Part shown: in pieces, positions 1 through 64,000 of the stretch | Numbering within the stretch: the stretch's first letter is position 1 | Layout: the number at the start of each line of letters is the position of its first letter | Origin: Komagataeibacter intermedius TF2 | GTDB lineage: Bacteria > Pseudomonadota > Alphaproteobacteria > Acetobacterales > Acetobacteraceae | Direction: 5' to 3' | Assembly: GCF_000964425.1 (NCBI RefSeq) | Contig: NZ_BANF01000031.1 | Coordinates: 124,001 to 188,000, forward strand | DNA: 64,000 nt | Notes under the pieces: model-generated | Told to the model about the DNA's origin: nothing | What the model saw: only the letters and a program-made list of their open reading frames with translations | The model's database searches: none | Made by a program: the position numbers and the translations under genes

Positions 1-45
1 GAAATGGTGCAGCCTGCTACTGTCTGATTGTGGCGGCGTGTGTCC

Positions 46-564
46 CTAACGGAAATCACCGCGGAATTTCGTGACCGCCGCCTGCGCGCAGGCTTCGTCC
101 TTTTCCCCGCCAGGCGCGCCGGACACGCCAATGCCACCCAGCACGGTCTGGTCCGATGCCCGGCGCAGCGTGACGCCTCCCGGCACGAACAGTACCTCCG
201 GAATGGTATTGAGCGCGCCATTGGCCGGCCCCGTGACCTTGGCGGCGATCAGTTCGCTGGTGGTGTTCATGTTGAAGGCAAGGCCATAGGAATAGGCCGT
301 ATAGGCCTTGCGGTAGGACACTGACAGGGATTGCAGCGGAACATTGTCCCCCTTGATGACAGCCTGCTGGTGGCCGGTCGTGTCCACGACGGTGGCGGTC
401 ACGGAATATCCCTGTTTGGCGCAGGCTGCCACGGCCTCCATCGCCAGATGCGCGGCCGTGGTCCAGTCCAGCTTGGGCATCAGGACCACATGGCCCTGTG
501 CGCAGGCCGGGGAACTCAGGAACAGCCCACCTGTGATAATGACATGCTGCATGACCCTGTTCAT
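46..564 (-). CDS. GlcG/HbpS-family exported protein
   Basis: The protein has about 172 residues. It starts with a short signal peptide (hydrophobic stretch ending ...SSPACA before QG), so the mature protein should be periplasmic. The rest matches the GlcG/HbpS (DUF336) fold: an N-terminal helix followed by a strand with VVDTTGHQQAV, a central GxxA/S-x-KA-type region, and a Gly-rich end (GGIGVSGAPGGEKDEACA). Family members bind heme or act as accessory proteins near periplasmic dehydrogenases; the biochemical role is poorly defined. Several in-frame ATGs exist (582, 570, 564). I chose 564 because it gives the best signal peptide, but no strong ribosome site decides it. Two paralogues lie at 27.2-28.2 kb. 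It is divergent from the RpiR gene. Confidence 0.8.
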   Translation of the reverse strand: MNRVMQHVIITGGLFLSSPACAQGHVVLMPKLDWTTAAHLAMEAVAACAKQGYSVTATVVDTTGHQQAVIKGDNVPLQSLSVSYRKAYTAYSYGLAFNMNTTSELIAAKVTGPANGALNTIPEVLFVPGGVTLRRASDQTVLGGIGVSGAPGGEKDEACAQAAVTKFRGDFR

Positions 565-948
565 ATCCATTACGTGCGTCATTCCCTGCTGCGGACAGGT
601 CCCATGATGCAGACCGGGGGGAAAGCCACGCAATCGGAAAAGCGGTCGGTCACACGATGGTGTTGGGGCAGCCGGGATCGGGCCGTCGACCCTGTCAGAT
701 GAGTTGCACTATCGGCCATCCACGTTACGATGGAACCGGAACGACCGTGTGCCGTCAGGGCAGGCCGCCCGGTCGTGGCGCGAACGGGGCCGGGTGCGGA
801 ACCTGTCATCATGCCGTTCCTGCCGGACCGGAGGGTGCTGCGGTCATGGGACGGCCGGGGCGCGGAACTGTCCCGTGCGGGTGGTGGAAACGTTGGGGCA
901 GGGGGAGCGGCCCGGGTCATGTCGTGCAGGATGGATGGTCAGGAAACG
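565..948. other. Intergenic region between divergent genes
   Basis: This stretch separates the GlcG-like gene from the RpiR regulator. An open frame extends upstream of the regulator through it, but the translation is low-complexity and has no domain, so I do not extend the gene. It should hold promoters for both flanking genes. I found no clear operator or terminator in it. Confidence 0.5.
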
Positions 949-1848
949 ATGAAGGTATCGGAAAAGAAGCAGGCGGCGACCGGACAGGTTCCTCCGGCCA
1001 CGTATGAAGAACTGATCCGTGTCATCCATGACCGATATGCCCGGCTGAGCAATTCCTACCAGAAGATTGCCCTGTACATGACGCAGAACCCGAATGACGT
1101 GGCCGTTGATTCGGTCCATGTCGCCGCCGGGAAATGCGGTGTGCATGCGTCGGGCTGCGTCCGGTTTGCGCAGTCTTTCGGGTATCAGGGCTACAAGGAC
1201 CTGCAGGCCATATTCCGCCACCGCCTGTCCACGGCCGCCCTTGGGTTCAGCGCACGCGTCAGGGCGCTGGAGGAGGAACTTGATACGCGGGAGGACCGGA
1301 GCGAAATGGGATTCATGCGCGAACTGATCGTGCGCGATATCTCATCACTGGAGGAACTGCTGGCCAATGTGACCGCGCAGCAGATCGCCCGGGCGGTTGA
1401 TCTTATGGAACAGGCCGATACGATTTATCTGATCGGTCAGCTACGTTCAGCGCCCGTGGTCGAACTGCTGCGCTATATGCTGACCATGCTTGGAAAACGC
1501 GCGGTGCTGCTGGATGCAGCGGGCGGCCTTGCCACCCATATGGCCCGGACGATGCTGCCGACGGACATGCTGTTTGCGGTTTCATTCCGCTTTTATGCCA
1601 GTGAGGTCGTCAATATCGTGGAGGAAGCCGTGACCCGGAACATTCCGGTGGTGACGATCAGCGACAGTACCCTGTCCCCGCTTGCGCGCAATGCGGATGT
1701 GCTGTTTTCCGTGCCGGAGCATGAATATACGTTTTCGCGCTCGCTGGCCGCCCCCATGTGTCTGACACAGGGGCTGGTCGTGGCGCTGGCAACACGGTTG
1801 CAAAATGAATCCCGCAAGCCCCGGATTCCGGTCGCAACGCAGAAGTGA
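949..1848 (+). CDS. RpiR/MurR-family transcriptional regulator (HTH + SIS)
   Basis: The gene encodes 299 residues from ATG 949, the usual length for the family. AGGAAA lies just upstream; ATG 931 is the alternative start. Residues about 15-95 form the RpiR helix-turn-helix, with LSNSYQKIALYM, then a recognition helix ending in VRFAQSFGYQGYKDL. Residues about 125-280 form a SIS sugar-phosphate-binding domain (DTIYLIGQLRSAPVVELLRY, then VVTISDSTLSPLA). The first SIS loop reads GQLRSAP rather than the commoner Gly/Ser-rich loop, so the effector may be atypical. RpiR-type proteins control inositol catabolism in rhizobia (IolR), and the adjacent iolDE operon suggests the same job here. The regulatory assignment is an inference. 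Confidence 0.85.
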   Translation: MKVSEKKQAATGQVPPATYEELIRVIHDRYARLSNSYQKIALYMTQNPNDVAVDSVHVAAGKCGVHASGCVRFAQSFGYQGYKDLQAIFRHRLSTAALGFSARVRALEEELDTREDRSEMGFMRELIVRDISSLEELLANVTAQQIARAVDLMEQADTIYLIGQLRSAPVVELLRYMLTMLGKRAVLLDAAGGLATHMARTMLPTDMLFAVSFRFYASEVVNIVEEAVTRNIPVVTISDSTLSPLARNADVLFSVPEHEYTFSRSLAAPMCLTQGLVVALATRLQNESRKPRIPVATQK

Positions 1849-1982
1849 CGGCCGCTTGGAAATAATTCCCTGACCGGGCTGTAAGTTTCCGGGCGTCGCC
1901 TTTGTTCAAAAAGGCAACGTTTCCTGAACGTCTTTGGGAAAAAATATGCCATCACAGATGCCCCGATGGCCTGCGGGATATG

Positions 1983-2819
1983 TCATGCGCTGGTATTTCC
2001 GGCAGGCCAGCGCATTGGCCCGTCCGGGGTGGGCATGCTGCGGGCGGTCGCCCCCCAGACGGACTGATCGAAATTCACGATCGCGCCGGTCATGAGACCG
2101 GCATCATCCGAGACAAGAAAGTTCACCGCACGGGCGGCTTCCTCGGGTGCGACAAGTCGTCCGAACGGAAGCTTTGCGGCCGCCTTTTCCATCCAGTCGG
2201 GGTCGTTCGTCTCGCCCATCTGGATTTCGTGTTCCTTGTCCGACGCCATCCAGCCGATATTAAGCTGGTTGACGCGGATCCGGTTGCCCATGACGGAAAA
2301 GGCCGTATTGGCGGTCAGTGTGGCCAGCGCACCCTTTGATGCGCAGTACGCACTGATGAACGGCTGCCCCGACAGGGCGGAAATGGAGCCGATATTACAG
2401 ATCGCTCCTTCAGTCCCGTCCCGGATCATGTGCCTGATCGCCGCCTGCATCAGGAAATATGGCCCGCGCACGTTGGTTGCGAACATGCGGTCAAACAGGT
2501 CGGGGTCCGTATCCAGTATGGTGCCCCGCTGCGTCAGCGCCCCGGCGTTCACCAGCACATGCACACGGCCAAAGTGGTCATGTGTCCGGGCGATTGCCGC
2601 CTGGCAGTCCGCGACCGATTCAAGATCTGCACGGATGAAGAGCACGGGCACGCCGCAACTGTCCGAAATCTCGCGCGCGACTGCCGTGCCGCGCGCCTCG
2701 CTACGCCCCGTAATGGCAATGCCTGCAGCACCCGCCGCTGCAAGGCGGCGTGCAATGGCCGCCCCAAGCCCCTGCGTGGCCCCCGTGACCACGCATACCC
2801 TGTTATCCATCCGGTTCAT
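1983..2819 (-). CDS. SDR-family NAD(P)-dependent oxidoreductase
   Basis: This is a 278-residue classical short-chain dehydrogenase. The cofactor motif TGATQGLG lies at residues 13-20, the NAG motif at about 91-93, and the catalytic Ser-Tyr-Lys set in GSISALSGQP...SAYCASKGAL. The C-terminus ends with a long substrate loop and VNFDQSVWGATA. Its ATG overlaps the iolE stop in an ATGA arrangement, so it is translationally coupled as the third gene of iolD-iolE-SDR. The operon position suggests that it oxidises or reduces an inositol-derived keto or hydroxy intermediate. It could act before IolE (as an alternative inositol or inosose dehydrogenase) or after IolD. The substrate cannot be read from sequence. 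Confidence 0.85.
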   Translation of the reverse strand: MNRMDNRVCVVTGATQGLGAAIARRLAAAGAAGIAITGRSEARGTAVAREISDSCGVPVLFIRADLESVADCQAAIARTHDHFGRVHVLVNAGALTQRGTILDTDPDLFDRMFATNVRGPYFLMQAAIRHMIRDGTEGAICNIGSISALSGQPFISAYCASKGALATLTANTAFSVMGNRIRVNQLNIGWMASDKEHEIQMGETNDPDWMEKAAAKLPFGRLVAPEEAARAVNFLVSDDAGLMTGAIVNFDQSVWGATARSMPTPDGPMRWPAGNTSA

Positions 2820-3721
2820 GACGCCACCCTGTATTCCGCCTGCGCCATAAGCTGCATCAGCGCGGCATGCCCCTTGCGCGCCATGTCCAGCGGCGGGTTG
2901 AGGGCGGGGTCCTGCTCGGCCTCCACCACAAACCAGCCTTCATAGCCATAGGATGCAAGGCGTTTGATAATGGGCAGGAAATCGATCGACCCGTCCCCCG
3001 GCACGGTAAAGGCCCCCTTTACGACCGCGTCCAGGAAGCTTTCGCTGTTGCGGTCAAGGCTGTCGATGACAGCGTCGCGCACATCCTTGGTGTGCACGTG
3101 GCTTATGCGGGCATGGTGTCGGTCAATGACCCGCAGCAGGTTGCCACCCGCGAAATACATGTGCCCGGTATCAAACAGAAGGTGCAGCGCCGGGCCCGAA
3201 TGTTTCATCAGCAGGTCAAGCTCGGCCTCGGTCTCGATCGGGGCGGCCATATGGTGGTGATAGGCAAGGGGCATGCCTTCATCGGCGCACCATTCGGCAA
3301 AGGCCGTCATCCTGCGGCCATAGATCCGTATGTCTTCTTCCGACAGGCGCGGCTTGGTCGCAAGCGGCGCGGACCGGATTCCCTGGATCGACCGCGCGGT
3401 TTCGCCATAGACAATACATGGCGCGCGGGCGGCGATGAAAAAATCCATCTGGGCGCGGATGCGGTCCTTCTCCGCTTCCATGTCCCCATCCAGCAGCAGG
3501 CCCGAAAACCATCCCCCGCAGACCGAAATGCCGTAGCGTTTCAGGATCGGTCCCAGTTCGTGCATGTCCATGGGAAAGCGGCGTCCGGTTTCCATGCCGG
3601 TAAAGCCTGCCTCGCTGGCCTGGCGCAGGCATTCCTCCAGGCTGACATCATCTGACAGTTCCGCAAGGTCGTCATTCCACCATGCAATCGGTGCGATACC
3701 CAGTTTTGCCTTCATGGCCAT
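2816..3721 (-). CDS. iolE: myo-inosose-2 dehydratase IolE
   Basis: The protein has 301 residues, near the family length of about 300. It is a TIM-barrel of the AP-endonuclease-2/xylose isomerase-like superfamily. The opening GIAPIAWWNDD followed by LEECLRQASEAGFTGMETG is the IolE signature. Metal-binding residues of the barrel are visible in AYHHH, LLFDTGHMYFAGG, HVHTKD and FVVEAEQDP. The enzyme dehydrates 2-keto-myo-inositol to 3D-(3,5/4)-trihydroxycyclohexane-1,2-dione in the cytoplasm. Its ATG at 3721 overlaps the stop of iolD by one base (TAATG) and its stop overlaps the SDR start, so the three genes are one coupled transcript. A second in-frame ATG lies two codons in, at 3715. Confidence 0.93.
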   Translation of the reverse strand: MAMKAKLGIAPIAWWNDDLAELSDDVSLEECLRQASEAGFTGMETGRRFPMDMHELGPILKRYGISVCGGWFSGLLLDGDMEAEKDRIRAQMDFFIAARAPCIVYGETARSIQGIRSAPLATKPRLSEEDIRIYGRRMTAFAEWCADEGMPLAYHHHMAAPIETEAELDLLMKHSGPALHLLFDTGHMYFAGGNLLRVIDRHHARISHVHTKDVRDAVIDSLDRNSESFLDAVVKGAFTVPGDGSIDFLPIIKRLASYGYEGWFVVEAEQDPALNPPLDMARKGHAALMQLMAQAEYRVAS

Positions 3722-5591
3722 TACACTCCCACACGCTGTTTCGCGCGGATTTCTTCCTGTTGTTTTCTTGCCGTCTGCACCGATGCGCGGGTCGAGACCT
3801 CCGGCACCCCCACATCCCAGTCCGCATCGCCCGGCGTCCAGGCATGGGCGTCCGTGGTGATGGCAAGGATGGTGGTCCGGTCCGTGGTCTTCGCCCATTC
3901 AAGGGCCGTGGCCAGTTCGGCCATGCTGTCGCATCTGCGGCCCAGCGCGCCCATGGATTCGGCATGTTTGACAAAATCGACATGCAGGGGCCGGTCGGGA
4001 TGCTGCACGTGACAGTCAACCAGCAGGTTGTTGAAACCCGGCACGCCCTTGGCCTGCTGCAGGCGGTTGATGACCGCGAAGCCGCCATTGTCACAGACCA
4101 CGACAATCATCTTGTGGCCCGTCAGCACGGTGGAATAGATGTCGGAGTTCATCATCATGTACGTGCCGTCACCAATCATGACGATGGGCGTGCCGCCTGT
4201 CCCGCCCGGTCCCTCGCTGGCCATGGCGTGGCCCCAGCCCGCCGCGATTTCGTACCCCATGCATGAAAAGCCGAATTCAAGATCAAAGGTATTGGGGGCC
4301 TTGACCCGCCAGCCCTTGCACACTTCGCCCGGCAGGCCGCCCGCGGCGGTAATGATGGTGTCGCATTCCCCCGCTGCGTCATTGACCGCATGCACGACCT
4401 GCGCATAGGTCGGAACGGGGCATTCGTGGGGGCCTGCAGTTTTGTCAGCAGGTCGTCCCATTCGCCAAACAGGAGCCGGGCGCGCTGCATCTGTCGCGGG
4501 TCCGCTGTCCAGTCCCCCAGCAGCGTGTCGAATTCAGTTATGGTTTCCAGCGCGTCGCCCACAACCGCCAGCGCACGATGCTTGACCGCGTCAAACCGGG
4601 CGGTGTTGATGGAAATGAACCGCGCCGTCTGGCTGAACAGGGTCCATGACCCGGTGGTGAAATCCTGCAGCCGCGTGCCGATCGCCACGATCACATCCGC
4701 ATCCCCCGCCAGCGCATTGGCCGAGGTGGAGCCGATAATGCCGATCGGCCCGGCATGCGCTTCATGGTAATGCGTCACGCTGCCCTTGCCCGCGATCGTT
4801 TCCACAATCGGGATGCCGCGTTTTAGCGCAAATGCGGCGACGGCTTCCTCCGCCTGTGAATACCGCACCCCGCCGCCTGCGATCAGCAGCGGCTTTCTGG
4901 CCGTTTTCAGCAGGTCCACCGCCTGCGCCAGCCTGCGGCGGTCCGGCCGGGGGCGGGGAATGGCCCATAGTTTTTCTTCAAAGAAGGTGACGGGATAATC
5001 AAAGGCGATTTCCTGCACATCCTGCGGCAGGGATACAAAGGCCGGCCCGCAGTCGCCCGGATCAAGCATTGTTGCCGTGGCCTGCGGCAGGGATGACAGG
5101 ATCTGTGCCGGGTGCATGATCCGGTCCCAGTAGCGGGTCACGGCGCGGAACGCATCATTGACCGTTATTGTGGGATTACTGAAATGTTCGACCTGCTGCA
5201 GGACCGGGTCGGGCAGGCGCGTGGCGAAGGTATCGCCTGCCAGCAGCAGCAGCGGCAGGCGATTCGCATGCGCGGTGCCGGCGGCGGTCACCATATTCAG
5301 CGCGCCCGGCCCGATGGAGGACGTGGCAACCATGATCTGCCGCCGCCGCCGGGCCTTGGCGAAACCCGTTGCGGCCAGCGCCATGGACTGTTCATTCTGC
5401 CCGCGCCATGTGGGCAGCCTGTCCTGCACGGCTTCGAGCGCTTCGGACAGGCAACTGACGTTGCCATGGCCAAAAATGCCGAAGACTCCGGGGAAAAGCG
5501 GAACGCGCTGACCTTCGATTTCCGTAAACTGATTGACCAGCCATTGCACGATGGCCTGTGCAGTCGTGAGGCGGATTGTCGCCTGTGTCAT
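3721..5591 (-). pseudogene. iolD: iolD, 3D-(3,5/4)-trihydroxycyclohexane-1,2-dione acylhydrolase, frameshifted
   Basis: IolD is a thiamine-diphosphate enzyme that opens the cyclic dione to 5-deoxy-D-glucuronate. The start is ATG 5591, after an excellent ribosome site (AGGGAGGAAAC). The N-terminal part (to about 4420) has the VPLFPGVFGIFGHGNV opening and the central domain. The C-terminal part lies in another frame, with GFSCMGYEIAAGWGHA and the TPP motif GDGTYMMMNSD...VVVCDNGGF. Restoring one C in the CCCC tract at 4417-4420 (minus-strand sense) joins the halves as ...QAPTNAPVPTYAQVV..., giving about 623 residues, the normal length. The five-base tract at 4428-4432 is an equally possible site. 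Both halves are otherwise intact, so this is either a very recent mutation or a sequencing error. Confidence 0.88.
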
Positions 5592-6078
5592 TTTTGTTTC
5601 CTCCCTTGACGGGTTGTTGTCACCATATCCAAATGCAATAGACGTTGACAACACAATAAATACGCAACATTAATTGCAAATACAGAAAAGGAAGAAAGGA
5701 GCCTGCTGACCCGGCCCGATGATCGGGGACGCCGTCATGTGGACGCAGGGGGACAGATGGCATGCCGGTGGTGAACGCCGTAACGCTTGCACGGTTCATG
5801 ACACCATGACGCCACGACCATGAATGTTTACCCATGTTCAGGTGCCCCGGCGCCAGCAGTGGCGCGGTGGATGGCCGAACCGTCATCGAATGCGTGGAAA
5901 GGACGGTCCTGCTGCCTGGCACTGCCGATGGATATGTGCCGGACAACAGGGCAAGGACGGACTGGTGGGCAGTTTTACCTGCGGGACGGGATGCACGCCG
6001 TTCCCGTCTGCCGTCACCAGACGGGGCGATCAGGTCAATCGCCATATGTCGTGTCACAAGAATAATGGGGACCCAATA
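5592..6078. other. Divergent promoter region between iolD and the aldehyde dehydrogenase operon
   Basis: This region has no gene of its own. The frame of the aldehyde dehydrogenase runs back to 5824, but the extra translation is not family-like. The iolD side is AT-rich (5640-5700) and carries an inverted repeat described separately. The plus side ends with GGGGA about eight bases before ATG 6079. It should contain both promoters of the catabolic island. Confidence 0.55.
5615..5653. promoter_or_regulatory. Inverted repeat upstream of iolD (candidate operator)
   Basis: Perfect 8-base arms TGTTGTCA (5615-5622) and TGACAACA (5646-5653) lie 24-62 bases upstream of the iolD ATG. Read on the minus strand, the distal arm contains TTGTCA, which resembles a -35 box. 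With a 17-base gap it is followed by ATATGG. A repressor such as the nearby RpiR protein could bind here; no family consensus was matched. Confidence 0.4.
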
Positions 6079-7515
6079 ATGTACACGAATTTCGGGTTGT
6101 TTATTGATGGCGCGTGGCGTCAGGCATCGGAAGGAAAAACCGAGCCGGTTATAAGTCCCGTATCGGAAAGCCCGCTGGGCGATGTGCCCAGCGCGGGGGC
6201 CGTGGATACGCAGGCGGCCATTGACGCGGCGCATGCGGCGCTGGCGCGGTGGTCGACCACGCCCGCCCATGACCGCGCCGAAGCCCTGCATGCGATTGCC
6301 AATGAAATGATCCGCCGCACGGAGGAAGCCGCACGGATGATTTCCAGCGAGACAGGCAAGCCGCTGGCGCAGGCGCGTCGTGAATGGGGGCTGAGTATTG
6401 ACCAGTTCCGGTGGTATGCGGAAGAAGCACGCCGTATTTACGGGCGCATTATCGAAAGCCGTGTCCCGTCTGGCCGTTTCGAGGTCAGTCATGAACCGGT
6501 TGGCGTTGTCGCGGCATTTACGGCGTGGAACTTTCCGGCATCCCTGCTGGCGCGCAAGCTGGCGCCCGCGCTGGCGGCGGGCTGTCCGGTCATTGCCCGC
6601 CCGTCTTCCCAGACACCGGGCACCGCGATGGTCATGATTGCGTGCTGCCGGGCGGGCAACCTGCCGCCGGGCACTGTCAATCTGGTCGTCGGCTCGACGG
6701 AGGCGACCTACGGGCCGATCATGGCATCCAGGACCGTGCGCAAGGTTTCGCTAACCGGGTCTACGCGCGTCGGGCAGCAGATGATCCGTGACGCGGCGGA
6801 TACAATGAAAAAGGTGTCGATGGAACTGGGCGGGAATGCCCCGCTGATCGTCTATGATGATGCGGATCTGGATATGGCCCTGAATACGGCGGCGCAGGCC
6901 AAATTCGCCAATACGGGCCAGGTGTGCGTGGCGCCTGACCGTTTCTTTATCCATGACCGCCTGCATGACGCGTTTGTGGAAGGGTTCGTGACCCGCGCGA
7001 AGGCGATCAGGCTGGGAAACGGGCTGGATGATGGCGTGGGCATGGGCCCGCTGATCAACGCGCACCGTCTGGCGGAAATGGAGGCCATTGTTGCCGATGC
7101 CGTGGCCGGTGGCGCGAAAGTGACGACAGGCGGCCAGCGGCCACCGGGGTTCAACAGCGGCTATTTCTATGAACCGACGGTCCTGACCGATGTCACGGAT
7201 GATATGCGCGTGATGGCAGACGAAAATTTCGGGCCGATTGCCGCCATTACCCGTTTTTCAAGTGATGATGAAGTCCTGACCCGCGCCAATGCATCCGACA
7301 TGGGGCTTGCGGCCTATGCCTTCACCCGGTCGCCCGCGCGTGCGCGCCGCACTGTGGCCGAACTGCAGGCGGGCATGGTCGGGATCAATTCCACGGCCCT
7401 GGCCGCGGCGGAAGCACCCTTTGGTGGCACCCGTTTTTCCGGCATGGGCCGCGAAGGGGGCAGCGAGGGCATTCTTGATTATCTGGATGTAAAACTGGCA
7501 CAGGTGGTATTCTGA
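6079..7515 (+). CDS. NAD(P)-dependent aldehyde dehydrogenase (succinate-semialdehyde dehydrogenase-like)
   Basis: The gene encodes 478 residues from ATG 6079. It has the complete ALDH fold: FTAWNFP at the cofactor site, SLTGSTRVGQQM, the general base in MELGGNAP, the catalytic cysteine in NTGQVCVAPDRFF, and ENFGPIAA near the C-terminus. Closest family features are those of GabD-type semialdehyde and alpha-ketoglutarate semialdehyde dehydrogenases. It does not look like the CoA-acylating IolA/MmsA type used in classical inositol degradation. It is the first gene of a tight plus-strand operon (the next ATG is one base after its stop). In context I infer that it oxidises the free aldehyde of 5-deoxyglucuronate or a related product to the acid. 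Confidence 0.88.
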   Translation: MYTNFGLFIDGAWRQASEGKTEPVISPVSESPLGDVPSAGAVDTQAAIDAAHAALARWSTTPAHDRAEALHAIANEMIRRTEEAARMISSETGKPLAQARREWGLSIDQFRWYAEEARRIYGRIIESRVPSGRFEVSHEPVGVVAAFTAWNFPASLLARKLAPALAAGCPVIARPSSQTPGTAMVMIACCRAGNLPPGTVNLVVGSTEATYGPIMASRTVRKVSLTGSTRVGQQMIRDAADTMKKVSMELGGNAPLIVYDDADLDMALNTAAQAKFANTGQVCVAPDRFFIHDRLHDAFVEGFVTRAKAIRLGNGLDDGVGMGPLINAHRLAEMEAIVADAVAGGAKVTTGGQRPPGFNSGYFYEPTVLTDVTDDMRVMADENFGPIAAITRFSSDDEVLTRANASDMGLAAYAFTRSPARARRTVAELQAGMVGINSTALAAAEAPFGGTRFSGMGREGGSEGILDYLDVKLAQVVF

Positions 7516-7516
7516 C

Positions 7517-8329
7517 ATGATCCCCAATCGCCTCAAGCAGCTCTGGGCCGAAGGGAAATCCACGCTCAATGGCTGGTGTTCCATCGGCAACCCCTTCACG
7601 GCTGAAATCATGGCGGCCCAGGGGTATGATTCCGTCACGATAGATGTGCAGCATGGCGCGCTGGATTATTCCAGTGCGCTGCCCATGATGCAGGCCATGC
7701 GCGCCTCGGGCGTCGTGCCCATGGCGCGGGTTCCGTGGCTGGAGCCCGGCATCATCATGAAAATGCTCGACGCCGGTGCATATGGCGTCATCTGCCCCAT
7801 GGTGAATACGGCGGCACAGGCGGCCGAATTCGTAAGTTATGTCCGCTATCCCCCCTATGGGCAGCGCAGTTTTGGCCCGACGCGCGTTTCATTCGCGGCG
7901 GGCAGCAATTACGCCAGCCAGGCCAATGACGAACTCCTTGCCTTTGCCATGATCGAGACGCAGCAGGGCATGGACAATCTGGCTGAAATTGCCGCGACCC
8001 CGGGGCTTGATGGCATTTATGTCGGTCCTGCCGACCTGACGTTCAGCCTTGCGGGCGGACGCCTTCCCCCCGGTTTCGACCGGGAGGAAGCGGAGATGAT
8101 CGACAGGCTGCACGAGATCATCGCTGCCTGTCAGGATAGTGGCATTCGCGCCGCCCTTCACTGCGGCACGCCGGAATATGCCGCGCGCGCCATTGGCTGG
8201 GGGTTCAACATGACCACCGTGTCGGGGGATTCCCGCCTGCTGGCCGCAGCGGCGGGCGCAAGTGTCGCGCAGTTCCGCAGGCTTGTCAGCCGCGACAGTG
8301 TGACCGTGGTGCAGGGAGGGGCGTACTGA
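7517..8329 (+). CDS. HpcH/HpaI-family class II 2-oxo-acid aldolase
   Basis: The 270-residue protein is a TIM-barrel aldolase of the HpaI/RhmA/GarL family. The family residues are visible: VTIDVQHGALDY, the substrate-binding Arg of MARVPWLEPG, the metal-binding Glu in AMIETQQGMDNL and the metal-binding Asp in YVGPADLTFSLAGG. The C-terminal His-Cys stretch (ALHCGTP) and the PPYGQR loop also fit. These enzymes split 4-hydroxy-2-oxo acids into pyruvate, or a pyruvate analogue such as hydroxypyruvate, plus an aldehyde, with Mg2+ or Mn2+. It replaces the missing phosphorylated-substrate aldolase IolJ in this cluster. It is coupled to the next gene by a TGATG overlap. Confidence 0.9.
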   Translation: MIPNRLKQLWAEGKSTLNGWCSIGNPFTAEIMAAQGYDSVTIDVQHGALDYSSALPMMQAMRASGVVPMARVPWLEPGIIMKMLDAGAYGVICPMVNTAAQAAEFVSYVRYPPYGQRSFGPTRVSFAAGSNYASQANDELLAFAMIETQQGMDNLAEIAATPGLDGIYVGPADLTFSLAGGRLPPGFDREEAEMIDRLHEIIAACQDSGIRAALHCGTPEYAARAIGWGFNMTTVSGDSRLLAAAAGASVAQFRRLVSRDSVTVVQGGAY

Positions 8330-9291
8330 TGCCCCACGTACTGGTCGCGGGGCGCCTGCATTATGCGGGTCTTGCGCTGCTCGACCATGCCCCCGGCGTG
8401 ACCTATGACTATGTCGAGGAAATATCGGAAGACAGCTACGCCCCCCTTGTGGCCCGTGCCGATGCCCTGATCCTGCGCACCCAGCCGCTTTCGGCCGTAA
8501 CGGTGGGCAGGGCATCGCGGCTCAGGGTCGTGTCCCGGCACGGCGTTGGCTATGACGGCATCGACCTGCCTGCGCTGGACCGGCGCGGCATTACCCTGTG
8601 TGTGGTGGGGAACGTCAATGCGGTCTCCGTCGCCGAACACGCAATGACCCTCATACTCGCCTGCGCCAAACATCTGCTTCAGGCGGACCGGGCCGTGCGC
8701 CAGGGCCAGTGGGAGTGGCGCAACAGGCTCATGGCGGGCGAGGTGGGGGGCAGGCGGCTTCTGATACTGGGGTATGGCCGCACCGGGCGGCATCTTGCCA
8801 CCATGGCTGCGGGCTTTGGCATGAAAATCCGCGCCTATGATCCCTACCTGTCCACCGGGGGAAAATGGCCCGCAGGCCCGGTGGGCGAGGTCGCGGACCT
8901 GCATGACGGGCTGGAATGGGCCGATATCATCTCGGTCAACGTACCAAAGGGCGACCAGCCGTTGATTGGCGCGGCCGAACTGCGCCGCGTCAGGCCGGGG
9001 GGTATCATCGTCAATACCGCACGTGGCGGCGTGGTGGATGAGGCCGCGCTGGCCACGGCCATCGTGAACGGGCATGTCGCGGCGGCAGGGGTGGATGTAT
9101 TCGACCCCGAACCGCCATCCGTCCACAATCCCTTGATTGGCCTGGATCGTGTCATCCTGACGCCCCACATCGCCGGGCTGACCGCACAGGCGGCGGAGCG
9201 CATGGCGGTTGGCTGCGTGCGGAATGTTCTGGATTTCTTTGCTGGCACACTTGATCCCACCCTTATCGTGAACAGGGAATTCGTCAAATGA
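8329..9291 (+). CDS. D-2-hydroxyacid dehydrogenase (SerA/GhrB-like, no ACT domain)
   Basis: The 320-residue protein is a D-isomer-specific 2-hydroxyacid dehydrogenase. The NAD-binding motif GYGRTGRHLA is followed by the acidic AYDPY. The catalytic triad is visible as the Arg in NTARGGVVDE, the Glu in DVFDPEPP and the His in LTPHIAGLT. There is no C-terminal ACT domain, so it is not a regulated serine-pathway enzyme. Such proteins typically reduce hydroxypyruvate or glyoxylate, or oxidise 2-hydroxy acids. Next to an aldolase predicted to release hydroxypyruvate, reduction to D-glycerate is a natural role, though this is an inference. It overlaps both neighbours in the operon (TGATG before it, ATGA after it). 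Confidence 0.9.
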   Translation: MPHVLVAGRLHYAGLALLDHAPGVTYDYVEEISEDSYAPLVARADALILRTQPLSAVTVGRASRLRVVSRHGVGYDGIDLPALDRRGITLCVVGNVNAVSVAEHAMTLILACAKHLLQADRAVRQGQWEWRNRLMAGEVGGRRLLILGYGRTGRHLATMAAGFGMKIRAYDPYLSTGGKWPAGPVGEVADLHDGLEWADIISVNVPKGDQPLIGAAELRRVRPGGIIVNTARGGVVDEAALATAIVNGHVAAAGVDVFDPEPPSVHNPLIGLDRVILTPHIAGLTAQAAERMAVGCVRNVLDFFAGTLDPTLIVNREFVK

Positions 9292-10466
9292 CCAAACGTA
9301 AGCTGCGTATTGGCCTGATTGGCAGCGGTTTCATGGGCCGGACCCATGCTTTCGGCTATTCAACCGCATCAAAGGTGTTCGACCTGCCGTTCCAGCCGGA
9401 ACTGGCCTGCCTGGCCGATATTTCGGAAGATGCGGCGGCACGGGCAGCCGGGGCGCTGGGGTTTGCACGCTGGACGGATGACTGGCGTGCCCTTGTGGCT
9501 GATCCCGACATCGACGTGATCAACATCACCGCGCCCAATGCCCTGCACAAGGAGATGGCGCTTGCAGCCATAGCGGAGGGCAAGCACGTCTATTGTGAAA
9601 AACCCCTGGCCCCCCTTGCCGCGGATGCGCGTGAAATGGCCGAAGCGGCAGAGGCGCGGGGCGTGAAGACACAGGTCGGATTCAATTACCTGTGCAACCC
9701 CATGTTCGCGCTGGCGCGCGAGATGATCGCGGCGGGCGAACTGGGTGAAATCCGTGGGTACCGCGGCCTGCATGCGGAAGATTACATGGCGGATGCCGCA
9801 TCTCCCTTCACGTTCCGTCTGGACCCGGTGGGGGGCGGGGCGCTGGCCGATATCGGCAGCCACGCGCTGGCCACCGCCGAATTCCTGATGGGACCGGCGG
9901 CGGGTGCGATTACGCAGGTCATGGGTGACTGTGTCACGGTGATCGGGTCACGGCCGGACGGGAAAGGAGGCACCCGCGCAGTGCAGGTGGATGATATCGG
10001 CCGCGCCTTCCTGCGTTTCGAGAACGGGGCGACAGGTTCGGTCGAAGGGAACTGGATTGCGACCGGGCGCACCATGCAGCATGATTTCGAGGTCTATGGC
10101 ACGAAGGGTGCGCTGGCCTTCAGCCAGCAGCGGTTTAATGAGCTGCATTTCTTCTCGACCGCGGATGCGCGGGGCCGCAGGGGATTCCGCCGTATTGAGG
10201 CCGGGCCGGACCATGCGCCCTACGGGCTGTTCTGCGTGGCGCCGGGGCACCAGCTTGGGTTCAATGACCTCAAGGCGATAGAAGTCGCACGCTATCTGGA
10301 GGCACTGGCTGGCAACCGGCCCGAACCGTTCAGCTTCCGCGCGGGCCTGCGTATCCAGACGCTGGTGGAAGCCATTCATGATTCAAGCCGCGCCGCCGCA
10401 TGGCGTGACGTGCCGATGGACAGGGTCGCGCGTCGGCACGAACACCGGCAGCATGAACAGGCATGA
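9288..10466 (+). CDS. Gfo/Idh/MocA-family oxidoreductase (first of two)
   Basis: The protein has 392 residues. The N-terminal Rossmann domain has GLIGSGFMGRTHA and the conserved EKPLAPL after the NAD site (residues about 100-106). The C-terminal alpha/beta domain follows, with GGGALADIGSHALATAEF, which supplies the Asp-x-x-x-His active-site pair. Family members oxidise cyclitols, sugars or aldonates with NAD(P). Its start overlaps the hydroxyacid dehydrogenase stop (ATGA). In the island it could make the 2-oxo acid needed by the aldolase, or dehydrogenate an inositol stereoisomer such as scyllo- or chiro-inositol. It differs clearly from IolG at 15-16 kb. Confidence 0.88.
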   Translation: MTKRKLRIGLIGSGFMGRTHAFGYSTASKVFDLPFQPELACLADISEDAAARAAGALGFARWTDDWRALVADPDIDVINITAPNALHKEMALAAIAEGKHVYCEKPLAPLAADAREMAEAAEARGVKTQVGFNYLCNPMFALAREMIAAGELGEIRGYRGLHAEDYMADAASPFTFRLDPVGGGALADIGSHALATAEFLMGPAAGAITQVMGDCVTVIGSRPDGKGGTRAVQVDDIGRAFLRFENGATGSVEGNWIATGRTMQHDFEVYGTKGALAFSQQRFNELHFFSTADARGRRGFRRIEAGPDHAPYGLFCVAPGHQLGFNDLKAIEVARYLEALAGNRPEPFSFRAGLRIQTLVEAIHDSSRAAAWRDVPMDRVARRHEHRQHEQA

Positions 10467-10502
10467 CGGCCCCATATCTTGCCATTTTATGGAGGGAGCA
10501 CC

Positions 10503-11627
10503 ATGACCCAGCCAACCCATGACCGGAAGATCCGCTACGCCGTGATCGGATGTGGGCAGATTTCCCGGCAATCCTTTATTCCCGGTCTCGAACGGGCTGC
10601 CAATTCTACCCTGGCGGCCCTTGTGACGGGCGACATGCACAAGGCGCAGGACCTCGGAACCCGCTATGGCGTGCGGGTCTGGCATTATGATGACCTGCCG
10701 GAGCTTCTGGCATCGGGGGAGATCGACGCCGTGTATCTGGCAACGCCAAATGCACTGCACCGGCGCTATGCCGTGCCCGTGCTGGAGGCGGGGCTGCACC
10801 TGCTGCTGGAAAAACCCATGGCCACAAGCGTGGAAGACTGCGAGGCGATCCTGCAGGCGCGGCGCAGGGGTGGCGGCAGGCTGATGATTGCCTACCGGCT
10901 GCATTGCGAGCCGGGAACAGTGGAACTGGTTTCACGCTGCCGCAATGGGGACTTCGGCTCTCTTGTCGGGTTCAGTTCGGTCTTCGGGCAGGACGTGCCG
11001 CAGTCAAACCATCGCGCCCATGGCGGGTACTGGTCCGGTCCCGTGCCGGATCTGGGCAATTACCCGATCAATGCGGTGCGCCACATGTTCGGGGCCGAAC
11101 CCGTGGAGGTCACGGCCACAGGCACGCGCACGCCGGGCCGGACCTTCAATTTTGATGATACGGTGTCGGTCGTGCTGCGCTTTGCGGATGGGCGGATCGC
11201 GGATTTTATGGTCAGCTATGCCTGTGCGCCGGTTGAGGGACTGACCCTGTTCGGCAGCCGGGGCAGTGTCAGGGCCATGCCATGCTATACCTTCGGCCCA
11301 TCCGTCGCCATTACTTACACCACGCTGATTGACGGCAGGGAAGACAGGCGCAGCCATGGCCCGGTCGAACAGTTCGGGGGGGAAGCCTTCTATTTTTCGG
11401 AATGCATCCTCAATAACCGCGATCCCGAACCAGATGGCGAGGACGGGCTGCGTGATGTCCGTGTGCTGGTCGCGGTGGAAGCGGCCCTGCGCACCGGGAA
11501 ACCGCAGTCCCTGCCGCCGCTTGCCCCGCGCGAGGGGATACGTGAAGACCAGGTCGTCATCCTGCCGCCCGTGGCCGAACCGCATGAAAGCGACCTGACC
11601 GGCGTGATGCCACAGGCCGTGTCATGA
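10503..11627 (+). CDS. Gfo/Idh/MocA-family oxidoreductase (second of two)
   Basis: The gene encodes 374 residues from ATG 10503, preceded by GGAGGGAG; an ATG 24 bases upstream lacks such a site. It opens with YAVIGCGQISRQSF (Rossmann motif), has LLLEKPMATS, and a GYWSGPVPDLGNYPINAVRH active-site segment in place of the usual D-x-x-x-H. The region resembles glucose-fructose oxidoreductase and xylose dehydrogenase relatives (GRTFNFDDTVSVVLRFADG). It lies 36 bases behind the first Gfo gene, in the same operon. The substrate is unknown. It is only distantly similar to its neighbour, so the pair is not a simple recent duplication. Confidence 0.86.
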   Translation: MTQPTHDRKIRYAVIGCGQISRQSFIPGLERAANSTLAALVTGDMHKAQDLGTRYGVRVWHYDDLPELLASGEIDAVYLATPNALHRRYAVPVLEAGLHLLLEKPMATSVEDCEAILQARRRGGGRLMIAYRLHCEPGTVELVSRCRNGDFGSLVGFSSVFGQDVPQSNHRAHGGYWSGPVPDLGNYPINAVRHMFGAEPVEVTATGTRTPGRTFNFDDTVSVVLRFADGRIADFMVSYACAPVEGLTLFGSRGSVRAMPCYTFGPSVAITYTTLIDGREDRRSHGPVEQFGGEAFYFSECILNNRDPEPDGEDGLRDVRVLVAVEAALRTGKPQSLPPLAPREGIREDQVVILPPVAEPHESDLTGVMPQAVS

Positions 11628-11667
11628 CCCGCGACCGCGCGGCTTCATCCATGCAAGGACGGACATC

Positions 11668-12186
11668 ATGACAGTCACGACCTGTCCCCGACCCCTGAAC
11701 CATATCGGGATCAGCGTGCCCGATATTGACCGCGCCATTGCGTGGTACGGCGAGGTTCTGGGCTACCGGCTGTTCAGCGGCCCGTTCGATCTGGTCGCCA
11801 GCCCACCCGCACTGGCGCAGTTTCAGGATGCGTTGGGGGAGCGGTGCCAGCATGTGCGCATCGCGCATCTTTCAACGGGTGGGGGCGTGGGAATTGAACT
11901 GTTCCAGCCTGTCCTGCCAGCGACCCTGCCCGCGACCACGGATATCCGCTTCGATCAGCCCGGTCCCTTTCACATATGCGTCACGGACCCGGATATAGAA
12001 GGGCTGATCGACAGGATTGTTGCGACAGGGGGCACCCAGACGTCCCGCATATGGGACGATCGCCCCCCATCGGGCATATACCGGATGGTGTACTGTCGCG
12101 ACCCGTTTGGCACTGTTATCGAAATCCATACGCATTCCTGTGAAATCGTTCAGGGATGGCGGGAGGGAAAACAGACGGGCCAGTAG
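11668..12186 (+). CDS. VOC-family (glyoxalase/bleomycin-fold) protein
   Basis: The 172-residue protein opens with LNHIGISVPDIDRAIAWYGEVLGY, the standard first beta-alpha-beta module of the vicinal-oxygen-chelate fold with its His ligand. A second module (GPFHICVTDPDIEGLIDRIVATGG) ends with YCRDPFGTVIEIHTH, carrying the metal-binding Glu. VOC enzymes are small metal-dependent isomerases, lyases, epimerases or dioxygenases. As the last gene of the island's main operon (40 bases after the second Gfo gene), it could isomerise or epimerise a ring or keto-acid intermediate. No specific function can be read. Confidence 0.82.
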   Translation: MTVTTCPRPLNHIGISVPDIDRAIAWYGEVLGYRLFSGPFDLVASPPALAQFQDALGERCQHVRIAHLSTGGGVGIELFQPVLPATLPATTDIRFDQPGPFHICVTDPDIEGLIDRIVATGGTQTSRIWDDRPPSGIYRMVYCRDPFGTVIEIHTHSCEIVQGWREGKQTGQ

Positions 12187-12646
12187 AACTGTCCTGCTAT
12201 GGGCACGATGCATTCATGACGTTCATGCATCTGCTTTTGAAAGCATCAGTCCATACGTTCCAGTATATGTTTCCCGTAAACACATAATGACCGGAGAACC
12301 ATGAATGTACACGGGCGTTGAACGCATTATTCAATGCCTGCCCGGTCCGGTTTTATTTCATTTTCAGTTTCCTGTCCCTGCGCGTTCATGGCGCGGGATA
12401 TGAAGCCGCCGTATCCGGTCCCGATGCATGTCGTGGCCGCCGTGTCTTTCGGGACCGGCTGCACACATGGCGCCGGGCGTGGAAACGGGTCGGTACCGCA
12501 GGGACAGGACCGCGGGCATGGTGGCCGGGGCAGGCTGCCGTCGCGCCATGCACTTTACGGCTGGATTCATTTAAAGGCGCGGACTGTCGTCCCGCGTCCC
12601 TCTGCTGAAACAGACAACAAGAACAAAATGACTGTTGGAGTAGTAA
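12187..12646. other. Non-coding region before the MFS transporter
   Basis: A gap of 460 bases separates the operon from the transporter. I see no gene in it. Short frames on both strands have no family-like content. It probably contains a separate promoter for the transporter; GGAG at about 12636 is its ribosome site. Confidence 0.5.
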
Positions 12647-14134
12647 ATGATGAAAGAATCCATAAAAAACGCCATGTTTGTCCGATCGGACCGGCATGAC
12701 GTGGGCTACGTGCTGCGAATATGTGCGATTGCGGCATTGGGTGGCATCCTGTTCGGGTATGATACGGCGGTCATTTCGGGCGCTGTCGGGTCGCTGCAGT
12801 CCTATTTCCACCTTTCACCGGCGGAAATCGGCTGGGCGGTCTCCAACGTGCTGCTGGGCTGTATCCTTGGGGCCGGGGTTTCGGGCTGGCTGGCGGACCG
12901 CTTTGGCCGCCGTCCCACCCTGGCCGTGTCCGCCGCACTGTTTACCGGATCGGCGATCGGGGCGGCGCTGGCGACGGGTTTTACATCCTTCGTGGTCTAT
13001 CGCTTCATCGGCGGGATCGCGGTAGGTGTGGCGTCTTCGATTTCGCCTATGTACATGTCCGAAGTATCGCCAAAGGACATGCGCGGACGGGCTCTGTACA
13101 TGGAATCCTTCGCCATTGTGGGAGGGCAGTTGACGGTCTTTATCGTCAACTACCTGATTGCCCGCAGCGCCAGCGAAGCGTGGCTGACGAACGTGGGCTG
13201 GCGGTGGATGCTGGGGTCGGAAGTCATACCGTGCATCGTATTCTGCATCGCGATTTTCTTCATGCCTGAATCCCCGCGCTGGCACGTGCTGCGTGGGCGC
13301 GATGCCGATGCGATGCGGACCCTGACCCGCATTTCCAATGAACGTCATGCCCGATCGGTCCTGACGGAAATCAAGGAATCGCTTGAACACAAGATCGAGA
13401 CATCCGATCTGGGCCGGGCGGTCGCCTCAAAGGGGGCACGGTGGATCATCTTCGTGGGGGCCATGGTCGCCATGCTGCAGCAGCTGACGGGCGTGAACAG
13501 CATGATGTACTACGCGCCGCTGGTGCTGGGGTCGGTCAGTGGCAGCGTGCAGAACGCCCTGTTCCAGACCATATGGATCGGGGTGGCATCCGTATCGGGC
13601 GCAGTGCTGGGCAGTTGGGTGATTGACCACAAGGGGCGGCTGCCGCTGTTCCGGTTCGGTTCGATCGGCATGATTATCGGCCTGCTGGCCACATCCTGGG
13701 CGCTTTATACACAGACGCATGGGTATTCCGCCCTGGTGGGCATGCTGGTTTACATGCTGCTGTTCGGCCTGTCGTGGGGGCCGCTGACATGGGTGCTGAT
13801 CGCAGAGATCTTCCCCAACCGGATCCGTGGCGTAGGCATGAGCATTGCGGTGTCGGCCAACTGGGTGATGAACTTCATCGTCAGCCAGCTTTTCCCGATG
13901 ATGGCGCAGAATCACAGGCTGGACGCGCTTTTTCATGGTGCGCTGCCGATGTGGCTTTTCGCGCTCTTTACACTGTTTTCGTGGTGGTTCGTTGAACGGT
14001 ATGTGCCGGAAACGAAAGGCATCGCGCTGGAAAAGATCGAAAGCGTCATGCTGACCCCAAAGCGCCGACGCGCGGCGGCCGGCACGCCAACGGTCCCGAC
14101 AGATGGCCTGACGGATATGGTCGGGCGGAAATGA
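12647..14134 (+). CDS. Sugar-porter MFS transporter (candidate inositol importer)
   Basis: The 495-residue inner-membrane protein has 12 predicted helices and the sugar-porter signatures: GGILFGYDTAVISGAVG in helix 1, DRFGRRP after helix 2, a middle PESPRW after helix 6, QQLTGVNSMMYYAP in helix 7 and VPETKG before the C-terminal tail. It belongs to the XylE/GalP/IolT group of proton symporters for hexoses, pentoses or cyclitols. Its position between the oxidative operon and the decarboxylase gene makes myo-inositol the most economical guess. Specificity within this group cannot be read from sequence, so the substrate is an inference. Confidence 0.92.
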   Translation: MMKESIKNAMFVRSDRHDVGYVLRICAIAALGGILFGYDTAVISGAVGSLQSYFHLSPAEIGWAVSNVLLGCILGAGVSGWLADRFGRRPTLAVSAALFTGSAIGAALATGFTSFVVYRFIGGIAVGVASSISPMYMSEVSPKDMRGRALYMESFAIVGGQLTVFIVNYLIARSASEAWLTNVGWRWMLGSEVIPCIVFCIAIFFMPESPRWHVLRGRDADAMRTLTRISNERHARSVLTEIKESLEHKIETSDLGRAVASKGARWIIFVGAMVAMLQQLTGVNSMMYYAPLVLGSVSGSVQNALFQTIWIGVASVSGAVLGSWVIDHKGRLPLFRFGSIGMIIGLLATSWALYTQTHGYSALVGMLVYMLLFGLSWGPLTWVLIAEIFPNRIRGVGMSIAVSANWVMNFIVSQLFPMMAQNHRLDALFHGALPMWLFALFTLFSWWFVERYVPETKGIALEKIESVMLTPKRRRAAAGTPTVPTDGLTDMVGRK

Positions 14135-14248
14135 CCCTGTCGGGGAAAGGGGGCGCGCGGCGGGTCCCGCCGTACGCCCGTTTGCGGGGACAGGGCGCGC
14201 AGGAAAGAAAACCGCGCCTGTTTCCTTTTGTTCACAGGGAGAAAACTG

Positions 14249-14659
14249 ATGCCGCTTTTACATTTCCACATGCTTGAAGGGCGCACGGATGAAGAAATCC
14301 GCACCCTTCTCGACGCGGCGCACGAAGCCATGCTCGAAGCATTCGCCGTGCCGCGTCGCGACCGTTATCAGCTTGTATCGGAATACAGGCCATCGTGCAT
14401 GATTGTCGAGGATACGGGGCTGGATATCCCCCGGACGGACAGGGTCCTGGTCGTGCAGATGTTCAGCCGCCCCCGTGGGGCGGACAAGACAGCCGAGTTC
14501 TACCGCCTGCTGACTGAACGGCTGGAACGCGAATGCGGGATCGCGCCGTCCGACGTCATGGTGTCGGTTGTCGAGAATGAAGACGCCCACTGGTCTTTCG
14601 GGAACGGGCGGGCGCAGTTTCTGACTGGCGAACTTGGCGGGGGCAGACCCGTTCACTGA
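14249..14659 (+). CDS. Malonate semialdehyde decarboxylase (tautomerase superfamily)
   Basis: The gene encodes 136 residues from ATG 14249, after AGGGAG. Removal of Met exposes Pro1, the catalytic base of tautomerase-superfamily enzymes. Numbering from Pro1, I count Asp37, Arg73 and Arg75 (SRPRG) and the hydrophobic wall Trp114, Phe116, Phe123 and Leu128. These are the residues described for the malonate semialdehyde decarboxylase of Pseudomonas pavonaceae. That enzyme hydratively decarboxylates malonate semialdehyde to acetaldehyde and CO2, and was known from haloacrylate degradation. No haloacid genes occur here. Malonate semialdehyde is, however, the product of lower inositol catabolism, so this gene is likely the terminal step of the island. 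Confidence 0.88.
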   Translation: MPLLHFHMLEGRTDEEIRTLLDAAHEAMLEAFAVPRRDRYQLVSEYRPSCMIVEDTGLDIPRTDRVLVVQMFSRPRGADKTAEFYRLLTERLERECGIAPSDVMVSVVENEDAHWSFGNGRAQFLTGELGGGRPVH

Positions 14660-14676
14660 CGCGCACGCTGCAAATA

Positions 14677-14704
14677 CCGTGGGGGTGTCATTATGCCCCC
14701 ACGG
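14677..14704. terminator. Hairpin after the decarboxylase gene
   Basis: A perfect 9-base stem (CCGTGGGGG / CCCCCACGG) encloses a 10-base loop, 18 bases after the decarboxylase stop. No T-run follows directly, but TTTTTT occurs about 13 bases on. It sits in the 373-base gap between converging genes, which otherwise holds no gene. Confidence 0.6.
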
Positions 14705-14986
14705 AACAGCGCCATGAACGTTTTTTACAGAAGACGGCATCCGCGGAACGGGTGCCATGTATTATCAGGCTGTGTTTGAAAACAGTTTCCAGTCTGCCAT
14801 GCGCATGGATTGCTGATGCCCATCGACTGTATCCAGCAATGCGCACTGCCTGCCTTCGGCATATATGAAACTGTATTTACCGTATCCGTTCCATGACGCA
14901 CTGACGCGTGCGATCCCCTGCGCCGGGTCTGACGCCTTACAGGGGATGCCGCGTGAATTCCCCGATATGCAGGTAAAGGCAGGCCC

Positions 14987-15017
14987 GCGCCCGGCAGCCT
15001 GTTACGGTGCCGGGCGC
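14987..15017. terminator. GC-rich hairpin beyond the 3' end of iolG
   Basis: Perfect 10-base arms GCGCCCGGCA and TGCCGGGCGC enclose an 11-base loop, 16 bases past the iolG stop. No T-run is visible on the minus strand, so it may work as a Rho-assisted or bidirectional stop. Confidence 0.55.
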
Positions 15018-15032
15018 ATGGCAGGCCCGGCG

Positions 15033-16040
15033 TTACCCGATTTCACCTGTCGTCACGATGCGGCCTTCCTTAAGCGATTTCAGGGCCGCTTCGGCAAGGA
15101 GCAGCGCCTGTCGTCCGTCATGATAGCTGACGGTAACCGGGCTGCCGTTTTCAACAGCATCGACAAAGGCGTCGATTTCCGCATTAAATGCCTCACGGTA
15201 GCGTTCTATGAAAAAGTTCAGCAGCGGGGCGGCATGTTCGGTAAACGTGCTGCCCGACAGCACCATGTGGTGCGGACGACGGTTTTCCGAAACCGCCATA
15301 CCCTGACTGCCAAAGGCCTCGACCCGCTGGTCATAGCCATATGTCGCCTCACGCGAGTTGATGAGGATCGCCTGTCTGCCCGTATCCGTTGTCATCACCA
15401 CCGTAATGGTGTCCTCATCCCCCAGCGCGTCCATAAGCGCAGGGGCCACCAGTCGCGATCCGACGGCGAATACCCGGGTCGGCTCCTCGCCCAGGATATA
15501 GCGGGCCATGTCAAAATCATGGATCGTCATGTCCCGCAGGATCCCGCCGGATTTTTCCAGATAGGCTTCCGGCGGCAGGCCCGGGTCGCGCGATGTGATG
15601 ACAAGCTGGTGCAGGTCCCCGATCGTCCCGTCATGAACCGCTTCGAACACCGCCCGGTGTCCGGGGTCGAACCGCCGCACGAACCCGATCTGGACCGGCA
15701 GGGTCGTGTGGGCAATGGCCGCGGCGCAGCTGTCCACCCGTGCAAGGCTGAGGTCGATCGGTTTTTCGCACAGCACGGGCTTGCCTGCCGCGATTGCCTG
15801 TTCCAGCAGGTCGGCATGGGTATCGGTCGCGGTTGCGATCAGTACCGCGTCCACATCGGGGGCGGCAAAGACTTCGGCCGCGGATGGCATGACGGGGGCA
15901 CCTGTTGCCCTGGATACGGCCTGCGCCGCAGCAACGTTGATGTCATATACCGCCGCGACGCGCGCGCGTGGATGGGCGGCAATATTGGCGGCATGCATGG
16001 CGCCGATACGCCCACATCCCAGAATGCCGATTCCAAGCAT
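15033..16040 (-). CDS. iolG: Inositol 2-dehydrogenase IolG
   Basis: The gene encodes 335 residues from ATG 16040, preceded by AGGGAG; an upstream in-frame start lacks this. It is a Gfo/Idh/MocA protein with GILGCGRIGAMHA (NAD site), VLCEKPIDL (catalytic Lys), QIGFVRRFD and the IolG-typical MTIHDFDMARYILG, which supplies the Asp and His of the active site. The enzyme oxidises myo-inositol to 2-keto-myo-inositol, the first step and the substrate maker for IolE. It stands alone, converging on the decarboxylase gene and separated from the iolDE operon by the oxidative operon. This fits a three-transcript island. Confidence 0.9.
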   Translation of the reverse strand: MLGIGILGCGRIGAMHAANIAAHPRARVAAVYDINVAAAQAVSRATGAPVMPSAAEVFAAPDVDAVLIATATDTHADLLEQAIAAGKPVLCEKPIDLSLARVDSCAAAIAHTTLPVQIGFVRRFDPGHRAVFEAVHDGTIGDLHQLVITSRDPGLPPEAYLEKSGGILRDMTIHDFDMARYILGEEPTRVFAVGSRLVAPALMDALGDEDTITVVMTTDTGRQAILINSREATYGYDQRVEAFGSQGMAVSENRRPHHMVLSGSTFTEHAAPLLNFFIERYREAFNAEIDAFVDAVENGSPVTVSYHDGRQALLLAEAALKSLKEGRIVTTGEIG

Positions 16041-16088
16041 GATAAGGTCTCCCTGACCTGTATTGGTGTATGATGCAGTCATTTTCGG

Positions 16089-16127
16089 CGTCGGCTGTCC
16101 TTCAGCATGGATCAGTTACAGCCGACG
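16089..16127. promoter_or_regulatory. Inverted repeat upstream of iolG
   Basis: Perfect 10-base arms CGTCGGCTGT and ACAGCCGACG, 19 bases apart, lie 49 bases upstream of the iolG ATG. They could be an operator or a transcript hairpin isolating iolG from the dehydrogenase operon upstream on the same strand. Confidence 0.4.
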
Positions 16128-16135
16128 GGTATTTT

Positions 16136-16169
16136 CCCCTTTCCTGCCCGGCGTGGGGCAGGAAAGGGG
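16136..16169 (-). terminator. Strong hairpin after the cytochrome c gene
   Basis: A perfect 14-base stem (CCCCTTTCCTGCCC / GGGCAGGAAAGGGG) has a six-base loop. It begins 8 bases past the stop of the minus-strand dehydrogenase operon. There is no U-tract, but the stem is very stable. Confidence 0.7.
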
Positions 16170-16176
16170 ACAGGGA

Positions 16177-17448
16177 TCAGCGCCAGACGGGCTGTTCCGC
16201 CCCGATGGTCTTGCGCGCCCTGGCGACATCGGCCGGCTGGACCGCCGGGGCGGCGTTGCCCATGCTGTTGCGGATATAGGTCAGGATGGCCGCGATCTGG
16301 TCATCATGCAGTTTCCAGCCAAAGGCCGGCATTGCCGCGCCGGTGGGGTTCGCGGCCGTCATGGGGCCGTTGGTACCACGCAGCACGATGTTCAGCAGGC
16401 TGTCCGGATCGGGCGCGTTGACCGCCGGATTGTCCTGCAATGTCGGGATCATGTTGCGGATTCCCGCGCCGCTGCTGACATGGCAGGCGCTGCACTGTAC
16501 GATGAATTCCCGTGCGCCTGTCACCATCTGCGCGTTGGTGGCGGGCAGTGGCGCGGGTGCGGCCACAGTCCGGGGCGGCAGGGATTTGAAATACGCCGCG
16601 ATGGCCTGCAGGTCCGCATCGCTGAGGTGTTGTGTGGAGTTCTCGATCGTTTCCGTCATGGGGCCGGACGCGGCGGTAAAGCGGTTTGTGCCGCTGCGCA
16701 GGTATGTGACAAGGTCATCCGCGCTCCATCTGCCCAGTCCCGTATGGGGGTTGTTGCTCAGGTCCGGGGCATACCATCCCTGCAGGGATGTGCCCTGGTA
16801 GGTGCCACGAGTATCGCCGCCAAGGAAATTCTTGGTGGTATGGCACGTGCCGCAATGCTCCAGCCCTTCAGCCAGATATGCCCCCCGGTTGACCTGTGCG
16901 CTTTTTGACGGATCGGGCGCAAAGGGGGTACGGTCAAGGAACAGCAGGTTCCACGCGATCATGAGGGCGCGGATATTATAGGGAAATGGCAGCTTGTTGG
17001 TGACCACCGCGTTGCGGACAGGCGGGATGGTACGGATGTATTCCCACAGGTCCGCAAGGTCGGTATCCGTGATTTTGGCATAGGCAGGATAGGGCATGGC
17101 GGGATAGAGGTACCCCTTCGGGCTTTTGCCATGCCTGACCGCGCCGTCGAACTGCTGCAGCGTCCATGACCCGATCCCCGTTTCCCTGTCCGAGGTAATG
17201 TTGCTTGTCGTGATGACGCCAAAGGGCGTTTTCAGGTCCAGCCCCCCCGCGAACGGCTTCCCGCCCGGCGTGGTATGGCACGCAAGGCAGTCGCCCGCGA
17301 TTGCAAGGTACCGCCCGCGTTCAATCCGCGCGCCCCGGTCATCCTGTGCCTTTGCGCCATGGGCCAGAAACGCCACGGCGGAAAAGACCATGCCGCCACG
17401 CATGCATGTGCGTAGCGCAGTGCGAAACAGGTTTTTTGCCATGATCAT
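16177..17448 (-). CDS. Triheme cytochrome c subunit of membrane dehydrogenase
   Basis: The 423-residue protein has an N-terminal signal peptide (ending ...LAHGAKA) and three c-type heme sites: CLACH, CGTCH and CSACH. This is the architecture of the cytochrome subunits of acetic acid bacterial alcohol, gluconate, sorbitol and fructose dehydrogenases. It passes electrons from the flavoprotein to ubiquinone at the periplasmic face of the membrane. Its ATG overlaps the TGA of the GMC gene (ATGA), which fixes the start at 17448; a second ATG lies two codons on. It is the last gene of small subunit-GMC-cytochrome. Confidence 0.93.
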   Translation of the reverse strand: MIMAKNLFRTALRTCMRGGMVFSAVAFLAHGAKAQDDRGARIERGRYLAIAGDCLACHTTPGGKPFAGGLDLKTPFGVITTSNITSDRETGIGSWTLQQFDGAVRHGKSPKGYLYPAMPYPAYAKITDTDLADLWEYIRTIPPVRNAVVTNKLPFPYNIRALMIAWNLLFLDRTPFAPDPSKSAQVNRGAYLAEGLEHCGTCHTTKNFLGGDTRGTYQGTSLQGWYAPDLSNNPHTGLGRWSADDLVTYLRSGTNRFTAASGPMTETIENSTQHLSDADLQAIAAYFKSLPPRTVAAPAPLPATNAQMVTGAREFIVQCSACHVSSGAGIRNMIPTLQDNPAVNAPDPDSLLNIVLRGTNGPMTAANPTGAAMPAFGWKLHDDQIAAILTYIRNSMGNAAPAVQPADVARARKTIGAEQPVWR

Positions 17449-19220
17449 AGCCTTACCAGCGGGCCGGGGTTCCTGAGGTACTGCTCTATGATCGCTTTCG
17501 CGGTCCATAGGGTCGTCGCCCCCACGACGACCGTCGGGTTATATCCGGCATTGTTGGGGAAGGAAGACGCGCCAATGACAAACAGGTTGGGAATGTCCCA
17601 GTTCTGCTGATAGCGGTTCTGCACGCTGGTCCGTGGATCCTCGCCCATGGCCACGCCGCCCTGCACATGCGATGAATCCCATGGTGTATAACCGGAATAG
17701 GGACGATCGGCGAAGGAATCCCCACCGACTTCGGTAGCGCCCATTTCCCGCGCGATTTCAACGCATCTGTCACGGATGAACCGGCCGGAACGCCGGTCGT
17801 TCTCGTTATAATCGAAGGTGATGCGCAGCAGGGGCCGACCGTAACGGTCCCTGTATGTCGGATCAAGGTCAAGGAACTGCTCGCGATGCGCGAAGCTTGT
17901 GCCCTGTCCCTGTATCTGGGCGTAATTCTGGTATCCACGCTGGAATGCCTGTTTCCAGCCCTTGCCCCATTGCGGGCTTCCTTTTGGCAGCAGTCCGGCC
18001 ATGCCGATCGGCAGGCCCTGGTTGCTGAGCGACTGGATACCCGCCCCCCCGATAAAGCCCAGGCCCGTATGGTCGAAATTGTCGCCATTGAAATCATCGA
18101 TCTGCGTGGCCAGCGCACCAGTATTCATGAAGGGGTTCATGTATTCGTTTTCAAAGAACATGAACGCCCATGACAGGGTCTGGAACGTAAACGCCCGGCC
18201 AACCACGCCCTGTCCCGATGCGACATCATAAGGCGTGCTGATGCCCGACAGCAGCAGCAGGCGTGTATTGTCCAGCGTAAAGGTCGCGGTTATGACAATA
18301 TCGGCAGGCTGTTCGCCAGTATTGCCGTCGGAGTCAATGAACGTCACGCCAGTGGCCATTTTCTTGTCCGGCGTGGTGTTGATGCGCAGGACCTCGCATT
18401 CGGTGACCAGCGTGAAATTCGTGCGCTGCATCAGCACCGGCAGGATACAGATGTTCGGACTGGATTTGGACCAGTTGCCGCACCCGTACAGCTGGCAGTA
18501 CCCGCAATAGGTGCATGGGGCCAGGTTAAGGCCCAGCGCATTGGTATAGGGCGCGCCGATCATGGCCGATGGCACGGGGAAGGGATTGTATCCCAGCCGG
18601 GTCGCGGCTTCGGCAAACAGCACGTTGGCGCGCGAGCGTTCCAGCGCGGGCGTGGGAAACGGGCTGCTGCGCGATCCCTCGTACGGGTTGCCGCCGGGCT
18701 GGCGCTGTCCGTTAACGACGCCCGCCGTGCCGGATGTGCCCGCGATTTTCTCGAACCGGTCATAAAAGGGTTCAAGGTCGTCATAGGTCACGCCCCAGTC
18801 CTGCAGGATCAGCCCGTCCACCAGCTGTCCTGCGCCATAGCGCTGCATGACATGGGTATGCGGCTGATGGTCGAATGGCAGCCACCGCCAGCTTGCGCCC
18901 GCCCAGTGCGTGCCCGCGCCGCCAACATTGTTGCCCAGTGTCAGGTTATGGTATTTGCGCAGGGGCAGGGCGGTCTGCCCGACCCTGTTGCGTACGGTAT
19001 AGGTTTCCGTTACCGGTGCCTGGAGGATCTCCTTGCGTACGGATCCGCTGAGTTCATCAGGGTCACGTGTGGTTGGGAAGCTGGTGGAGGTCTCGCGCCA
19101 TGCGCCCCGTTCGATCGCGACGACATTCAGCCCCGCGCGGGTCAGTTCCTCCGCCATTGTGGAACCGGACCAGCCCAGCCCGATAATGACCACGTCGGCC
19201 TTTGGCCTTTTGTAATTCAT
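17445..19220 (-). CDS. FAD-dependent GMC oxidoreductase, catalytic subunit of membrane dehydrogenase
   Basis: The 591-residue protein opens with the FAD motif VVIIGLGWSGSTMAEEL. It has a Cys-rich TYCGYCQLYGCG segment that could carry an iron-sulphur cluster, as in FAD gluconate/fructose dehydrogenases. It ends with the GMC_oxred_C block containing DSSHVQGG (catalytic His) and FPNNAGYNPTVVVGA (Asn). It belongs to the gluconate 2-dehydrogenase/2-ketogluconate/sorbitol dehydrogenase large-subunit group. No own signal peptide is seen, so export probably relies on the Tat-tagged small subunit. Gene order matches known gluconate 2-dehydrogenase operons, but the substrate could be another polyol or sugar acid. 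Confidence 0.92.
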   Translation of the reverse strand: MNYKRPKADVVIIGLGWSGSTMAEELTRAGLNVVAIERGAWRETSTSFPTTRDPDELSGSVRKEILQAPVTETYTVRNRVGQTALPLRKYHNLTLGNNVGGAGTHWAGASWRWLPFDHQPHTHVMQRYGAGQLVDGLILQDWGVTYDDLEPFYDRFEKIAGTSGTAGVVNGQRQPGGNPYEGSRSSPFPTPALERSRANVLFAEAATRLGYNPFPVPSAMIGAPYTNALGLNLAPCTYCGYCQLYGCGNWSKSSPNICILPVLMQRTNFTLVTECEVLRINTTPDKKMATGVTFIDSDGNTGEQPADIVITATFTLDNTRLLLLSGISTPYDVASGQGVVGRAFTFQTLSWAFMFFENEYMNPFMNTGALATQIDDFNGDNFDHTGLGFIGGAGIQSLSNQGLPIGMAGLLPKGSPQWGKGWKQAFQRGYQNYAQIQGQGTSFAHREQFLDLDPTYRDRYGRPLLRITFDYNENDRRSGRFIRDRCVEIAREMGATEVGGDSFADRPYSGYTPWDSSHVQGGVAMGEDPRTSVQNRYQQNWDIPNLFVIGASSFPNNAGYNPTVVVGATTLWTAKAIIEQYLRNPGPLVRL

Positions 19221-19294
19221 TCAGCTGCACCTTGTTTTTATTATCATTGTGCGCAGGACAACCCGATCGTACCGCCCTGCCGGGTGCGCCGCAA

Positions 19295-20020
19295 TCAGGC
19301 GCGGGCCAGCAGGCTGACGGGATGGACATCAATCTTCTTGCCCCGTTTTGATACGATCCAGTCCCGATAGTCATAAATCGCGCCGGGAAACCCGACCAGT
19401 TTCCAGCCCACCATGTCGCGGTTGCCGCCATACATGGGATCGGCCAGATAGCCTTCACGGACATTTTGCAACATCAGTACAAAAAACTGGTCGGATTTCA
19501 GGGTGTCGAAAGAAATGGTGCCGCGTTCGACACCCTGCAGGAAAGTAATCTTCTGTTCTTCGGACAGATCAAGAAACGATTTGTTGAATTCCGCATGTGC
19601 TGCATGTTCCAGTTCAGCCAGTCCCCTGCGGTACATTTCCGCAGGCGTCATGATGCCCTGCGGCCCCTGCTGGGGCAGTCCTTCAACAACGGGACCAAGC
19701 CTGTAATCCTTTGCCGCCGATCCGTAGGGGCCGGCCAGCTGGTGGTCCAGAAAGGTCACACATCCTGCTTCTGTCGCGCCCATTCCCAGTTCATCCGCAG
19801 GGATCAGGACATCGAACACGGCACCCGCCAGACGTGCTTCCTGCGGTGTCAGATAGACAAGGCGCGTAGGGTCAACCACAGACAGCGGTGGGGGCGGGGC
19901 GGCCTTCCACATGCCCGTGCCACCAACATATGTGCGCGAATAGGCCGGTTTATAGATGGAGGCCAGCGTGGTGGTCGCCATCAGCACCAGCCCACCCTTT
20001 AAGACATCACGCCGCTTCAT
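19295..20020 (-). CDS. Gluconate 2-dehydrogenase subunit 3-family (small) subunit
   Basis: The gene encodes 241 residues from ATG 20020, which has AGGAG upstream. A twin-arginine-like leader (KRRDVLKGGLVLMATTTLA) suggests Tat export and hitch-hiking of the folded FAD subunit. The body matches the gluconate 2-dehydrogenase subunit 3 family: LTPQEARLAGAVFDVLIPAD, a central GLAELEHAA helix, and the C-terminal REGYLADPMYGGNRDMVGWKLVGFPG. It is the first gene of the three-gene operon, 74 bases ahead of the GMC gene. The 20150-20168 hairpin (CCTGCGG/CCGCAGG) between it and the upstream gene may separate transcripts. Confidence 0.92.
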   Translation of the reverse strand: MKRRDVLKGGLVLMATTTLASIYKPAYSRTYVGGTGMWKAAPPPPLSVVDPTRLVYLTPQEARLAGAVFDVLIPADELGMGATEAGCVTFLDHQLAGPYGSAAKDYRLGPVVEGLPQQGPQGIMTPAEMYRRGLAELEHAAHAEFNKSFLDLSEEQKITFLQGVERGTISFDTLKSDQFFVLMLQNVREGYLADPMYGGNRDMVGWKLVGFPGAIYDYRDWIVSKRGKKIDVHPVSLLARA

Positions 20021-20207
20021 GACTTTCTCCTGATGTACACCGGGTGAGGGATGTCGTGCCGGACGGGTGCTTTTCTTCGGGGGCGGCTCTTGCGTTCCCC
20101 GGAAAAAAGACCCGTCTGTATCCGATCCGTGCCACGGCATCACGTCACCCCTGCGGCATTGCCGCAGGTACATGTTTTTCTGGTTTGTGAATGATCGGGG
20201 TGCCGCC

Positions 20208-21407
20208 TTACAGGCTGCTGACGACACCGCCCAGCCTGTGTCCCTCCAGCGTGTCCGGCAGCGCAAATCCCAGGGTTATGAAGGGCAGTTGCACCGCATT
20301 GACGCCCGCGTTGTTTGCTGGCAGGCGTTCCGTCTGGGCAACCGGCACCAGCATGTGGCGGTCGGTTGTGATAAACAGGGCGTCGCCATCAACCAGCCGG
20401 TCATCTTCAAGTAACGTAAGCTGCTTTTTCTCGGGTGTAAGCACCATGATCCGTCCGTGTTCGGTATCGGCAAAATAGAAATTGCCCAGCGTATCAATGG
20501 CCGTACCCATGATTGTCGGTATGTCGATCACCGTTTCGATCCGACCGGCGCGCTGGTCGTCCGTCAGGCTGGAATCCAGCAGGATGTTGGTCGGAATCCG
20601 CCGCAGCGGGCCGGAGGGGGTGGAGAAATAGAACCATTTGCGGTCCGCCGTGATCTCCAGCATGTCCGAATGTACCAGCGGTCTCTTGCCCGTCCTGTCC
20701 TGCAATATGTGCCCGTCGCGCCCGCGCAGCGGCTTGGCGGCGGTTGCGCGCAGCAGGGGGTGTTCCGACAGGCGGCGCACGGTCTCGCCGCTGCGCATGT
20801 TATGGATGATGATCCCGCCCAGACCGGAATCGGTCACGAACATAAGATCGCCTGCAATGCGCAGGTCATTCATTGCCGAACCTGGTGGCAGGATGTCCTC
20901 GCCCCATCGCAGCACCTGCATGATCCTGCCGTCGCGCGGGTCCAGCTGAACCAGTTTCTGGCCACCCGGCACGGATGCGCCCTTTGTCGGATCAATGCCC
21001 TGATCGACAACCCACAGCGTGTCGTCACTGAATATATGCAGGCCATTGACCATCAGGAAGGCATTGCGCGGGTCATCGCCCGGTTTCCATGCGTTCCAGC
21101 TTCCACCCGGAAAGGGATGCAGCGCGCCATCGGACGCCACGCGAAAGACGCTGGGCGTATCGGCCATCAGGTCCCATCGCGGCGCGCCAAGGAAGAGCGT
21201 GCCGTCGCGTGTCGCGGCGACGGCATTGCACAGGTAATGCGGCGAGGACGCGATAACGGTGGCCTGAATGGCCGCTGCATGCCGGGATGCAGCCGCAGCG
21301 CGCGATATGCGGGAGTCCACTCCCGCCAGCGCGAGCGAGCCCGCCAGTCCCCACAGGGTGGCGCGGCGCGACAGGCCATGGCCGCAGGCATCGGTAATGT
21401 GTGTCAT
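20208..21407 (-). CDS. Tat-exported MRJP/yellow-related beta-propeller protein
   Basis: The 399-residue protein has a twin-arginine leader (SRRATLWGLAGSLALAG), so it acts in the periplasm. The rest matches the major-royal-jelly/yellow family (PF03022-like propeller): GTLFLGAPRWD, LWVVDQG, an AMNDLRI strand, VTDSGLGGIIIHN, and KWFYFSTPSGPLRRIPT. Bacterial members are annotated as gluconolactonase- or dopachrome tautomerase-related; enzyme activity is rarely shown. Lying between a sugar-oxidising dehydrogenase and an acid transporter, it could open the lactone produced by periplasmic oxidation. That role is an inference. Confidence 0.82.
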   Translation of the reverse strand: MTHITDACGHGLSRRATLWGLAGSLALAGVDSRISRAAAASRHAAAIQATVIASSPHYLCNAVAATRDGTLFLGAPRWDLMADTPSVFRVASDGALHPFPGGSWNAWKPGDDPRNAFLMVNGLHIFSDDTLWVVDQGIDPTKGASVPGGQKLVQLDPRDGRIMQVLRWGEDILPPGSAMNDLRIAGDLMFVTDSGLGGIIIHNMRSGETVRRLSEHPLLRATAAKPLRGRDGHILQDRTGKRPLVHSDMLEITADRKWFYFSTPSGPLRRIPTNILLDSSLTDDQRAGRIETVIDIPTIMGTAIDTLGNFYFADTEHGRIMVLTPEKKQLTLLEDDRLVDGDALFITTDRHMLVPVAQTERLPANNAGVNAVQLPFITLGFALPDTLEGHRLGGVVSSL

Positions 21408-21485
21408 GAAGATGTTCTCTTGATTATTGTTTATTATTATGACGGTTGATCTGTACTTGCGCCGTCGCCCGGAATGGACGCTCCC

Positions 21486-22862
21486 TTATTCCGGCAGGGA
21501 AAGACGCCTGATCCTGCCGACCACGAACAGGTAGAGCAGGATCGCAACGCCGCAATGCGCCGCGACGAATACAAGCGCCCCGTCATAAGACTTCGTGATT
21601 GCGACGATGTATCCGATTACGATGGGCGTCACGATACCTGCAATATTGCCGATCCCGTTGAAAATGCCCGCCGCCAGACCCGGTGTTTCCCGGGGCGCAA
21701 TATCGGATATGACGGCCCAGCCAATGGCGGCGACCCCCTTGCCAAAGAAGGCGAAGGACATGATCAGCACGATCACCCAGGCCGAGTGCACGAAGTTGCA
21801 CAGGCAGATGGTGGAGGCGATCGCCATGCCAACGACATAGGGTGTCTTGCGCGCAATGTTTTCCGACCGTCCCGATCGCAGCAGCATGTCCGAAAGCGCC
21901 CCCCCGGCAATCGCCCCGGCCAGTCCGCACAGCGCGGGCACGCTGGCGGCCAGTCCGGTCTGCGTAAGGGAGAGACCGCGTGACTGATGCAGGTAAAGTG
22001 GAAACCAGGTCAGGAAGAAATACAGGATGGCGGTAATGCAGTACTGCCCGCCATACACGCCCACCAGCGTCCGGTCGGTCAGCATGAAGCGGACCTGCCG
22101 CCATGTCAGCGGTTTGCGCACGCGCATGGCGCGGTCGTCAATATCCACCAGCGCGCCACCTGCGCGGATGAAGGCCAGTTCGGCGGCATTGACCGACGGA
22201 TGGGTGGCGGGTGGCCGCATGCGCATAAGCCATATCCCAGCCAGGACCACGCCTGCAATTCCCATCACGGCAAAGATGTATTCCCATCCGAATGCCTGGG
22301 TAATCCATCCCATAAGCGGCGCGAAGAACGCCACCGCCACGTACTGGGCCGAATTGAAGATGGATGTGGCAAGACCGCGTTCAGCCGTGGGAAACCAGCT
22401 TGATACGATACGGCTGTTGGCGGGAAAGGTGGGGGCTTCCACCAGCCCCAGCCCGGCCCACAGGATGAACAGAACGGGAAAGGCGATGGTATGCGGGACA
22501 TGGCCCATGCCCGCAATGCACAGCGTACACACCGACCACGCAAACAGGCTGACGCCGTACACACGGATGGAGCCGAACCGGTCCAGCAGCCAGCCGCCGG
22601 GCACCTGGTTCATGACATAGGCCCAGCCGAAGGCGGAAAAGACGTAGCCCATCGCCACCGGGCTCAGCCCCAGATCGTGCGAAATGGACGATCCCGCAAT
22701 CCCGAGTGTCGCGCGATCACCATAGTTGATCGCGGTGATGATGAACAGGAATGCAAGGACACTGTAGCGGACGGCGCTGCGTGGCATGGCGCGGGATGCC
22801 CCGGTGGCAATTGACGGATGCGTGGTGGCGGGGCCTGCGGTGCGCCCTCTTGTTATGGTCAC
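21486..22862 (-). CDS. MFS transporter, anion:cation symporter (sugar-acid) family
   Basis: The 458-residue protein (GTG start) has 12 predicted membrane helices, with the ACS-family opening FIITAINYGDRATLGIAG, the WAYVMNQVPGGWLLDRFG loop, and ERGLATSIFNSAQY. Relatives (DgoT, GudP, ExuT, GarP) import galactonate, glucarate or hexuronates with protons. I chose GTG 22862 because GAGGGAG lies eight bases upstream; ATG 22787 would give 433 residues and is the alternative. It sits downstream of the LysR gene on the same strand and beside the dehydratase. This fits uptake of an aldonic acid formed by the periplasmic dehydrogenase. Confidence 0.88.
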   Translation of the reverse strand: MTITRGRTAGPATTHPSIATGASRAMPRSAVRYSVLAFLFIITAINYGDRATLGIAGSSISHDLGLSPVAMGYVFSAFGWAYVMNQVPGGWLLDRFGSIRVYGVSLFAWSVCTLCIAGMGHVPHTIAFPVLFILWAGLGLVEAPTFPANSRIVSSWFPTAERGLATSIFNSAQYVAVAFFAPLMGWITQAFGWEYIFAVMGIAGVVLAGIWLMRMRPPATHPSVNAAELAFIRAGGALVDIDDRAMRVRKPLTWRQVRFMLTDRTLVGVYGGQYCITAILYFFLTWFPLYLHQSRGLSLTQTGLAASVPALCGLAGAIAGGALSDMLLRSGRSENIARKTPYVVGMAIASTICLCNFVHSAWVIVLIMSFAFFGKGVAAIGWAVISDIAPRETPGLAAGIFNGIGNIAGIVTPIVIGYIVAITKSYDGALVFVAAHCGVAILLYLFVVGRIRRLSLPE

Positions 22863-23048
22863 CCTGTTTTCTCCCTCGATGGCGGGACCGGTGCGGCGGG
22901 CCGGGCGGTGCCGGCCGCCTTCTGGCCGCATCTGGTCCTGTGCGGAAGGGAACGCAGCGCGATGGCACAAGTCAAAATTAAACTTCGTATGGAGTGATGC
23001 AGTACAGGCATCGTTCACGCCATGACTGCGGCATGGCAGTGAACGGCG

Positions 23049-23963
23049 TCATGCCGGGCGCGCGCCAGGTCCATCCGCTGCGGTGATCTGGCCCGCCACA
23101 GCCATGACATTGCCAAGGACCGGGCTGGCGTCACTGGTGCGGTGGACCATGTACAGCTCCGCCATGATCGCATCGCCAAACGCCAGCGGGCGGCAGATGA
23201 CATTTTCGATACCAAGCCGCGAGGCGGATTCGGGAATAAGGGCAATGCCGACCCCTGTCCTGACCATGGACAGGAGGGCATGGATCTGGGTCAGGTGATG
23301 GACTAGCCGGGGCTGGATGTTCGCGCTGACCAGCAGGCGGCGTACAAGGTCGTGAAAATACCCGCCACCCAGTATGGAATACATGATCAGGTCCTGCCCC
23401 TCCATATCCGCAGGCGTCAGGGCGGTGTGCGTTGCCAGCGGGTGGGTGTGGGGCAGGGCGGCCACCATGGGTTCGCTGCGGACCAGTCGGGCATGGGTGT
23501 CCCGCGCGTCAAACGGGGGCCGCACGAAAGCAAGGTCGATGCGGTGCGACGCAAGGGCGGCAAGCTGGTCGCGGGTGATCATTTCCTCCAGCGTCAGTTC
23601 AATATCGGGATAGGTCGCCCGCAGCGCATGGATCAGGCGCGGCAGGAAATCGTAGCTGCTGGCGGGCGTAAACCCGATCGCGACCTGTCCCAGCGCGCCG
23701 CGCCCTGCGCGGCGGGCCATCAGCATCGCATCTTCCGCATTGCGCAGCAGGCGTCGCGCCTCGGGCAGGAATATGGCGCCTGCGGCCGTCAGCCGTACGC
23801 TGCGGCTGTTGCGTTCCAGCAATTCAACGCCCAGCGCATGTTCCAGCAACTGGACCTGTCGGCTTAACGGGGGCTGGGTCATGTTCAGCCGTGCTGCCGC
23901 GCGACCGAAATGCAGTTCCTCCGCGACGGTGACAAAGCACCGGACCTGGGTAAGCTGAAGCAT
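23049..23963 (-). CDS. LysR-family transcriptional regulator
   Basis: The 304-residue protein has an N-terminal winged helix-turn-helix (LTQVRCFVTVAEELHFGRAAARL, then MTQPPLSRQVQLLE) and a C-terminal effector domain (residues about 90-295). I chose ATG 23963 because it places MLQLTQVRCF at the N-terminus as in the family. The gene is divergent from the dehydratase at 24098, with 134 bases between, the classical layout for LysR control of the divergent catabolic gene. The MFS transporter downstream may be in the same regulon. The effector is probably a sugar acid, by inference from the targets. Confidence 0.9.
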   Translation of the reverse strand: MLQLTQVRCFVTVAEELHFGRAAARLNMTQPPLSRQVQLLEHALGVELLERNSRSVRLTAAGAIFLPEARRLLRNAEDAMLMARRAGRGALGQVAIGFTPASSYDFLPRLIHALRATYPDIELTLEEMITRDQLAALASHRIDLAFVRPPFDARDTHARLVRSEPMVAALPHTHPLATHTALTPADMEGQDLIMYSILGGGYFHDLVRRLLVSANIQPRLVHHLTQIHALLSMVRTGVGIALIPESASRLGIENVICRPLAFGDAIMAELYMVHRTSDASPVLGNVMAVAGQITAADGPGARPA

Positions 23964-24097
23964 CAATATCAATCCTGTCTCAATCCATGCCGTATCTGGT
24001 CTGGACACCCCAGAACGCCCTTGCCCTTACTGCAACACGCAGCGCCCCTTCCATCAGGCTATCGTGACCGGGCAGGGCGCACAGGGAGAACAGAGGA

Positions 24098-25879
24098 ATG
24101 TCAGAAGAAGCCGGAACACGGCCAGAAGGCGGAAATATGGAAGGGAAGGAAAAACGCACGCTGCGCAGTGAACGCTGGTTTGGTCCCGCGGACCTGCGCA
24201 GTTTCGGCCACCGTTCCCGTGCGATGCAGATGGGGTATGACCCGCAGGACTGGGAAGGAAAGCCTGTTATCGCCATCCTGAATACCTGGTCGGACATCAA
24301 TCCCTGTCACATGCATTTTCGCCAGCGTGTCGAAGATGTGAAGCGCGGGGTGCTGGAAGCGGGGGGATTTCCGATGGAACTGCCTGCGATCTCGCTGTCC
24401 GAAAACTTCATGAAGCCAACCACCATGCTGTACCGCAACATGCTGGCGATGGAGGCGGAGGAACTTCTGCGTGCCTATCCCGCTGATGGCGCGGTCCTGA
24501 TGGGCGGATGCGACAAGACCACGCCCGGCCTGCTGCTGGGGGCGACCAGCATGGATATTCCCGCGATCTATGTCCCCGCGGGCCCGATGCTGCGTGGGAA
24601 CTGGCAGGGAAAGACCCTGGGTTCAGGATCGGATTCATGGAAATACTGGGATGAACTGCGCGCGGGCAAGATCACGCCGGAAGACTGGCGCGGGGTCGAG
24701 GCTGGAATTGCCCGCAGCGCTGGCACCTGCATGACCATGGGCACGGCAAGCACCATGACCGCCATTGCCGAGGCGATCGGCCTGTCTTTGCCGGGGGCCA
24801 GTTCCATTCCGGCGGTTGATTCCAACCATATCCGCATGGCCAAGAGTTCGGGGCGGCGGATTGTCGGTATGGTGTGGGAAGACCTGAAACCATCAAGAAT
24901 CCAGACCCCTGCCGCCTTCCGCAATGCGATTGCCGTGGCGATGGCGATGGGGTGTTCGACCAATGCCATCATACACGTGATCGCCATGGCGCGCCGCGCG
25001 GGCGTGCCCGTCGGACTGGATGATTTTGACCGCGCCAGCCGCGAAATCCCGGTCATTGCCAATGTCCGGCCCACGGGCACGACCTACCTTATGGAAGATT
25101 TTTACTACGCCGGGGGCATTGCGGCGCTGATGAACCGGATTTCCGGTTTTCTGGATCTCGACTGCCTGACGGTGACGGGGCGCAGCGTGGGGGAAAACAT
25201 CCGCGATGCAAAGGTGTGGAATGACGATGTCATAAGGCCCCTGGACAAGCCGATGTTCACGGGGGAGGCAGGGGGCGCGCTGACGGTGCTGCGGGGCAAC
25301 CTTGCGCCCGATGGATGCGTGATGAAGCCCGCCTGCTGCGATCCGAAATTCCATAAGCATCGTGGACCGGCACTGGTGTTTGATGATTATCCCACCATGA
25401 AGAAGGCGCTGGATGACGTGACGCTGGATGTCAGCCCCGATCATGTGCTTGTGCTGCGCAATGCGGGCCCACTGGGCGGACCCGGCATGCCGGAATGGGG
25501 GATGCTGCCCATGCCCAGACGCCTGGTGCAGGAAGGCTACCGCGATATGCTGCGGCTGTCCGACGCCCGGATGAGCGGCACGAGCTACGGCGCCTGCGTG
25601 CTGCATATTGCGCCGGAAAGTTACGTGGGCGGCCCGCTGGCGTTGCTGAAGACGGGGGATATCGTCGCCGTGGATGTGGAGGCGCGCTCAATCCATATGG
25701 AAGTTTCCGATGAGGAACTGGCCCGCCGCCGCGCGGCATGGAAGCCGCCCGCACCGCGTTATGAACGGGGATATGGCTGGATGGCGGCCCACCATATGCG
25801 GCAGGCGAATGAAGGATGTGATTTCGATTTCCTGCAGACCGATTTCGGTGCGTCCGTGCCCGAACCGGTCATTTACTGA
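24098..25879 (+). CDS. IlvD/Edd-family dehydratase, L-arabinonate dehydratase-like
   Basis: The 593-residue protein is typical in length for pentonate dehydratases of the IlvD/Edd family. Iron-sulphur/Mg ligands are visible in TWSDINPCHMHF, LMGGCDKTTPG and SAGTCMTMGTASTM. The C-terminal half has RMSGTSYGACVLHIAPES. The early RSRAMQMGYDPQDWEGKPVI fits sugar-acid dehydratases better than IlvD itself. It converts an aldonate (L-arabinonate, D-xylonate or similar) to a 2-keto-3-deoxy acid in the cytoplasm. AGGGAG precedes ATG 24098. It is divergent from the LysR gene. The HpcH aldolase of the inositol island could process its product. Confidence 0.88.
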   Translation: MSEEAGTRPEGGNMEGKEKRTLRSERWFGPADLRSFGHRSRAMQMGYDPQDWEGKPVIAILNTWSDINPCHMHFRQRVEDVKRGVLEAGGFPMELPAISLSENFMKPTTMLYRNMLAMEAEELLRAYPADGAVLMGGCDKTTPGLLLGATSMDIPAIYVPAGPMLRGNWQGKTLGSGSDSWKYWDELRAGKITPEDWRGVEAGIARSAGTCMTMGTASTMTAIAEAIGLSLPGASSIPAVDSNHIRMAKSSGRRIVGMVWEDLKPSRIQTPAAFRNAIAVAMAMGCSTNAIIHVIAMARRAGVPVGLDDFDRASREIPVIANVRPTGTTYLMEDFYYAGGIAALMNRISGFLDLDCLTVTGRSVGENIRDAKVWNDDVIRPLDKPMFTGEAGGALTVLRGNLAPDGCVMKPACCDPKFHKHRGPALVFDDYPTMKKALDDVTLDVSPDHVLVLRNAGPLGGPGMPEWGMLPMPRRLVQEGYRDMLRLSDARMSGTSYGACVLHIAPESYVGGPLALLKTGDIVAVDVEARSIHMEVSDEELARRRAAWKPPAPRYERGYGWMAAHHMRQANEGCDFDFLQTDFGASVPEPVIY

Positions 25880-26046
25880 CCCCCTGCTGCCTGATGTGAA
25901 CGCGGCGGGGGCACTGCTTCGATATTGACCAGACAGGGGGAGCGGAAAGGAACAGGCAGGTGGCAGTCGGGGTGGGAAAACGCCCGTTCCATCATCACGC
26001 ACATATCTGAAATACGGTTCGACACCGTGCAAAGAAGAAAAACAAA

Positions 26047-26910
26047 ATGTTCATGAAGTCGAATGCGGTTCCATCGTCATATGTGACATTGCGCCCGCGC
26101 TACATACCTTACTGGCCATTATGGCTGGCACTGGCCGCCTGCGTGGCGGCCATGGTCTGGTCGTCCTTTATTGTTCCGGTCATACCGGACTTTGCCTGTC
26201 TTTCAACAATCGGGCTGGATGGCCTTGCGCTGGCCATGACCGTCATGGTCATGCCACGGCATTTCGTGATTGGTTTCCTTGCCTCGCTCCTGCCCTTCAT
26301 GATCAGCTGGCGGGTGGCGGCCATTCATGGAGCGGTGCCGGGCATGGCCACCTCCACGGTCGCGTTCATGATTTACCTTCTGCTGTATGTGGATTGCATG
26401 GTCCATGACCGGGCGGCAGGCTGGAATGACCATTTGCAATGGCAGACGGCGACAATCCGAATATATTTCGGGTTCGACATGGTCGGGCATTTCGCGGAAA
26501 AGCTTTTTGCGGGTGTTCATTCCTTCCACCACATGGAACAGGTATTCGTCGGTTTCGGTTTCCCGCCGGATGGACAGGCCGTCATTGCTGGCGGATTGTG
26601 TGAACTGTCCATTGCGATCGGGGTGGGGATGGGCGTCCTGACCCGGTTTGCCGGGATTGGTGGCGCCCTTTATTACCTGATCGCCAATCATTATGGACGA
26701 CATTTTGGTGACGGGTTCACCTGGAACAACGCCCCCGTGGGTGGCTGGGAATATCCGATGCTCATGATCGTGGCCTTCGCCAGCTTTGCAATTGCAGGGG
26801 CGGGGAAGTTCTCGATTGATGGCTGGCTGATCGCCCATGGCTGGATGCCGCGGTTCCTGCTGCCCCTGTGTGTTTCTGGCATGCGCACCCATGACCGGCG
26901 AAGTGCCTGA
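26047..26910 (+). CDS. Integral membrane protein with C-terminal DoxX-like domain
   Basis: The 287-residue hydrophobic protein has about eight membrane helices. The second half (IRIYFGFDMVGHFAEKLFAG, then GLCELSIAIGVGMGVLTRFAG and an AGAGKFSIDGWL end) resembles the DoxX family, found in quinone-linked or redox-associated membrane proteins. The first half (PLWLALAACVAAMVWSS, and further helices to about residue 115) I do not recognise. It stands alone between the dehydratase and the GlcG pair. A role as a membrane partner of periplasmic redox chemistry is possible but not shown. Confidence 0.7.
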   Translation: MFMKSNAVPSSYVTLRPRYIPYWPLWLALAACVAAMVWSSFIVPVIPDFACLSTIGLDGLALAMTVMVMPRHFVIGFLASLLPFMISWRVAAIHGAVPGMATSTVAFMIYLLLYVDCMVHDRAAGWNDHLQWQTATIRIYFGFDMVGHFAEKLFAGVHSFHHMEQVFVGFGFPPDGQAVIAGGLCELSIAIGVGMGVLTRFAGIGGALYYLIANHYGRHFGDGFTWNNAPVGGWEYPMLMIVAFASFAIAGAGKFSIDGWLIAHGWMPRFLLPLCVSGMRTHDRRSA

Positions 26911-27182
26911 CAAATACTTGTCATGTTTGGCAGGCGCTTATGTAACGCATGCGTTTTTCATGAAAAATGGTGAAAGGATATGTCACGTAAGCGCGAGTGT
27001 TTTAATTGTTATTTGTCTGTATGGCAAAGACTGTAATATAATGCTTCGTGCGATATGAGACCAATTCTATCGTATGATCTGAACTGAACGACGGCTTTAT
27101 TTCCCTGGCATGTATCGACCTGCGGGACATAAGGCGTCGTCAGGGGTTCAATAATAACACCCGGAATAAGGTAACCCTTGAA

Positions 27183-27656
27183 ATGAAGCAGATGCTTGGA
27201 GTTCTTGCATTGCTGGCGTCGTTCGCCACCCCGGCATTCGCACAGACGTCATCCACCGCGCCGCAGCTCAACATCACGACGGCGGCGGCAATGGACATGG
27301 CGCATTATGCGGTCGGGCTGGCGGAAAACCGACACCTCAAGCTGTGCATAGCGGTTGAGGATACGGATGGAAACCTGGTTGCGTTCATCCGCATGCAGGG
27401 CGCGTACGCGGGATGCGTGGAAGCCTCGATCGCCAAGGCGAAATCGGCGGCACGATTTGCCCGCAATACGATCGAATTCTTTGACGCCGTGCGCACGCAG
27501 AACCTGCCCATCGGTTTTGTTCCGGGTATCCTGCCATCAGCAGGGGGGGCGGTGTTCAAGCAGGGCGACACCGTAGTGGGCAGCATTGGCACCAGCGGCG
27601 ACACCAACGAAAACGAACAGGCGCTGGTGATTGATACGGCCAAGCATTTTCATTGA
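27183..27656 (+). CDS. GlcG/HbpS-family periplasmic protein
   Basis: The 157-residue protein has a clean signal peptide (LLASFATPAFA before QTSS). The mature part has the GlcG/HbpS pattern: LNITTAAAMDMAHYAV, then a strand with VEDTDGNLVAFIRM, SIAKAKSAARFARNT, PGILPSAGGAV, and VVGSIGTSGDTNENEQ. Members bind heme or accompany periplasmic oxidoreductases. A second paralogue follows 73 bases later on the same strand, and the two are clearly diverged from each other. The closeness to OprB and the dehydrogenase region suggests a link with sugar or alcohol oxidation, but no direct evidence is visible. Confidence 0.82.
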   Translation: MKQMLGVLALLASFATPAFAQTSSTAPQLNITTAAAMDMAHYAVGLAENRHLKLCIAVEDTDGNLVAFIRMQGAYAGCVEASIAKAKSAARFARNTIEFFDAVRTQNLPIGFVPGILPSAGGAVFKQGDTVVGSIGTSGDTNENEQALVIDTAKHFH

Positions 27657-27729
27657 TGCAGATGGGCCGGATCGAGATTTCTTTGTAAATAAAAACAAGT
27701 ATCCAGACACCCTTGTTTCAGGATATACC

Positions 27730-28215
27730 ATGAAAATCAGACATATCGGGCCGCTGGCCATTCTGGCGTGCCTTCCGGCGTTCTTCAATGCACGTGCCGA
27801 TGACGCCAAATTGCTGACACGACCGCAGTTGAGCAGCGCCGGTGCAAAAAGCCTGCTGAATGCGGCGGAAGCAGAGGCAAAGCAACGCGGCATGCAGGTC
27901 AGCATCGCGGTGGTGGATGCATCGGGCAGGTTGCTGGCCTTTACGCGCATGGATGATTCACAGACCGGCACCGACGAAACCGCCATAAAGAAGGCCCGAA
28001 CGGCTGCGCTGTATCATTCACCGGGCAAGGTGCTGGCACAGCGGATCAGCCAGAACCAGGCGTTTCTGGCGACACTGCCGGGGATTACGGCCGTACCGGG
28101 ATCCTGTCCGGTCATGGAGGGGAAATACCTGATCGGGGCGGTCGGGGTCAGCGGCGCGACGGATGATCTGGACAATGCCGTTGCAACGGATACGGCAACC
28201 GGCTTCCATTCCTGA
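27730..28215 (+). CDS. GlcG/HbpS-family periplasmic protein (second copy)
   Basis: The gene encodes 161 residues from ATG 27730, starting at the signal peptide (MKIRHIGPLAILACLPAFFNARA). The body shows the same family pattern as its neighbour: AAEAEAKQRGMQVSIAVVDASGRLLAFTRMDD, AIKKARTAALYHSPG, PGITAVPGSCPVM, and LIGAVGVSGATDDLDNAVA. An upstream in-frame extension to 27631 is not family-like and would hide the signal peptide. A perfect hairpin follows at 28239-28281. Diverged tandem copies may pair as a heteromer or bind different ligands. Confidence 0.82.
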   Translation: MKIRHIGPLAILACLPAFFNARADDAKLLTRPQLSSAGAKSLLNAAEAEAKQRGMQVSIAVVDASGRLLAFTRMDDSQTGTDETAIKKARTAALYHSPGKVLAQRISQNQAFLATLPGITAVPGSCPVMEGKYLIGAVGVSGATDDLDNAVATDTATGFHS

Positions 28216-28238
28216 AGACGCCAGTCCCTGACAGAAAT

Positions 28239-28281
28239 GGACAGACCCGGTTGCATGCAGGACATGCGGTTGGGTCTGTCC
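28239..28281 (+). terminator. Hairpin after the GlcG pair
   Basis: Perfect 10-base arms GGACAGACCC and GGGTCTGTCC flank a 23-base loop, 24 bases after the stop codon. No long T-run follows. Confidence 0.55.
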
Positions 28282-28409
28282 ATGTAAAAGCACACGAAAG
28301 AAGGAACATGGAGGTGCCGGACTGTCAGCATTATTGCGCTGACCGGGTATTATAATAAAATCTGAATAAAATAATGGTTCCCAGGGACGTATTTTTAAAA
28401 GCGGTTCTG

Positions 28410-28440
28410 AAAACAGGCCTTAGAACGTAAGGCCTGTTTT
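28410..28440 (-). terminator. Intrinsic terminator overlapping the 3' end of oprB
   Basis: Perfect 13-base arms AAAACAGGCCTTA and TAAGGCCTGTTTT enclose a five-base loop. On the minus strand the stem ends in TTTT. The oprB stop codon (28420-28422) lies inside the stem, so termination begins within the coding end. Confidence 0.8.
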
Positions 28441-29793
28441 CATGCCAATGACCGTCACCATTTCCCTTTGGGTGTAACCACCCGGATTGACCCAGAACTG
28501 GATATTGGGTTCGATATAGACCCACGGGGTAATCTGAAGCGTATAGTCTGTTTCGATTGCGAATTCTGAATCGCGGCGTGGTCCTTTCCTGCCGGCCTGA
28601 TACCAGTCCAGCGTGGCCAGCCGTGAATTGACATGATTGGTGCCAAAAGCCAGCGTCAGGGCATCATGCCTGCGCCACGGAAGTCCAAGATAACGCAGGC
28701 TGCCTGTTACCTGTGATGAAACGGGACTGGTTTCCTTATCGACCATGGTAAAGGTCACATAAGCGGTCAGCCCCTGCTGAACAACGGCGTCCTGTCCGGG
28801 TTTTTCGCTAAAGGTTCCCGTCAGTTGCTGCTGGAACCACAGGTAACCACCGTGGGAACTGCCCCGTTCAAGCATGGCCAGTCCGCCGGTGACAGCAGGC
28901 TGTCCGTTTGCCGCCAGTAAAATGTCAGGAGCATTGGCCGTATTGACCCACCCGCCAATGCGATAGACCCCGGGATAATGATGGGATCCCAGATGGATAC
29001 GCAATCCGGTTTCAAAAGGCAGGAGAACACCAGTTGCCCCATGCACATAACCAAGGAAGAATTTATTATCCAGGTTACGCGCGTTCTGTTCATAAGCCCC
29101 CGCCAGGAAATACCAGCGCGGGTCGTTATACTTGACCAGACCGCCCCATGTGCTGACGGGCCAGTTGAGCCAGCGATTGCCATCCATGTTGCCGGTTGTT
29201 GCACCGCAGAAATAGTTTACCATTGTCAGGCAGGGCACATTATCAAAATCGGCGCCGGTTGGCAGGCGGCCGATCTTGAAGCTGACATGATCACCCAGCT
29301 TCTGGTTATACCATAGCTGGGTCAGTCGGGATGTCTGTCCGCGCCCCCATACTTCCTGCGGTTGCTGGAGGGTATACAGTCCCGCCCGTGTAATGAGGTT
29401 GCTGCCCCAGCGGGTGGTGAATGTAAAGTTGAAGGATGCGCCTTTCCATTTCAGCAGTTTTTCGGCATCGATATCCATGATGGCGGCAAGCTGGTTGGTC
29501 TGGGCCGCAGTGTGCCGGTCCCCGCCGGTCACGTTTCCGGCGGTTTCGTTCGTCCACGCGCCAGCCAGATCTATGCCCTTGTTACGAAGATAGAGGCGTG
29601 TGCCCCCCCAGTCGCCGGTCATTGTTGTGGATGGATGCTGGGCGCTGGCACGCAGTGCATAACTGGCATCATCGCCCAGACTGCCATTGGGCAGCCCGTT
29701 TGCAGGTGCTTCAGATGCGCAGATGACCATGTGCATGGAAAAACCGAAATATAATATTCCGATATTTCCACATCTACGTGTGAAATATTTCAT
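28420..29793 (-). CDS. oprB: OprB-family carbohydrate-selective outer-membrane porin
   Basis: The 457-residue protein has a signal sequence near the N-terminus. The family opening is TMTGDWGGTRLYLRNKGIDLAG, followed by beta-strand repeats and the typical end with a C-terminal Phe (IGMKTGLTF), as expected for BAM recognition. Central blocks GRLPTGADFDNVPCLTMVNYFCG and a C-terminal DYTLQITPWVYIEPNIQFWVNPGG belong to OprB. It lets sugars and polyols cross the outer membrane. It is monocistronic, with a terminator overlapping its stop and a 900-base AT-rich region upstream that probably holds its promoter. No substrate can be read from sequence. Confidence 0.92.
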   Translation of the reverse strand: MKYFTRRCGNIGILYFGFSMHMVICASEAPANGLPNGSLGDDASYALRASAQHPSTTMTGDWGGTRLYLRNKGIDLAGAWTNETAGNVTGGDRHTAAQTNQLAAIMDIDAEKLLKWKGASFNFTFTTRWGSNLITRAGLYTLQQPQEVWGRGQTSRLTQLWYNQKLGDHVSFKIGRLPTGADFDNVPCLTMVNYFCGATTGNMDGNRWLNWPVSTWGGLVKYNDPRWYFLAGAYEQNARNLDNKFFLGYVHGATGVLLPFETGLRIHLGSHHYPGVYRIGGWVNTANAPDILLAANGQPAVTGGLAMLERGSSHGGYLWFQQQLTGTFSEKPGQDAVVQQGLTAYVTFTMVDKETSPVSSQVTGSLRYLGLPWRRHDALTLAFGTNHVNSRLATLDWYQAGRKGPRRDSEFAIETDYTLQITPWVYIEPNIQFWVNPGGYTQREMVTVIGMKTGLTF

Positions 29794-30673
29794 TTTGAGG
29801 CCATCAGTATATTATTGTTTTTATATCTGTGGCATCTAAACGGTTATGTTTCGGGTTGGTTTTTTATTTCATGAATTAATTTATTGTGATTTAGATAACC
29901 AATCTGTTTGTATATATTTATTACTGAACGTATATTTTTGTTATTGTGGAAATTTTATGGTTTATAAGATTTGTGGAAACTTTCGTCCTCATGCATTGCC
30001 GTCAGACAGAGGCGTGCTTCAGGCTGCTATGTGCACATCCATATATTTATCTTAAATAAAAAAATAACTATATTATAATATTCATTTATAAAATGGAGAT
30101 GACGCACTAAAGATATTGTATCAGGTAAGTGACAGACCCATTCCAGAATATCCATCGCCAACAATGATGCAGGCTCCTGTTCGTTGGCTGGCCTGGTATG
30201 AGGCCAGCATCATGATCCATGTTCGGAAATATGATGAATGACAGGTATGGAGTCAGCTGGAGGGTTTATTGCCGTACCAAATTGATGTGTCGGTATAACT
30301 TACGCCACTGTCTTGTTGTAAATTTTAAAAATTACTATCATAATTTTACATATATCTGTATTTTTTTTAATGTATTTTAAAATATAAATTTAATTATCGA
30401 GTGATTTTTTAAGTAAAATAAGTTTATATTTATGATGAAACAAGCAGCCCTGAAAATCGTTTGCTACGTCTGTTTATGAAGCATCCTGAAAATATTAAGG
30501 AAATGTCGTCTTCGAAAAAAGCCAACATCCAGAAATTTTACTACTTGTTTATTGATCGGGTATGCCCGGACATCATGATGGCGGATGACATGACAGGCAA
30601 GGGGAAATGGGTGGACGCCGGCCCATCCGGTTTCCCCGGAACGTGCGAAAGGGCCTGAAATCCTGGCAGTAAA
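29794..30673. other. AT-rich intergenic region without genes
   Basis: About 880 bases between oprB and nrdB are strikingly AT-rich compared with the flanks, particularly 29800-30120 and 30300-30540. Two short frames (29846-30055 and 30461-30658, plus strand) exist, but their translations are not protein-like and neither has a convincing ribosome site. I see no RNA gene that I recognise. It likely contains the oprB promoter; the rest is unexplained. Confidence 0.5.
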
Positions 30674-30705
30674 ACTGCCCCCACCATATGCATGATGGGG
30701 GCAGT
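30674..30705 (-). terminator. Intrinsic terminator of nrdB
   Basis: Perfect 10-base arms ACTGCCCCCA and TGGGGGCAGT with a 12-base loop begin 14 bases past the nrdB stop. On the minus strand the stem runs into TTTT. Confidence 0.85.
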
Positions 30706-30718
30706 GCGATCCGGTATT

Positions 30719-31696
30719 TCAGGCGAACGCTTCGTCCCACGTTCCCTGTGTTGCGCCCCGGCTATATTCCGTTGCACGGTTTTCGAAGAAGTTGGTGTGC
30801 TCCACCGCGTTCATCATCTCGTCAATCCACGGCAGGGGATTGCTGGGCACGTCATAGATCGGGTTCAGTTCCAGCCCGATCAGGCGGCGATTGGCAATGA
30901 AGCGGATATACTGCTTGACCTCATCCGCCGACAGGCCCTTCACCGGCCCCATGCGGAAGGCAAGGTCGATGAAGCGGTCTTCATTGGTCACGATCTCACG
31001 GCAGGCAAGGTGGATTGCATCGGCCACGGCGGGCTTGTCAATCTGGCGGCCGAATTCCTGCATGTAGGTCTTGAACAGGCGCGTGATGGATTCGACGTGC
31101 AGGCTTTCATCACGCACGGACCATGTCACGACCTGCCCCATGCCCTTCATCAGGTTATGGCGCGGAAAGTTGAGCAGCATGGCGAAGGACGCGAAAAGCT
31201 GCAGCCCTTCGGTAAAGCCCGCGAACACCGCCATGGACAGGGCGGTATTGTAGTGGTCGTCCATGTTGAAGCGTTTGAGGAATTCGTGCTTCGCGGCCAT
31301 TTCCTCGTATTCAAGGAAGGCGGCGTATTCGGTTTCCGGCATGCCGATGGTGTCAAGCAGGTGGCTGTAGGCCGCCTGATGGATCGATTCCATATTGGTG
31401 AATGCCGAGAGCATCATCCGCACTTCGGTCGGCTTGAAGCGGGGCATGTACAGGTCGATATAGGCGTTCTCGACCTCGGTATCCTGCTGGGTGAACAGGC
31501 GGAAAATCTGGGTGACCAGATATTTTTCCGTATCGGACAGGTTGTTGTTCCAGTCCTTCACATCATCACCGAGGGGAATTTCCTCGGGCAGCCAGTGCAG
31601 GGACTGCTGGGTTTTCCACGCCTCGAACGCCCACGGGTAACGGAACGGCTTGTAGACCGGGCTGGGGGAAAGAAGGTTGGGTGTGTCTGTGCTCAT
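30719..31696 (-). CDS. nrdB: Class Ia ribonucleotide reductase small subunit NrdB
   Basis: The gene encodes 325 residues from ATG 31696, after AGGGAGGAAAT. It is the R2 subunit that houses the diiron-tyrosyl radical for dNTP synthesis. Ligands are visible: ESIHQAAY gives Glu, His and the radical Tyr in the E-x-x-H-x-x-x-Y spacing, FTEGLQLF gives a third Glu, and RDESLHVE gives the last Glu/His pair. The C-terminal tail is short and acidic (GTWDEAFA), as needed to dock on NrdA. No nrdA is in the window. It is transcribed away from the cobalamin riboswitch, 282 bases off, so the riboswitch does not control it. Confidence 0.96.
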   Translation of the reverse strand: MSTDTPNLLSPSPVYKPFRYPWAFEAWKTQQSLHWLPEEIPLGDDVKDWNNNLSDTEKYLVTQIFRLFTQQDTEVENAYIDLYMPRFKPTEVRMMLSAFTNMESIHQAAYSHLLDTIGMPETEYAAFLEYEEMAAKHEFLKRFNMDDHYNTALSMAVFAGFTEGLQLFASFAMLLNFPRHNLMKGMGQVVTWSVRDESLHVESITRLFKTYMQEFGRQIDKPAVADAIHLACREIVTNEDRFIDLAFRMGPVKGLSADEVKQYIRFIANRRLIGLELNPIYDVPSNPLPWIDEMMNAVEHTNFFENRATEYSRGATQGTWDEAFA

Positions 31697-31977
31697 GATT
31701 TCCTCCCTATAACCCAAAAAAATATCATGTGTCAGGGGAAGATTCTCATGCGGGGCGTGGCCTGCCCCGGTTATGGATGTCAAGGCCGCGGATTGCCGTT
31801 TCCACTGTATGGAAACCCGCCCGTTATCGGCTATTTTTTATCTTCAGGTGCGGCGCTGAAGACACATGGCCACGGACCATGGCCATGGTTCAGGAAAAAA
31901 ATGGCATGACCTGCCATCGTCCGCGTTGGTCGCGTGTATCCGGGTTGACACGGATGGCCCATCCGATCAGAACCCTG

Positions 31978-32172
31978 CTGACGGTTCCCCTTCATACAAG
32001 GGGTGAAAAGGGAACGAAGTGCGGATTACGGTCCAATGCTTCGGCTGTCCCCGCAACTGTAAGCGGTATGTTTCCCGCATTGCCGGACATGTGCGCCGGG
32101 CCACTGGAAACCGCGGTTTTCCGGGAAGGTTGCGCGGGAGATGACGCCGCAAGCCAGGAGACCTGCCGTCAT
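31978..32172 (+). promoter_or_regulatory. Cobalamin (B12) riboswitch
   Basis: The leader of the btu operon carries the conserved blocks of the cobalamin riboswitch: GGGAACGAAGTGCGG, then GGCTGTCCCCGCAACTGTAAGCGG, GCCACTGG, GGGAAGGTTGCGCGG, and the B12 box AAGCCAGGAGACCTGCC at about 32151-32167. The ends TGACGG and CCGTCA pair as P1. A TTGACA lies at 31945-31950, but the -10 is weak. About 130 bases separate the switch from btuB, enough for an expression platform. B12 binding should switch the uptake genes off. Confidence 0.95.
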
Positions 32173-32303
32173 GATGGTTGCGACCGGGACCTGTCGGGCG
32201 GGGTGTCCTGACGGTGTGGCGCCACGGGTTTCCTTATGGATCGGAAGCCGGGTGGCGGCGCGCTCTCGTGGCAACGATGATATGACCGCGAGATCCAGAC
32301 CTT

Positions 32304-34412
32304 ATGACCATTTTCCGTGATTTTCTGATTGCCTCGACGGCATTCATGACTCTGGGCGCCACGATGGCGCATGCCGATGCGCCCATTGGGAAGGACATGC
32401 CAGAAAAATCGCCTGTGAAGCAGTACGTCGCTGGCAATGACGGGGCGAAAGCCTCTGCCATGCCGGGCAATGCGGGCCTGCCCGAACTGATCAGCGTCAG
32501 TGCCGCGCGCAGGCCGACAAAGGTGGATGACATCGGCACCAGCATGACCATCATCACCGAAAAGCAGATCCAGACCCAGCAGCGGCGCAGCCTGACGGAC
32601 ATCCTTGCGCGCCAGCCGGGCCTGAACGTGGTGCAGACGGGCGGGGCGGGTGGCACGTCGTCCATTTTCATGCGCGGCAATAATTCCCGCGAGGTCAAGG
32701 TCCGGCTGGATGGCATGGACATCAATGACGGCAGCAATGACACCAATGCCTTTGATGCCGGGCAGTTCCTGACCGATGGCATCGGCCGTATCGAAGTCCT
32801 GCGTGGCCCGCAGAGCGGCCTGTACGGCGCGGACGCCATGGCGGGTGTCATCGACATCACCACGGCACAGGGGCAGGGACGGTTCAGGCCATTCGTCCGG
32901 ATTGAAGGCGGGGGGTATGGAACCTTCAACCAGAGCTTCGGCGCGCGTGGCAGCAGGAAGCGGTTCCATTATAATGTTGAATTTTCCCATTACCGCATGG
33001 ATGGGTTCAACAACATTCCGTCTTACATCGAACGGTATTACGGCGCAGACCGCCAGCAGCGGCACGAAGGCAACCGTAATGACAACCGCAGCGCCAATAT
33101 CAGGCTGGGTTACGACGTGACCCATAATCTCGACCTGGGCCTGACGGCACGCCTGATACAGGGCAATAACCATTCCTATTCGCTGTATGACCTGCAGGCT
33201 GAAAATGCGTATGGGGATTCAGGGGTACGGGAACAGACCACCCAGAACGAGGCCATCGTGCGCGGGACGGCGCATCTGGTTTCCTTCCACGGTTTTTTTG
33301 ATCAGGTGCTGGGCCTTGGTTACATGACCAACCGCAACCGCTGGACCGAGACCGGCACAAGCTATGGCAGCCCGGTCAATCCCGATCCCTATTACTACCG
33401 CTCCGGCCGGTTGAAGGTGGACTGGCATGGCACGTTCAATTTCAGGCAGTACGGGCAGCTTCTGGTCGGAGCCGAGCATTTTCATGATACGTTTGACACC
33501 AGCCATACGGCATCCAGCACGTGGGACAGCGGATACGACACATCCGCCAGCATGGATACGACCGCAGGCTATGGACAGTATCAGGGCAACTGGAAGCACA
33601 TCCTGTATGGCGCGGCCAACATCCGTTACGACGCCAATTCGCGCTATGGCAACCACGTGACCTGGCGCGTGGCGCCCGCGATTCATGTTCCCGGAACCGG
33701 CACCATCATCAAGGCCAGCGCCGGATCGGGTTTCCACGGTCCCGCCCTGTACCAGCTGTTTGTCAATCAGGTGGGGGCCGGTTATTCGGAAAGGGGCAAC
33801 CCGGACCTGAAGGCGGAACAGCTGATTGGTTACGACGCGGGTGTGGAGCAGAAACTTCTGCACGATCACCTGAATTTTGGCGCCACATGGTATGATAACA
33901 GGGTGCGGAACCTGATCCAGTCCGCCGACTGGTATGATTCGTCGGGCAACTTCAACGGCACCTTTGACAATGTTGCGAAGGCGCGGATGTACGGGGTAGA
34001 GGCTTTCGTGAACTGGAAAGCGCTGGACAGTCTGGAATTCAACCTCAGCTACACATGGACCCATGCGCGTGATGAAACCAGCCACACCGAACTGCAGCAG
34101 CGTCCCCAGCACAAGTTCAATTTCAATACGACATGGACCCCCATGCGTGACCTGACATTTTCGGGCAATATCCTGTATACCAGCAGCTGGCGTGACCTGT
34201 CGGTGCTTGGGTCCGGCAATTGCAGTGAGTCCAGCATCTGTGCCAGGGGGCACGGCTATTTCACCATTGATGTCGCCGCCAATTATAAAATCAACCGTTA
34301 TGTGTCCGTCTACGCGCGGGCGGACAACCTGCTGAACCGCCAGTTCGAGGAACCGGTCGGCTATCTCCAGCCCGGTCGGGCGGGATATGGTGGCTTCATG
34401 CTGACGTACTGA
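32304..34412 (+). CDS. btuB: TonB-dependent vitamin B12 receptor BtuB
   Basis: The 702-residue outer-membrane receptor has a signal peptide (ending TMAHADA), a TonB box-like PELISVSA, a plug domain (residues about 70-180: RRSLTDILARQPGLNVVQTG, then IFMRGNNSREVKVRLDG, IGRIEVLRGPQSGLYGADAMAGVI) and a 22-strand barrel. The C-terminal strand ends in Tyr. The early RGPQSGLYG and Asp-rich DGSNDTN are BtuB-like. It imports cobalamin using TonB energy. A B12 riboswitch precedes it and btuFCD follow with no gap, which settles the substrate. The ribosome site is weak, as expected when access is controlled by the leader. Confidence 0.94.
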   Translation: MTIFRDFLIASTAFMTLGATMAHADAPIGKDMPEKSPVKQYVAGNDGAKASAMPGNAGLPELISVSAARRPTKVDDIGTSMTIITEKQIQTQQRRSLTDILARQPGLNVVQTGGAGGTSSIFMRGNNSREVKVRLDGMDINDGSNDTNAFDAGQFLTDGIGRIEVLRGPQSGLYGADAMAGVIDITTAQGQGRFRPFVRIEGGGYGTFNQSFGARGSRKRFHYNVEFSHYRMDGFNNIPSYIERYYGADRQQRHEGNRNDNRSANIRLGYDVTHNLDLGLTARLIQGNNHSYSLYDLQAENAYGDSGVREQTTQNEAIVRGTAHLVSFHGFFDQVLGLGYMTNRNRWTETGTSYGSPVNPDPYYYRSGRLKVDWHGTFNFRQYGQLLVGAEHFHDTFDTSHTASSTWDSGYDTSASMDTTAGYGQYQGNWKHILYGAANIRYDANSRYGNHVTWRVAPAIHVPGTGTIIKASAGSGFHGPALYQLFVNQVGAGYSERGNPDLKAEQLIGYDAGVEQKLLHDHLNFGATWYDNRVRNLIQSADWYDSSGNFNGTFDNVAKARMYGVEAFVNWKALDSLEFNLSYTWTHARDETSHTELQQRPQHKFNFNTTWTPMRDLTFSGNILYTSSWRDLSVLGSGNCSESSICARGHGYFTIDVAANYKINRYVSVYARADNLLNRQFEEPVGYLQPGRAGYGGFMLTY

Positions 34413-34413
34413 C

Positions 34414-35250
34414 ATGAAGGGGGTCATGGCAGGCATCATCGCCGGTATCCTTGGCTGTATCCCGATTGCACGGGCGCAGCCCCTGCCACGCGTGGTGTCC
34501 GTGAATGTCTGCACCGACCAGCTGCTGCTGCTGCTGGCCGCACCGGGGCAGATTGCCGGCATAACGCCACTGGCGCGCGACTGCTGGAATGCGGTGCTGT
34601 GCGAACGGGCACGGCAGGTTCCCGTCCTGCGCCCGACCGCGGAAAACGTCGTGGCGGCCCACCCCGATGTCGTGCTGGGCGAAAGTTATACCGCGGCGGT
34701 CGCGCTTCAGGTGGCGCGGGACAGGGGTGCGCGGGTGATCGTCCTGCCGCCGGCGCAGGCGCTGGCGGATATTCCCGACCAGATCATGGTGGTGGCCCGC
34801 GCCATTGGTGCTACGGCGCGGGGGCGGGAACTGACCGGGGCGTTCGCCAGCCGTCTGGCATCCCTTTCGACCGGGCGCGACCCCGCCGACCCTACGGCCG
34901 CGATCTACGCCGCCAGCGGGTTTGTCACGCGCGCGGGATCATTGCCGGATGACGTGCTGGCCCATGCCGGGCTGCGCAATTATGCCACCGTCATGGCGCA
35001 GCAGACATCTGCACGTCTTTCCATGGAAATGCTGATCGCCCATCCGCCTGACCTGCTGGTCCTTGACCGTTCGGGGCAGGGGACATCCCTTGCGCAATCC
35101 ATGCTGGACCACCCGGCGCTGAAACAGGCCTTTGCCGGAGCGCATCATCTGGATATGCCCGCGCGGCTATGGTTGTGTGGCCTGCCACAGACACTGGACA
35201 GTATCGCCATGCTGCGCGCCGCGCGTGACAGACTGGAAACCGCACCGTGA
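34414..35250 (+). CDS. btuF: Periplasmic B12-binding protein, BtuF-like
   Basis: The 278-residue protein is an exported class III (helical-backbone) substrate-binding protein, with a signal peptide ending in IARA before QPLPRVVSVNVCTDQLLLLLA. Two lobes are linked by a long helix (residues about 125-145). Motifs include AAHPDVVLGESY and the C-terminal end with LWLCGLPQTLD. It carries cobalamin from BtuB to BtuCD. Its ATG follows the btuB stop by one base, and its TGA overlaps the btuC GTG. A siderophore is excluded by the B12 riboswitch rather than by the protein itself. Confidence 0.88.
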   Translation: MKGVMAGIIAGILGCIPIARAQPLPRVVSVNVCTDQLLLLLAAPGQIAGITPLARDCWNAVLCERARQVPVLRPTAENVVAAHPDVVLGESYTAAVALQVARDRGARVIVLPPAQALADIPDQIMVVARAIGATARGRELTGAFASRLASLSTGRDPADPTAAIYAASGFVTRAGSLPDDVLAHAGLRNYATVMAQQTSARLSMEMLIAHPPDLLVLDRSGQGTSLAQSMLDHPALKQAFAGAHHLDMPARLWLCGLPQTLDSIAMLRAARDRLETAP

Positions 35251-36254
35251 AACCTGACCGGAATACCCTGTTGCTCAATATCGTGCTGCTGGCGGGTGTT
35301 GTCGTCCTGTCCGGCATGTCGCTGGTATGGGGGGAAACCCGTATCATGGTCTGGCAGGCGCTGGGGGACATACTGGCGGGACGCCATGGCGCAGGCGCCA
35401 TTATCGTGGAGCAGTTGCGCCTGCCCCGCGCGCTTCTGGCCATCATGGTGGGCGGGACACTGGGGCTGTCGGGGGCGGTATTGCAGGGATATTTGCGTAA
35501 CCCGCTGGCTGATCCCGGTATTCTGGGCGTATCGGGTGGGGCGGCGCTGGGGGCGGTCAGTGTGTTCTATACCGGCCTCATGCAGGTTTCCGTCATGGCC
35601 CTGCCGCTGGGTGGGCTGGCGGGGGCATTATGCGCGGTGGTCGTGCTGATGGGGCTGGTGGGACGCGGGGGCACGCTGGTGCTGCTGCTGGCGGGGGCAG
35701 CACTCAGCAGTTTTGCGGCGGCCCTGACCGCGCTGGTGCTGAACCTTGTGCCCAGCCCGTATGCGTCTTTTGAGATCATGCACTGGCTTATGGGATCGCT
35801 GACGGACCGGACCTTTACCCATGTCTGGATCTGCCTGCCCGGCGTGGTGTGCGGCATGCTGCTCATGCTGTCGGCCGGGCGTGCGCTGGACGCGCTGACG
35901 CTGGGGGAAGACGTGGCGGAAAGCCTTGGGTTCCGGCTGCATGGCGTGTGCGGCATGCAGACGCGTATCGTGCTGGGGGCGGCGCTGTCCGTGGGGTCAT
36001 GCGTGGCGGTTTCGGGGGCGATCGGCTTTGTGGGGCTGGTGGTGCCGCATCTGTTGCGGCCATTGACGGGATACCAGCCATCGCGTCTGCTTGTGCCATC
36101 CGCGCTGGGGGGAAGCCTGCTGCTGCTGGGGGCGGATATGGTGGTGCGCGTGGTGAGTGCCGGCACGGAACTTCAGCTCGGCGTGCTGACGGCGCTGGTC
36201 GGTGCGCCGGTTTTCTTCATCCGGGTCATCATGCTGAAAAGAACCGGATCATGA
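35247..36254 (+). CDS. btuC: FecCD-family ABC permease, BtuC-like
   Basis: The 335-residue permease starts at GTG 35247, overlapping the btuF stop (GTGA). It has about ten membrane helices of the FecCD type: the RLPRALLAIMVGGTLGLSGAVLQG motif, NPLADPGILGVSGGAALGAV, the coupling region SLGFRLHG, and AVSGAIGFVGLVVPHLLRPLTG. It forms the homodimeric inner-membrane channel that takes cobalamin from BtuF and is driven by BtuD. Its stop overlaps the btuD ATG (ATGA). Confidence 0.93.
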   Translation: MKPDRNTLLLNIVLLAGVVVLSGMSLVWGETRIMVWQALGDILAGRHGAGAIIVEQLRLPRALLAIMVGGTLGLSGAVLQGYLRNPLADPGILGVSGGAALGAVSVFYTGLMQVSVMALPLGGLAGALCAVVVLMGLVGRGGTLVLLLAGAALSSFAAALTALVLNLVPSPYASFEIMHWLMGSLTDRTFTHVWICLPGVVCGMLLMLSAGRALDALTLGEDVAESLGFRLHGVCGMQTRIVLGAALSVGSCVAVSGAIGFVGLVVPHLLRPLTGYQPSRLLVPSALGGSLLLLGADMVVRVVSAGTELQLGVLTALVGAPVFFIRVIMLKRTGS

Positions 36255-37009
36255 CCCTGTTGCGGGCCAACGGCGTCTCGCTCAGGCGCGGGGGGAGAGC
36301 TGTCGTGTCCGGCGCGTCCCTGACGCTGGGAAAAGGACGGGTTGTCGGCCTGATCGGGCCGAACGGGGCGGGGAAAAGCACGTTCATGCGCATGCTGGCG
36401 GGACTGCAGGCCCCGGATTGCGGGCAGATCGACCTTCTGGGTCGGAACATAGGCCAGATCCCGCCCGGATTGCGGGCCAGACAGCTTGCCTTCATGCCGC
36501 AGGACGGGGAAAAACCGCCCCCCATGTCCGTCCGTTCGCTGGTGGCCCTCGGGCGCATGCCGCATGGGCAGATGAATGCGCAGGCCGCGCGGCACCCGGC
36601 GGTTACACACGCACTGGCGGCAACCGGCCTGCAGAACCTGTGTGCCCGCCCGGCCAGCCACCTGTCCGGTGGGGAACGGGCGCGCATGAACCTGGCGCGT
36701 GCGCTGGCGACCGACACACCGGTCATACTGGCCGATGAACCGATTGCAGCTCTCGACCCGGCCCATGCCCTGTCCATGATGCACCTGTTCCGCCAGCAGG
36801 CGGGGCAGGGCAAGGGGGTGGTCATCGTGCTGCATGATCTGGTCCTGGCAACCCGGTTCTGTGATGACCTGGTGCTGATGGACAGGGGATCGGTCATCCG
36901 CCACGGGTCGCCCATGCAGGTGCTTGATGATGACATCATGCGCACGGTTTACGGTGTCACGGTCCGGCGGGTGGGGGACGCCATCGTGCCATGGGCGCTG
37001 TGCCGGTAA
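36251..37009 (+). CDS. btuD: ABC transporter ATPase, BtuD-like
   Basis: The gene encodes 252 residues from ATG 36251; the frame is open far upstream, but that part is btuC read in another frame. It has Walker A GPNGAGKST, the Q-loop region FMPQDGEK, the signature HLSGGERARMNLA, Walker B VILADEPIAALD, and the H-loop VIVLHDL. It energises cobalamin import with BtuC. It is the last gene of btuB-F-C-D, followed by a large hairpin at 37051-37100. Confidence 0.93.
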   Translation: MTLLRANGVSLRRGGRAVVSGASLTLGKGRVVGLIGPNGAGKSTFMRMLAGLQAPDCGQIDLLGRNIGQIPPGLRARQLAFMPQDGEKPPPMSVRSLVALGRMPHGQMNAQAARHPAVTHALAATGLQNLCARPASHLSGGERARMNLARALATDTPVILADEPIAALDPAHALSMMHLFRQQAGQGKGVVIVLHDLVLATRFCDDLVLMDRGSVIRHGSPMQVLDDDIMRTVYGVTVRRVGDAIVPWALCR

Positions 37010-37050
37010 TGTCGCCCGCCTGCCGGTTGCGTTGCGATCGGGATGCCGTT

Positions 37051-37100
37051 CCGGCGTGACTGGGAAACGGGACGACGGTCGTGGCCCGTTTCCACGCCGG
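37051..37100. terminator. Long hairpin between converging btuD and phosphatase genes
   Basis: Inner arms GGAAACGGG (37063-37071) and CCCGTTTCC (37085-37093) are extended by outer arms CCGGCGT (37051-37057) and ACGCCGG (37094-37100). It lies between two converging genes and likely stops transcription from both sides. Confidence 0.65.
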
Positions 37101-37108
37101 GGCGCATG

Positions 37109-38020
37109 TTACAGCGGGCTATGCCGCGCGGCGTCACTTTCAATGGCGCAGGCCGGGTCCTGAGATCCCACGGCATCGCGCCGGCGTGCCGTCAGTTCGC
37201 TGCGGGCCTGTTCCATATCCGCGCGGAAGGCGGGACTGCCGTGCATGGCCGCGATTTCGGCGGCCCCCACCATGTAACCTGCCTGCACATCGCTTTCCCA
37301 ATGCACGCCGCATACGATCCGGCTTTCGCCAAAGACGCGGCCGCGCTGCAATATCGGCGTCGCGCGGTCGGGCAGCAGTTCCGCCAGGACCAGCGCGATG
37401 CTCCAGCCCAGCATGGTATGGCCGGATGGATAGGCCCCCGATGTCGCCAGATGGGCACGGTCATCTTCCGTGCAGATCGGCTGTCCATTGCCGACAAACG
37501 GGCGGGGGCGGTGCCAGTAGGCCTTGCTTTTGCGCATGTCGGGGGCTTCGGACATATCCATCGTATGGATCAGCGCCGCAAGGTGCGGTGTGGCGGCGGT
37601 GCTCAGATTCTGGCCTGCGGCACAGGAAAACGCATGCAGAAGCGCGTCTTCATGCAGGTCGGCATCCGACGTGGCCAGTGCCCAGCGCGGCGTGCCCTTT
37701 AGCGCACGGGTGGAGGTGAAGGCGCGGTCATCCGTGTGCTGCCGGGCGGTGCCGGGTTGGGGTGGGGGCGGCAGGTATTGCGTTCCGTCGGGCTGCATGG
37801 CGGGTGTCAGGTATCCGCCGTCCGGCCCGCTGGCGGGTGGTTCCGCCGCGATGCCCATGCCGCCACCCAGCAGCATGGCGGACAGGCAGATGCCCATTCC
37901 CCCCATCCATGACCATCCGCGTCGTGGCGCAGGAACAGGCACGCGGGCAGGTGCACCATATGTTGCCGGTGCGGGCGCAGGGGGCAGGGATGTATCGGGA
38001 AAGCGTTTGGTGGACATCAT
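37109..38020 (-). CDS. Class A non-specific acid phosphatase (PAP2 superfamily)
   Basis: The protein has about 303 residues. The catalytic motifs are complete: KAYWHRPRPF (K-x6-RP), a central YPSGHT (PSGH) and SRIVCGVHWESD (SR-x5-H-x3-D). The family is periplasmic and hydrolyses many phosphomonoesters. The N-terminus is odd: a Pro/Ala-rich stretch of about 35 residues precedes a hydrophobic segment (ICLSAMLLGGGMGIAAE), so ATG 37906 just before it may be the true start. The upstream starts lack ribosome sites. A Pro-rich linker (YLPPPPQPG) separates leader and domain. Confidence 0.88.
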   Translation of the reverse strand: MMSTKRFPDTSLPPAPAPATYGAPARVPVPAPRRGWSWMGGMGICLSAMLLGGGMGIAAEPPASGPDGGYLTPAMQPDGTQYLPPPPQPGTARQHTDDRAFTSTRALKGTPRWALATSDADLHEDALLHAFSCAAGQNLSTAATPHLAALIHTMDMSEAPDMRKSKAYWHRPRPFVGNGQPICTEDDRAHLATSGAYPSGHTMLGWSIALVLAELLPDRATPILQRGRVFGESRIVCGVHWESDVQAGYMVGAAEIAAMHGSPAFRADMEQARSELTARRRDAVGSQDPACAIESDAARHSPL

Positions 38021-38478
38021 GGGACCATCTGCATGCATGACAGGAAAAGGACGTGCGGATGACCGCGCGTGTTGATAAAAAACGGGAAAATCATACCAGC
38101 AGGACTGTCCGGAACGAGCACTTTGTACTGGCACGGTCAAAATTTCATGAAATCGTCATAAATGTTTTCCGGGTGTCGGCTGTTTTGAGAACAGGCGACG
38201 TTTCCCGGAACTTTCTGGAAGAACGCTTCATCAAAAACGTTCAGCAGATTGACAGGATGCGTCATGAACCGATGGTTTCAGACAGGTTCAAAGTAAAGGC
38301 ATCACATATTGGCAAGGCGCTGCTTCGCTCCGCCGCCCTGTCTGCCCTGTGCGCCCCGGCGCGGCGGGGTATCCGGCCAGACGTGAAAAGAAAGGGGGGG
38401 AACACGCGCAGACGTGTCCGCGCATCGGGTGTTATTCTTGCTACGGTTGCCGCCTTCATAATGAAGAAGGAAGTTGTC
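38021..38478. other. Divergent intergenic region, no gene seen
   Basis: About 460 bases lie between the acid phosphatase and gluconate 5-dehydrogenase. The dehydrogenase frame is open throughout, but the extra 142 residues show no family match, so I leave them out. It should contain promoters of both genes. No operator or RNA is recognised. Confidence 0.45.
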
Positions 38479-39249
38479 ATGCAGGATAATCCCCTTTTTT
38501 CACTGGCGGGACGACGCGCGCTGGTAACCGGCGCGTCACGTGGGATCGGGCTGACGCTGGCGCGTGGGCTGGGGCAGTTCGGGGCAAAAATCGTGCTGAA
38601 CGGGCGCAATTCCGAACCATTGGCCACCGCACGCGACATGCTGGCGGGGGAAGGGCTGGATGTCACGACCGCCGCGTTTGACGTGACGGATCAGGACGCC
38701 GTCATCGCCGGGGTTGAAAACATAGAATATGAACAGGGCCCGATTGATATCCTGATAAATAATGCCGGCATCCAGCGCCGCGCGCCGCTGGACCAGTTCA
38801 GCCGGGCCGACTGGGACGCGCTGATATCAACCAACCTGAACGCGGTATTCTTTGTAGGGCAGGCCGTGGCCCGCCACATGCTGCCGCGTGGGCGTGGGAA
38901 GATCGTCAATATCTGTTCGGTACAGAGCGAACTGGCGCGACCGGGTATCGCGCCCTACACCGCAACCAAGGGCGCGGTCAAAAACCTGACCAAAGGCATG
39001 GCGACCGACTGGGCACGCCATGGCCTGCAGATCAACGGTCTCGCGCCCGGCTATTTCAAGACGGAAATGAACGAAAAGCTGGTGGCCGATCAGGTCTTCA
39101 CCCAATGGCTGTGCCAGCGCACGCCCGCGGGCCGCTGGGGCAATGTGGAGGAACTGGTGGGGGCTGCGGTCTTTCTGTCGTCGGATGCGTCAAGTTTTGT
39201 AAACGGACATGTTATCATGGTGGATGGCGGCATTACGGCGTCTGTCTGA
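38479..39249 (+). CDS. Gluconate 5-dehydrogenase (SDR family)
   Basis: The gene encodes 256 residues from ATG 38479, preceded by AAGGAAG; the size equals the cytoplasmic 5-keto-D-gluconate reductase of Gluconobacter. The opening MQDNPLFSLAGRRALVTGAS is typical. The cofactor motif is TGASRGIG, with NNAGIQRR after it. The active site is Ser in CSVQSEL and Tyr/Lys in PYTATKGAVKNL, and it ends DGGITASV. It interconverts gluconate and 5-ketogluconate with NADP(H) in the cytoplasm. It is monocistronic, converging on a small lipoprotein gene. Confidence 0.92.
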   Translation: MQDNPLFSLAGRRALVTGASRGIGLTLARGLGQFGAKIVLNGRNSEPLATARDMLAGEGLDVTTAAFDVTDQDAVIAGVENIEYEQGPIDILINNAGIQRRAPLDQFSRADWDALISTNLNAVFFVGQAVARHMLPRGRGKIVNICSVQSELARPGIAPYTATKGAVKNLTKGMATDWARHGLQINGLAPGYFKTEMNEKLVADQVFTQWLCQRTPAGRWGNVEELVGAAVFLSSDASSFVNGHVIMVDGGITASV

Positions 39250-39272
39250 CCCGTTCTGTCCGTTCATTCCTG

Positions 39273-39473
39273 CTACCACCCCATGTTCCCCGGCCCGCTC
39301 CAGCCGCCGCCCAGGCTGCCCCAGTCCCCCTGTGGGCCGCCATTGCCGTGGTCGGCGGCCACGCGGGCATTACGGTCCATGCGCGGATCATCACGGTCCG
39401 CGCAGCCTGACAGCGCCGCCATCAGGGCAAGGACGGCCAGTACGGGGACAATACGAAGGCGGGCGGACATCAT
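39273..39473 (-). CDS. Small Gly-rich lipoprotein
   Basis: The protein has about 66 residues. A hydrophobic leader (RIVPVLAVLALMAALSGC) ends in a lipobox-like LSGC, so the Cys should be lipidated. The mature part is short, charged then Gly/Trp-rich (DRDDPRMDRNARVAAD, then WGSLGGGWSGPG). Start 39473 (or 39470) is chosen for the leader. I do not recognise a family beyond small acetic acid bacterial lipoproteins. It lies at the 3' end of the iron operon, which ends 18 bases on the other side of 39551, and could be a separate gene. Confidence 0.6.
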   Translation of the reverse strand: MMSARLRIVPVLAVLALMAALSGCADRDDPRMDRNARVAADHGNGGPQGDWGSLGGGWSGPGNMGW

Positions 39474-39550
39474 GCCCACCGTTATGCCGCGCGCATGGGC
39501 GGGAGGGAAGGGGTGCATCCCCCCCATGGCCATGCGGGGCTTCTGTCATG

Positions 39551-40234
39551 TCACAGTTCGGACCATTGCCGCAGCAGGTTATGATAGGTTGCCGTCAGCC
39601 CCAGCACGGCCGGGTGATCGTCGGGCAGGTTCCTGCGGGTTTCAATAATGGACTGGTCAAATTGGTACAGCAGCGTGCGTTGGACATCGTTGCGTATCAT
39701 GGACTGTGACCAGAAGAATGACGCCCACCGGCTGCCGCGCGTCACTTCGCGCACGCTGTGCAGGCTGGTTGCGGGATAAAGCACCATATCGCCTGCGGGC
39801 ACGCGGATTTCCTGCGTGCCGTAGGTATCCTGAATCAGCAGTTCGCCCCCGTCATATTCATCCAGGTCGCTCAGGAACAGGGTGGACGACACATCGGTGC
39901 GGATGCGGAAGCCCGTGCCCGGCAGGGGGCGGATGGCGTTATCAACATGGGTATGAAACCGCATGCCTTCGTCATAGCGGTTGAACAGGGGCGGAAAGAC
40001 CCGCAACGGCAGTGCCGCGCTGTTGAATGTCGGGTTGCGGCCCAGCGCCTGCAGGATAAGGTCCGCCAGTTCCATGCCTTCCCGGCTGTCATGGGGGATC
40101 TGCAGGTTGAATTTCGCCTTGGCGGACTGGTCGCCTGCCGTCACCCTGCCATCGACCCACCGGGATTTTTCCAGTACGGTACGGCAGTACGTGATTTCCT
40201 GCCGGGTCAGCAGGGCGGGGATGTGGATCAGCAT
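39551..40234 (-). CDS. piuC: Fe(II)/2-oxoglutarate-dependent PKHD-type hydroxylase, PiuC-like
   Basis: The 227-residue protein has the PKHD-type prolyl-4-hydroxylase core. The iron ligands are the His and Asp of RFHTHVDNAI and the distal His of TSLHSVREVTRG; the Arg of that segment binds 2-oxoglutarate. FSDLDEYDGGEL-type strands (here LSDLDEYDGGELLI) are PiuC-typical. PiuC genes usually sit beside TonB-dependent catecholate siderophore receptors, as here, where it is the last gene of receptor-Sel1-DUF4405-piuC. The substrate of the family is not firmly known. Expression is expected to be iron-repressed from the box at 43870. Confidence 0.92.
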   Translation of the reverse strand: MLIHIPALLTRQEITYCRTVLEKSRWVDGRVTAGDQSAKAKFNLQIPHDSREGMELADLILQALGRNPTFNSAALPLRVFPPLFNRYDEGMRFHTHVDNAIRPLPGTGFRIRTDVSSTLFLSDLDEYDGGELLIQDTYGTQEIRVPAGDMVLYPATSLHSVREVTRGSRWASFFWSQSMIRNDVQRTLLYQFDQSIIETRRNLPDDHPAVLGLTATYHNLLRQWSEL

Positions 40235-40268
40235 CGGCGTTCTCCGCGTGGGTGTGCTTGCGGCCCGT

Positions 40269-40775
40269 TCAATGCCGGTGGCCTGAACCGTGGGGCAGGA
40301 TCTTCAGCAGGACATCATTGGGCCGCTGCCGGGCGTCCATTGCGATCTGTTCCAGTGTCTCATCGGTGGATTGGACATGATAACCCGCATGCGCCAGACG
40401 GTCGGCCAGTTCGTCCGGCGATGCATGAAGCAGGGGCGCAAGCGTGGTCAGCGGCGCATGTGTCAGGACAGGAAACAGCCGCTGGGCCGGATTGCCGCCC
40501 GCATGTCCCGTCATCACCATGAACCCGCCCGCAGCAAGCAGGCACGCGCCGCAGGCGACCAGCATGGAGGGATTGCGGAAATACAGCAGGAACTGTGCCC
40601 AGTTGCGCCAGACATGCGCGACGAACGGCACCAGCAGCACCATGCTCAGCCACGTGTGCATTGAATGGAACAGGCCCGGCATCCAGTGGAAGAACAGGGC
40701 CGTGCCCGATATGGCCGAAACCACGAACAGCCCCGTAATGAACGGGGTCGAATACTTTTTTACAATCAGGTTCAT
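40269..40775 (-). CDS. DUF4405-type small membrane protein
   Basis: The 168-residue protein has three or four predicted membrane helices in its first half (PFITGLFVVSAISGTALFF, HTWLSMVLLVPFVAHVWRNW, then MLVACGACLLAAGGFMVM). His residues within and next to the helices (FHSMHTW, AHVWRNW) could bind heme. The pattern fits DUF4405, related to cytochrome b561-like membrane proteins. The second half is soluble (TLAPLLHASPDELADRL, TDETLEQIAMDARQ). It lies inside the iron operon, so a role as a membrane reductase step in iron release is plausible but not shown. Confidence 0.75.
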   Translation of the reverse strand: MNLIVKKYSTPFITGLFVVSAISGTALFFHWMPGLFHSMHTWLSMVLLVPFVAHVWRNWAQFLLYFRNPSMLVACGACLLAAGGFMVMTGHAGGNPAQRLFPVLTHAPLTTLAPLLHASPDELADRLAHAGYHVQSTDETLEQIAMDARQRPNDVLLKILPHGSGHRH

Positions 40776-40794
40776 CTGTAGTTCCATATTATTA

Positions 40795-41460
40795 TTATGA
40801 CCCGGTCGCGTGGCGGGAAGGCGGGTGATCCAGCCGCCCGGCCGCCTGCGTGGCCAGCAGGCGCAGCGCGGGGTCCGTTACGCCATTCAGCAGGTGGATG
40901 ATGGCGCGGAACACATCGCCAAATCCCTGTTCCAGCGCCACGCGTATCCAGTGTGCTGCGGCCGGGCCGTCGCCTGTGGCCAGATGCAGCCGACCCAGGT
41001 TGAGGGCGCCCCAGCAGTCCCCCCCCATGGCGGCGGCATGGAAAAACAGGGGGGCAGACCGGGGGGACACCATCGCGCAGGTTCCATCTTCCGCCAGAAG
41101 GCCCAGCATGGTCAGCGCCTTTGCCACCCCGCCACGCGCGGCCATGGCATACAGGTCGCCCGCCCGGTCCGGGTCGCCCGCCACCCCGCGCCCCGCCATG
41201 TACAGGTCGGCCAGGTTGAACGCCGCCCACGGATCACCGGCATACGCGGCCTTGTGGAAATACATGGCCGCCGCAGCCGGGTTGCACGCGGTCCCCCAGC
41301 CGCGTTCATAGGCGCGGCCCAGCATGTTCAGGGCGCGCGGTTCGCCACTGCGTGCCGCGGCCTCGAACATCATGAAAGCGTCCTGCAGGCGACCGTGGTC
41401 CAGATGGATCTGTCCCAGCATGAGCTGCGTTTCCACAACGGAAATCGGGGGGGTGTCCAT
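40795..41460 (-). CDS. Sel1-repeat (TPR-like) protein
   Basis: The 221-residue helical-repeat protein has about five Sel1-like units of 36 residues. The pattern A-x-x-x-LG-x-x-Y/H-x-x-G-x-G is visible in ALNMLGRAYERGWG, AAFNLADLYMAGRGV, ALTMLGLLAEDG and ALNLGRLHLATGDG. There is no signal peptide, so it should be cytoplasmic. Such genes commonly accompany PiuC and TonB receptors. The role is presumed to be protein-protein interaction. It starts 12 bases after the receptor stop, in the iron operon. A weak ribosome site suggests coupling to the receptor. Confidence 0.88.
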   Translation of the reverse strand: MDTPPISVVETQLMLGQIHLDHGRLQDAFMMFEAAARSGEPRALNMLGRAYERGWGTACNPAAAAMYFHKAAYAGDPWAAFNLADLYMAGRGVAGDPDRAGDLYAMAARGGVAKALTMLGLLAEDGTCAMVSPRSAPLFFHAAAMGGDCWGALNLGRLHLATGDGPAAAHWIRVALEQGFGDVFRAIIHLLNGVTDPALRLLATQAAGRLDHPPSRHATGS

Positions 41461-41472
41461 GGCCGTATACGA

Positions 41473-43782
41473 TCAGAACGTGATGCCGATATTGCCAAGG
41501 AAATACCGTCCGGGCGAGGGAACCGCGCGCGACCCGGAAAATGATGATGCATAATTCAGCCGGTTGGTTATGTTATTGGCGTTGAAGGATACCCGGTAAT
41601 GCCTGTACTCCCATGACACCATGCCGTTCAGGTTGAAGGTATAGGGCATGCGCGCGGTATTGGTCGTATCCGGTCCCGCCCAGTAGCCAGACGAATACTG
41701 CGCCCCGCCACCAACCTTCAGGCTACCCCATTGCGGACGCAGCAGCGCGCGCGACAGGTCGTACGATGTCCAGACCGACATGTTGTTATGCGGGACCTGT
41801 GGCGCTGTCCGGCCATTATCGCCCGTATTGCTGTGTGTGACCCGGCCATCCATGTAGGAATAGGAGGCAAAGACCTGCCAGTCGTGCGTGATCCTGCCGT
41901 CCGCGCTCAGTTCCACGCCACGGATGCGGCGGCCGCTGCCGGAATCGGCAAAGCCGGTTTCCATGTCGCCATTCACGTCATAATAGCGCGAATTGTTTTC
42001 GCTGATCTGGAAAAAGGACACTGTGGTGCCAAGGCGCTTGTGAAAGAAGTCGGATTTGTTGCCGAATTCGAACAGGTCGCTGCGCTGTGGTGACAGGTTG
42101 ACGCCGTTCTGCGCCACGTCGCCCGCCTGCGGCTTGATGGTGACGAGGGAGGAGACATCAGTGCCCACGGGTTTGTACGACCGCGCAAAGGTGAAGTAAA
42201 AGGACGTATCGCGCAGCGGTGAATACATGATGCTGGCCGAAGGGCTCCAGCGGTCGGATTTCTGCTCCGCGCGGCCCCGGCTGGCGGTGGCGTTGCTGTA
42301 ATAGGTGCTGGCGAAGGAATCCCACCGCGCCGTGCCGAACAGGGAAAGCTGCCGCGTCAGCTGGATGCGGTCGGCAAAAAACAGCCCCAGGTCACGTGCG
42401 TTCGCATTGCCGTACCCCGATGCGGGAAAGCTTACGGACGTGCCGGAATAGGTATATTGCGGGTTGCGGATCGTCTGGTCATTCACCCGGTTGGTGAAGC
42501 TGCCCGGCCAGCGGGAGTCACTGGCGTAATTGATATCGACCCCGGCCTTGATGTCATGGTGCATGAAGCCCGTATTGAAGCGCGCGCGCCCCATCAGCAC
42601 GTTCTGCACGCCCCAGCCTTCCTGCCGGTATGCCGCGCCGCCACCCGCGCCATAGGGAAGGGCGTAATTGGCGCCGGACAGGATGGCGGCGGCACATGCC
42701 CCCGAACAGGCGGCGGGCGTGGTGGCGGTGTAATCACGCTGGTACAGGCTGAGCCGCGTATCGTTGGTCAGCGTGAACCAGCGCGTAATGTCGGATTTGA
42801 GTGCCGATGTCAGCGTATGGATGTTGGAACGGTCAAAGTCGAAGCTGCGGGTATAGCTTGTATTGCGCGCCACGCCGTATTCGGTAATGGGGCGATAGAT
42901 GCCGTTTACCTGTATCATGCTGACACCGTAATCGGGTCTGCTGTTACTGTTCAGCCACTGCCATGTCAGGTGCCATGATGTTTTGCTGCGCAATCCGACG
43001 CCAAAATCAACCGCCGCACCGTAACGGTTGGATGTCACGTTGTCCCGGTCAACCACGTCCTGCCGGTTGAACATGCCGTTGACGCGAATGGCCATGTCTT
43101 CGTTGATCTGGTAGTTGATGTCCCCCACGCCACGGTACAGCGGACCGCTGCCAAAGGACTGGTCATAACTGTAGCTGGTGCCCGCATGGGCATGTTTCTG
43201 GCTCTGGTTGATGACGCCGCCGACATTGCCCGCGCCAAAATATTCGCCCGATGGCCCCTTTATGACCTCGATACTTTCAGTATTGAAGGTATCGCGCGTA
43301 TAGGTGCCGAAATCGCGCAGTCCGTCGGTATAGATATCCTGCCGCGCCTGCAGGCCGCGAATACGGAACTGATCCCCGTTCAGGCCGCCAGCGCCCTCGC
43401 CGGTGGACAGGGTAATGCCCGGAACATTGGCCAGCGCCTGATCCAGCGTAAAGGCGCGCTGCTGTCTGATCAGTTCCTGCGGTACGACGGTAATGGTCTG
43501 CGGCGTATCACGCACCCGGTCGGGCATGCGTGAAATGTGCAGGATCTCACTGTTTGTATTGCCCGATGCGTATCCCGCATCCGGCGCATCCACATGCCCG
43601 CCCACGCGCACGGTGGACAGGTGGATGGTGCTGTTCGATGCATTGGGCTGGTCAGGGGGCGTGGTGTCGTCGGCGCTGGCTTCGCTGGCGCCCGCGCCAA
43701 TGCCCATGGTCATGCCAAGGGCTACGGCGACACGCAGGCCCCTGGCCGGCGGGGGTGGGGGGGACTGGTCTGGCTGGCTCAT
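41473..43782 (-). CDS. TonB-dependent siderophore receptor, Fiu/PiuA-like
   Basis: The 769-residue outer-membrane receptor has a long N-terminal leader (Pro-rich, then GLRVAVALGMTMGIGAGASEASA). The plug domain (residues about 85-210) has VRDTPQTITVVPQELIRQQRAFTLDQALANVPGIT, QFRIRGLQARQDIYTDGLRD and IEVIKGPSGEYFGAGNVGGVINQ. The barrel ends FLGNIGITF with terminal Phe. The pattern fits catecholate siderophore receptors (Fiu, PiuA). GGGAG precedes ATG 43782. It heads the operon receptor-Sel1-DUF4405-piuC. A Fur-type inverted repeat lies 88 bases upstream. Confidence 0.93.
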   Translation of the reverse strand: MSQPDQSPPPPPARGLRVAVALGMTMGIGAGASEASADDTTPPDQPNASNSTIHLSTVRVGGHVDAPDAGYASGNTNSEILHISRMPDRVRDTPQTITVVPQELIRQQRAFTLDQALANVPGITLSTGEGAGGLNGDQFRIRGLQARQDIYTDGLRDFGTYTRDTFNTESIEVIKGPSGEYFGAGNVGGVINQSQKHAHAGTSYSYDQSFGSGPLYRGVGDINYQINEDMAIRVNGMFNRQDVVDRDNVTSNRYGAAVDFGVGLRSKTSWHLTWQWLNSNSRPDYGVSMIQVNGIYRPITEYGVARNTSYTRSFDFDRSNIHTLTSALKSDITRWFTLTNDTRLSLYQRDYTATTPAACSGACAAAILSGANYALPYGAGGGAAYRQEGWGVQNVLMGRARFNTGFMHHDIKAGVDINYASDSRWPGSFTNRVNDQTIRNPQYTYSGTSVSFPASGYGNANARDLGLFFADRIQLTRQLSLFGTARWDSFASTYYSNATASRGRAEQKSDRWSPSASIMYSPLRDTSFYFTFARSYKPVGTDVSSLVTIKPQAGDVAQNGVNLSPQRSDLFEFGNKSDFFHKRLGTTVSFFQISENNSRYYDVNGDMETGFADSGSGRRIRGVELSADGRITHDWQVFASYSYMDGRVTHSNTGDNGRTAPQVPHNNMSVWTSYDLSRALLRPQWGSLKVGGGAQYSSGYWAGPDTTNTARMPYTFNLNGMVSWEYRHYRVSFNANNITNRLNYASSFSGSRAVPSPGRYFLGNIGITF

Positions 43783-44477
43783 TCATTACTCCCGAAGCGT
43801 CATCCCGCAGGCGCGCCTCCTGAACACTGTGAAGGGAACAACGTGTTGATAGGGGGGAGTAGGTGAGAACGCAAATGATTCGCATCTTAGTCTGAAAGAA
43901 TAACTGCATGTGTTGCGTGCCGGGCACACGGGCCAATACTGAACAGATTTGTATAAAATATGAAATAATATGTAATCATGTTCGAAACGATGATGTTATA
44001 TCTCTGTAAGGCCTTGATTGTACAACCGGGAGCGGCGGGCCTGCGGAATGCAGGGGCCTGCGTGGTCGGCCCGGCGGGAGTGATGCGGTCGTGGCGGTGA
44101 CTTGCGCCCGGATTGAAAATCTGTCATCGGCGGGATTTTGGGCCGTTCATGGACGTGATGCGGCGCCACTGTCCTGCATGTCTTTTATGGTAAACCCGTG
44201 CCAGCCGGCATGAGATTTTGCATCTCTACCGCGCATGGCCCGACGGTGCCTGTTGCCCTTACGAAATATGTCTGACTGATAATCCGGTCGCGCAATGTGC
44301 CATGAATCCGTTGATGTGGTACGACCTGACACCTGCACGCCACCAGCACTGGACCGGGAATATCGTGACGGTCGTGACGAAGGGGGCGGGCAGACCATGA
44401 TGTGCGGTGGACCCATGTGTGACGCCGACCCTGCCCCCAGGATTGTCACCTGTCAGCTTCACCTTCAGGGGGCTGGG
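43783..44477. other. Intergenic region upstream of the siderophore receptor
   Basis: About 695 bases separate the receptor start from the 3' end of the parA-linked gene. Apart from the Fur-like box and an AT-rich promoter-like zone at 43930-44010, I see no gene. Short frames on both strands around 44150-44470 have no family-like content. Confidence 0.45.
43870..43884 (-). promoter_or_regulatory. Fur-like box of the siderophore receptor operon
   Basis: On the minus strand TGCGAAT-C-ATTTGCG forms a 7-1-7 inverted repeat with five of seven positions paired. It matches the general Fur pattern and lies 88 bases upstream of the receptor ATG. Iron-loaded Fur would repress the operon from here. Confidence 0.55.
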
Positions 44478-45185
44478 TCAGTCGTTGCTGAAGCCAAGCA
44501 GTTCCCCAAGCTCCGCAATGCGGGAGCGGACCGTGTGGAGGTCCTGGGCCAGTTGCTGTTCCCTGCGGACAAGACGGCGTCGTTCCTCACGCAGGGCTGC
44601 CAGATCCATGCGGGCGGCATCATTGACCGACGGCATGACTTCCCTGCGCAGGCTGGCAATTTCCTTGCGTGTGACATCGGGCCGGATCAGCCCACGTTCG
44701 TAGGCAAGTGTGAGCTGCTGGTCGTTCAGAAGCGTGATCTGGTATGCCGTACCATAACTGCCGGGGCATTTTTCCAACGGGATCCGGCCGCTTTCAACCG
44801 CGCGCGCAATCTGTCGGAACTGCGTTGCGGTTGCATCCGAAAAGGGGAACAGCCGATCTGATCCCGACCGAAGTTTCAGGTATTCCGCTTTCGACAGCAC
44901 ATTTTCCAGATCAAGCAGCGCGCGCCCGATCGACAGGAACGCATCCCTTGCCTGTCCCCAGCTTTCATTGATTTCGGTCCGGACCGCAAGGATGCGTGAA
45001 ACCTTGCCCTGATCGGACAGAAGGGACGTGCCTTCGAATACATCCCGGATCACCGCCACCACGTCGTCCTGCACCACAACCTGCGATGTCAGGGTTTCAG
45101 CGCGACTGTCGACCGGTTGCGGGGCGTCATCCTTTTCCAGAAGTTTCAGAAGTCTGCTACGACCGAGGCGCTGGCCCTTGCTCAC
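44478..45185 (-). CDS. ParA-linked protein with DUF3102-like helical region and coiled coil
   Basis: The protein has 235 residues from GTG 45185, whose GTGA overlaps the parA stop; ATG 45215 is an alternative. It takes the place of ParB but lacks the ParB nuclease-like domain. Residues about 75-150 (ALLDLENVLSKAEYLKL, then FPFSDATATQFRQIARA) resemble the DUF3102/ParB-HTH-like pattern seen in plasmid partition partners, and DVTRKEIASLRREV looks like the ParB linker motif. The C-terminus is a charged coiled coil (REERRRLVRREQQLAQDLHTV). It probably binds DNA and couples to ParA. The family is not firmly recognised. Confidence 0.72.
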   Translation of the reverse strand: MSKGQRLGRSRLLKLLEKDDAPQPVDSRAETLTSQVVVQDDVVAVIRDVFEGTSLLSDQGKVSRILAVRTEINESWGQARDAFLSIGRALLDLENVLSKAEYLKLRSGSDRLFPFSDATATQFRQIARAVESGRIPLEKCPGSYGTAYQITLLNDQQLTLAYERGLIRPDVTRKEIASLRREVMPSVNDAARMDLAALREERRRLVRREQQLAQDLHTVRSRIAELGELLGFSND

Positions 45186-45826
45186 TGAAACACCCTCCGC
45201 TTCGTGCAGGTCCATAGCTCCTCGAATGATTCCAGTCCCCGGCTTTTGGTGAAATCAAGCAGCGTCAGTCCCTGTGCGCTGGGCACATGTACGTCTTCAA
45301 GCTGGGGAAGTTCAACCGGGCAGACATCAGCAATCTTGATCAGGCGGCCACGGACCCGCGCAAACGAATTTGTCCGCCGGTTGGCGCGGTTCAGGACCAG
45401 CATGCTGCGGCAATGCGTGGTGCTGAGCGCTTCTATCCACGGCGCAACGCTATCGACATCATCCTGTGTACAGACAGACGGCACGATGACCAGATCCGCC
45501 GCCTGCGCCAGGCTGGTTATGGCGGCCATATGGTCTTCAACGCTTGGCGGCGTATCAATGACGATCAGCTCGGCCTGTGACGCTGTCTTCAGCGGCGCGC
45601 GCCAGTTCTGCAGCGTGCCGGTGATAACCGACACAGGGGCGAAATCCGGGAACTTGCTGCGTGTATGCACGCGCCTCTGGCCCCATTTGTCCAGCGTGCC
45701 CTGACGGTCATAATCTATGCCGGTCACGTTCAGCCCGTCCTGCGCCGCCGCGGTCAGCAGATGTCGGGCAATGACTGATTTTCCGCTGCCGCCCTTCGGT
45801 GATGAGACCAAGATTGTTTTGCTCAC
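45182..45826 (-). CDS. parA: ParA-family partition ATPase
   Basis: The gene encodes 214 residues from GTG 45826, with GGGAG upstream. The deviant Walker A is KGGSGKS (residues 11-17), followed by the switch region VIDTPPSVEDH and a later VPSVCTQDDVDS. The short form without an N-terminal HTH is type Ib-like, usually found on plasmids or beside integrated elements rather than next to the chromosome's own parAB-gidAB cluster. With its overlapping partner it forms a two-gene cassette. A perfect 18-base palindrome lies about 97 bases upstream of the start and could be its operator or centromere. Confidence 0.9.
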   Translation of the reverse strand: MSKTILVSSPKGGSGKSVIARHLLTAAAQDGLNVTGIDYDRQGTLDKWGQRRVHTRSKFPDFAPVSVITGTLQNWRAPLKTASQAELIVIDTPPSVEDHMAAITSLAQAADLVIVPSVCTQDDVDSVAPWIEALSTTHCRSMLVLNRANRRTNSFARVRGRLIKIADVCPVELPQLEDVHVPSAQGLTLLDFTKSRGLESFEELWTCTKRRVFQ

Positions 45827-45922
45827 CCACTTCTCCCGTTTTTCATCATTTTCAGCGTTTCATGCAGGTTGCTTCTAACATTTCCTGCCCTCTGCGCCAT
45901 AGGGGGTGTGTCTGTTAAGAAA

Positions 45923-45940
45923 AATTAGACATGTCTAATT
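45923..45940. promoter_or_regulatory. 18-base perfect palindrome upstream of parA
   Basis: AATTAGACATGTCTAATT is a perfect palindrome, 97 bases upstream of the parA GTG, in an AT-rich patch (TTAAGAAAAATTAG). It is a good candidate operator or partition site. It does not match the chromosomal parS consensus. The rest of the 45827-46193 gap holds no gene that I can see. Confidence 0.5.
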
Positions 45941-46193
45941 GCCATCCATGGTGGGGATCGCCGCCCCTGACTGTACGGGGGCGTAATGCGGGCCAGATCT
46001 CTGTCATGGCATGGGGCGAGCGTCGCGGTTACAGGACCTGCGGGCGTGAATGGCTGTTCATGGTTGCATGTCGGGAGTCCCGGCCTGCCCATTTTTTGCT
46101 TTATCCTGACCTCACCGGGGTTGATACGGATACCTGTCCAGCTGTCCCGAAACTGGGCATGATTGTTCCAGTGATTTGGTCTGGATATTGTGA

Positions 46194-46691
46194 ATGTCAA
46201 AAATCGTGGTGTTTCTGAATGGACCTGTCGGCTCAGGCAAGACCAGCCTGGGGCGTGCCGTGGCGGCGTGCAATGGGGCCGCATTCATTGACGGGGATGA
46301 CCTGTCCGATTCAAACCGTCCGTGGTTCTGTTCAATACTGCAGACAAGCCGCGCTATCGTGCGCGTAGGGGCCGGGCACCTCCAGCATGGGAAGTGCGTT
46401 ATCATTGCGTACCCGCTAACCTGCATGAACTGGATTTATTTCCGCAGAAAATTTAATGACAACAACATCAGGACAGTATTTGTCAGCCTGAAAGCGCCGT
46501 ATGAGACAATAACCGACACACGGCGCGGGCGGCATTTCGATGCCGGGGAGCATGACCGGATACAGGCCATGATTGCTGAAGGCTATGATACACGCACCTT
46601 CAGCGACATTATCTTTGATAATGATGGATTTGATTTCGGGGCAGCCGTGTCCCGGCTGGATACAGAACTCCGCCGCATTATTGCGTCGTGA
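46194..46691 (+). CDS. P-loop kinase-like protein
   Basis: The 165-residue protein opens with a Walker A motif (FLNGPVGSGKTSLGRAVA) followed by FIDGDDLSDSNRP, the DGDD resembling the phosphate-acceptor site of small-molecule kinases such as gluconate, chloramphenicol or adenylylsulphate kinases. A TVFVSLKAPYETITDTRRGR segment could supply a lid Arg. It ends with a helix (VSRLDTELRRIIAS). The substrate is unknown. It stands alone on the plus strand between parA and a minus-strand hydrolase. Base composition is less GC-rich than its neighbours. Confidence 0.75.
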   Translation: MSKIVVFLNGPVGSGKTSLGRAVAACNGAAFIDGDDLSDSNRPWFCSILQTSRAIVRVGAGHLQHGKCVIIAYPLTCMNWIYFRRKFNDNNIRTVFVSLKAPYETITDTRRGRHFDAGEHDRIQAMIAEGYDTRTFSDIIFDNDGFDFGAAVSRLDTELRRIIAS

Positions 46692-46873
46692 CAGGCATTT
46701 TGTGCCCCGTTTCGGGGCGGTTTACCCGGTCTGAACGATCATGATGACCGTGGTGAATATCCTGCGCCTTTGCCGGACCACGCAAAAGCGGGCAGCCGTT
46801 GTGGAGGAATGGCGGCGGCATGAATGTGGCTGGACCTGTTCCAGCACGTAACGCAAGGGGGCACCGGCAGGGA

Positions 46874-47869
46874 TCAGCGTGGGACGGACAGGACAAAATC
46901 CGCTATGGCCGGCACGACGGCGGGAACAAGCGGCAGGCCGGGATTGGCGTAGGTCGCAAGATTGGCCCGACGGTCAGCGGACGCGACCGGCTTCATTACG
47001 TGGTTTGTATCTGGCAGCATGACGGTTTTCGCCGCCGGGTCGGCCTGTTTCAGGGCGTGTGCATCCTCAACACTGACCTGCATGTCGCGTTCACCCTGCA
47101 CGATCAGGACCGGCTTATGAATCGTGGAGATGAGTTTTGCCGGGTCAATCGCGAATTCACTGATCAGGAAGTCCTGGATCGCAGGATGAAAAAGTCGCTG
47201 CAGGGCAGGATGGAACTGGCTGACATCAACATGGCGTCCGGCCTTAAGGTCAGAAATCGCAGCCAGTGCCTGATCCAGCACCGGTGCATTCGCCGGGTTG
47301 GCCCTTAGCTGCTCCGCAAGCGTCTGATCGGTTGGCCGCCCGGGCGTCGCGAGCAGGATCAGGCCGCAGATAGCGGTACTGTCCTGCGCTGCCGATAACG
47401 CGACCAGACCGCCTTCACTATGGCCAAGAACCCAGACGCATCGTGCATCCGTCATGTGCCGGATGGACATGATCCATGAATGAACATCTTTCGCGTAATC
47501 GCCAATTGTTACGGCATTGGCATCGGGAATGGCGCCAGCGCTTGCATACATCCCACGTTTGTCAACGCGAACGGTTGCGATACCATGTGTGGCCAGCCCT
47601 TCAGCCAGTAGCTTCAGCGTCGCCGCCTTCAGCCCCAGTGGACTGTTCCCGTCCCGATCTGTCGGCCCCGAGCCGGGGATCATAAGCACGACAGGAGCAT
47701 CCCTGTCGGGGGAAAGCATGGTACCCCCGAGCGGCCCATCTGGCCCCGGTGCCGCAACGACTGTCTGAATGGGCGATGGGGAAGGCGCGGCCGCGCTGGC
47801 TGTTGTGGAAAGGAGTGCGACGGGTACGACCATTGCCGCAAAAATCATTGATCTGCGCATGAACGGCAT
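46874..47869 (-). CDS. Exported alpha/beta-hydrolase
   Basis: The gene encodes 331 residues from ATG 47869, starting with a signal peptide (RRSMIFAAMVVPVALLSTTASA). The alpha/beta-hydrolase core shows the oxyanion strand VVLMIPGSGPTDRDGN, the nucleophile elbow VLGHSEGG (Ser), an acid in LIVQGERDMQV and the His in LPDTNHVMKPV. Close features are those of periplasmic serine esterases/acylaminoacyl-peptidase-like proteins. The substrate is unknown. It is monocistronic, converging on the kinase-like gene. Confidence 0.87.
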   Translation of the reverse strand: MPFMRRSMIFAAMVVPVALLSTTASAAAPSPSPIQTVVAAPGPDGPLGGTMLSPDRDAPVVLMIPGSGPTDRDGNSPLGLKAATLKLLAEGLATHGIATVRVDKRGMYASAGAIPDANAVTIGDYAKDVHSWIMSIRHMTDARCVWVLGHSEGGLVALSAAQDSTAICGLILLATPGRPTDQTLAEQLRANPANAPVLDQALAAISDLKAGRHVDVSQFHPALQRLFHPAIQDFLISEFAIDPAKLISTIHKPVLIVQGERDMQVSVEDAHALKQADPAAKTVMLPDTNHVMKPVASADRRANLATYANPGLPLVPAVVPAIADFVLSVPR

Positions 47870-48551
47870 ATGGCAGTCTCCGGTTTTCTTTCGGGCTGGT
47901 TGTTCCGGTCTGTTTATCATGCGAACATACCAGACAGACACGATACGCCAGAAGCCTTCTGTCGGCAGACATATGGAAAAAGCCTGAAGGGCGATCTTGT
48001 GTGCCCGCCGTTGAACAGTCTCGCAATACGGTCATCACGGACCTGCATGTCCCGCGATCGAATGGCGGGAAAGAAACAGCCCGCTAAGATTACAGGATGC
48101 GAGGAGCTTATGCGCTATCCGCCGATATACGGGGTCATCTGCCTGAAGAAACCAGCGATATGCTGAAGATGCCTGCCCGATGAACGGAGCCGTCATATTA
48201 TAAACACCGGACCTATGGATGCAATTTTCTCAAGAAATTTTGACGATCCGGGGTTTCCTGTTCAACACTGACATGTCTGAATTCAGATCCCTTATTCCAG
48301 CCAGACCGTGAAACCGGGAAAAAGGACGACGTGGTGTCGTGCGGCAGTTCCGTTCACTGACGGACTCCATAGCTTCGGTGGCTTATTTTTATCGGGTTGC
48401 GAAGTTCCTCTACCTGCCTTGTTTGATAGCCACGCGATCTTGTATTTTTTTCAGCGGACAATATCCGCGTCATGGTCACCGGTCCCGGCGGGTACCGCAT
48501 ATGGTGCTTTTCTGCATTGTCGCGGCCAGTTTCACGAAAAAGGTCTGCTGC
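47870..48551. other. Intergenic region with no intact gene
   Basis: About 680 bases lie upstream of the hydrolase gene and before the broken LprI-like gene. Short frames overlap on both strands, none with family features. It should contain the promoter of the hydrolase gene. Confidence 0.4.
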
Positions 48552-49141
48552 ATGCGCGTGTCTTGCTGGGTGGGATATGGGCTGCTGGCCTCCATGGTCC
48601 TTGGGGCGGCGGCTATTGCTGCCCCGACCCGGCATCCTGGATTTACCTGTCCCCGTCCGGATGATTCCGACATTCTGGCTGCGGCGCCGTGTGCCGATCC
48701 GGCCATGGCAAAAGCGGAACTGGATATTGAAAAGGTATTTCATGCCCATCTGGGACAGGCAGGGTCGCACATCCGACAGGTGTGATTGCGGATGATAAAG
48801 TATCCGATGTCCAGAAACCTGACGTGTTCCGCGCTGTCCGCTGGGTCCACCAGCGACCGGACAGGGCGGCCAGATCCGGGGATATGGGCTGAAGGTCGCC
48901 CCATCATGCGCGGTCCCGCTGACGCCGTTTATCCAGAATTCAACCCTCACTGTTGCCGACTGCCTGGAAAGCCGTGCACGGGTCAGATGTCGAGGATTAC
49001 GTAAATATCGAGGTCTATGCCCCGTTGCTGATGATACGACCCCTATCTCCTCAACGGCACATATGCTGCCGAAGGACTGCACGCCATGCGGGATGTCCCT
49101 TTTGTTGGCAGGGTGTCAGTCAGTCCATTGACGCACAATGC
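48552..49141 (+). pseudogene. Broken gene for an exported LprI-like protein
   Basis: ATG 48552 begins a 77-residue frame with a signal peptide (GLLASMVLGAAAIAA) and an LprI/DUF1311-like start (FTCPRPDDSDI...CADPAMAKAELDIEKVFHAHLG). It stops at 48785. Matching pieces seem to continue in other frames: a VFRAVRWVHQRPDRAA stretch at about 48820-48880 and a TVADCLESRARVR stretch at about 48950-48990 resemble the family's aRxWhxxRD and CL...R blocks. At least two frameshifts would be needed. Family members are about 110-130 residues and act as periplasmic lysozyme inhibitors or remain uncharacterised. Confidence 0.45.
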
Positions 49142-49976
49142 GGTCGCTAACCATTCGTGCAGGTCTCCATGCACTTACAGGGCAGCCATCTGTCCGCCGG
49201 ACATGAAGGTTCCGCACATCCGGACTGTTGCTGCGCATAATCATGTTTGCATTTTCTATCCGCAGGGGGATCGTCCTGCCGCGCGGGAAACAGATTGTAG
49301 TATCTCCCTTGAGACGCGCATTGAGAACGACAGGCACACAATTTTTGGTCTGTCCTGATGTATTGGCGCATCATGGCCGAATACGCACGTTCATCCGGCG
49401 AGAGGTGGAGGACGTCATGCACTTCTGGCGCCGGAATGATGCAAGGCTTTTCCGCTCACCGTCGCCTGAGATGGTTCGGTATCAGGCATCTTCCCGGCAA
49501 CCGTGGCGTTCTTGATGGTTGCGGTCCATTTCTGTCACAGATGGTCCATGCAGGCGATATTGCGGTATTCGGCCAACATGCTCTGAATGTGTGCGATATG
49601 GTCAAACGTTCGGTCCTGTTCGCCCCGATGCGGCTGCGGCGTCACGTTCACAAGCTGCTGATTGATTCACTATTGCGGAAATCATCATGTGAGGCGTCTG
49701 CGGCTTCTCCGCCGTAATCAGGCCGCGCAGCACGTCAGGAAAGACGCCACACAGGGCAAAAGCGGCATCGCGGCGGCGTGATCGGAGCCAACCGGATGTG
49801 TGCCGCAGCGTGGGGATTATAGGGGGAATGGGGCGCGGGTACAAGCCAAAAACACTCCACGGATTTTCCACAGATCGAGGTGGATTTCCGTAGATATTAG
49901 TAGACGCTGATAGACTTTCCCGTTCCGGGAATTATCACACGCAACGCTCGTTTTTGGGAGAATACCCGGAGCCGAG
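49142..49976. other. Decayed region beside tRNA-Val
   Basis: No intact gene is visible in about 830 bases. On the minus strand, broken coding-like pieces occur, such as FDHIAHIQSMLAEYRNIACM at about 49540-49600, interrupted by a stop and followed by TATIKNATVAGKMPDTEPSQ. They do not join into one frame. The position directly downstream of the tRNA 3' end is a usual place for integrated elements and their remains. Confidence 0.4.
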
Positions 49977-50051
49977 TGGTGGGCGCAACAGGGATTGAAC
50001 CTGTGACCCCTACCATGTCAAGGTAGTGCTCTACCGCTGAGCTATGCGCCC
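49977..50051 (-). tRNA. tRNA-Val (GAC)
   Basis: On the minus strand a full cloverleaf can be folded: acceptor stem GGGCGCA/TGCGCCC, D stem GCTC/GAGC, anticodon stem CTACC/GGTAG with loop TTGACAT (anticodon GAC), and T stem ACAGG/CCTGT with TTCAATC loop. The discriminator A is followed by an encoded CCA. Confidence 0.97.
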
Positions 50052-50233
50052 AATCGGCTCCGGTGAGGTGGCTTTTACTCACCCTTTCAGGGGGATGCAA
50101 CCCCTGTTTTGAAAAAAATCACATTGACCCCAAAGCGGCCACCTGTCCCTATGGCAGGCATGTGCTGTCCCGCCTTCCTGCCTGTGATCTTGCATGGCCG
50201 TTCACGGCCGTCGCGTGCAGAAAAAATGCCGTG

Positions 50234-51091
50234 ATGGACCCGGTCGCGCCGCCCTTCCACATCCATCATCCCGATGGGGCGGGAACGCCCGTAATCGTGG
50301 CCTCGCCCCATTCCGGGCGGGATTACCCGGCGGAATTCCTGCGCATGTCCCGGCTGGACGCCCGCGCCCTGCGCCGGAGCGAGGACTGCTACGTGGACCA
50401 GCTGTTCGCGGCGGCGCCGGGGCAGGGGGCCACATTGCTGCATGCAACCTTTCCCCGCGCCTATTGTGACGCCAATCGCGAGGCATGGGAACTTGATCCC
50501 ACCATGTTCAGCGAAAAACTGCCTGACTGGTGCAATACGACCAGCAGCAAGGTACGCGCGGGGTTTGGCACGATTGCGCGCATGGTGTCCCATGACGGGC
50601 CGATCTATCCACGCCCGTTGCCTTTCAGCGAGGCCGAGGCCCGGATCCGTACCTGCTGGCAGCCCTATCATGACGCGCTGGGTCGCCTGGTGGACGACAG
50701 CATGGCGCGGCATGGCTGCTGCATCCTGCTGGATGCCCATTCCATGCCCGCGCTGAAGGGGCGGGGCATGCAGGCGGATTTTGTTCTGGGCAATGCGTGG
50801 GGTACGGCGTGTTCACCGCAACTGACGGCGCTGGTGGAACAGGTGCTGGTCGGTCATGGCTATGACGTGGCGCGCAATGTTCCCTTTGCCGGCGGATATG
50901 TCACGCGGCATTACGGGCGCCCGCGCCGTGGCGTGCAGGCGCTGCAACTGGAAATCAGCCGGGCATTGTACATGGATCAGGACACGCTGGCGCCTCATGC
51001 GGGTTTTGCCGCGGTGCAGGCGGTGTTGCGTGATCTGGTGGACCGTCTGGTGCTGTATGGCGGCCTGCTGGGGCAGCAGGCCGCTGAATAG
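50234..51091 (+). CDS. N-formylglutamate amidohydrolase
   Basis: The gene encodes 285 residues from ATG 50234. The family pattern is visible: VIVASPHSGRDYP, then RSEDCYVDQLF, ATFPRAYCDANRE, the metal/catalytic LLDAHSMP and the C-terminal RNVPFAGGYVTRHYGRP with LQLEISRALYMD. The enzyme hydrolyses N-formyl-L-glutamate to glutamate and formate, usually the last step of one route of histidine degradation. No hut genes are in the window. The upstream frame back to 50063 is not family-like. It begins about 180 bases past the tRNA, reading away from it. Confidence 0.92.
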   Translation: MDPVAPPFHIHHPDGAGTPVIVASPHSGRDYPAEFLRMSRLDARALRRSEDCYVDQLFAAAPGQGATLLHATFPRAYCDANREAWELDPTMFSEKLPDWCNTTSSKVRAGFGTIARMVSHDGPIYPRPLPFSEAEARIRTCWQPYHDALGRLVDDSMARHGCCILLDAHSMPALKGRGMQADFVLGNAWGTACSPQLTALVEQVLVGHGYDVARNVPFAGGYVTRHYGRPRRGVQALQLEISRALYMDQDTLAPHAGFAAVQAVLRDLVDRLVLYGGLLGQQAAE

Positions 51092-51129
51092 TGGAGGGCC
51101 GGGCGGATGGCCCGGCCCCCGTCATGCGG

Positions 51130-51492
51130 TCAGGCCGTCTTGGTGGGAACCTGTCCCTGCGGCGTCTGGGTATTGACGGCTTCGGGCAGCAGGTGGGCCA
51201 GTACGGGCAGGATGGTGGCGGCGGGCAGGCCGGTCTTGTCCACCATGGCCTGCACCTGCTGGCTGCTGAGCAGGCTACGCAGTTCATCGGTGGAGATGGG
51301 CAGGTTATGGCCGTCCCCGATCCATGACCGGACCTTGTCCCCCAGTCCTGCCTGTTCCGCCTGCGTCAGCAGCGTGCTGAGGGTGTCGGGCGTCAGCAGC
51401 TGCGACAGATAGGAGTGCACCTGCTGCGACAGGCCCGATGCGCCCGCAAGGTCGCTCAGCTTGCCCATTACATCATTGAAGATACCGCTCAT
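51130..51492 (-). CDS. YidB-like protein (DUF937)
   Basis: The 120-residue helical protein has the YidB/DUF937 pattern: MSGIFNDVMGKLSDLAG, a QVHSYLSQLLTPDTLSTLLTQAEQAGLGDKVRSWIGDG core with NLPISTDELRSLL, and a helix with a conserved Pro (AATILPVLAHLLPEAVN). No signal peptide. Function unknown; the family is widespread and small. ATG 51492 is chosen because it starts at the family N-terminus. It is the next gene downstream of the small RNA on the same strand. Confidence 0.88.
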   Translation of the reverse strand: MSGIFNDVMGKLSDLAGASGLSQQVHSYLSQLLTPDTLSTLLTQAEQAGLGDKVRSWIGDGHNLPISTDELRSLLSSQQVQAMVDKTGLPAATILPVLAHLLPEAVNTQTPQGQVPTKTA

Positions 51493-51579
51493 TCTGCTTT
51501 CTTTCCCGTCTCTCGTATGGGTGGGGTGCCGAGTATACGACACGACGGACAGTTATAGGAAATTTTGATAAAACAGGCC

Positions 51580-51656
51580 AAAAAAAAGCGGTGCATATGC
51601 ACCGCTGAGTTTAGGGAGGAAACGTCCAAGAAGCAGGTGCACAAGGCAGTCTGCTT
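51580..51656 (-). ncRNA. mmgR: mmgR-like (suhB/RF00519-type) trans-acting small RNA
   Basis: About 77 nucleotides, the length I recall for MmgR of rhizobia. The 5' stem-loop pairs GAAGCAG with CTGCTTC. A single-stranded middle follows, with CTTGGACGTTTCCTCCCT, the conserved segment I recall for this family. It ends with a perfect terminator hairpin (51587-51606, AGCGGTGCATATGCACCGCT) and seven U. A sigma-70-like promoter sits directly upstream. Relatives are Hfq-dependent and act through the CCUCCC segment on ribosome sites. The family name rests on memory, without a covariance search; the RNA gene itself is well supported. Confidence 0.78.
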
Positions 51657-51662
51657 CCAGAC

Positions 51663-51692
51663 TTTATGAGTGTCCTCACGGGGTTGTGTCAA
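51663..51692 (-). promoter_or_regulatory. Sigma-70 promoter of the small RNA
   Basis: A perfect -35 TTGACA (51692-51687) is followed after 18 bases by CATAAA (51668-51663). Transcription would start near 51656. Confidence 0.75.
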
Positions 51693-51707
51693 CAAAAAAA
51701 GCGGCGC

Positions 51708-52394
51708 TTACCGTCGTGCCTGATACATGTGCCATGAAAGCAACGTTTTGGCGTCCGTCATCCCGATATGGGGCAGGTCCGACAGGTCAAGGACACGCAG
51801 GCGGATATATTCATTTTCCCGTGCAAGGCCGGTCTGCCGGCCGGACAGGGCACGGGCCTGCGGTTCAGTCATGTGCAGTTCGGCATAATACAGGCCAATC
51901 GCCTCGTCACACCCGCCGGGGGACAGCCAGACATCGGTCAGCTTCACCAGATCCTGCGCACGGACCTGCAGATCCGCGCCAACTTCTTCCGACAGTTCGC
52001 GCAGCGCGGTGCTGACAAATGCGCCGCCATCCAGCATTCCCGCTGGCAGCGCCAGCAGGTCGGGCCGCGCCACGGGCACCCGTGCCTCGCACGTGACCAC
52101 GGTCCGGTCGGGATGGCCGGGGCATTTCAGCACCAGCAGCACCGATACGGAATCCCCGCGCAGCAACGCAAGGCCGGGCACGCGGTGGCCGTCATGCAGG
52201 GCGTCGGCCTCGACCAGTATGAAGCCCATGCGGTGTGAATCAAAGGCAATGGCGTCGCGCACCAGCACGTGGCGCAGGGTGAAGCGTTCGCGCATGCCCT
52301 GATACCACCGGCGGAAATGCGGTGCGTCCAGCACCCGGCCGCGCAGGGCTGCGTCAATGCCGGGGGCAAAGGAAATATTTTCCGTCTGGGCCAT
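51708..52394 (-). CDS. NUDIX hydrolase (ADP-sugar pyrophosphatase-like)
   Basis: The gene encodes 228 residues from ATG 52394. The NUDIX box is degenerate at the start (LPAGMLDGGAFVSTALRELSEEVGA): the REL-x-EE-x-G part is intact, but the preceding conserved Glu is replaced and one residue is missing. The extended fold with an N-terminal domain (residues 1-70) and VWLSPGGCDEAIGLYYAEL resembles ADP-ribose/GDP-mannose pyrophosphatases. It hydrolyses nucleoside diphosphate-linked substrates, probably. The small RNA promoter begins 15 bases after its stop. Confidence 0.86.
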   Translation of the reverse strand: MAQTENISFAPGIDAALRGRVLDAPHFRRWYQGMRERFTLRHVLVRDAIAFDSHRMGFILVEADALHDGHRVPGLALLRGDSVSVLLVLKCPGHPDRTVVTCEARVPVARPDLLALPAGMLDGGAFVSTALRELSEEVGADLQVRAQDLVKLTDVWLSPGGCDEAIGLYYAELHMTEPQARALSGRQTGLARENEYIRLRVLDLSDLPHIGMTDAKTLLSWHMYQARR

Positions 52395-52438
52395 GTGTCC
52401 GGTTCCTGTTGGTAGTGTGCCGGAAACAGGCCTGGCCC

Positions 52439-55390
52439 TTATCCCGGTGTGAATACGGCGTTCATGATGTCCGCCACCCGGCTGGCGTATTCCTGCGGGG
52501 CATGTTCGGTGGCGATGCGGGTCAGCGCGTTGTCCCGCACCGTGTCCCACAGGGTCTGGTCATGATAGAGGCGCACGATCTGCCGTGCAAAATCCGCCGG
52601 GTCCGTAACGCTGGCGCACAGCATGTCCTGCCCGTCGCGCCAGCCCGCCTGCTGGCACAATAGCGGGGATCCGACCACCGGCAGGCCGTTGGCGGCGGCT
52701 TCATGCAGTTTGTAGGCGATGCCGGCGGCGTAGCGGGTCGGGGCTACGAACACGCGGTGCTGGTCATAAACCGGGGCGGTGTCCGCGACACGACCCAGCA
52801 TGCGCACGTTGGGGTTGTGGCGCAGGGGGCCAAGGTCAACGCGCGGGCCGGTATGGCCGCAGACGCTGAACCGGATATCTGCCCCCAGCTGCGCCACCAG
52901 CAGGGGCAGGACCTCGCTACTGAACCACGCGAGTGAGTCGAGGTTGGGCGAACGCATTTCATGGACCGCGCCAAGGAACAGGATATCCCGCCGTGCCGCC
53001 CATCCCGGCCCGGTGGGCCGTGGCACCTGCACATGGCCAAGGACCGACACGTTATCAAAGCCCGCGGCGCGCAGCAGGTCCGCCTCCGCCGCGTTGACCG
53101 CGACCACGCGCTGCGCCAGGAACAGGGGACGCAGTTCACGTTCCAGCCGTTCGGACAGCGGCGGCGACGGGGTGATGGCGTGCAGGCGGTCGTATTCCAC
53201 GTCCCGGCAGGCGACCAGTGCCTCGGTATCGACCACGATGTGGCCGGCGGGAATGGATGACGCGGCATCGTTCAGGATACTGGCCACGCGGGCGGCGTTC
53301 TGCGTGCGGGCGATCCAGATCGCATCGAAACACCCGCTGCGCGCGCGCAGGAAATCAGGCAGGTCGGGCAGTTCGCGGTCGTGGATGACCTCCACGGTTT
53401 CGGGAAAGGCGGCAGCCAGCGTCGCGGCGCTTTCGATCGGGCGGAAGATGGGAAAGAGCGTAACATGGTAGCCAAGGGCCGCCAGCGTGGTCACGATGTC
53501 ATGCGACCGGGTGAATCCCGACCCCAGATGGCGCAGCGGCAGCCTGTCCTCGATGAACAGGATGTGGCGCCCGTCATCCGCATGCCGGGCGCGGGCCTGC
53601 AGGGGATCATGCCGCAGCAGCCTGCGCCGCAGCGCGGGGGCATGCCTGCGGGTGAACAGATTATTGTTGCGCGCGATCAGCCGTGACGCGCTGGTTCCAT
53701 CCGATGTGCCACATTCATAATGCACAAGGCAGACGCCCGGATCGTACATGATCCGGTACCCCAGCGTGCGGATGCGCATGCACAGGTCGGTTTCCTCGAA
53801 ATAGGCGGGGGCGAAGCTTTCATCGAACCCGTCAAGCACCTGCAGCACGTCCGTCCGGACCATCAGGAACACGCCGGAACAGAAATCCACCGCGCGGACG
53901 AACCCCGCCTCGGGCACGCAGGGATGGGCGTCGCGCATGTAGCCCTGCACCGATCCGTCACGCCAGATCATGCTGCCTGCTTCCTGCAGCAGGCCATGCG
54001 TGCGGATGACACGGGCCCCGACCGCGCCGGTCGCCTCATCCGCCATAAGCCGCGACAGCGCGCGCGCCACCGCGCCATATTGCAGGTCCACGTCATTGTT
54101 GAGATACAGCGTGGCGGGGGCCCGCACCCGCGCCAGCGCCGCATTGCACCCGCGCACGAACCCGATATTGCCCGCAAAGCGCAGGACCTCGATCCCGCAC
54201 ACATGGTCCTCGATCCCGGCCACGCCATCGCGCGAGCCGGAATCCACCAGCAGGACCTGCATCGACCCGTGATAATTCGTCCGCAGCGAGGCAAGGGTGG
54301 ACATGGTCAGCGCAAACTGGTCATGCGCCACGATGATGACGCTCAGCGCAGGTGGCGCATCGGACGTGAAGTCGATCCCGCCATTCAGCAGCAGCGGCAG
54401 GCGGGCGCTGCACATGTGGCGGAACAGGGCGCGGGCCTGATCTTCCGTGACTGCCGGTGGCGGGGGCGGTTTCAGGTCCGGGCGGGCGGCAAGGTAATGG
54501 CCCAGCCCGTCGCGCGCGCGGCGGGCGGCGATATCGGCCTGGACACCGGGATCGCGCATGTACTGCGCAAGGTCCAGCGTCGAACATGGCTTGCGCTGTT
54601 CATGCACGCCGTCACTGAGGAAATGGGCATAGCCGTTGCGCAGGTTCCCGGCTTCGATCGCGCCCAGCACGTCCGGGTTGACCATGGCATAAAAGGATTC
54701 GGAAAAGAATGGCCCCGGGTCGAACGCCTGTGGCGTGGTATTGCACAGGTAATGGTGCAGGGCGCTGCGCCATACGCCCTGCGTAATGTCCGCATGGGCG
54801 GCGGGATAGGTCTGTGCATACCATTCCGCGTCGAAATATAGCGACACGCTGCGACAGGGCAGGGCGGCCATGCCCTGGCGCAGGTAATCGGCAAAGGGGT
54901 GCGTGGTGGTGTCATGCTGGCATTCCGCCAGCAGGGCAAGGTAGGTTTCGGGATCGAAAAAGCACGACCCGCTGCGCATTTCCCCATCGCCCGTGCGCAG
55001 GTAGTGGTCATAGGCGTTGCGGTAGCCCCCGGCTTCCAGCGTCGCGGGCGTTATGTCGGGATAGGCCGCCAGATAGGCGCGCGTGTCAAACAGCCAGTGC
55101 GGGTTGTGCGTGTCCAGCCCTGCATTCAGGTAATGGTCGAACCCGCTGCGCCATGTCCCCTCCAGCACCTGCCGCGCAACATCGGGATAGGTGGCGCGGT
55201 ACCAGTCCTCATCAAAAAAGGGATTGGGTGAATGGCCCAGCGCCGCGCCGTGTGCTTCATAAAACGCCTGCGCCTGCCCGGGCGGAATGTCCATAAGGTC
55301 GAGCATCGCCGCATGGCGGGCGTGGTACCATGCGGGATCGAACGTGGCCCACCCGGCAGCCATTTCCGCAGTATCCGAGGAAACAGCCAT
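52439..55390 (-). CDS. Large repeat protein with GT2 and GT4 glycosyltransferase domains
   Basis: The 983-residue protein has three parts. Residues about 15-300 hold roughly seven degenerate repeats with a pattern FD-x-x-WY-x-x-x-YPDV...G-x-x-x-x-x-HYL (for example at 58-88, 101-131, 187-214). Residues about 350-590 are a GT2 domain (SVIIVAHDQ, LYLNNDVDLQYGAV, the ETDLCMR acid). Residues about 610-980 are a GT4-like domain with PTRYAAGIAYKLHEAAANGLPVV (the E-x7-E-type motif). No signal peptide or membrane helix. It probably adds two different sugars to a surface polysaccharide or protein. AGGAAT precedes ATG 55390. Confidence 0.88.
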   Translation of the reverse strand: MAVSSDTAEMAAGWATFDPAWYHARHAAMLDLMDIPPGQAQAFYEAHGAALGHSPNPFFDEDWYRATYPDVARQVLEGTWRSGFDHYLNAGLDTHNPHWLFDTRAYLAAYPDITPATLEAGGYRNAYDHYLRTGDGEMRSGSCFFDPETYLALLAECQHDTTTHPFADYLRQGMAALPCRSVSLYFDAEWYAQTYPAAHADITQGVWRSALHHYLCNTTPQAFDPGPFFSESFYAMVNPDVLGAIEAGNLRNGYAHFLSDGVHEQRKPCSTLDLAQYMRDPGVQADIAARRARDGLGHYLAARPDLKPPPPPAVTEDQARALFRHMCSARLPLLLNGGIDFTSDAPPALSVIIVAHDQFALTMSTLASLRTNYHGSMQVLLVDSGSRDGVAGIEDHVCGIEVLRFAGNIGFVRGCNAALARVRAPATLYLNNDVDLQYGAVARALSRLMADEATGAVGARVIRTHGLLQEAGSMIWRDGSVQGYMRDAHPCVPEAGFVRAVDFCSGVFLMVRTDVLQVLDGFDESFAPAYFEETDLCMRIRTLGYRIMYDPGVCLVHYECGTSDGTSASRLIARNNNLFTRRHAPALRRRLLRHDPLQARARHADDGRHILFIEDRLPLRHLGSGFTRSHDIVTTLAALGYHVTLFPIFRPIESAATLAAAFPETVEVIHDRELPDLPDFLRARSGCFDAIWIARTQNAARVASILNDAASSIPAGHIVVDTEALVACRDVEYDRLHAITPSPPLSERLERELRPLFLAQRVVAVNAAEADLLRAAGFDNVSVLGHVQVPRPTGPGWAARRDILFLGAVHEMRSPNLDSLAWFSSEVLPLLVAQLGADIRFSVCGHTGPRVDLGPLRHNPNVRMLGRVADTAPVYDQHRVFVAPTRYAAGIAYKLHEAAANGLPVVGSPLLCQQAGWRDGQDMLCASVTDPADFARQIVRLYHDQTLWDTVRDNALTRIATEHAPQEYASRVADIMNAVFTPG

Positions 55391-55441
55391 CGTGCATTCC
55401 TGTCCCTGTTCTGTTCAGGGAGGGGTTATGCACGCCAAAGG

Positions 55442-55948
55442 TTAATTTTTGATTGGTTCCGCCGGGGCGGGCGGGGCGGAAATATCGGCCACCTTCGCGT
55501 CAGCCGCCTTCTGCGCATCAGCGGGGGTAATGCGCACCACCAGTCCCTGGTCGCCTGCATTGATATAGACATGCGGGCACGCCATCGCGGCTGCCGACAG
55601 GACGACGGGCAGCTGGTGTTCCTGTCCGAACGGGCTGGTCCCGCCAGAGCGGAAACCGGTCAGGTCCGCCGATTTTTCCGGGCTCATCATCCGTGCGTTG
55701 CGGCCATCGAACAGGGCCGCGACCTTCTTGAAATTCACCTTGTGGTCGGCAGGCACCACCAGGCAGACCGGTGTCCTGCGGTCCACTTCCACCACCAGCG
55801 TCTTGAGCACACAGCCCGGGTCCGCCCCGATGGACTGCGCCGCCTGCATCCCGATCAGGCCGCCGCCGGGGGCGTATTCGTAATCATGCACCGAAAAGGG
55901 CACGCCGTGAGCGGCCAGGAATTCAGTGGCTTTGGTCTGCTGTGTCAC
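55442..55948 (-). CDS. ybaK: YbaK/EbsC-type aminoacyl-tRNA deacylase
   Basis: The gene encodes 168 residues from GTG 55948, preceded by GGGAGCAG; ATG 55987 is an alternative. It has the YbaK/ProX fold: TKATEFLAAHGVPFSVHDYEY, VLKTLVVEVDR, the catalytic Lys in ADHKVNFKKVAALF, GFRSGGTSPFG, and INAGDQGLVVRITP. It removes Cys mischarged onto tRNA-Pro. The C-terminal tail is Ala/Pro-rich (ISAPPAPAEPIKN), an addition to the usual domain. It is monocistronic. Confidence 0.9.
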   Translation of the reverse strand: MTQQTKATEFLAAHGVPFSVHDYEYAPGGGLIGMQAAQSIGADPGCVLKTLVVEVDRRTPVCLVVPADHKVNFKKVAALFDGRNARMMSPEKSADLTGFRSGGTSPFGQEHQLPVVLSAAAMACPHVYINAGDQGLVVRITPADAQKAADAKVADISAPPAPAEPIKN

Positions 55949-56039
55949 GTTCTGCTCCCGCTGGTCGCGGGTGTGCCCGCGCTTCATGCACCAAGGATAA
56001 AATAGCACCCGGTGTCATGCAAGTGCCTGATATGCGACT

Positions 56040-56753
56040 TCAGCGCGGGCGTCCTGCCCGCCACAGCCCCGGCATGGCCAGCATGATCAAGCCACCCCCC
56101 AGCAGCACCAGCAACCGCATGCCATACAGCCGGTAGCCGATCGCGCCACCCACGCCCCCCAGCGCAAAGCAGGCAATGATCGCGCCATGCAGCCGCACCC
56201 GTTCGCGTACCCGCATTGCCCCCGGGTTCTGCAGCAGTTGCGCCAGTTCCATGCCAAGGTCGGTCAGCATGCCCGTCATATGGGTGGTGCGGACCCGCGC
56301 GCCGGAAATATGGGTAACGGTGGCGTTCTGCAGCCCCATAAGGAAACCCATGCCATATCCCAGCGCGCCCGCTTCCATCCATGCGGGCAGCAGGATGGAC
56401 AATATGCCCAGCGCTGCCAGCAGCGTGCCCTCCAGCGCGATGCTGGCGGCATGGACCGCGCGCATGCCCAGCCTGCGCCCCGCCCCCACCAGCAGCGTGG
56501 CCGCGCACCCGCCCATGACAAACGCCCCGACCAGCCCGATACACGACAGGACGGACACCATGCCCCCATCGCCCACGCCAACGGCCAGCGCCGACAGGTT
56601 GCCGGTCATGTTGGCGGTATAATACCCAAGCGCCAGAAACCCCGCCACGTTCACCCCGCCTGCCGCCGCTGCCAGCGTGCAGCCCAGCCGCAGGTCGGTA
56701 CCGATATTGCGTGACGCCCCTTCGTGAACCAGCATGCCCCTTGTTCCATCCAT
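56040..56753 (-). CDS. YoaK/DUF1275-family membrane protein
   Basis: The 237-residue protein has about six membrane helices with the YoaK pattern: DLRLGCTLAAAAGGVNVAGFLALGYYTANMTGN, a GGCAATLLVGAG loop, GFLMGLQNATVTHISGARVRTTHMTGMLTDLG and a last pair of helices. The function of the family is unknown. The start is uncertain between 56774, 56753 and 56735; none has a strong ribosome site. Confidence 0.85.
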   Translation of the reverse strand: MDGTRGMLVHEGASRNIGTDLRLGCTLAAAAGGVNVAGFLALGYYTANMTGNLSALAVGVGDGGMVSVLSCIGLVGAFVMGGCAATLLVGAGRRLGMRAVHAASIALEGTLLAALGILSILLPAWMEAGALGYGMGFLMGLQNATVTHISGARVRTTHMTGMLTDLGMELAQLLQNPGAMRVRERVRLHGAIIACFALGGVGGAIGYRLYGMRLLVLLGGGLIMLAMPGLWRAGRPR

Positions 56754-57682
56754 AGCGGGAAGCCGCCCGCCCATGAACTGTGGTATCCGCCATGGGGCGT
56801 GGGATATGCAACCCGAAACACCACAGGGCATGTGCGCGCGTCCTGATCACATCATGGCGAGGCAGGATGGCACGTGGTACAGTAACTGCAACCCTTGGTT
56901 GCTGGTATCGGTATGCCTGTCCTATATTTATTATAGAATTTTTGATCATATGGGCGCTGCGGAACCTGCCATGCGCCGCGTGCTTTCCTGAACTGGTGAA
57001 TGGTATATCATCATGACGGAGGCGCCGCATTTTTGCCATTGTTCGCCATTAACGGGCGCGAACAATTCATGTAACATAATGTTATAAATTCATTTTGGCA
57101 GGCATATTATTTAAAATTATTAATATAATGGTTACAGAATACCGTATATGAAAATGCAGGTTTCCGGTTTTACCTGATTCATGATCCGCAAATGCCTGCA
57201 TATCCTGTATCGCGCAGGTTCGCAGGATAGGAACTTATGCCTACAAACTGTCATATGGCTGTTCTTATGCTGAAAATGTAATCAGAATTTTGTTCAGGGT
57301 TGATGATATGTACCAAAATGAACAAATTAACATCCGTGTAATCAATTCATGCGGGAATTGCGGGATGGTGTCCGGTTTTGGGCAGAAAAACCCGGGTTTT
57401 AGTTAATTGTTCGTAAACAATACAACCGGCGGGATATCCTTTCCTCTCCATACAGCATATCTTTTCACAATCCGGGGTTGTTTTTTCTGTCAGTGCCGCG
57501 AATGCGTCTGTCTATACATATGGACAGGCACGAATGATGATGGCATGTTCTAAAAAACACTTAAATAATTTTTGTAAATAACAGCGTAATAGTGACTGGT
57601 TCAGTATTCACGTTTCCAGCATCCCGATGCGACGGTTTCCCCCGTCCGTACGCGGCGGGGACTGGAACAGTATGGTTGAGTA
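56754..57682. other. AT-rich intergenic region without genes
   Basis: About 930 bases between YoaK and the amidohydrolase. The stretch 57060-57610 is AT-rich (ACATAATGTTATAAATTC, TATTTAAAATTATT). I see no gene, RNA or repeat that I recognise. The amidohydrolase start has a weak ribosome site (GGTTGAG). Confidence 0.45.
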
Positions 57683-59032
57683 ATGATTGATATTCTGATT
57701 TGTGATGCCCACCTGTACCTTGACCACGACTGGGAAATTCCCGGTGGCTGGATCGCCATCGAAAAAAACCGCATTCATTCCGCAGGCGGCCCGCAGCAGT
57801 CCCCACCGCAGGCTGCGCGGGTCATCAATGCGGGTGGGCGGCTGGTCACGCCCGGCCTGGTCAATGCCCACCACCACATGTACCAGAACCTGACGCGTTC
57901 GTACGCGCCGGTGACGCGCCTGCGGCTGTTCGCATGGCTGCAGACGCTGTACCCGCTATGGGCCGGGCTGGATGCGGATTCCGTCTATGTGTCCACCTAC
58001 ATCGCCATGATCGAGCTGTTGCTGGGGGGGTGCACCACCTCCATGGATCATATGTATATCCATCCCCGGCCGCGTCTGATTGATGAACAGTTCCGGGCCG
58101 CGCATGATATTGGCATGCGCTTCTACGCCACGCGCGGCAGCATGACGCGCGCGCAGGCGGATGGCGGGCTGCCTCCGGCTGGTCTTGTGCAGGATGAGGA
58201 TACGATCCTGTCCGACTGCGAACGCCTGGTCAGCGCGTTTCATGATCCCGCACCCGGCGCCATGGGCCGCGTGGCGCTGGGTCCGGTCTCCATGTTTTCG
58301 GCGTCCGAACGCATCATGCGCGAATCCCTGACCATGGCCGAACGCCTCGACCTGCGACTGCATACCCATCTGGGCGAGGACATGGAGGAAGATGATTTCT
58401 GCCTGAGCATGTACAACTGCACCCCGACCGAGCAGTTCGAGCGGATGGGCTGGGCCAGCCCGCGCACATGGGTCGCGCATTACATCTATCCATCCCCGTC
58501 CGAAGTCACCCGCATGGCGAAGGCCGGGATCAGCGTGGTGCAGTGCCCCAGTTCCAACATGATGATCGGTGGCGGCAGCGCGGATGCGCTGGACATGCGC
58601 GAACGCGGCATAAAGGTCGGGCTGGGCTGCAACGGGTCGGCTACGACTGATCATGCTTCCATGTGGATGGAAACACGCAACGCCATGCTGCTGGGCCGGG
58701 TCAGCCATGGCCCTGCAGCCATGGGCGCGCGTGAAGCGCTGGACATGGCCACCCGTGGCGGCGCCGCCTGTCTTGGCTGGGACGATGAAATCGGGCACCT
58801 GCGTCCGGGCGCATGCGCCGATCTGGTGATCTGGCATGCGAACGAGGTGGCGCTGGCCGGGGCGGTGACCGACCCGGTGGAAGCGTGGCTGCGCTGCGGC
58901 CCGGCCGTGGCGGGCACGTCCATCGTGAATGGCAGGGTACTGGTGGAAAACTGCCAGCCCACCATGACGGCGCTGAAGGACGTGCTGCGCGAGCATGCGC
59001 GGCAGGCGCGGCGGATCCAGAAAATCGCCTAG
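57683..59032 (+). CDS. Amidohydrolase, 8-oxoguanine deaminase-like
   Basis: The 449-residue TIM-barrel amidohydrolase has the metal ligands in LVNAHHHMYQNLTR (H-x-H), LHTHLGED, AHYIYPS, and an Asp after GCNGSATTDH. The NAHHHMYQNLTR block fits the 8-oxoguanine deaminase/hydroxydechloroatrazine ethylaminohydrolase group rather than guanine deaminase GuaD. The likely reaction is deamination of 8-oxoguanine to urate. Its neighbours, a BMP-type binding protein and a true guanine deaminase, point to purine use. A triazine-type substrate cannot be excluded from sequence. Confidence 0.85.
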   Translation: MIDILICDAHLYLDHDWEIPGGWIAIEKNRIHSAGGPQQSPPQAARVINAGGRLVTPGLVNAHHHMYQNLTRSYAPVTRLRLFAWLQTLYPLWAGLDADSVYVSTYIAMIELLLGGCTTSMDHMYIHPRPRLIDEQFRAAHDIGMRFYATRGSMTRAQADGGLPPAGLVQDEDTILSDCERLVSAFHDPAPGAMGRVALGPVSMFSASERIMRESLTMAERLDLRLHTHLGEDMEEDDFCLSMYNCTPTEQFERMGWASPRTWVAHYIYPSPSEVTRMAKAGISVVQCPSSNMMIGGGSADALDMRERGIKVGLGCNGSATTDHASMWMETRNAMLLGRVSHGPAAMGAREALDMATRGGAACLGWDDEIGHLRPGACADLVIWHANEVALAGAVTDPVEAWLRCGPAVAGTSIVNGRVLVENCQPTMTALKDVLREHARQARRIQKIA

Positions 59033-59214
59033 AACCTTCATCCCGGAATCCGCCGCAGCGGGCAGGGGACGGTTCCATCCCCCCGATTACTGCTGCATGA
59101 CCCCTTGTGTCTGGCGTGTGCATGGTTAGCATGCGTACCGGGTATGTCAGCAGGTGATGTGCCGTGGAAGGTAGGTGTGCGCACCTTCCATCCCTTGTGA
59201 CAAGGATTGCATGC

Positions 59215-60363
59215 ATGATCCTGCCGCGCCGGCAGCTTCTGGCCACCGCGGGGGCCGCGTTTTCCACCGGGCTTGTGGCCCGTCATGGGCTGGCGGCGGC
59301 CCCGACCGCCACGGACCGGCTTCTGGCGGGGCTGGCGGATCCGTTTTCCACGGTTGCGCCCATGCCCCCGGTCGCGGAGGAAGATGCCCTGCTGGCGCTG
59401 GGCTATGTCGGCCCGGTCAGTGATGGCGGCTGGACCGAAATGCATCATGTTGCGGTGCAGGCCGTGCGCCGTGCCTTTCCAAGGCTGCGTACGGTGTATG
59501 TGGAAAGCATGCCATATTCCGCCGACGCTACGCGCCTGCTGCGTGAATTCGTGGCGGAAGGGGCGCAGCTGGTCATGACCGGCGCGGATTATGGGGATTT
59601 CCTGACCGATGTGGCGGCCCGCGCGCCCGATACGGCCTTCATGCAGTGCGACGGGCGGCCCATCCGCGCCAATGTCAGCTGGTACTATATCGCGCACTGG
59701 TATGTCAGCTACGTGATCGGGGTTGCGGCGGGCCTGCTCAGCAGGGACGGCAGGCTGGGCTTCATTGCGTCCTTTCCGCTGCCGTCAGCCTATGCCGGGG
59801 CCAATGCCGCCCTTATGGGCGCGCGCAGCGTCAATCCCGATGCCACCATGCAGGTCATCAGCATCAACGCCTGGTTCGACCCGCAGGCGGCGATCCAGGC
59901 GGCCAATGCGCTGGCGGACAAGGGGTGCGACTTCCTGTTCGGGATCATGGATGAAGCAGGCTACCTGCATGTGGCGCAGGAACGCGGGCTGTGGGCGGCC
60001 ATGTGGAACAAGGACATACGGCAGTTCGGACCGGATGCATACGTGGCGTCGGTCGTGCTGGATTTCGCACAGTTCTACATAGCGCAGGTGCGCGCGCGGC
60101 TGGCGGGAACATGGCGGCCTGTCCCGCAACTGCTGATGATGGGGCAGGGCGTGGACCGTGACCCGTGGGGCCAGCGCGTGCCGCAGGCCGTACGCGACCG
60201 GGCGGATGCCGTGCGCGCGCGCATCATGGGCGGCTGGTCGCCCTTCAGTGGCCCCATCCGTGACCAGCACGGCAACCTGCGCGTGGCCGAAGGCACCACG
60301 ATGAATGACCTTGATCTGTATAACTGGGACTGGGCGGTAGACGGGGTCAGCGGATTGCCATAG
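59215..60363 (+). CDS. BMP-family (purine-nucleoside type) substrate-binding protein
   Basis: The 382-residue protein starts with a twin-arginine-like leader (PRRQLLATAGAAFSTGLVARHGLAAA) at ATG 59215. The BMP/PnrA-like periplasmic fold is visible: LGYVGPVSDGGWTEMHH, an MTGADYGDFL turn, SYVIGVAAGLLSRDGRLGFIASFPLP, and CDFLFGIMDEAGYLH. BMP proteins feed ABC transporters of nucleosides or purines, here probably the importer for the flanking deaminases. No permease or ATPase gene is in the window, so the partner lies elsewhere or the protein acts alone. Tat export is unusual for this family. Confidence 0.85.
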   Translation: MILPRRQLLATAGAAFSTGLVARHGLAAAPTATDRLLAGLADPFSTVAPMPPVAEEDALLALGYVGPVSDGGWTEMHHVAVQAVRRAFPRLRTVYVESMPYSADATRLLREFVAEGAQLVMTGADYGDFLTDVAARAPDTAFMQCDGRPIRANVSWYYIAHWYVSYVIGVAAGLLSRDGRLGFIASFPLPSAYAGANAALMGARSVNPDATMQVISINAWFDPQAAIQAANALADKGCDFLFGIMDEAGYLHVAQERGLWAAMWNKDIRQFGPDAYVASVVLDFAQFYIAQVRARLAGTWRPVPQLLMMGQGVDRDPWGQRVPQAVRDRADAVRARIMGGWSPFSGPIRDQHGNLRVAEGTTMNDLDLYNWDWAVDGVSGLP

Positions 60364-60479
60364 GCAACCCGTTCCTTTTCCCCAGATCAGACGCATAACG
60401 CCCCTCTGCGCCGCAATGGTTGTGTGTACTTTCGTTTACGGTAAAAACAAACGGGGATTATCAGGCCGGAGCAGTTTTT

Positions 60480-61427
60480 TTGAGCGATATTAAACTTTTT
60501 CAGATCAGCGATAATAAAGCGAGCGAACTGTCTGGATCATCAGCGCCGCTTGAAAGGGCATTGCAGACCCTTTTTGAGAAAAATCTGGAAGCATTGCTGG
60601 GTGTCCGCTTTCTGGCATCCGAATATTCTACAACCCATGGCGGTCGCATGGATACGCTGGGACTGGATGAAAACAGTTACCCGGTTATAATCGAATACAA
60701 AAGAAACATAAATGAAAACGTCATCAATCAGGGTCTGTTCTATCTTGACTGGCTGATGGATCATAAGGCCGATTTCCGGCTTCTTGTGCAGGAAAACCTG
60801 GGCAAGGAAAAAGCCGATGCCATTGAATGGAGTGCGCCGCGCCTGATCTGTATCGCAGCGGATTTCACCCGCTATGACCTGCATGCCATCAAGCAGATGG
60901 GGCGAAATATTGAACTGATCCGCTACAGACGTTTCGGGCAGGATCTGCTGATGCTGGATTTGCTGACAAGCGTATCATCATCCAGCATCAGCCAGCCGGT
61001 AATAAACCCATCCATGCCGATGGCGGACGCTGCCATGGCTGTTACAGGCAGCGCAAAAGGAGCTACACGCCACAAGACAAATTCAGAAAGTCTGGCTGAT
61101 GCAGGGGAGGCGCTGACAAACCTGTACTCGGATACAGTCGCCTATCTTCTTTCACTGGGTGATGACGTTACGCAGAAAACCCTGAACTGTTACTTCGCAT
61201 TCAAGCGGATAAAGAACTTTGTCTGTCTGGAAGTGAAGCCAACCCTTGATCTGCTCCGGCTTTACCTGAAGGTCGACCCTTATACTGTCGCGCTGGAAAA
61301 GGGCTTTACACGCAATGTTAAAAACAAGGGCCATTTCGGAACGGGCGACCTTGAGGTGACACTGCGTAACCTCAATGATCTGGAGCGTGCCAAACCCCTG
61401 ATTGAAAAATCATACGAAAGTTCCTGA
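60480..61427 (+). CDS. NucS-like PD-(D/E)XK-fold protein with DUF5655 domain
   Basis: The gene encodes 315 residues from TTG 60480, with GGAG nine bases upstream; starting here gives the LSDIKLFQI N-terminus usual for the family. Residues 20-140 match a NucS/RecB-like nuclease fold: EKNLEALLGVRFLASEY, then MDTLGLDENSYPVIIEYKRNINE with the D...E-x-K active-site set, and GLFYLDWLMDHK. The C-terminal DUF5655 part (about 225-310) is YSDTVAYLLSLGDDV and FVCLEVKPTLDLLRLYLK. It may bind or cut DNA; the role is unknown. It is less GC-rich than the flanking purine genes, suggesting transfer. Confidence 0.82.
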   Translation: MSDIKLFQISDNKASELSGSSAPLERALQTLFEKNLEALLGVRFLASEYSTTHGGRMDTLGLDENSYPVIIEYKRNINENVINQGLFYLDWLMDHKADFRLLVQENLGKEKADAIEWSAPRLICIAADFTRYDLHAIKQMGRNIELIRYRRFGQDLLMLDLLTSVSSSSISQPVINPSMPMADAAMAVTGSAKGATRHKTNSESLADAGEALTNLYSDTVAYLLSLGDDVTQKTLNCYFAFKRIKNFVCLEVKPTLDLLRLYLKVDPYTVALEKGFTRNVKNKGHFGTGDLEVTLRNLNDLERAKPLIEKSYESS

Positions 61428-61470
61428 CACGCCCATACCGAAACGGGGCAGGCACGTGTCCAGGCCCCGT

Positions 61471-62844
61471 TTACGCCTCTGTGTCATGCACCTTGCGCCC
61501 CGCCACCCATACGGTCCGGATGTTGGGCCTGCCGATATTGCACAGGATCTGCTGCACTACGTCCGCTGCCACACGGTCCGTTTCGCCATGGACAGGGGGC
61601 AGGATGTTGCTGCCGGGGGCCGTGCGGTCGATCATGATGGCGTCAAACGCCTGTCCCGCATCAAACTGCCCCGCTGCGATGTCCAGCGCCGCCGTTCCCC
61701 CGCGCGTGGCCAGCCACAGTCCTTCGGCAAATGTCAGGCGTGCGCCCGGCCTGCCGCGGTCCCCGGCCGCACGGGCGGGGTCGGTGCCGGTATCCAGCAT
61801 GCGCGACGCGGTCACGGCCATGGCGGCGTTGACCGCGATGGACGGCGAGTATCCGCCCGACAGGTCGGTGCCCAGCCCCACATGCACGCCAGCCTGCCAT
61901 GCCGCGCGCAGTGGCAGCACAGCACCCGCGAAATAGGCATTGGACAGCGGGCAGTGCGCGATCGCCGCCCCGCGCGCCTGCACCAGCGCCATGTCCGCTG
62001 CCGTCATGTGGCACGAATGGGCCAGCACCGTGCCCCGACGCAGCAGGCCGAAACGGTCCAGCGCCATCGTGTCGTTCACGCCAGTCCGCTGGCGGACATA
62101 GTCATGTTCCCAGTCACTTTCGGAACAGTGGGTCTGGATCAGGCAGTCTTCTTCCACCGCCAGTTCGCCCAGTCCCCGCAGCAGGTTGTCAGTGCACGCA
62201 GGGATGAAGCGCGGCGTGACCATGGGGCGCACAAGTTCCCCTTCATTGCCCGGCAGCGCCCGCACGGCATGGATGAAGCGGCGCGTGGCGGCCAGCGCCT
62301 GGTCCACGCTGGCATTGCGATAGGTGGGGGGACATAGCGCCGGATCATCCATCGCCACCAGCCCGACCAGGGCGCGCAGCCCGTGGCGCAGGCAGGTACG
62401 GGCCAGCAGCAGGCTGCTTTCTTCATGGATGGTTGCGAAAAACACGGCGGTGGTCGTGCCGTTGGCCAGCAGGGTGCGGACCATTTCATCATAGACCGGG
62501 GCGGCGAAGGCGGGATCGGCAAAGCGGGCTTCCAGCGGGAAGGTCCGCTGTTCCAGCCAGTCACGCAGCGGCAGGTCCAGCGCCCGGCCCATCTGCGGCC
62601 ATTGCGGGGCATGGACATGCAGGTCCGTAAAACCGGGCGTCAGCACCTGTGACGCCGACAGCGTGCGGACCGGCATGCCCTGCCGGGCAGCATGGTCCAG
62701 CATCTGTGTGGCCATGGGGCTGTCTGATGCGTGGCGGGCGACGATCCGGCCATCCGCCCCGACATGCACCACGCAGTCCGTCAACGTTGTCCGGTCGGGG
62801 GTGACCGGGTTGATGACCTGACCGCGAATAACGAACTGACCCAT
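61471..62844 (-). CDS. guaD: Guanine deaminase GuaD
   Basis: The 457-residue amidohydrolase has the guanine deaminase pattern: TPGFTDLHVHAPQWPQMG (the PG-F-x-D-x-H-x-H metal motif), FATIHEESSLLLA, a central IQTHCSESDWEHDYV, LAHSCHMTAADM and the metal Asp in GLGTDLSGGYSPS. It converts guanine to xanthine in the cytoplasm. It converges on the NucS-like gene. Together with the 8-oxoguanine deaminase-like gene it supports a local purine-use function. Confidence 0.93.
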   Translation of the reverse strand: MGQFVIRGQVINPVTPDRTTLTDCVVHVGADGRIVARHASDSPMATQMLDHAARQGMPVRTLSASQVLTPGFTDLHVHAPQWPQMGRALDLPLRDWLEQRTFPLEARFADPAFAAPVYDEMVRTLLANGTTTAVFFATIHEESSLLLARTCLRHGLRALVGLVAMDDPALCPPTYRNASVDQALAATRRFIHAVRALPGNEGELVRPMVTPRFIPACTDNLLRGLGELAVEEDCLIQTHCSESDWEHDYVRQRTGVNDTMALDRFGLLRRGTVLAHSCHMTAADMALVQARGAAIAHCPLSNAYFAGAVLPLRAAWQAGVHVGLGTDLSGGYSPSIAVNAAMAVTASRMLDTGTDPARAAGDRGRPGARLTFAEGLWLATRGGTAALDIAAGQFDAGQAFDAIMIDRTAPGSNILPPVHGETDRVAADVVQQILCNIGRPNIRTVWVAGRKVHDTEA

Positions 62845-63106
62845 GCTGCAGCTTCCCACCATCATTGCGAAAACGGATCATTATCTTCCGCCCGCGCCGA
62901 TCTGCACAGCCCCAAAACCACATGCGCGGCCATGCAGGCCCGAAAAAGGGACAGGTCCGGGCACGTGGCGCGCAGGGCGGGCGGGGCAAACTCCACGGGC
63001 ATGGGAAAAGCCGTTGAAAATACGGGAGGAATCCGGATCTCCCATTTTTTTCCACAGGGTTATCTTTCTCCCTATCCCCGGAATCTGTGGATAACGTCCC
63101 GCTCCC

Positions 63107-63688
63107 TCAATGATAGCGGCAGGGCTGGTTGGGGATCGGCGCATTGGCGGACTGGATGACCATAAGCGTGACCGGACCCTTGCCGATATTGCCCGCGTCA
63201 TGACCCTTCTTCCCGCGATAGGGGCCGGTTTCCATGGGGCGTACGCCTTGGTCCTCGCCAAACAGGATGTCGCCTGGTCCCATTTCCACGCGCGTGCCGT
63301 CCATGGCGCGGACATACCACCGGCCCTGCAGCGGCACGATCCACTGGGGTTTCGGGTCGGGATGCCATGTGCCGTTCCAGCGGGCGGGCTGCACGGTGAC
63401 CATGATGGTCGCCACCTGTGGTTCCATGGGGTCCTGCCATTGCGGGTCAGCGGGCGGCGACATGCTTTTCAGGAAGAAGTCATGCACCGGGCAGGTGGTG
63501 ATATGGCTGATCCCCCTGTCATCGGTCCATAAATGCCGGTAGGTGCGCTGGGGCGGGGGGGACTGTGGCTGCGTGGCGTCGGACAGGATGGCGGGATGGG
63601 GGGCCGCTGGCGGCACGGCGGCCATGGCGGAAGTCAGGCCCGGCAGGGCGGCAAGGCCAAGTGACAGTGCGAGGGCGCGCGGGGACAT
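63107..63688 (-). CDS. Exported cupin-domain protein
   Basis: The gene encodes 193 residues from ATG 63688, preceded by GGAGG. A signal peptide (RALALSLGLAALPGLTSAMA) is followed by a single cupin barrel: HPDPKPQWIVPLQGRWYVRAMDG, EMGPGDILFGEDQ and a final GPVTLMVIQ strand. The usual metal His residues are only partly present (HPD, no clear HxH), so it may be non-enzymatic. Its start is 38 bases from the sorbosone dehydrogenase-like stop on the same strand, so the two could be co-transcribed. Confidence 0.8.
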   Translation of the reverse strand: MSPRALALSLGLAALPGLTSAMAAVPPAAPHPAILSDATQPQSPPPQRTYRHLWTDDRGISHITTCPVHDFFLKSMSPPADPQWQDPMEPQVATIMVTVQPARWNGTWHPDPKPQWIVPLQGRWYVRAMDGTRVEMGPGDILFGEDQGVRPMETGPYRGKKGHDAGNIGKGPVTLMVIQSANAPIPNQPCRYH

Positions 63689-63725
63689 GGCGGGAACCTC
63701 CGGAACGGAAAGGGAAAAATCGGGG

Positions 63726-64000
63726 TCAGTGCGTGGGCGCGGCGTCACCGTATGTCAGGCGGTAAATGGCGCCGGACAGGTCATCGCTGATCAGCATGCT
63801 GCCATCCGGCAGGGGCAGGACATCGGCCGGGCGGCCCCATGCGCGCTGGCCCTGGCGGAACCCGCTTACCAGCACGGCGGGGGGCTGCGGCCTGTTATCT
63901 GCGGCGAAACCGACACTGACCACCTGGTGCCCCGAAAGCTGGCTGCGGTTCCATGACCCGTGTTCGGCAATCATCAGGCTGCCGTGATAGGGGGCGGGGA
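63726..64000 (-). CDS. L-sorbosone dehydrogenase-like protein, C-terminal part
   Basis: The last 91 codons or so of a gene whose start lies beyond the window. The end reads YHGSLMIAEHGSWNRSQLSG, then GFRQGQRAWGRPADVLPLPDGSMLISDD and GAIYRLTYG, the C-terminal block of sorbosone dehydrogenase/glucose dehydrogenase-type beta-propellers. Full-length members are exported PQQ- or heme-linked oxidoreductases. The C-terminus is intact. Confidence 0.82.
   Translation of the reverse strand, partial: PAPYHGSLMIAEHGSWNRSQLSGHQVVSVGFAADNRPQPPAVLVSGFRQGQRAWGRPADVLPLPDGSMLISDDLSGAIYRLTYGDAAPTH

What the first reader, a model, noticed from the sequence alone, without database searches (positions are those of the whole stretch)
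1983..16040. Possible kinase-free, aldolase/MSAD-based lower pathway for myo-inositol
Sequence shows iolG, iolE, (frameshifted) iolD and, interleaved, an ALDH, an HpcH/HpaI aldolase, a D-2-hydroxyacid dehydrogenase, two Gfo/Idh/MocA proteins, an SDR, a VOC protein, a sugar porter and a malonate semialdehyde decarboxylase. Known: the classical route goes on with IolB, IolC (kinase), IolJ (aldolase) and IolA; none is here. Inference: IolD product 5-deoxyglucuronate is oxidised at its aldehyde by the ALDH to 5-deoxyglucarate, then at the adjacent hydroxyl (Gfo or SDR) to 2-oxo-3,4-dihydroxyadipate. The HpcH aldolase splits that into hydroxypyruvate and malonate semialdehyde. The hydroxyacid dehydrogenase makes D-glycerate and MSAD makes acetaldehyde plus CO2. 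Carbon bookkeeping works (6 = 3 + 3), and each listed enzyme class has a job. I know of no described route with these steps.
Basis: partly seen in the sequence, partly recalled or inferred. Interest (0 to 1): 0.92.

Follow-up and report, generated by a model that had tools for sequence, protein, structure and literature searches.

The report
Kinase-free inositol breakdown gene module
An acetic acid bacterium (Komagataeibacter) and many other alphaproteobacteria share a gene module that probably breaks down inositol sugars by oxidation and an aldolase cut instead of the textbook kinase route, a pathway we could not find described.

Summary
The genes are as reported: iolE, iolG and a one-base-broken iolD, with an aldehyde dehydrogenase (ALDH), HpcH aldolase, D-2-hydroxyacid dehydrogenase (HADH), two Gfo proteins, SDR, VOC, sugar porter and malonate semialdehyde decarboxylase. 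No iolB, iolC or iolA passes cut-off in the genome.

The set is not local. Of 80 aldolase loci kept from a genome scan, 62 have a distinct IolD clade (IolD2) nearby; of those, 61 have HADH and 59 ALDH, in Rhizobium, Mesorhizobium, Paracoccus, Rhodobacteraceae and others. A shared operator lies beside iolD2 in 56 of 61 loci. Most carriers tested also have IolB (38 of 41), but K. diospyri, K. rhaeticus, Acuticoccus kalidii and unnamed G304 lack IolB and IolC. In two genomes IolD2 is the only IolD and sits beside iolB/iolC, so its product is probably 5-deoxyglucuronate.

Malonate semialdehyde as product is supported by two unrelated enzymes for it in a few module clusters; the aldolase's closest solved relative uses hydroxypyruvate. 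Against: classical-type IolD also occurs without IolB/IolC or module. No biochemistry exists.

The parts
730..1848 (+). MurR/RpiR family regulator (HTH_6 + SIS), probable regulator of the module; the true start may lie further in
   Evidence: Pfam; an RpiR gene is in 52 of 62 IolD2 loci
1983..2819 (-). SDR oxidoreductase (NCBIfam PRK06198 subfamily), role open
   Evidence: in 56 of 62 IolD2 loci
2816..3715 (-). IolE, myo-inosose-2 dehydratase
   Evidence: TIGR04379 389 bits, cut-off 290; start MKAKLG at 3715
3721..5591 (-). IolD2, trihydroxycyclohexanedione hydrolase of a distinct clade; reading frame broken by one missing base at about 4416-4420, frame intact in K. diospyri and K. rhaeticus
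   Evidence: TIGR04377; frame comparison; relatives; tree of relatives
5664..5677 (.). probable operator GCAAC-N4-ATTGC (consensus GCAAT-N4-ATTGC) in the iolD/ALDH intergenic region
   Evidence: 56 of 61 loci have it at <=1 mismatch, 35 of 61 exactly; the single window site would not stand out on its own (5 matches in 64 kb, 4.3 expected)
6079..7515 (+). aldehyde dehydrogenase, SSADH-like (478 aa); proposed 5-deoxyglucuronate dehydrogenase
   Evidence: in 59 of 62 IolD2 loci
7517..8329 (+). HpcH/HpaI class II aldolase; proposed 2-oxo-3,4-dihydroxyadipate aldolase (hydroxypyruvate + malonate semialdehyde)
8329..9291 (+). D-2-hydroxyacid dehydrogenase; proposed 5-deoxyglucarate 2-dehydrogenase (or hydroxypyruvate reductase)
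   Evidence: in 61 of 62 IolD2 loci
9288..10466 (+). Gfo/Idh/MocA protein Gfo1, scyllo-inositol dehydrogenase (LgdA) type
   Evidence: in 50 of 62 IolD2 loci
10479..11627 (+). Gfo/Idh/MocA protein Gfo2, role open
   Evidence: relatives in 13 of 62 IolD2 loci
11668..12186 (+). VOC (glyoxalase fold) protein, not part of the conserved core
   Evidence: 1 of 62 loci
12647..14134 (+). sugar porter (MFS), proposed cyclitol uptake
   Evidence: also in the K. diospyri and K. rhaeticus clusters
14249..14659 (+). malonate semialdehyde decarboxylase (tautomerase superfamily)
   Evidence: PDB 2aag E 6.5e-46; 90-100% copies only in 3 of the 34 genomes, the three module-bearing Komagataeibacter
15033..16040 (-). 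IolG, inositol 2-dehydrogenase
   Evidence: TIGR04380 405 bits, cut-off 355

Best explanation
The module is a kinase-free lower branch of inositol breakdown. IolG and Gfo1 oxidise myo- or scyllo-inositol to scyllo-inosose. IolE dehydrates it and IolD2 opens the ring to 5-deoxy-D-glucuronate (inferred from family and from IolD2 clusters that carry iolB/iolC). The ALDH oxidises the aldehyde to 5-deoxy-D-glucarate, an NAD enzyme oxidises C2 to 2-oxo-3,4-dihydroxyadipate, and the class II HpcH aldolase cuts it into hydroxypyruvate and malonate semialdehyde (MSA). HADH is my first choice for the C2 step, because that substrate is a D-2-hydroxyacid and HADH belongs to the nearly invariant core; it could instead, or also, reduce hydroxypyruvate to D-glycerate. 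MSA is drained by MSAD (acetaldehyde + CO2) in Komagataeibacter and by an IolA-type dehydrogenase in some others, which would pull the reversible aldol step. An RpiR-type regulator probably acts at GCAAT-N4-ATTGC. Shown by sequence: gene content, conservation, clade, operator, absence of IolB/IolC/IolA over cut-off. Inferred: all substrates and the order of steps after IolD.
For: Same core (SDR, IolE, IolD2, ALDH, HpcH, HADH, Gfo1) in 8 further genomes of the family and, beyond it, in Rhizobium, Mesorhizobium, Paracoccus, Rhodobacteraceae, Thalassospira and others. In the 62 IolD2 loci of the 80 kept (all chosen for HpcH): HADH 61, ALDH 59, SDR 56, IolE 54, Gfo1 50; 0 of 20 classical IolD loci examined have HpcH or HADH. 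All 71 module IolD rows fall in one 75-row group (SH-aLRT 100), none among the 80 classical rows. Module with neither IolB nor IolC: K. diospyri, K. rhaeticus, A. kalidii, G304 and the window genome. IolD2 as the only IolD at E<=1e-100 with iolB and iolC within about 9 kb on the same contig: G417, G419; the same layout on a Paracoccus alcaliphilus plasmid. MSA enzymes in clusters: MSAD in three Komagataeibacter, MMSDH beside the module in G130 and G341 and in Sinirhodobacter populi (L183). Aldolase: SwHKA chains 192 bits, next 131 bits; SwHKA works on hydroxypyruvate (PMC10099721, passages). HADH triad and NAD fingerprint. Operator in 56 of 61 loci.
Against: No biochemistry. The window's own iolD is broken. 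38 of 41 named carriers tested also have IolB and IolC, so the module may serve another cyclitol there. 18 family genomes that I picked for having a classical-type IolD but no IolB also have no IolC over cut-off (0 of 18) and no HpcH or HADH in the stretch read: lack of IolB/IolC alone does not prove that the module is the outlet. An MSA enzyme is rare inside the 10 kb flanks: MSAD 2 and MMSDH 1 of 62. Close HpcH relatives occur without IolD2 (18 of 80 loci), some beside sugar-acid dehydratases (L222; Agrobacterium plasmid), where pyruvate would be the product; His215 is also in all 11 correctly read paralogs, so it is no proof of hydroxypyruvate use. IolD2/IolE occur without the module in the stretches of G058 and G134 (L100, L101). 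ALDH is not in the 18 kb read of the G304 module contig. A glycerate kinase query found nothing in the module loci searched; one such gene is about 8.5 kb away on the P. alcaliphilus plasmid.
Confidence: 0.58

Rival explanations
1. Same chemistry, other substrate: IolD2, IolE and the lower enzymes work on another cyclitol (scyllo- or chiro-inositol, a methyl or amino inositol), giving a 5-deoxyhexuronate that IolB does not accept, so the oxidative route is needed beside the classical one.
For: 38 of 41 named carriers have IolB and 35 of the 42 genomes have two or more IolD matches; Gfo1 is LgdA-like; one cluster has a binding protein related to the rhizopine transporter family, 214 bits against a cut-off of 420.
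Against: IolD2 is the only IolD, beside iolB/iolC, in G417 and G419; an IolG-type gene is in 43 of 62 loci; the window's IolG passes the inositol 2-dehydrogenase cut-off.
Confidence: 0.2
2. Dehydratase variant: 5-deoxyglucarate is dehydrated to a 2-oxo-3-deoxy acid and HpcH releases pyruvate plus malonate semialdehyde; in Komagataeibacter the IlvD/EDD-type L-arabinonate dehydratase at 24098-25879 could serve.
For: Dehydratase present in the window and in K. rhaeticus; HpcH relatives sit beside such dehydratases elsewhere; K. europaeus keeps a lone HpcH about 8 kb from this dehydratase.
Against: Of 73 IolD2 loci searched only K. rhaeticus L148 has this dehydratase, and one MR/MLE query found none (flanks of 10 kb or less, and the K. 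diospyri loci end before that place); it leaves the almost invariant HADH without a job; the dehydratase stands with a separate lactonase-like/MFS/LysR cluster.
Confidence: 0.09
3. ALDH-HpcH-HADH-Gfo1 is an independent sugar or sugar-acid pathway that only shares regulation and place with IolE/IolD2.
For: Nioella L207 and L215 carry ALDH-HpcH-HADH-Gfo1 without IolD2 within 10 kb; G058 and G134 carry IolD2-IolE without the rest; some genomes of the family have a classical-type IolD with neither IolB, IolC nor module, so an unknown outlet for the IolD product may exist.
Against: 61 of 62 IolD2 loci have HADH and 59 have ALDH; MSA enzymes in the clusters would be unexplained.
Confidence: 0.09
4. 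One reading: Gfo or SDR makes the 2-oxo acid and HADH reduces hydroxypyruvate to D-glycerate (a sub-version of my best explanation with the same overall route; its odds overlap with it).
For: HADH is related to glyoxylate/hydroxypyruvate reductases as well as to phosphoglycerate dehydrogenase; SDR 56 and Gfo1 50 of 62.
Against: L199 and L217 lack both SDR and Gfo1; no SDR was found at E<=1e-20 in the Rhizobium leguminosarum plasmid module, though that one has Gfo1; Gfo1 has the LgdA cyclitol-binding residues; the NAD fingerprint suits oxidation.
Confidence: 0.33

Closest known systems
Classical bacterial myo-inositol pathway (IolG-IolE-IolD-IolB-IolC-IolJ-IolA)
   Same: IolG, IolE and IolD steps; malonate semialdehyde as a probable product
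   Different: no IolB, IolC or IolA over cut-off in this genome; oxidation and an HpcH aldolase in place of isomerase, kinase and phospho-aldolase; IolD of another clade; other operator than GGAA-N6-TTCC
Hydroxyketoacid aldolase SwHKA of Sphingomonas wittichii RW1 (PDB 6R62)
   Same: HpcH/HpaI family, best solved relative by sequence
   Different: Phe210 is replaced by His215; the passages I read gave no physiological pathway for SwHKA, whereas here one is suggested
scyllo-Inositol dehydrogenase LgdA (PDB 5YA8) and the L-glucose pathway of Paracoccus laeviglucosivorans
   Same: Gfo1 shares the catalytic and most cyclitol-binding residues
   Different: the module continues through IolE/IolD2 and an aldolase, not through L-gluconate (that pathway recalled and from the abstract of PMC5969746)
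Non-phosphorylating aldolase pathways (for example D-glucarate via GarD-GarL, or the Dahms pathway; recalled)
   Same: oxidised sugar acid cut by an HpcH-type (GarL) or other 2-oxoacid aldolase without phosphorylation
   Different: here a second oxidation, not a dehydration, is proposed to make the 2-oxo acid, so hydroxypyruvate instead of pyruvate is expected

Membership tests
Classical myo-inositol pathway | IolG, IolE and IolD over curated cut-offs | tested here: met
   IolG 405/355 bits, IolE 389/290; IolD N part 556 against 715 because the frame is broken, G367 and G391 relatives 806 and 803, over the cut-off
Classical myo-inositol pathway | IolB isomerase | tested here: not met
   own genome 0 at E<=1; none at E<=1e-30 in 14 of 14 genomes of the genus, own included
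Classical myo-inositol pathway | IolC kinase | tested here: not met
   best 116 bits against cut-off 300; none at E<=1e-40 in 14 of 14 genomes of the genus, own included
Classical myo-inositol pathway | IolA / MMSDH | tested here: not met
   best 294 bits against 448.5; none at E<=1e-100 in G367 or G391
Classical myo-inositol pathway | IolJ aldolase | not tested
   no separate search; a fused IolC-aldolase would have shown in the IolC search
HpcH/HpaI class II aldolases | catalytic His, Arg and metal-binding Glu/Asp | tested here: met
   D43, H46, R71, E147, D173 in 12 of 12 + 62 of 62 + 18 of 18 sequences; residue roles recalled
Hydroxypyruvate-using SwHKA type | aromatic residue (Phe210) in place of the conserved Leu | tested here: inconclusive
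   His215 stands at that column (where a chain with Trp instead of Phe marks it) in 12 of 12, 61 of 62 and 18 of 18; E. coli GarL has Leu; 11 of 11 correctly read paralogs also have His
Hydroxypyruvate-using SwHKA type | activity with hydroxypyruvate | not testable with these tools
   needs assay
Malonate semialdehyde decarboxylase | sequence match, Pro after Met, SRPR and DRYQ stretches | tested here: met
   2aag E 6.5e-46; alignment shows Pro, SRPR and DRYQ aligned; catalytic roles recalled
LgdA-type scyllo-inositol dehydrogenase (Gfo1) | Lys106, Tyr135, Glu165, Arg178, Asp191, His195, His318 | tested here: met
   these seven are kept in Gfo1 against the list in PMC5969746; an eighth, Tyr163, is His here
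D-2-hydroxyacid dehydrogenase, NAD type | Arg/Glu/His triad and GxGxxG-17x-D | tested here: met
   R232, E261, H280 and D171 invariant in 11 of 11 sequences; motif meaning recalled

The most novel reading that the evidence does not exclude
A second, kinase-free lower pathway for inositols (5-deoxyglucuronate to 5-deoxyglucarate to 2-oxo-3,4-dihydroxyadipate to hydroxypyruvate + malonate semialdehyde) is widespread in Alphaproteobacteria, often beside the classical one and in places on plasmids, and is the only inositol route in some Komagataeibacter and in Acuticoccus kalidii.
Probability: 0.56. Interest if true: 0.85.

Novelty: new variant of a known kind. Interest (0 to 1): 0.74.

Why it matters
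Inositol use is often called from iolBCDE (the survey PMC9430895 requires three of the four genes, passage), so bacteria that rely on this module would be scored as unable to use inositol or as having a broken pathway. If right, it adds a route with intermediates that my literature searches did not find in any inositol pathway, gives hydroxypyruvate-type HpcH aldolases a natural job, and explains the second IolD of many rhizobia, paracocci and rhodobacters. Every step can be tested with single enzymes and knockouts in harmless strains.

Tried and rejected
Classical alphaproteobacterial IolR motif, taken as GGAA-N6-TTCC: 0 in the window and 0 of 61 intergenic regions, so the module is probably under another operator. 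His215 as a diagnostic for hydroxypyruvate: dropped, paralogs share it. MSAD as a marker exclusive to the module: dropped, a 60-70% paralog occurs in 6 of 11 same-genus genomes without the module. A pyruvate route through a dehydratase: kept only as a rival. L100/L101 as a further pathway variant: the annotated neighbours in L101 are an epimerase, LysR and AsnC-type regulators and a glycosyltransferase, no catabolic set seen (two further frames had no Pfam match). Glycerate kinase near the module: one query, found only on the P. alcaliphilus plasmid it came from. Neighbours of classical-type IolD in 18 genomes without IolB: IolE, IolG and ABC-transporter-like genes recur, no module; not explained. 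Literature: 9 searches answered listed no paper with this route; only PubMed Central open papers are held, no preprints. Of papers I saw: passages of PMC9430895, PMC10099721, PMC8560999, PMC2597717, PMC5969746; all others only as search listings.


Full report
1. What is there. The window lies in a 3.88 Mb genome of 943 contigs (completeness 100). Its nearest named relatives by the aldolase gene are Komagataeibacter (K. diospyri 94%, K. europaeus 91%, K. swingsii 93%, K. rhaeticus 88%). Two divergent units meet at 5592-6078: iolD-iolE-SDR to the left (minus), ALDH-HpcH-HADH-Gfo1-Gfo2-VOC, then sugar porter and MSAD, to the right (plus). iolG lies on the minus strand at the right end, and an RpiR regulator at 730-1848. 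iolD has one base less than K. diospyri at about 4416-4420 (90% identity over the stretch, no other gap); in so fragmented an assembly this may be a sequencing error or a recent mutation.

2. What is missing. The own genome has no IolB at E<=1, no IolC over cut-off (116 of 300 bits) and no MMSDH/IolA over cut-off (294 of 448.5 bits). Among 14 genomes of the genus (own included) 3 have an IolD at E<=1e-120, 0 have IolB at E<=1e-30 and 0 have IolC at E<=1e-40; 0 of the 3 with IolD have MMSDH at E<=1e-100. IolJ was not searched on its own.

3. The set is conserved. In 150 genomes of the family, 106 had an HpcH match at E<=1e-20, most of the listed ones only 40-55% identical. Fetched neighbourhoods show SDR, IolE, IolD, ALDH, HpcH, HADH and Gfo1 together in L040, L041, L097, L098, L099, L102, L104 and L107 (8 further genomes; RpiR in all but L040's stretch), with L105 (G304) lacking ALDH in the 18 kb read and L103 and L106 cut by contig ends. 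None of 20 classical IolD loci (L117-L136) has HpcH or HADH at E<=1e-10. Of these 80, chosen for HpcH, 62 hold IolD2 within 10 kb, and of the 62, HADH is found in 61, ALDH in 59, SDR in 56, IolE in 54, RpiR in 52, Gfo1 in 50, IolG in 43, IolC in 4, IolB in 1, MSAD in 2, MMSDH in 1 (40% identity or more). The 18 without IolD2 include K. europaeus and K. swingsii, where a lone HpcH remains just before the cytochrome c gene, as if the module had been deleted. The set also lies on plasmids: 28 PLSDB records hold an HpcH relative at E<=1e-80; of the 4 I opened, Acidiphilium multivorum pACMV1, a Rhizobium leguminosarum plasmid (no SDR found) and a Paracoccus alcaliphilus plasmid show the module, and an Agrobacterium plasmid does not.

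4. A separate IolD clade. In a tree of 162 IolD sequences (quick method, midpoint root), all 71 module rows lie in one group of 75 (SH-aLRT 100); the other four are L100, L101 and two on short contigs (L108, L113). 80 classical rows form the other main group (which includes L117-L136), and 7 rows (L109-L112, L114-L116) lie between, on the module side, without the module in the stretch read. Of 41 named carrier genomes tested (42 searched; K. swingsii, with a lone HpcH, is no carrier) 38 have IolB at E<=1e-10 and 38 have IolC at E<=1e-60; 35 of the 42 have two or more IolD matches. Exceptions matter. K. diospyri, K. rhaeticus and Acuticoccus kalidii have the module IolD but neither IolB nor IolC; so does unnamed G304. 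In Sinirhodobacter populi (G417) and Rhizobiales AFS002495 (G419) the only IolD is the module one, with IolB and IolC on the same contig within about 9 kb; in Ectorhizobium quercum (G423) it is also the only one, with IolB/IolC on another contig. P. alcaliphilus has iolB-iolC-Gfo-TIM-SDR-iolE-iolD / iolG-ALDH-HpcH-HADH-Gfo-RpiR in one stretch. This makes 5-deoxyglucuronate the likely shared intermediate, a branch point between two lower routes. It also means that in such genomes the module is not a replacement, which tells against the strongest form of the claim.

5. A caution found late. 18 genomes of the family that I had picked because they have a classical-type IolD but no IolB also have no IolC over cut-off (0 of 18: 15 with 147-172 bits, 3 with no match at E<=1e-40) and no HpcH or HADH around that IolD. 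Recurring neighbours are IolE, IolG and ABC-transporter-like genes. So an IolD can stand without IolB, IolC and this module; either another outlet exists or those IolDs do something else. The stand-alone cases of section 4 are therefore suggestive, not proof.

6. Regulation. Palindromes counted over 66 iolD2/ALDH (or IolG) intergenic regions gave GCAAT-N4-ATTGC in 35 regions; five mononucleotide shuffles gave at most 2 regions for any palindrome. At <=1 mismatch 56 of 61 scan loci have it, against 0.12 per kb elsewhere in the same loci. The motif was found in the same regions, so the count is descriptive. The window has it once at 5664 with one mismatch and a weaker copy at 5635, none upstream of its iolG; K. 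rhaeticus has a second exact copy at L148 16794, just upstream of its distant iolG. The GGAA-N6-TTCC motif is in 0 of 61.

7. What the enzymes should do. HpcH: best solved relatives are the chains of SwHKA (192 bits; next 131; profile search), an enzyme used with hydroxypyruvate (PMC10099721, passages). Metal and catalytic residues are conserved in all 92 close sequences (12 + 62 + 18, some from the same species). The position of SwHKA Phe210 is His215 here; GarL has Leu; but other HpcH paralogs also have His, so this is compatible, not diagnostic. ALDH: closest to succinate semialdehyde dehydrogenases, whose substrate, like 5-deoxyglucuronate, carries a carboxylate at the far end. Gfo1: best hit an unnamed oxidoreductase (4fb5, 276 bits), then LgdA (262 bits), with Lys106, Tyr135, Glu165, Arg178, Asp191, His195 and His318 of LgdA kept and Tyr163 changed to His, so it is probably a cyclitol dehydrogenase. 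HADH: triad and NAD fingerprint. 5-Deoxyglucarate would be a D-2-hydroxyacid at C2 (inference from stereochemistry), and the family includes phosphoglycerate dehydrogenase and a probable 2-ketogluconate reductase, so HADH fits the making of the 2-oxo acid. IolD2-ALDH-HADH-HpcH then reaches hydroxypyruvate + MSA without the SDR or Gfo1, which are not universal (L199 and L217 lack both). MSA: three Komagataeibacter clusters hold MSAD (2aag, E 6.5e-46; cluster-type copy in 3 of 3 module genomes, 0 of 11 same-genus others), while G130 and G341 hold an MMSDH right after Gfo1 (the G341 one is cut by the contig end and just under cut-off) and S. populi one nearby. Two unrelated enzymes for one compound are the best evidence that MSA is a product, though most clusters have neither within 10 kb. 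The fate of hydroxypyruvate is open: a DUF4147 (glycerate kinase family, recalled) gene lies about 8.5 kb off in P. alcaliphilus, and its query found none in the module loci.

8. Why not pyruvate. A dehydratase in place of the second oxidation would give pyruvate. HpcH relatives do sit beside IlvD/EDD or MR/MLE dehydratases elsewhere, and the window has an L-arabinonate-type dehydratase at 24098-25879. But among 73 IolD2 loci only K. rhaeticus L148 has one by this query, and none has the MR/MLE one. That dehydratase stands with a membrane GMC dehydrogenase, a weak lactonase-like gene, an MFS carrier and a LysR gene, which look like a separate sugar-acid pathway; it may explain why K. europaeus keeps a lone HpcH.

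9. Novelty and verdict. Nine literature searches listed no description; the large iol survey PMC9430895 counts a genome only with three of iolBCDE (passage). I rate the gene module and the lack of the classical lower enzymes in Komagataeibacter as well supported, the overall chemistry as more likely than not (0.58), and the enzyme-by-enzyme assignment as open. It is a new variant of inositol breakdown, not a new kind of system.

Noticed in passing
window 16177-25879: Separate sugar-acid cluster: cytochrome c, GMC oxidoreductase and gluconate-2-dh subunit 3 (membrane dehydrogenase), a weak MRJP/lactonase-like protein, MFS carrier, LysR regulator and an L-arabinonate dehydratase (PRK13016, 1065 bits, cut-off 882).
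   Followed up: partly
L146 (K. europaeus) 10001-10813 and L147 (K. swingsii) 10001-10810: A lone open HpcH gene with a scrap of ALDH stands where the module is in the window, followed by the cytochrome c gene: a probable deletion that spared the aldolase.
   Followed up: partly
L100 and L101 (genomes G058, G134): IolD2 and IolE about 75-80% identical to the window's, but without ALDH/HpcH/HADH in the stretch read; in L101 the neighbours are regulators, an epimerase and a glycosyltransferase.
   Followed up: partly
L218 (Paracoccaceae MAG): IolD2-HpcH-HADH-Gfo1 followed by an IolB homologue (49%).
   Followed up: no
24 module loci, for example L176 2805-3869: A TIM-barrel protein (weak IolE-family match, 62 bits in L176), in several of them next to another Gfo protein beside the SDR; role unknown.
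   Followed up: no
family-wide, L117-L134: 134 of 397 genomes of the family have IolD (E<=1e-120) but only 55 have IolB (E<=1e-30); 18 such classical-type IolD genomes examined also have no IolC over cut-off and no module around that IolD, so another isomerase, kinase or route may exist there.
   Followed up: partly
L042 (genome G084) 9054-14222: RpiR, HpcH, HADH, a Gfo protein and an IolE-type protein together without IolD2 or ALDH: a possible related pathway for another sugar.
   Followed up: no
L043 (genome G042) 7910-10271: HpcH (62% to the window's) next to an MMSDH-like gene, without IolD2 in the 20 kb read.
   Followed up: no
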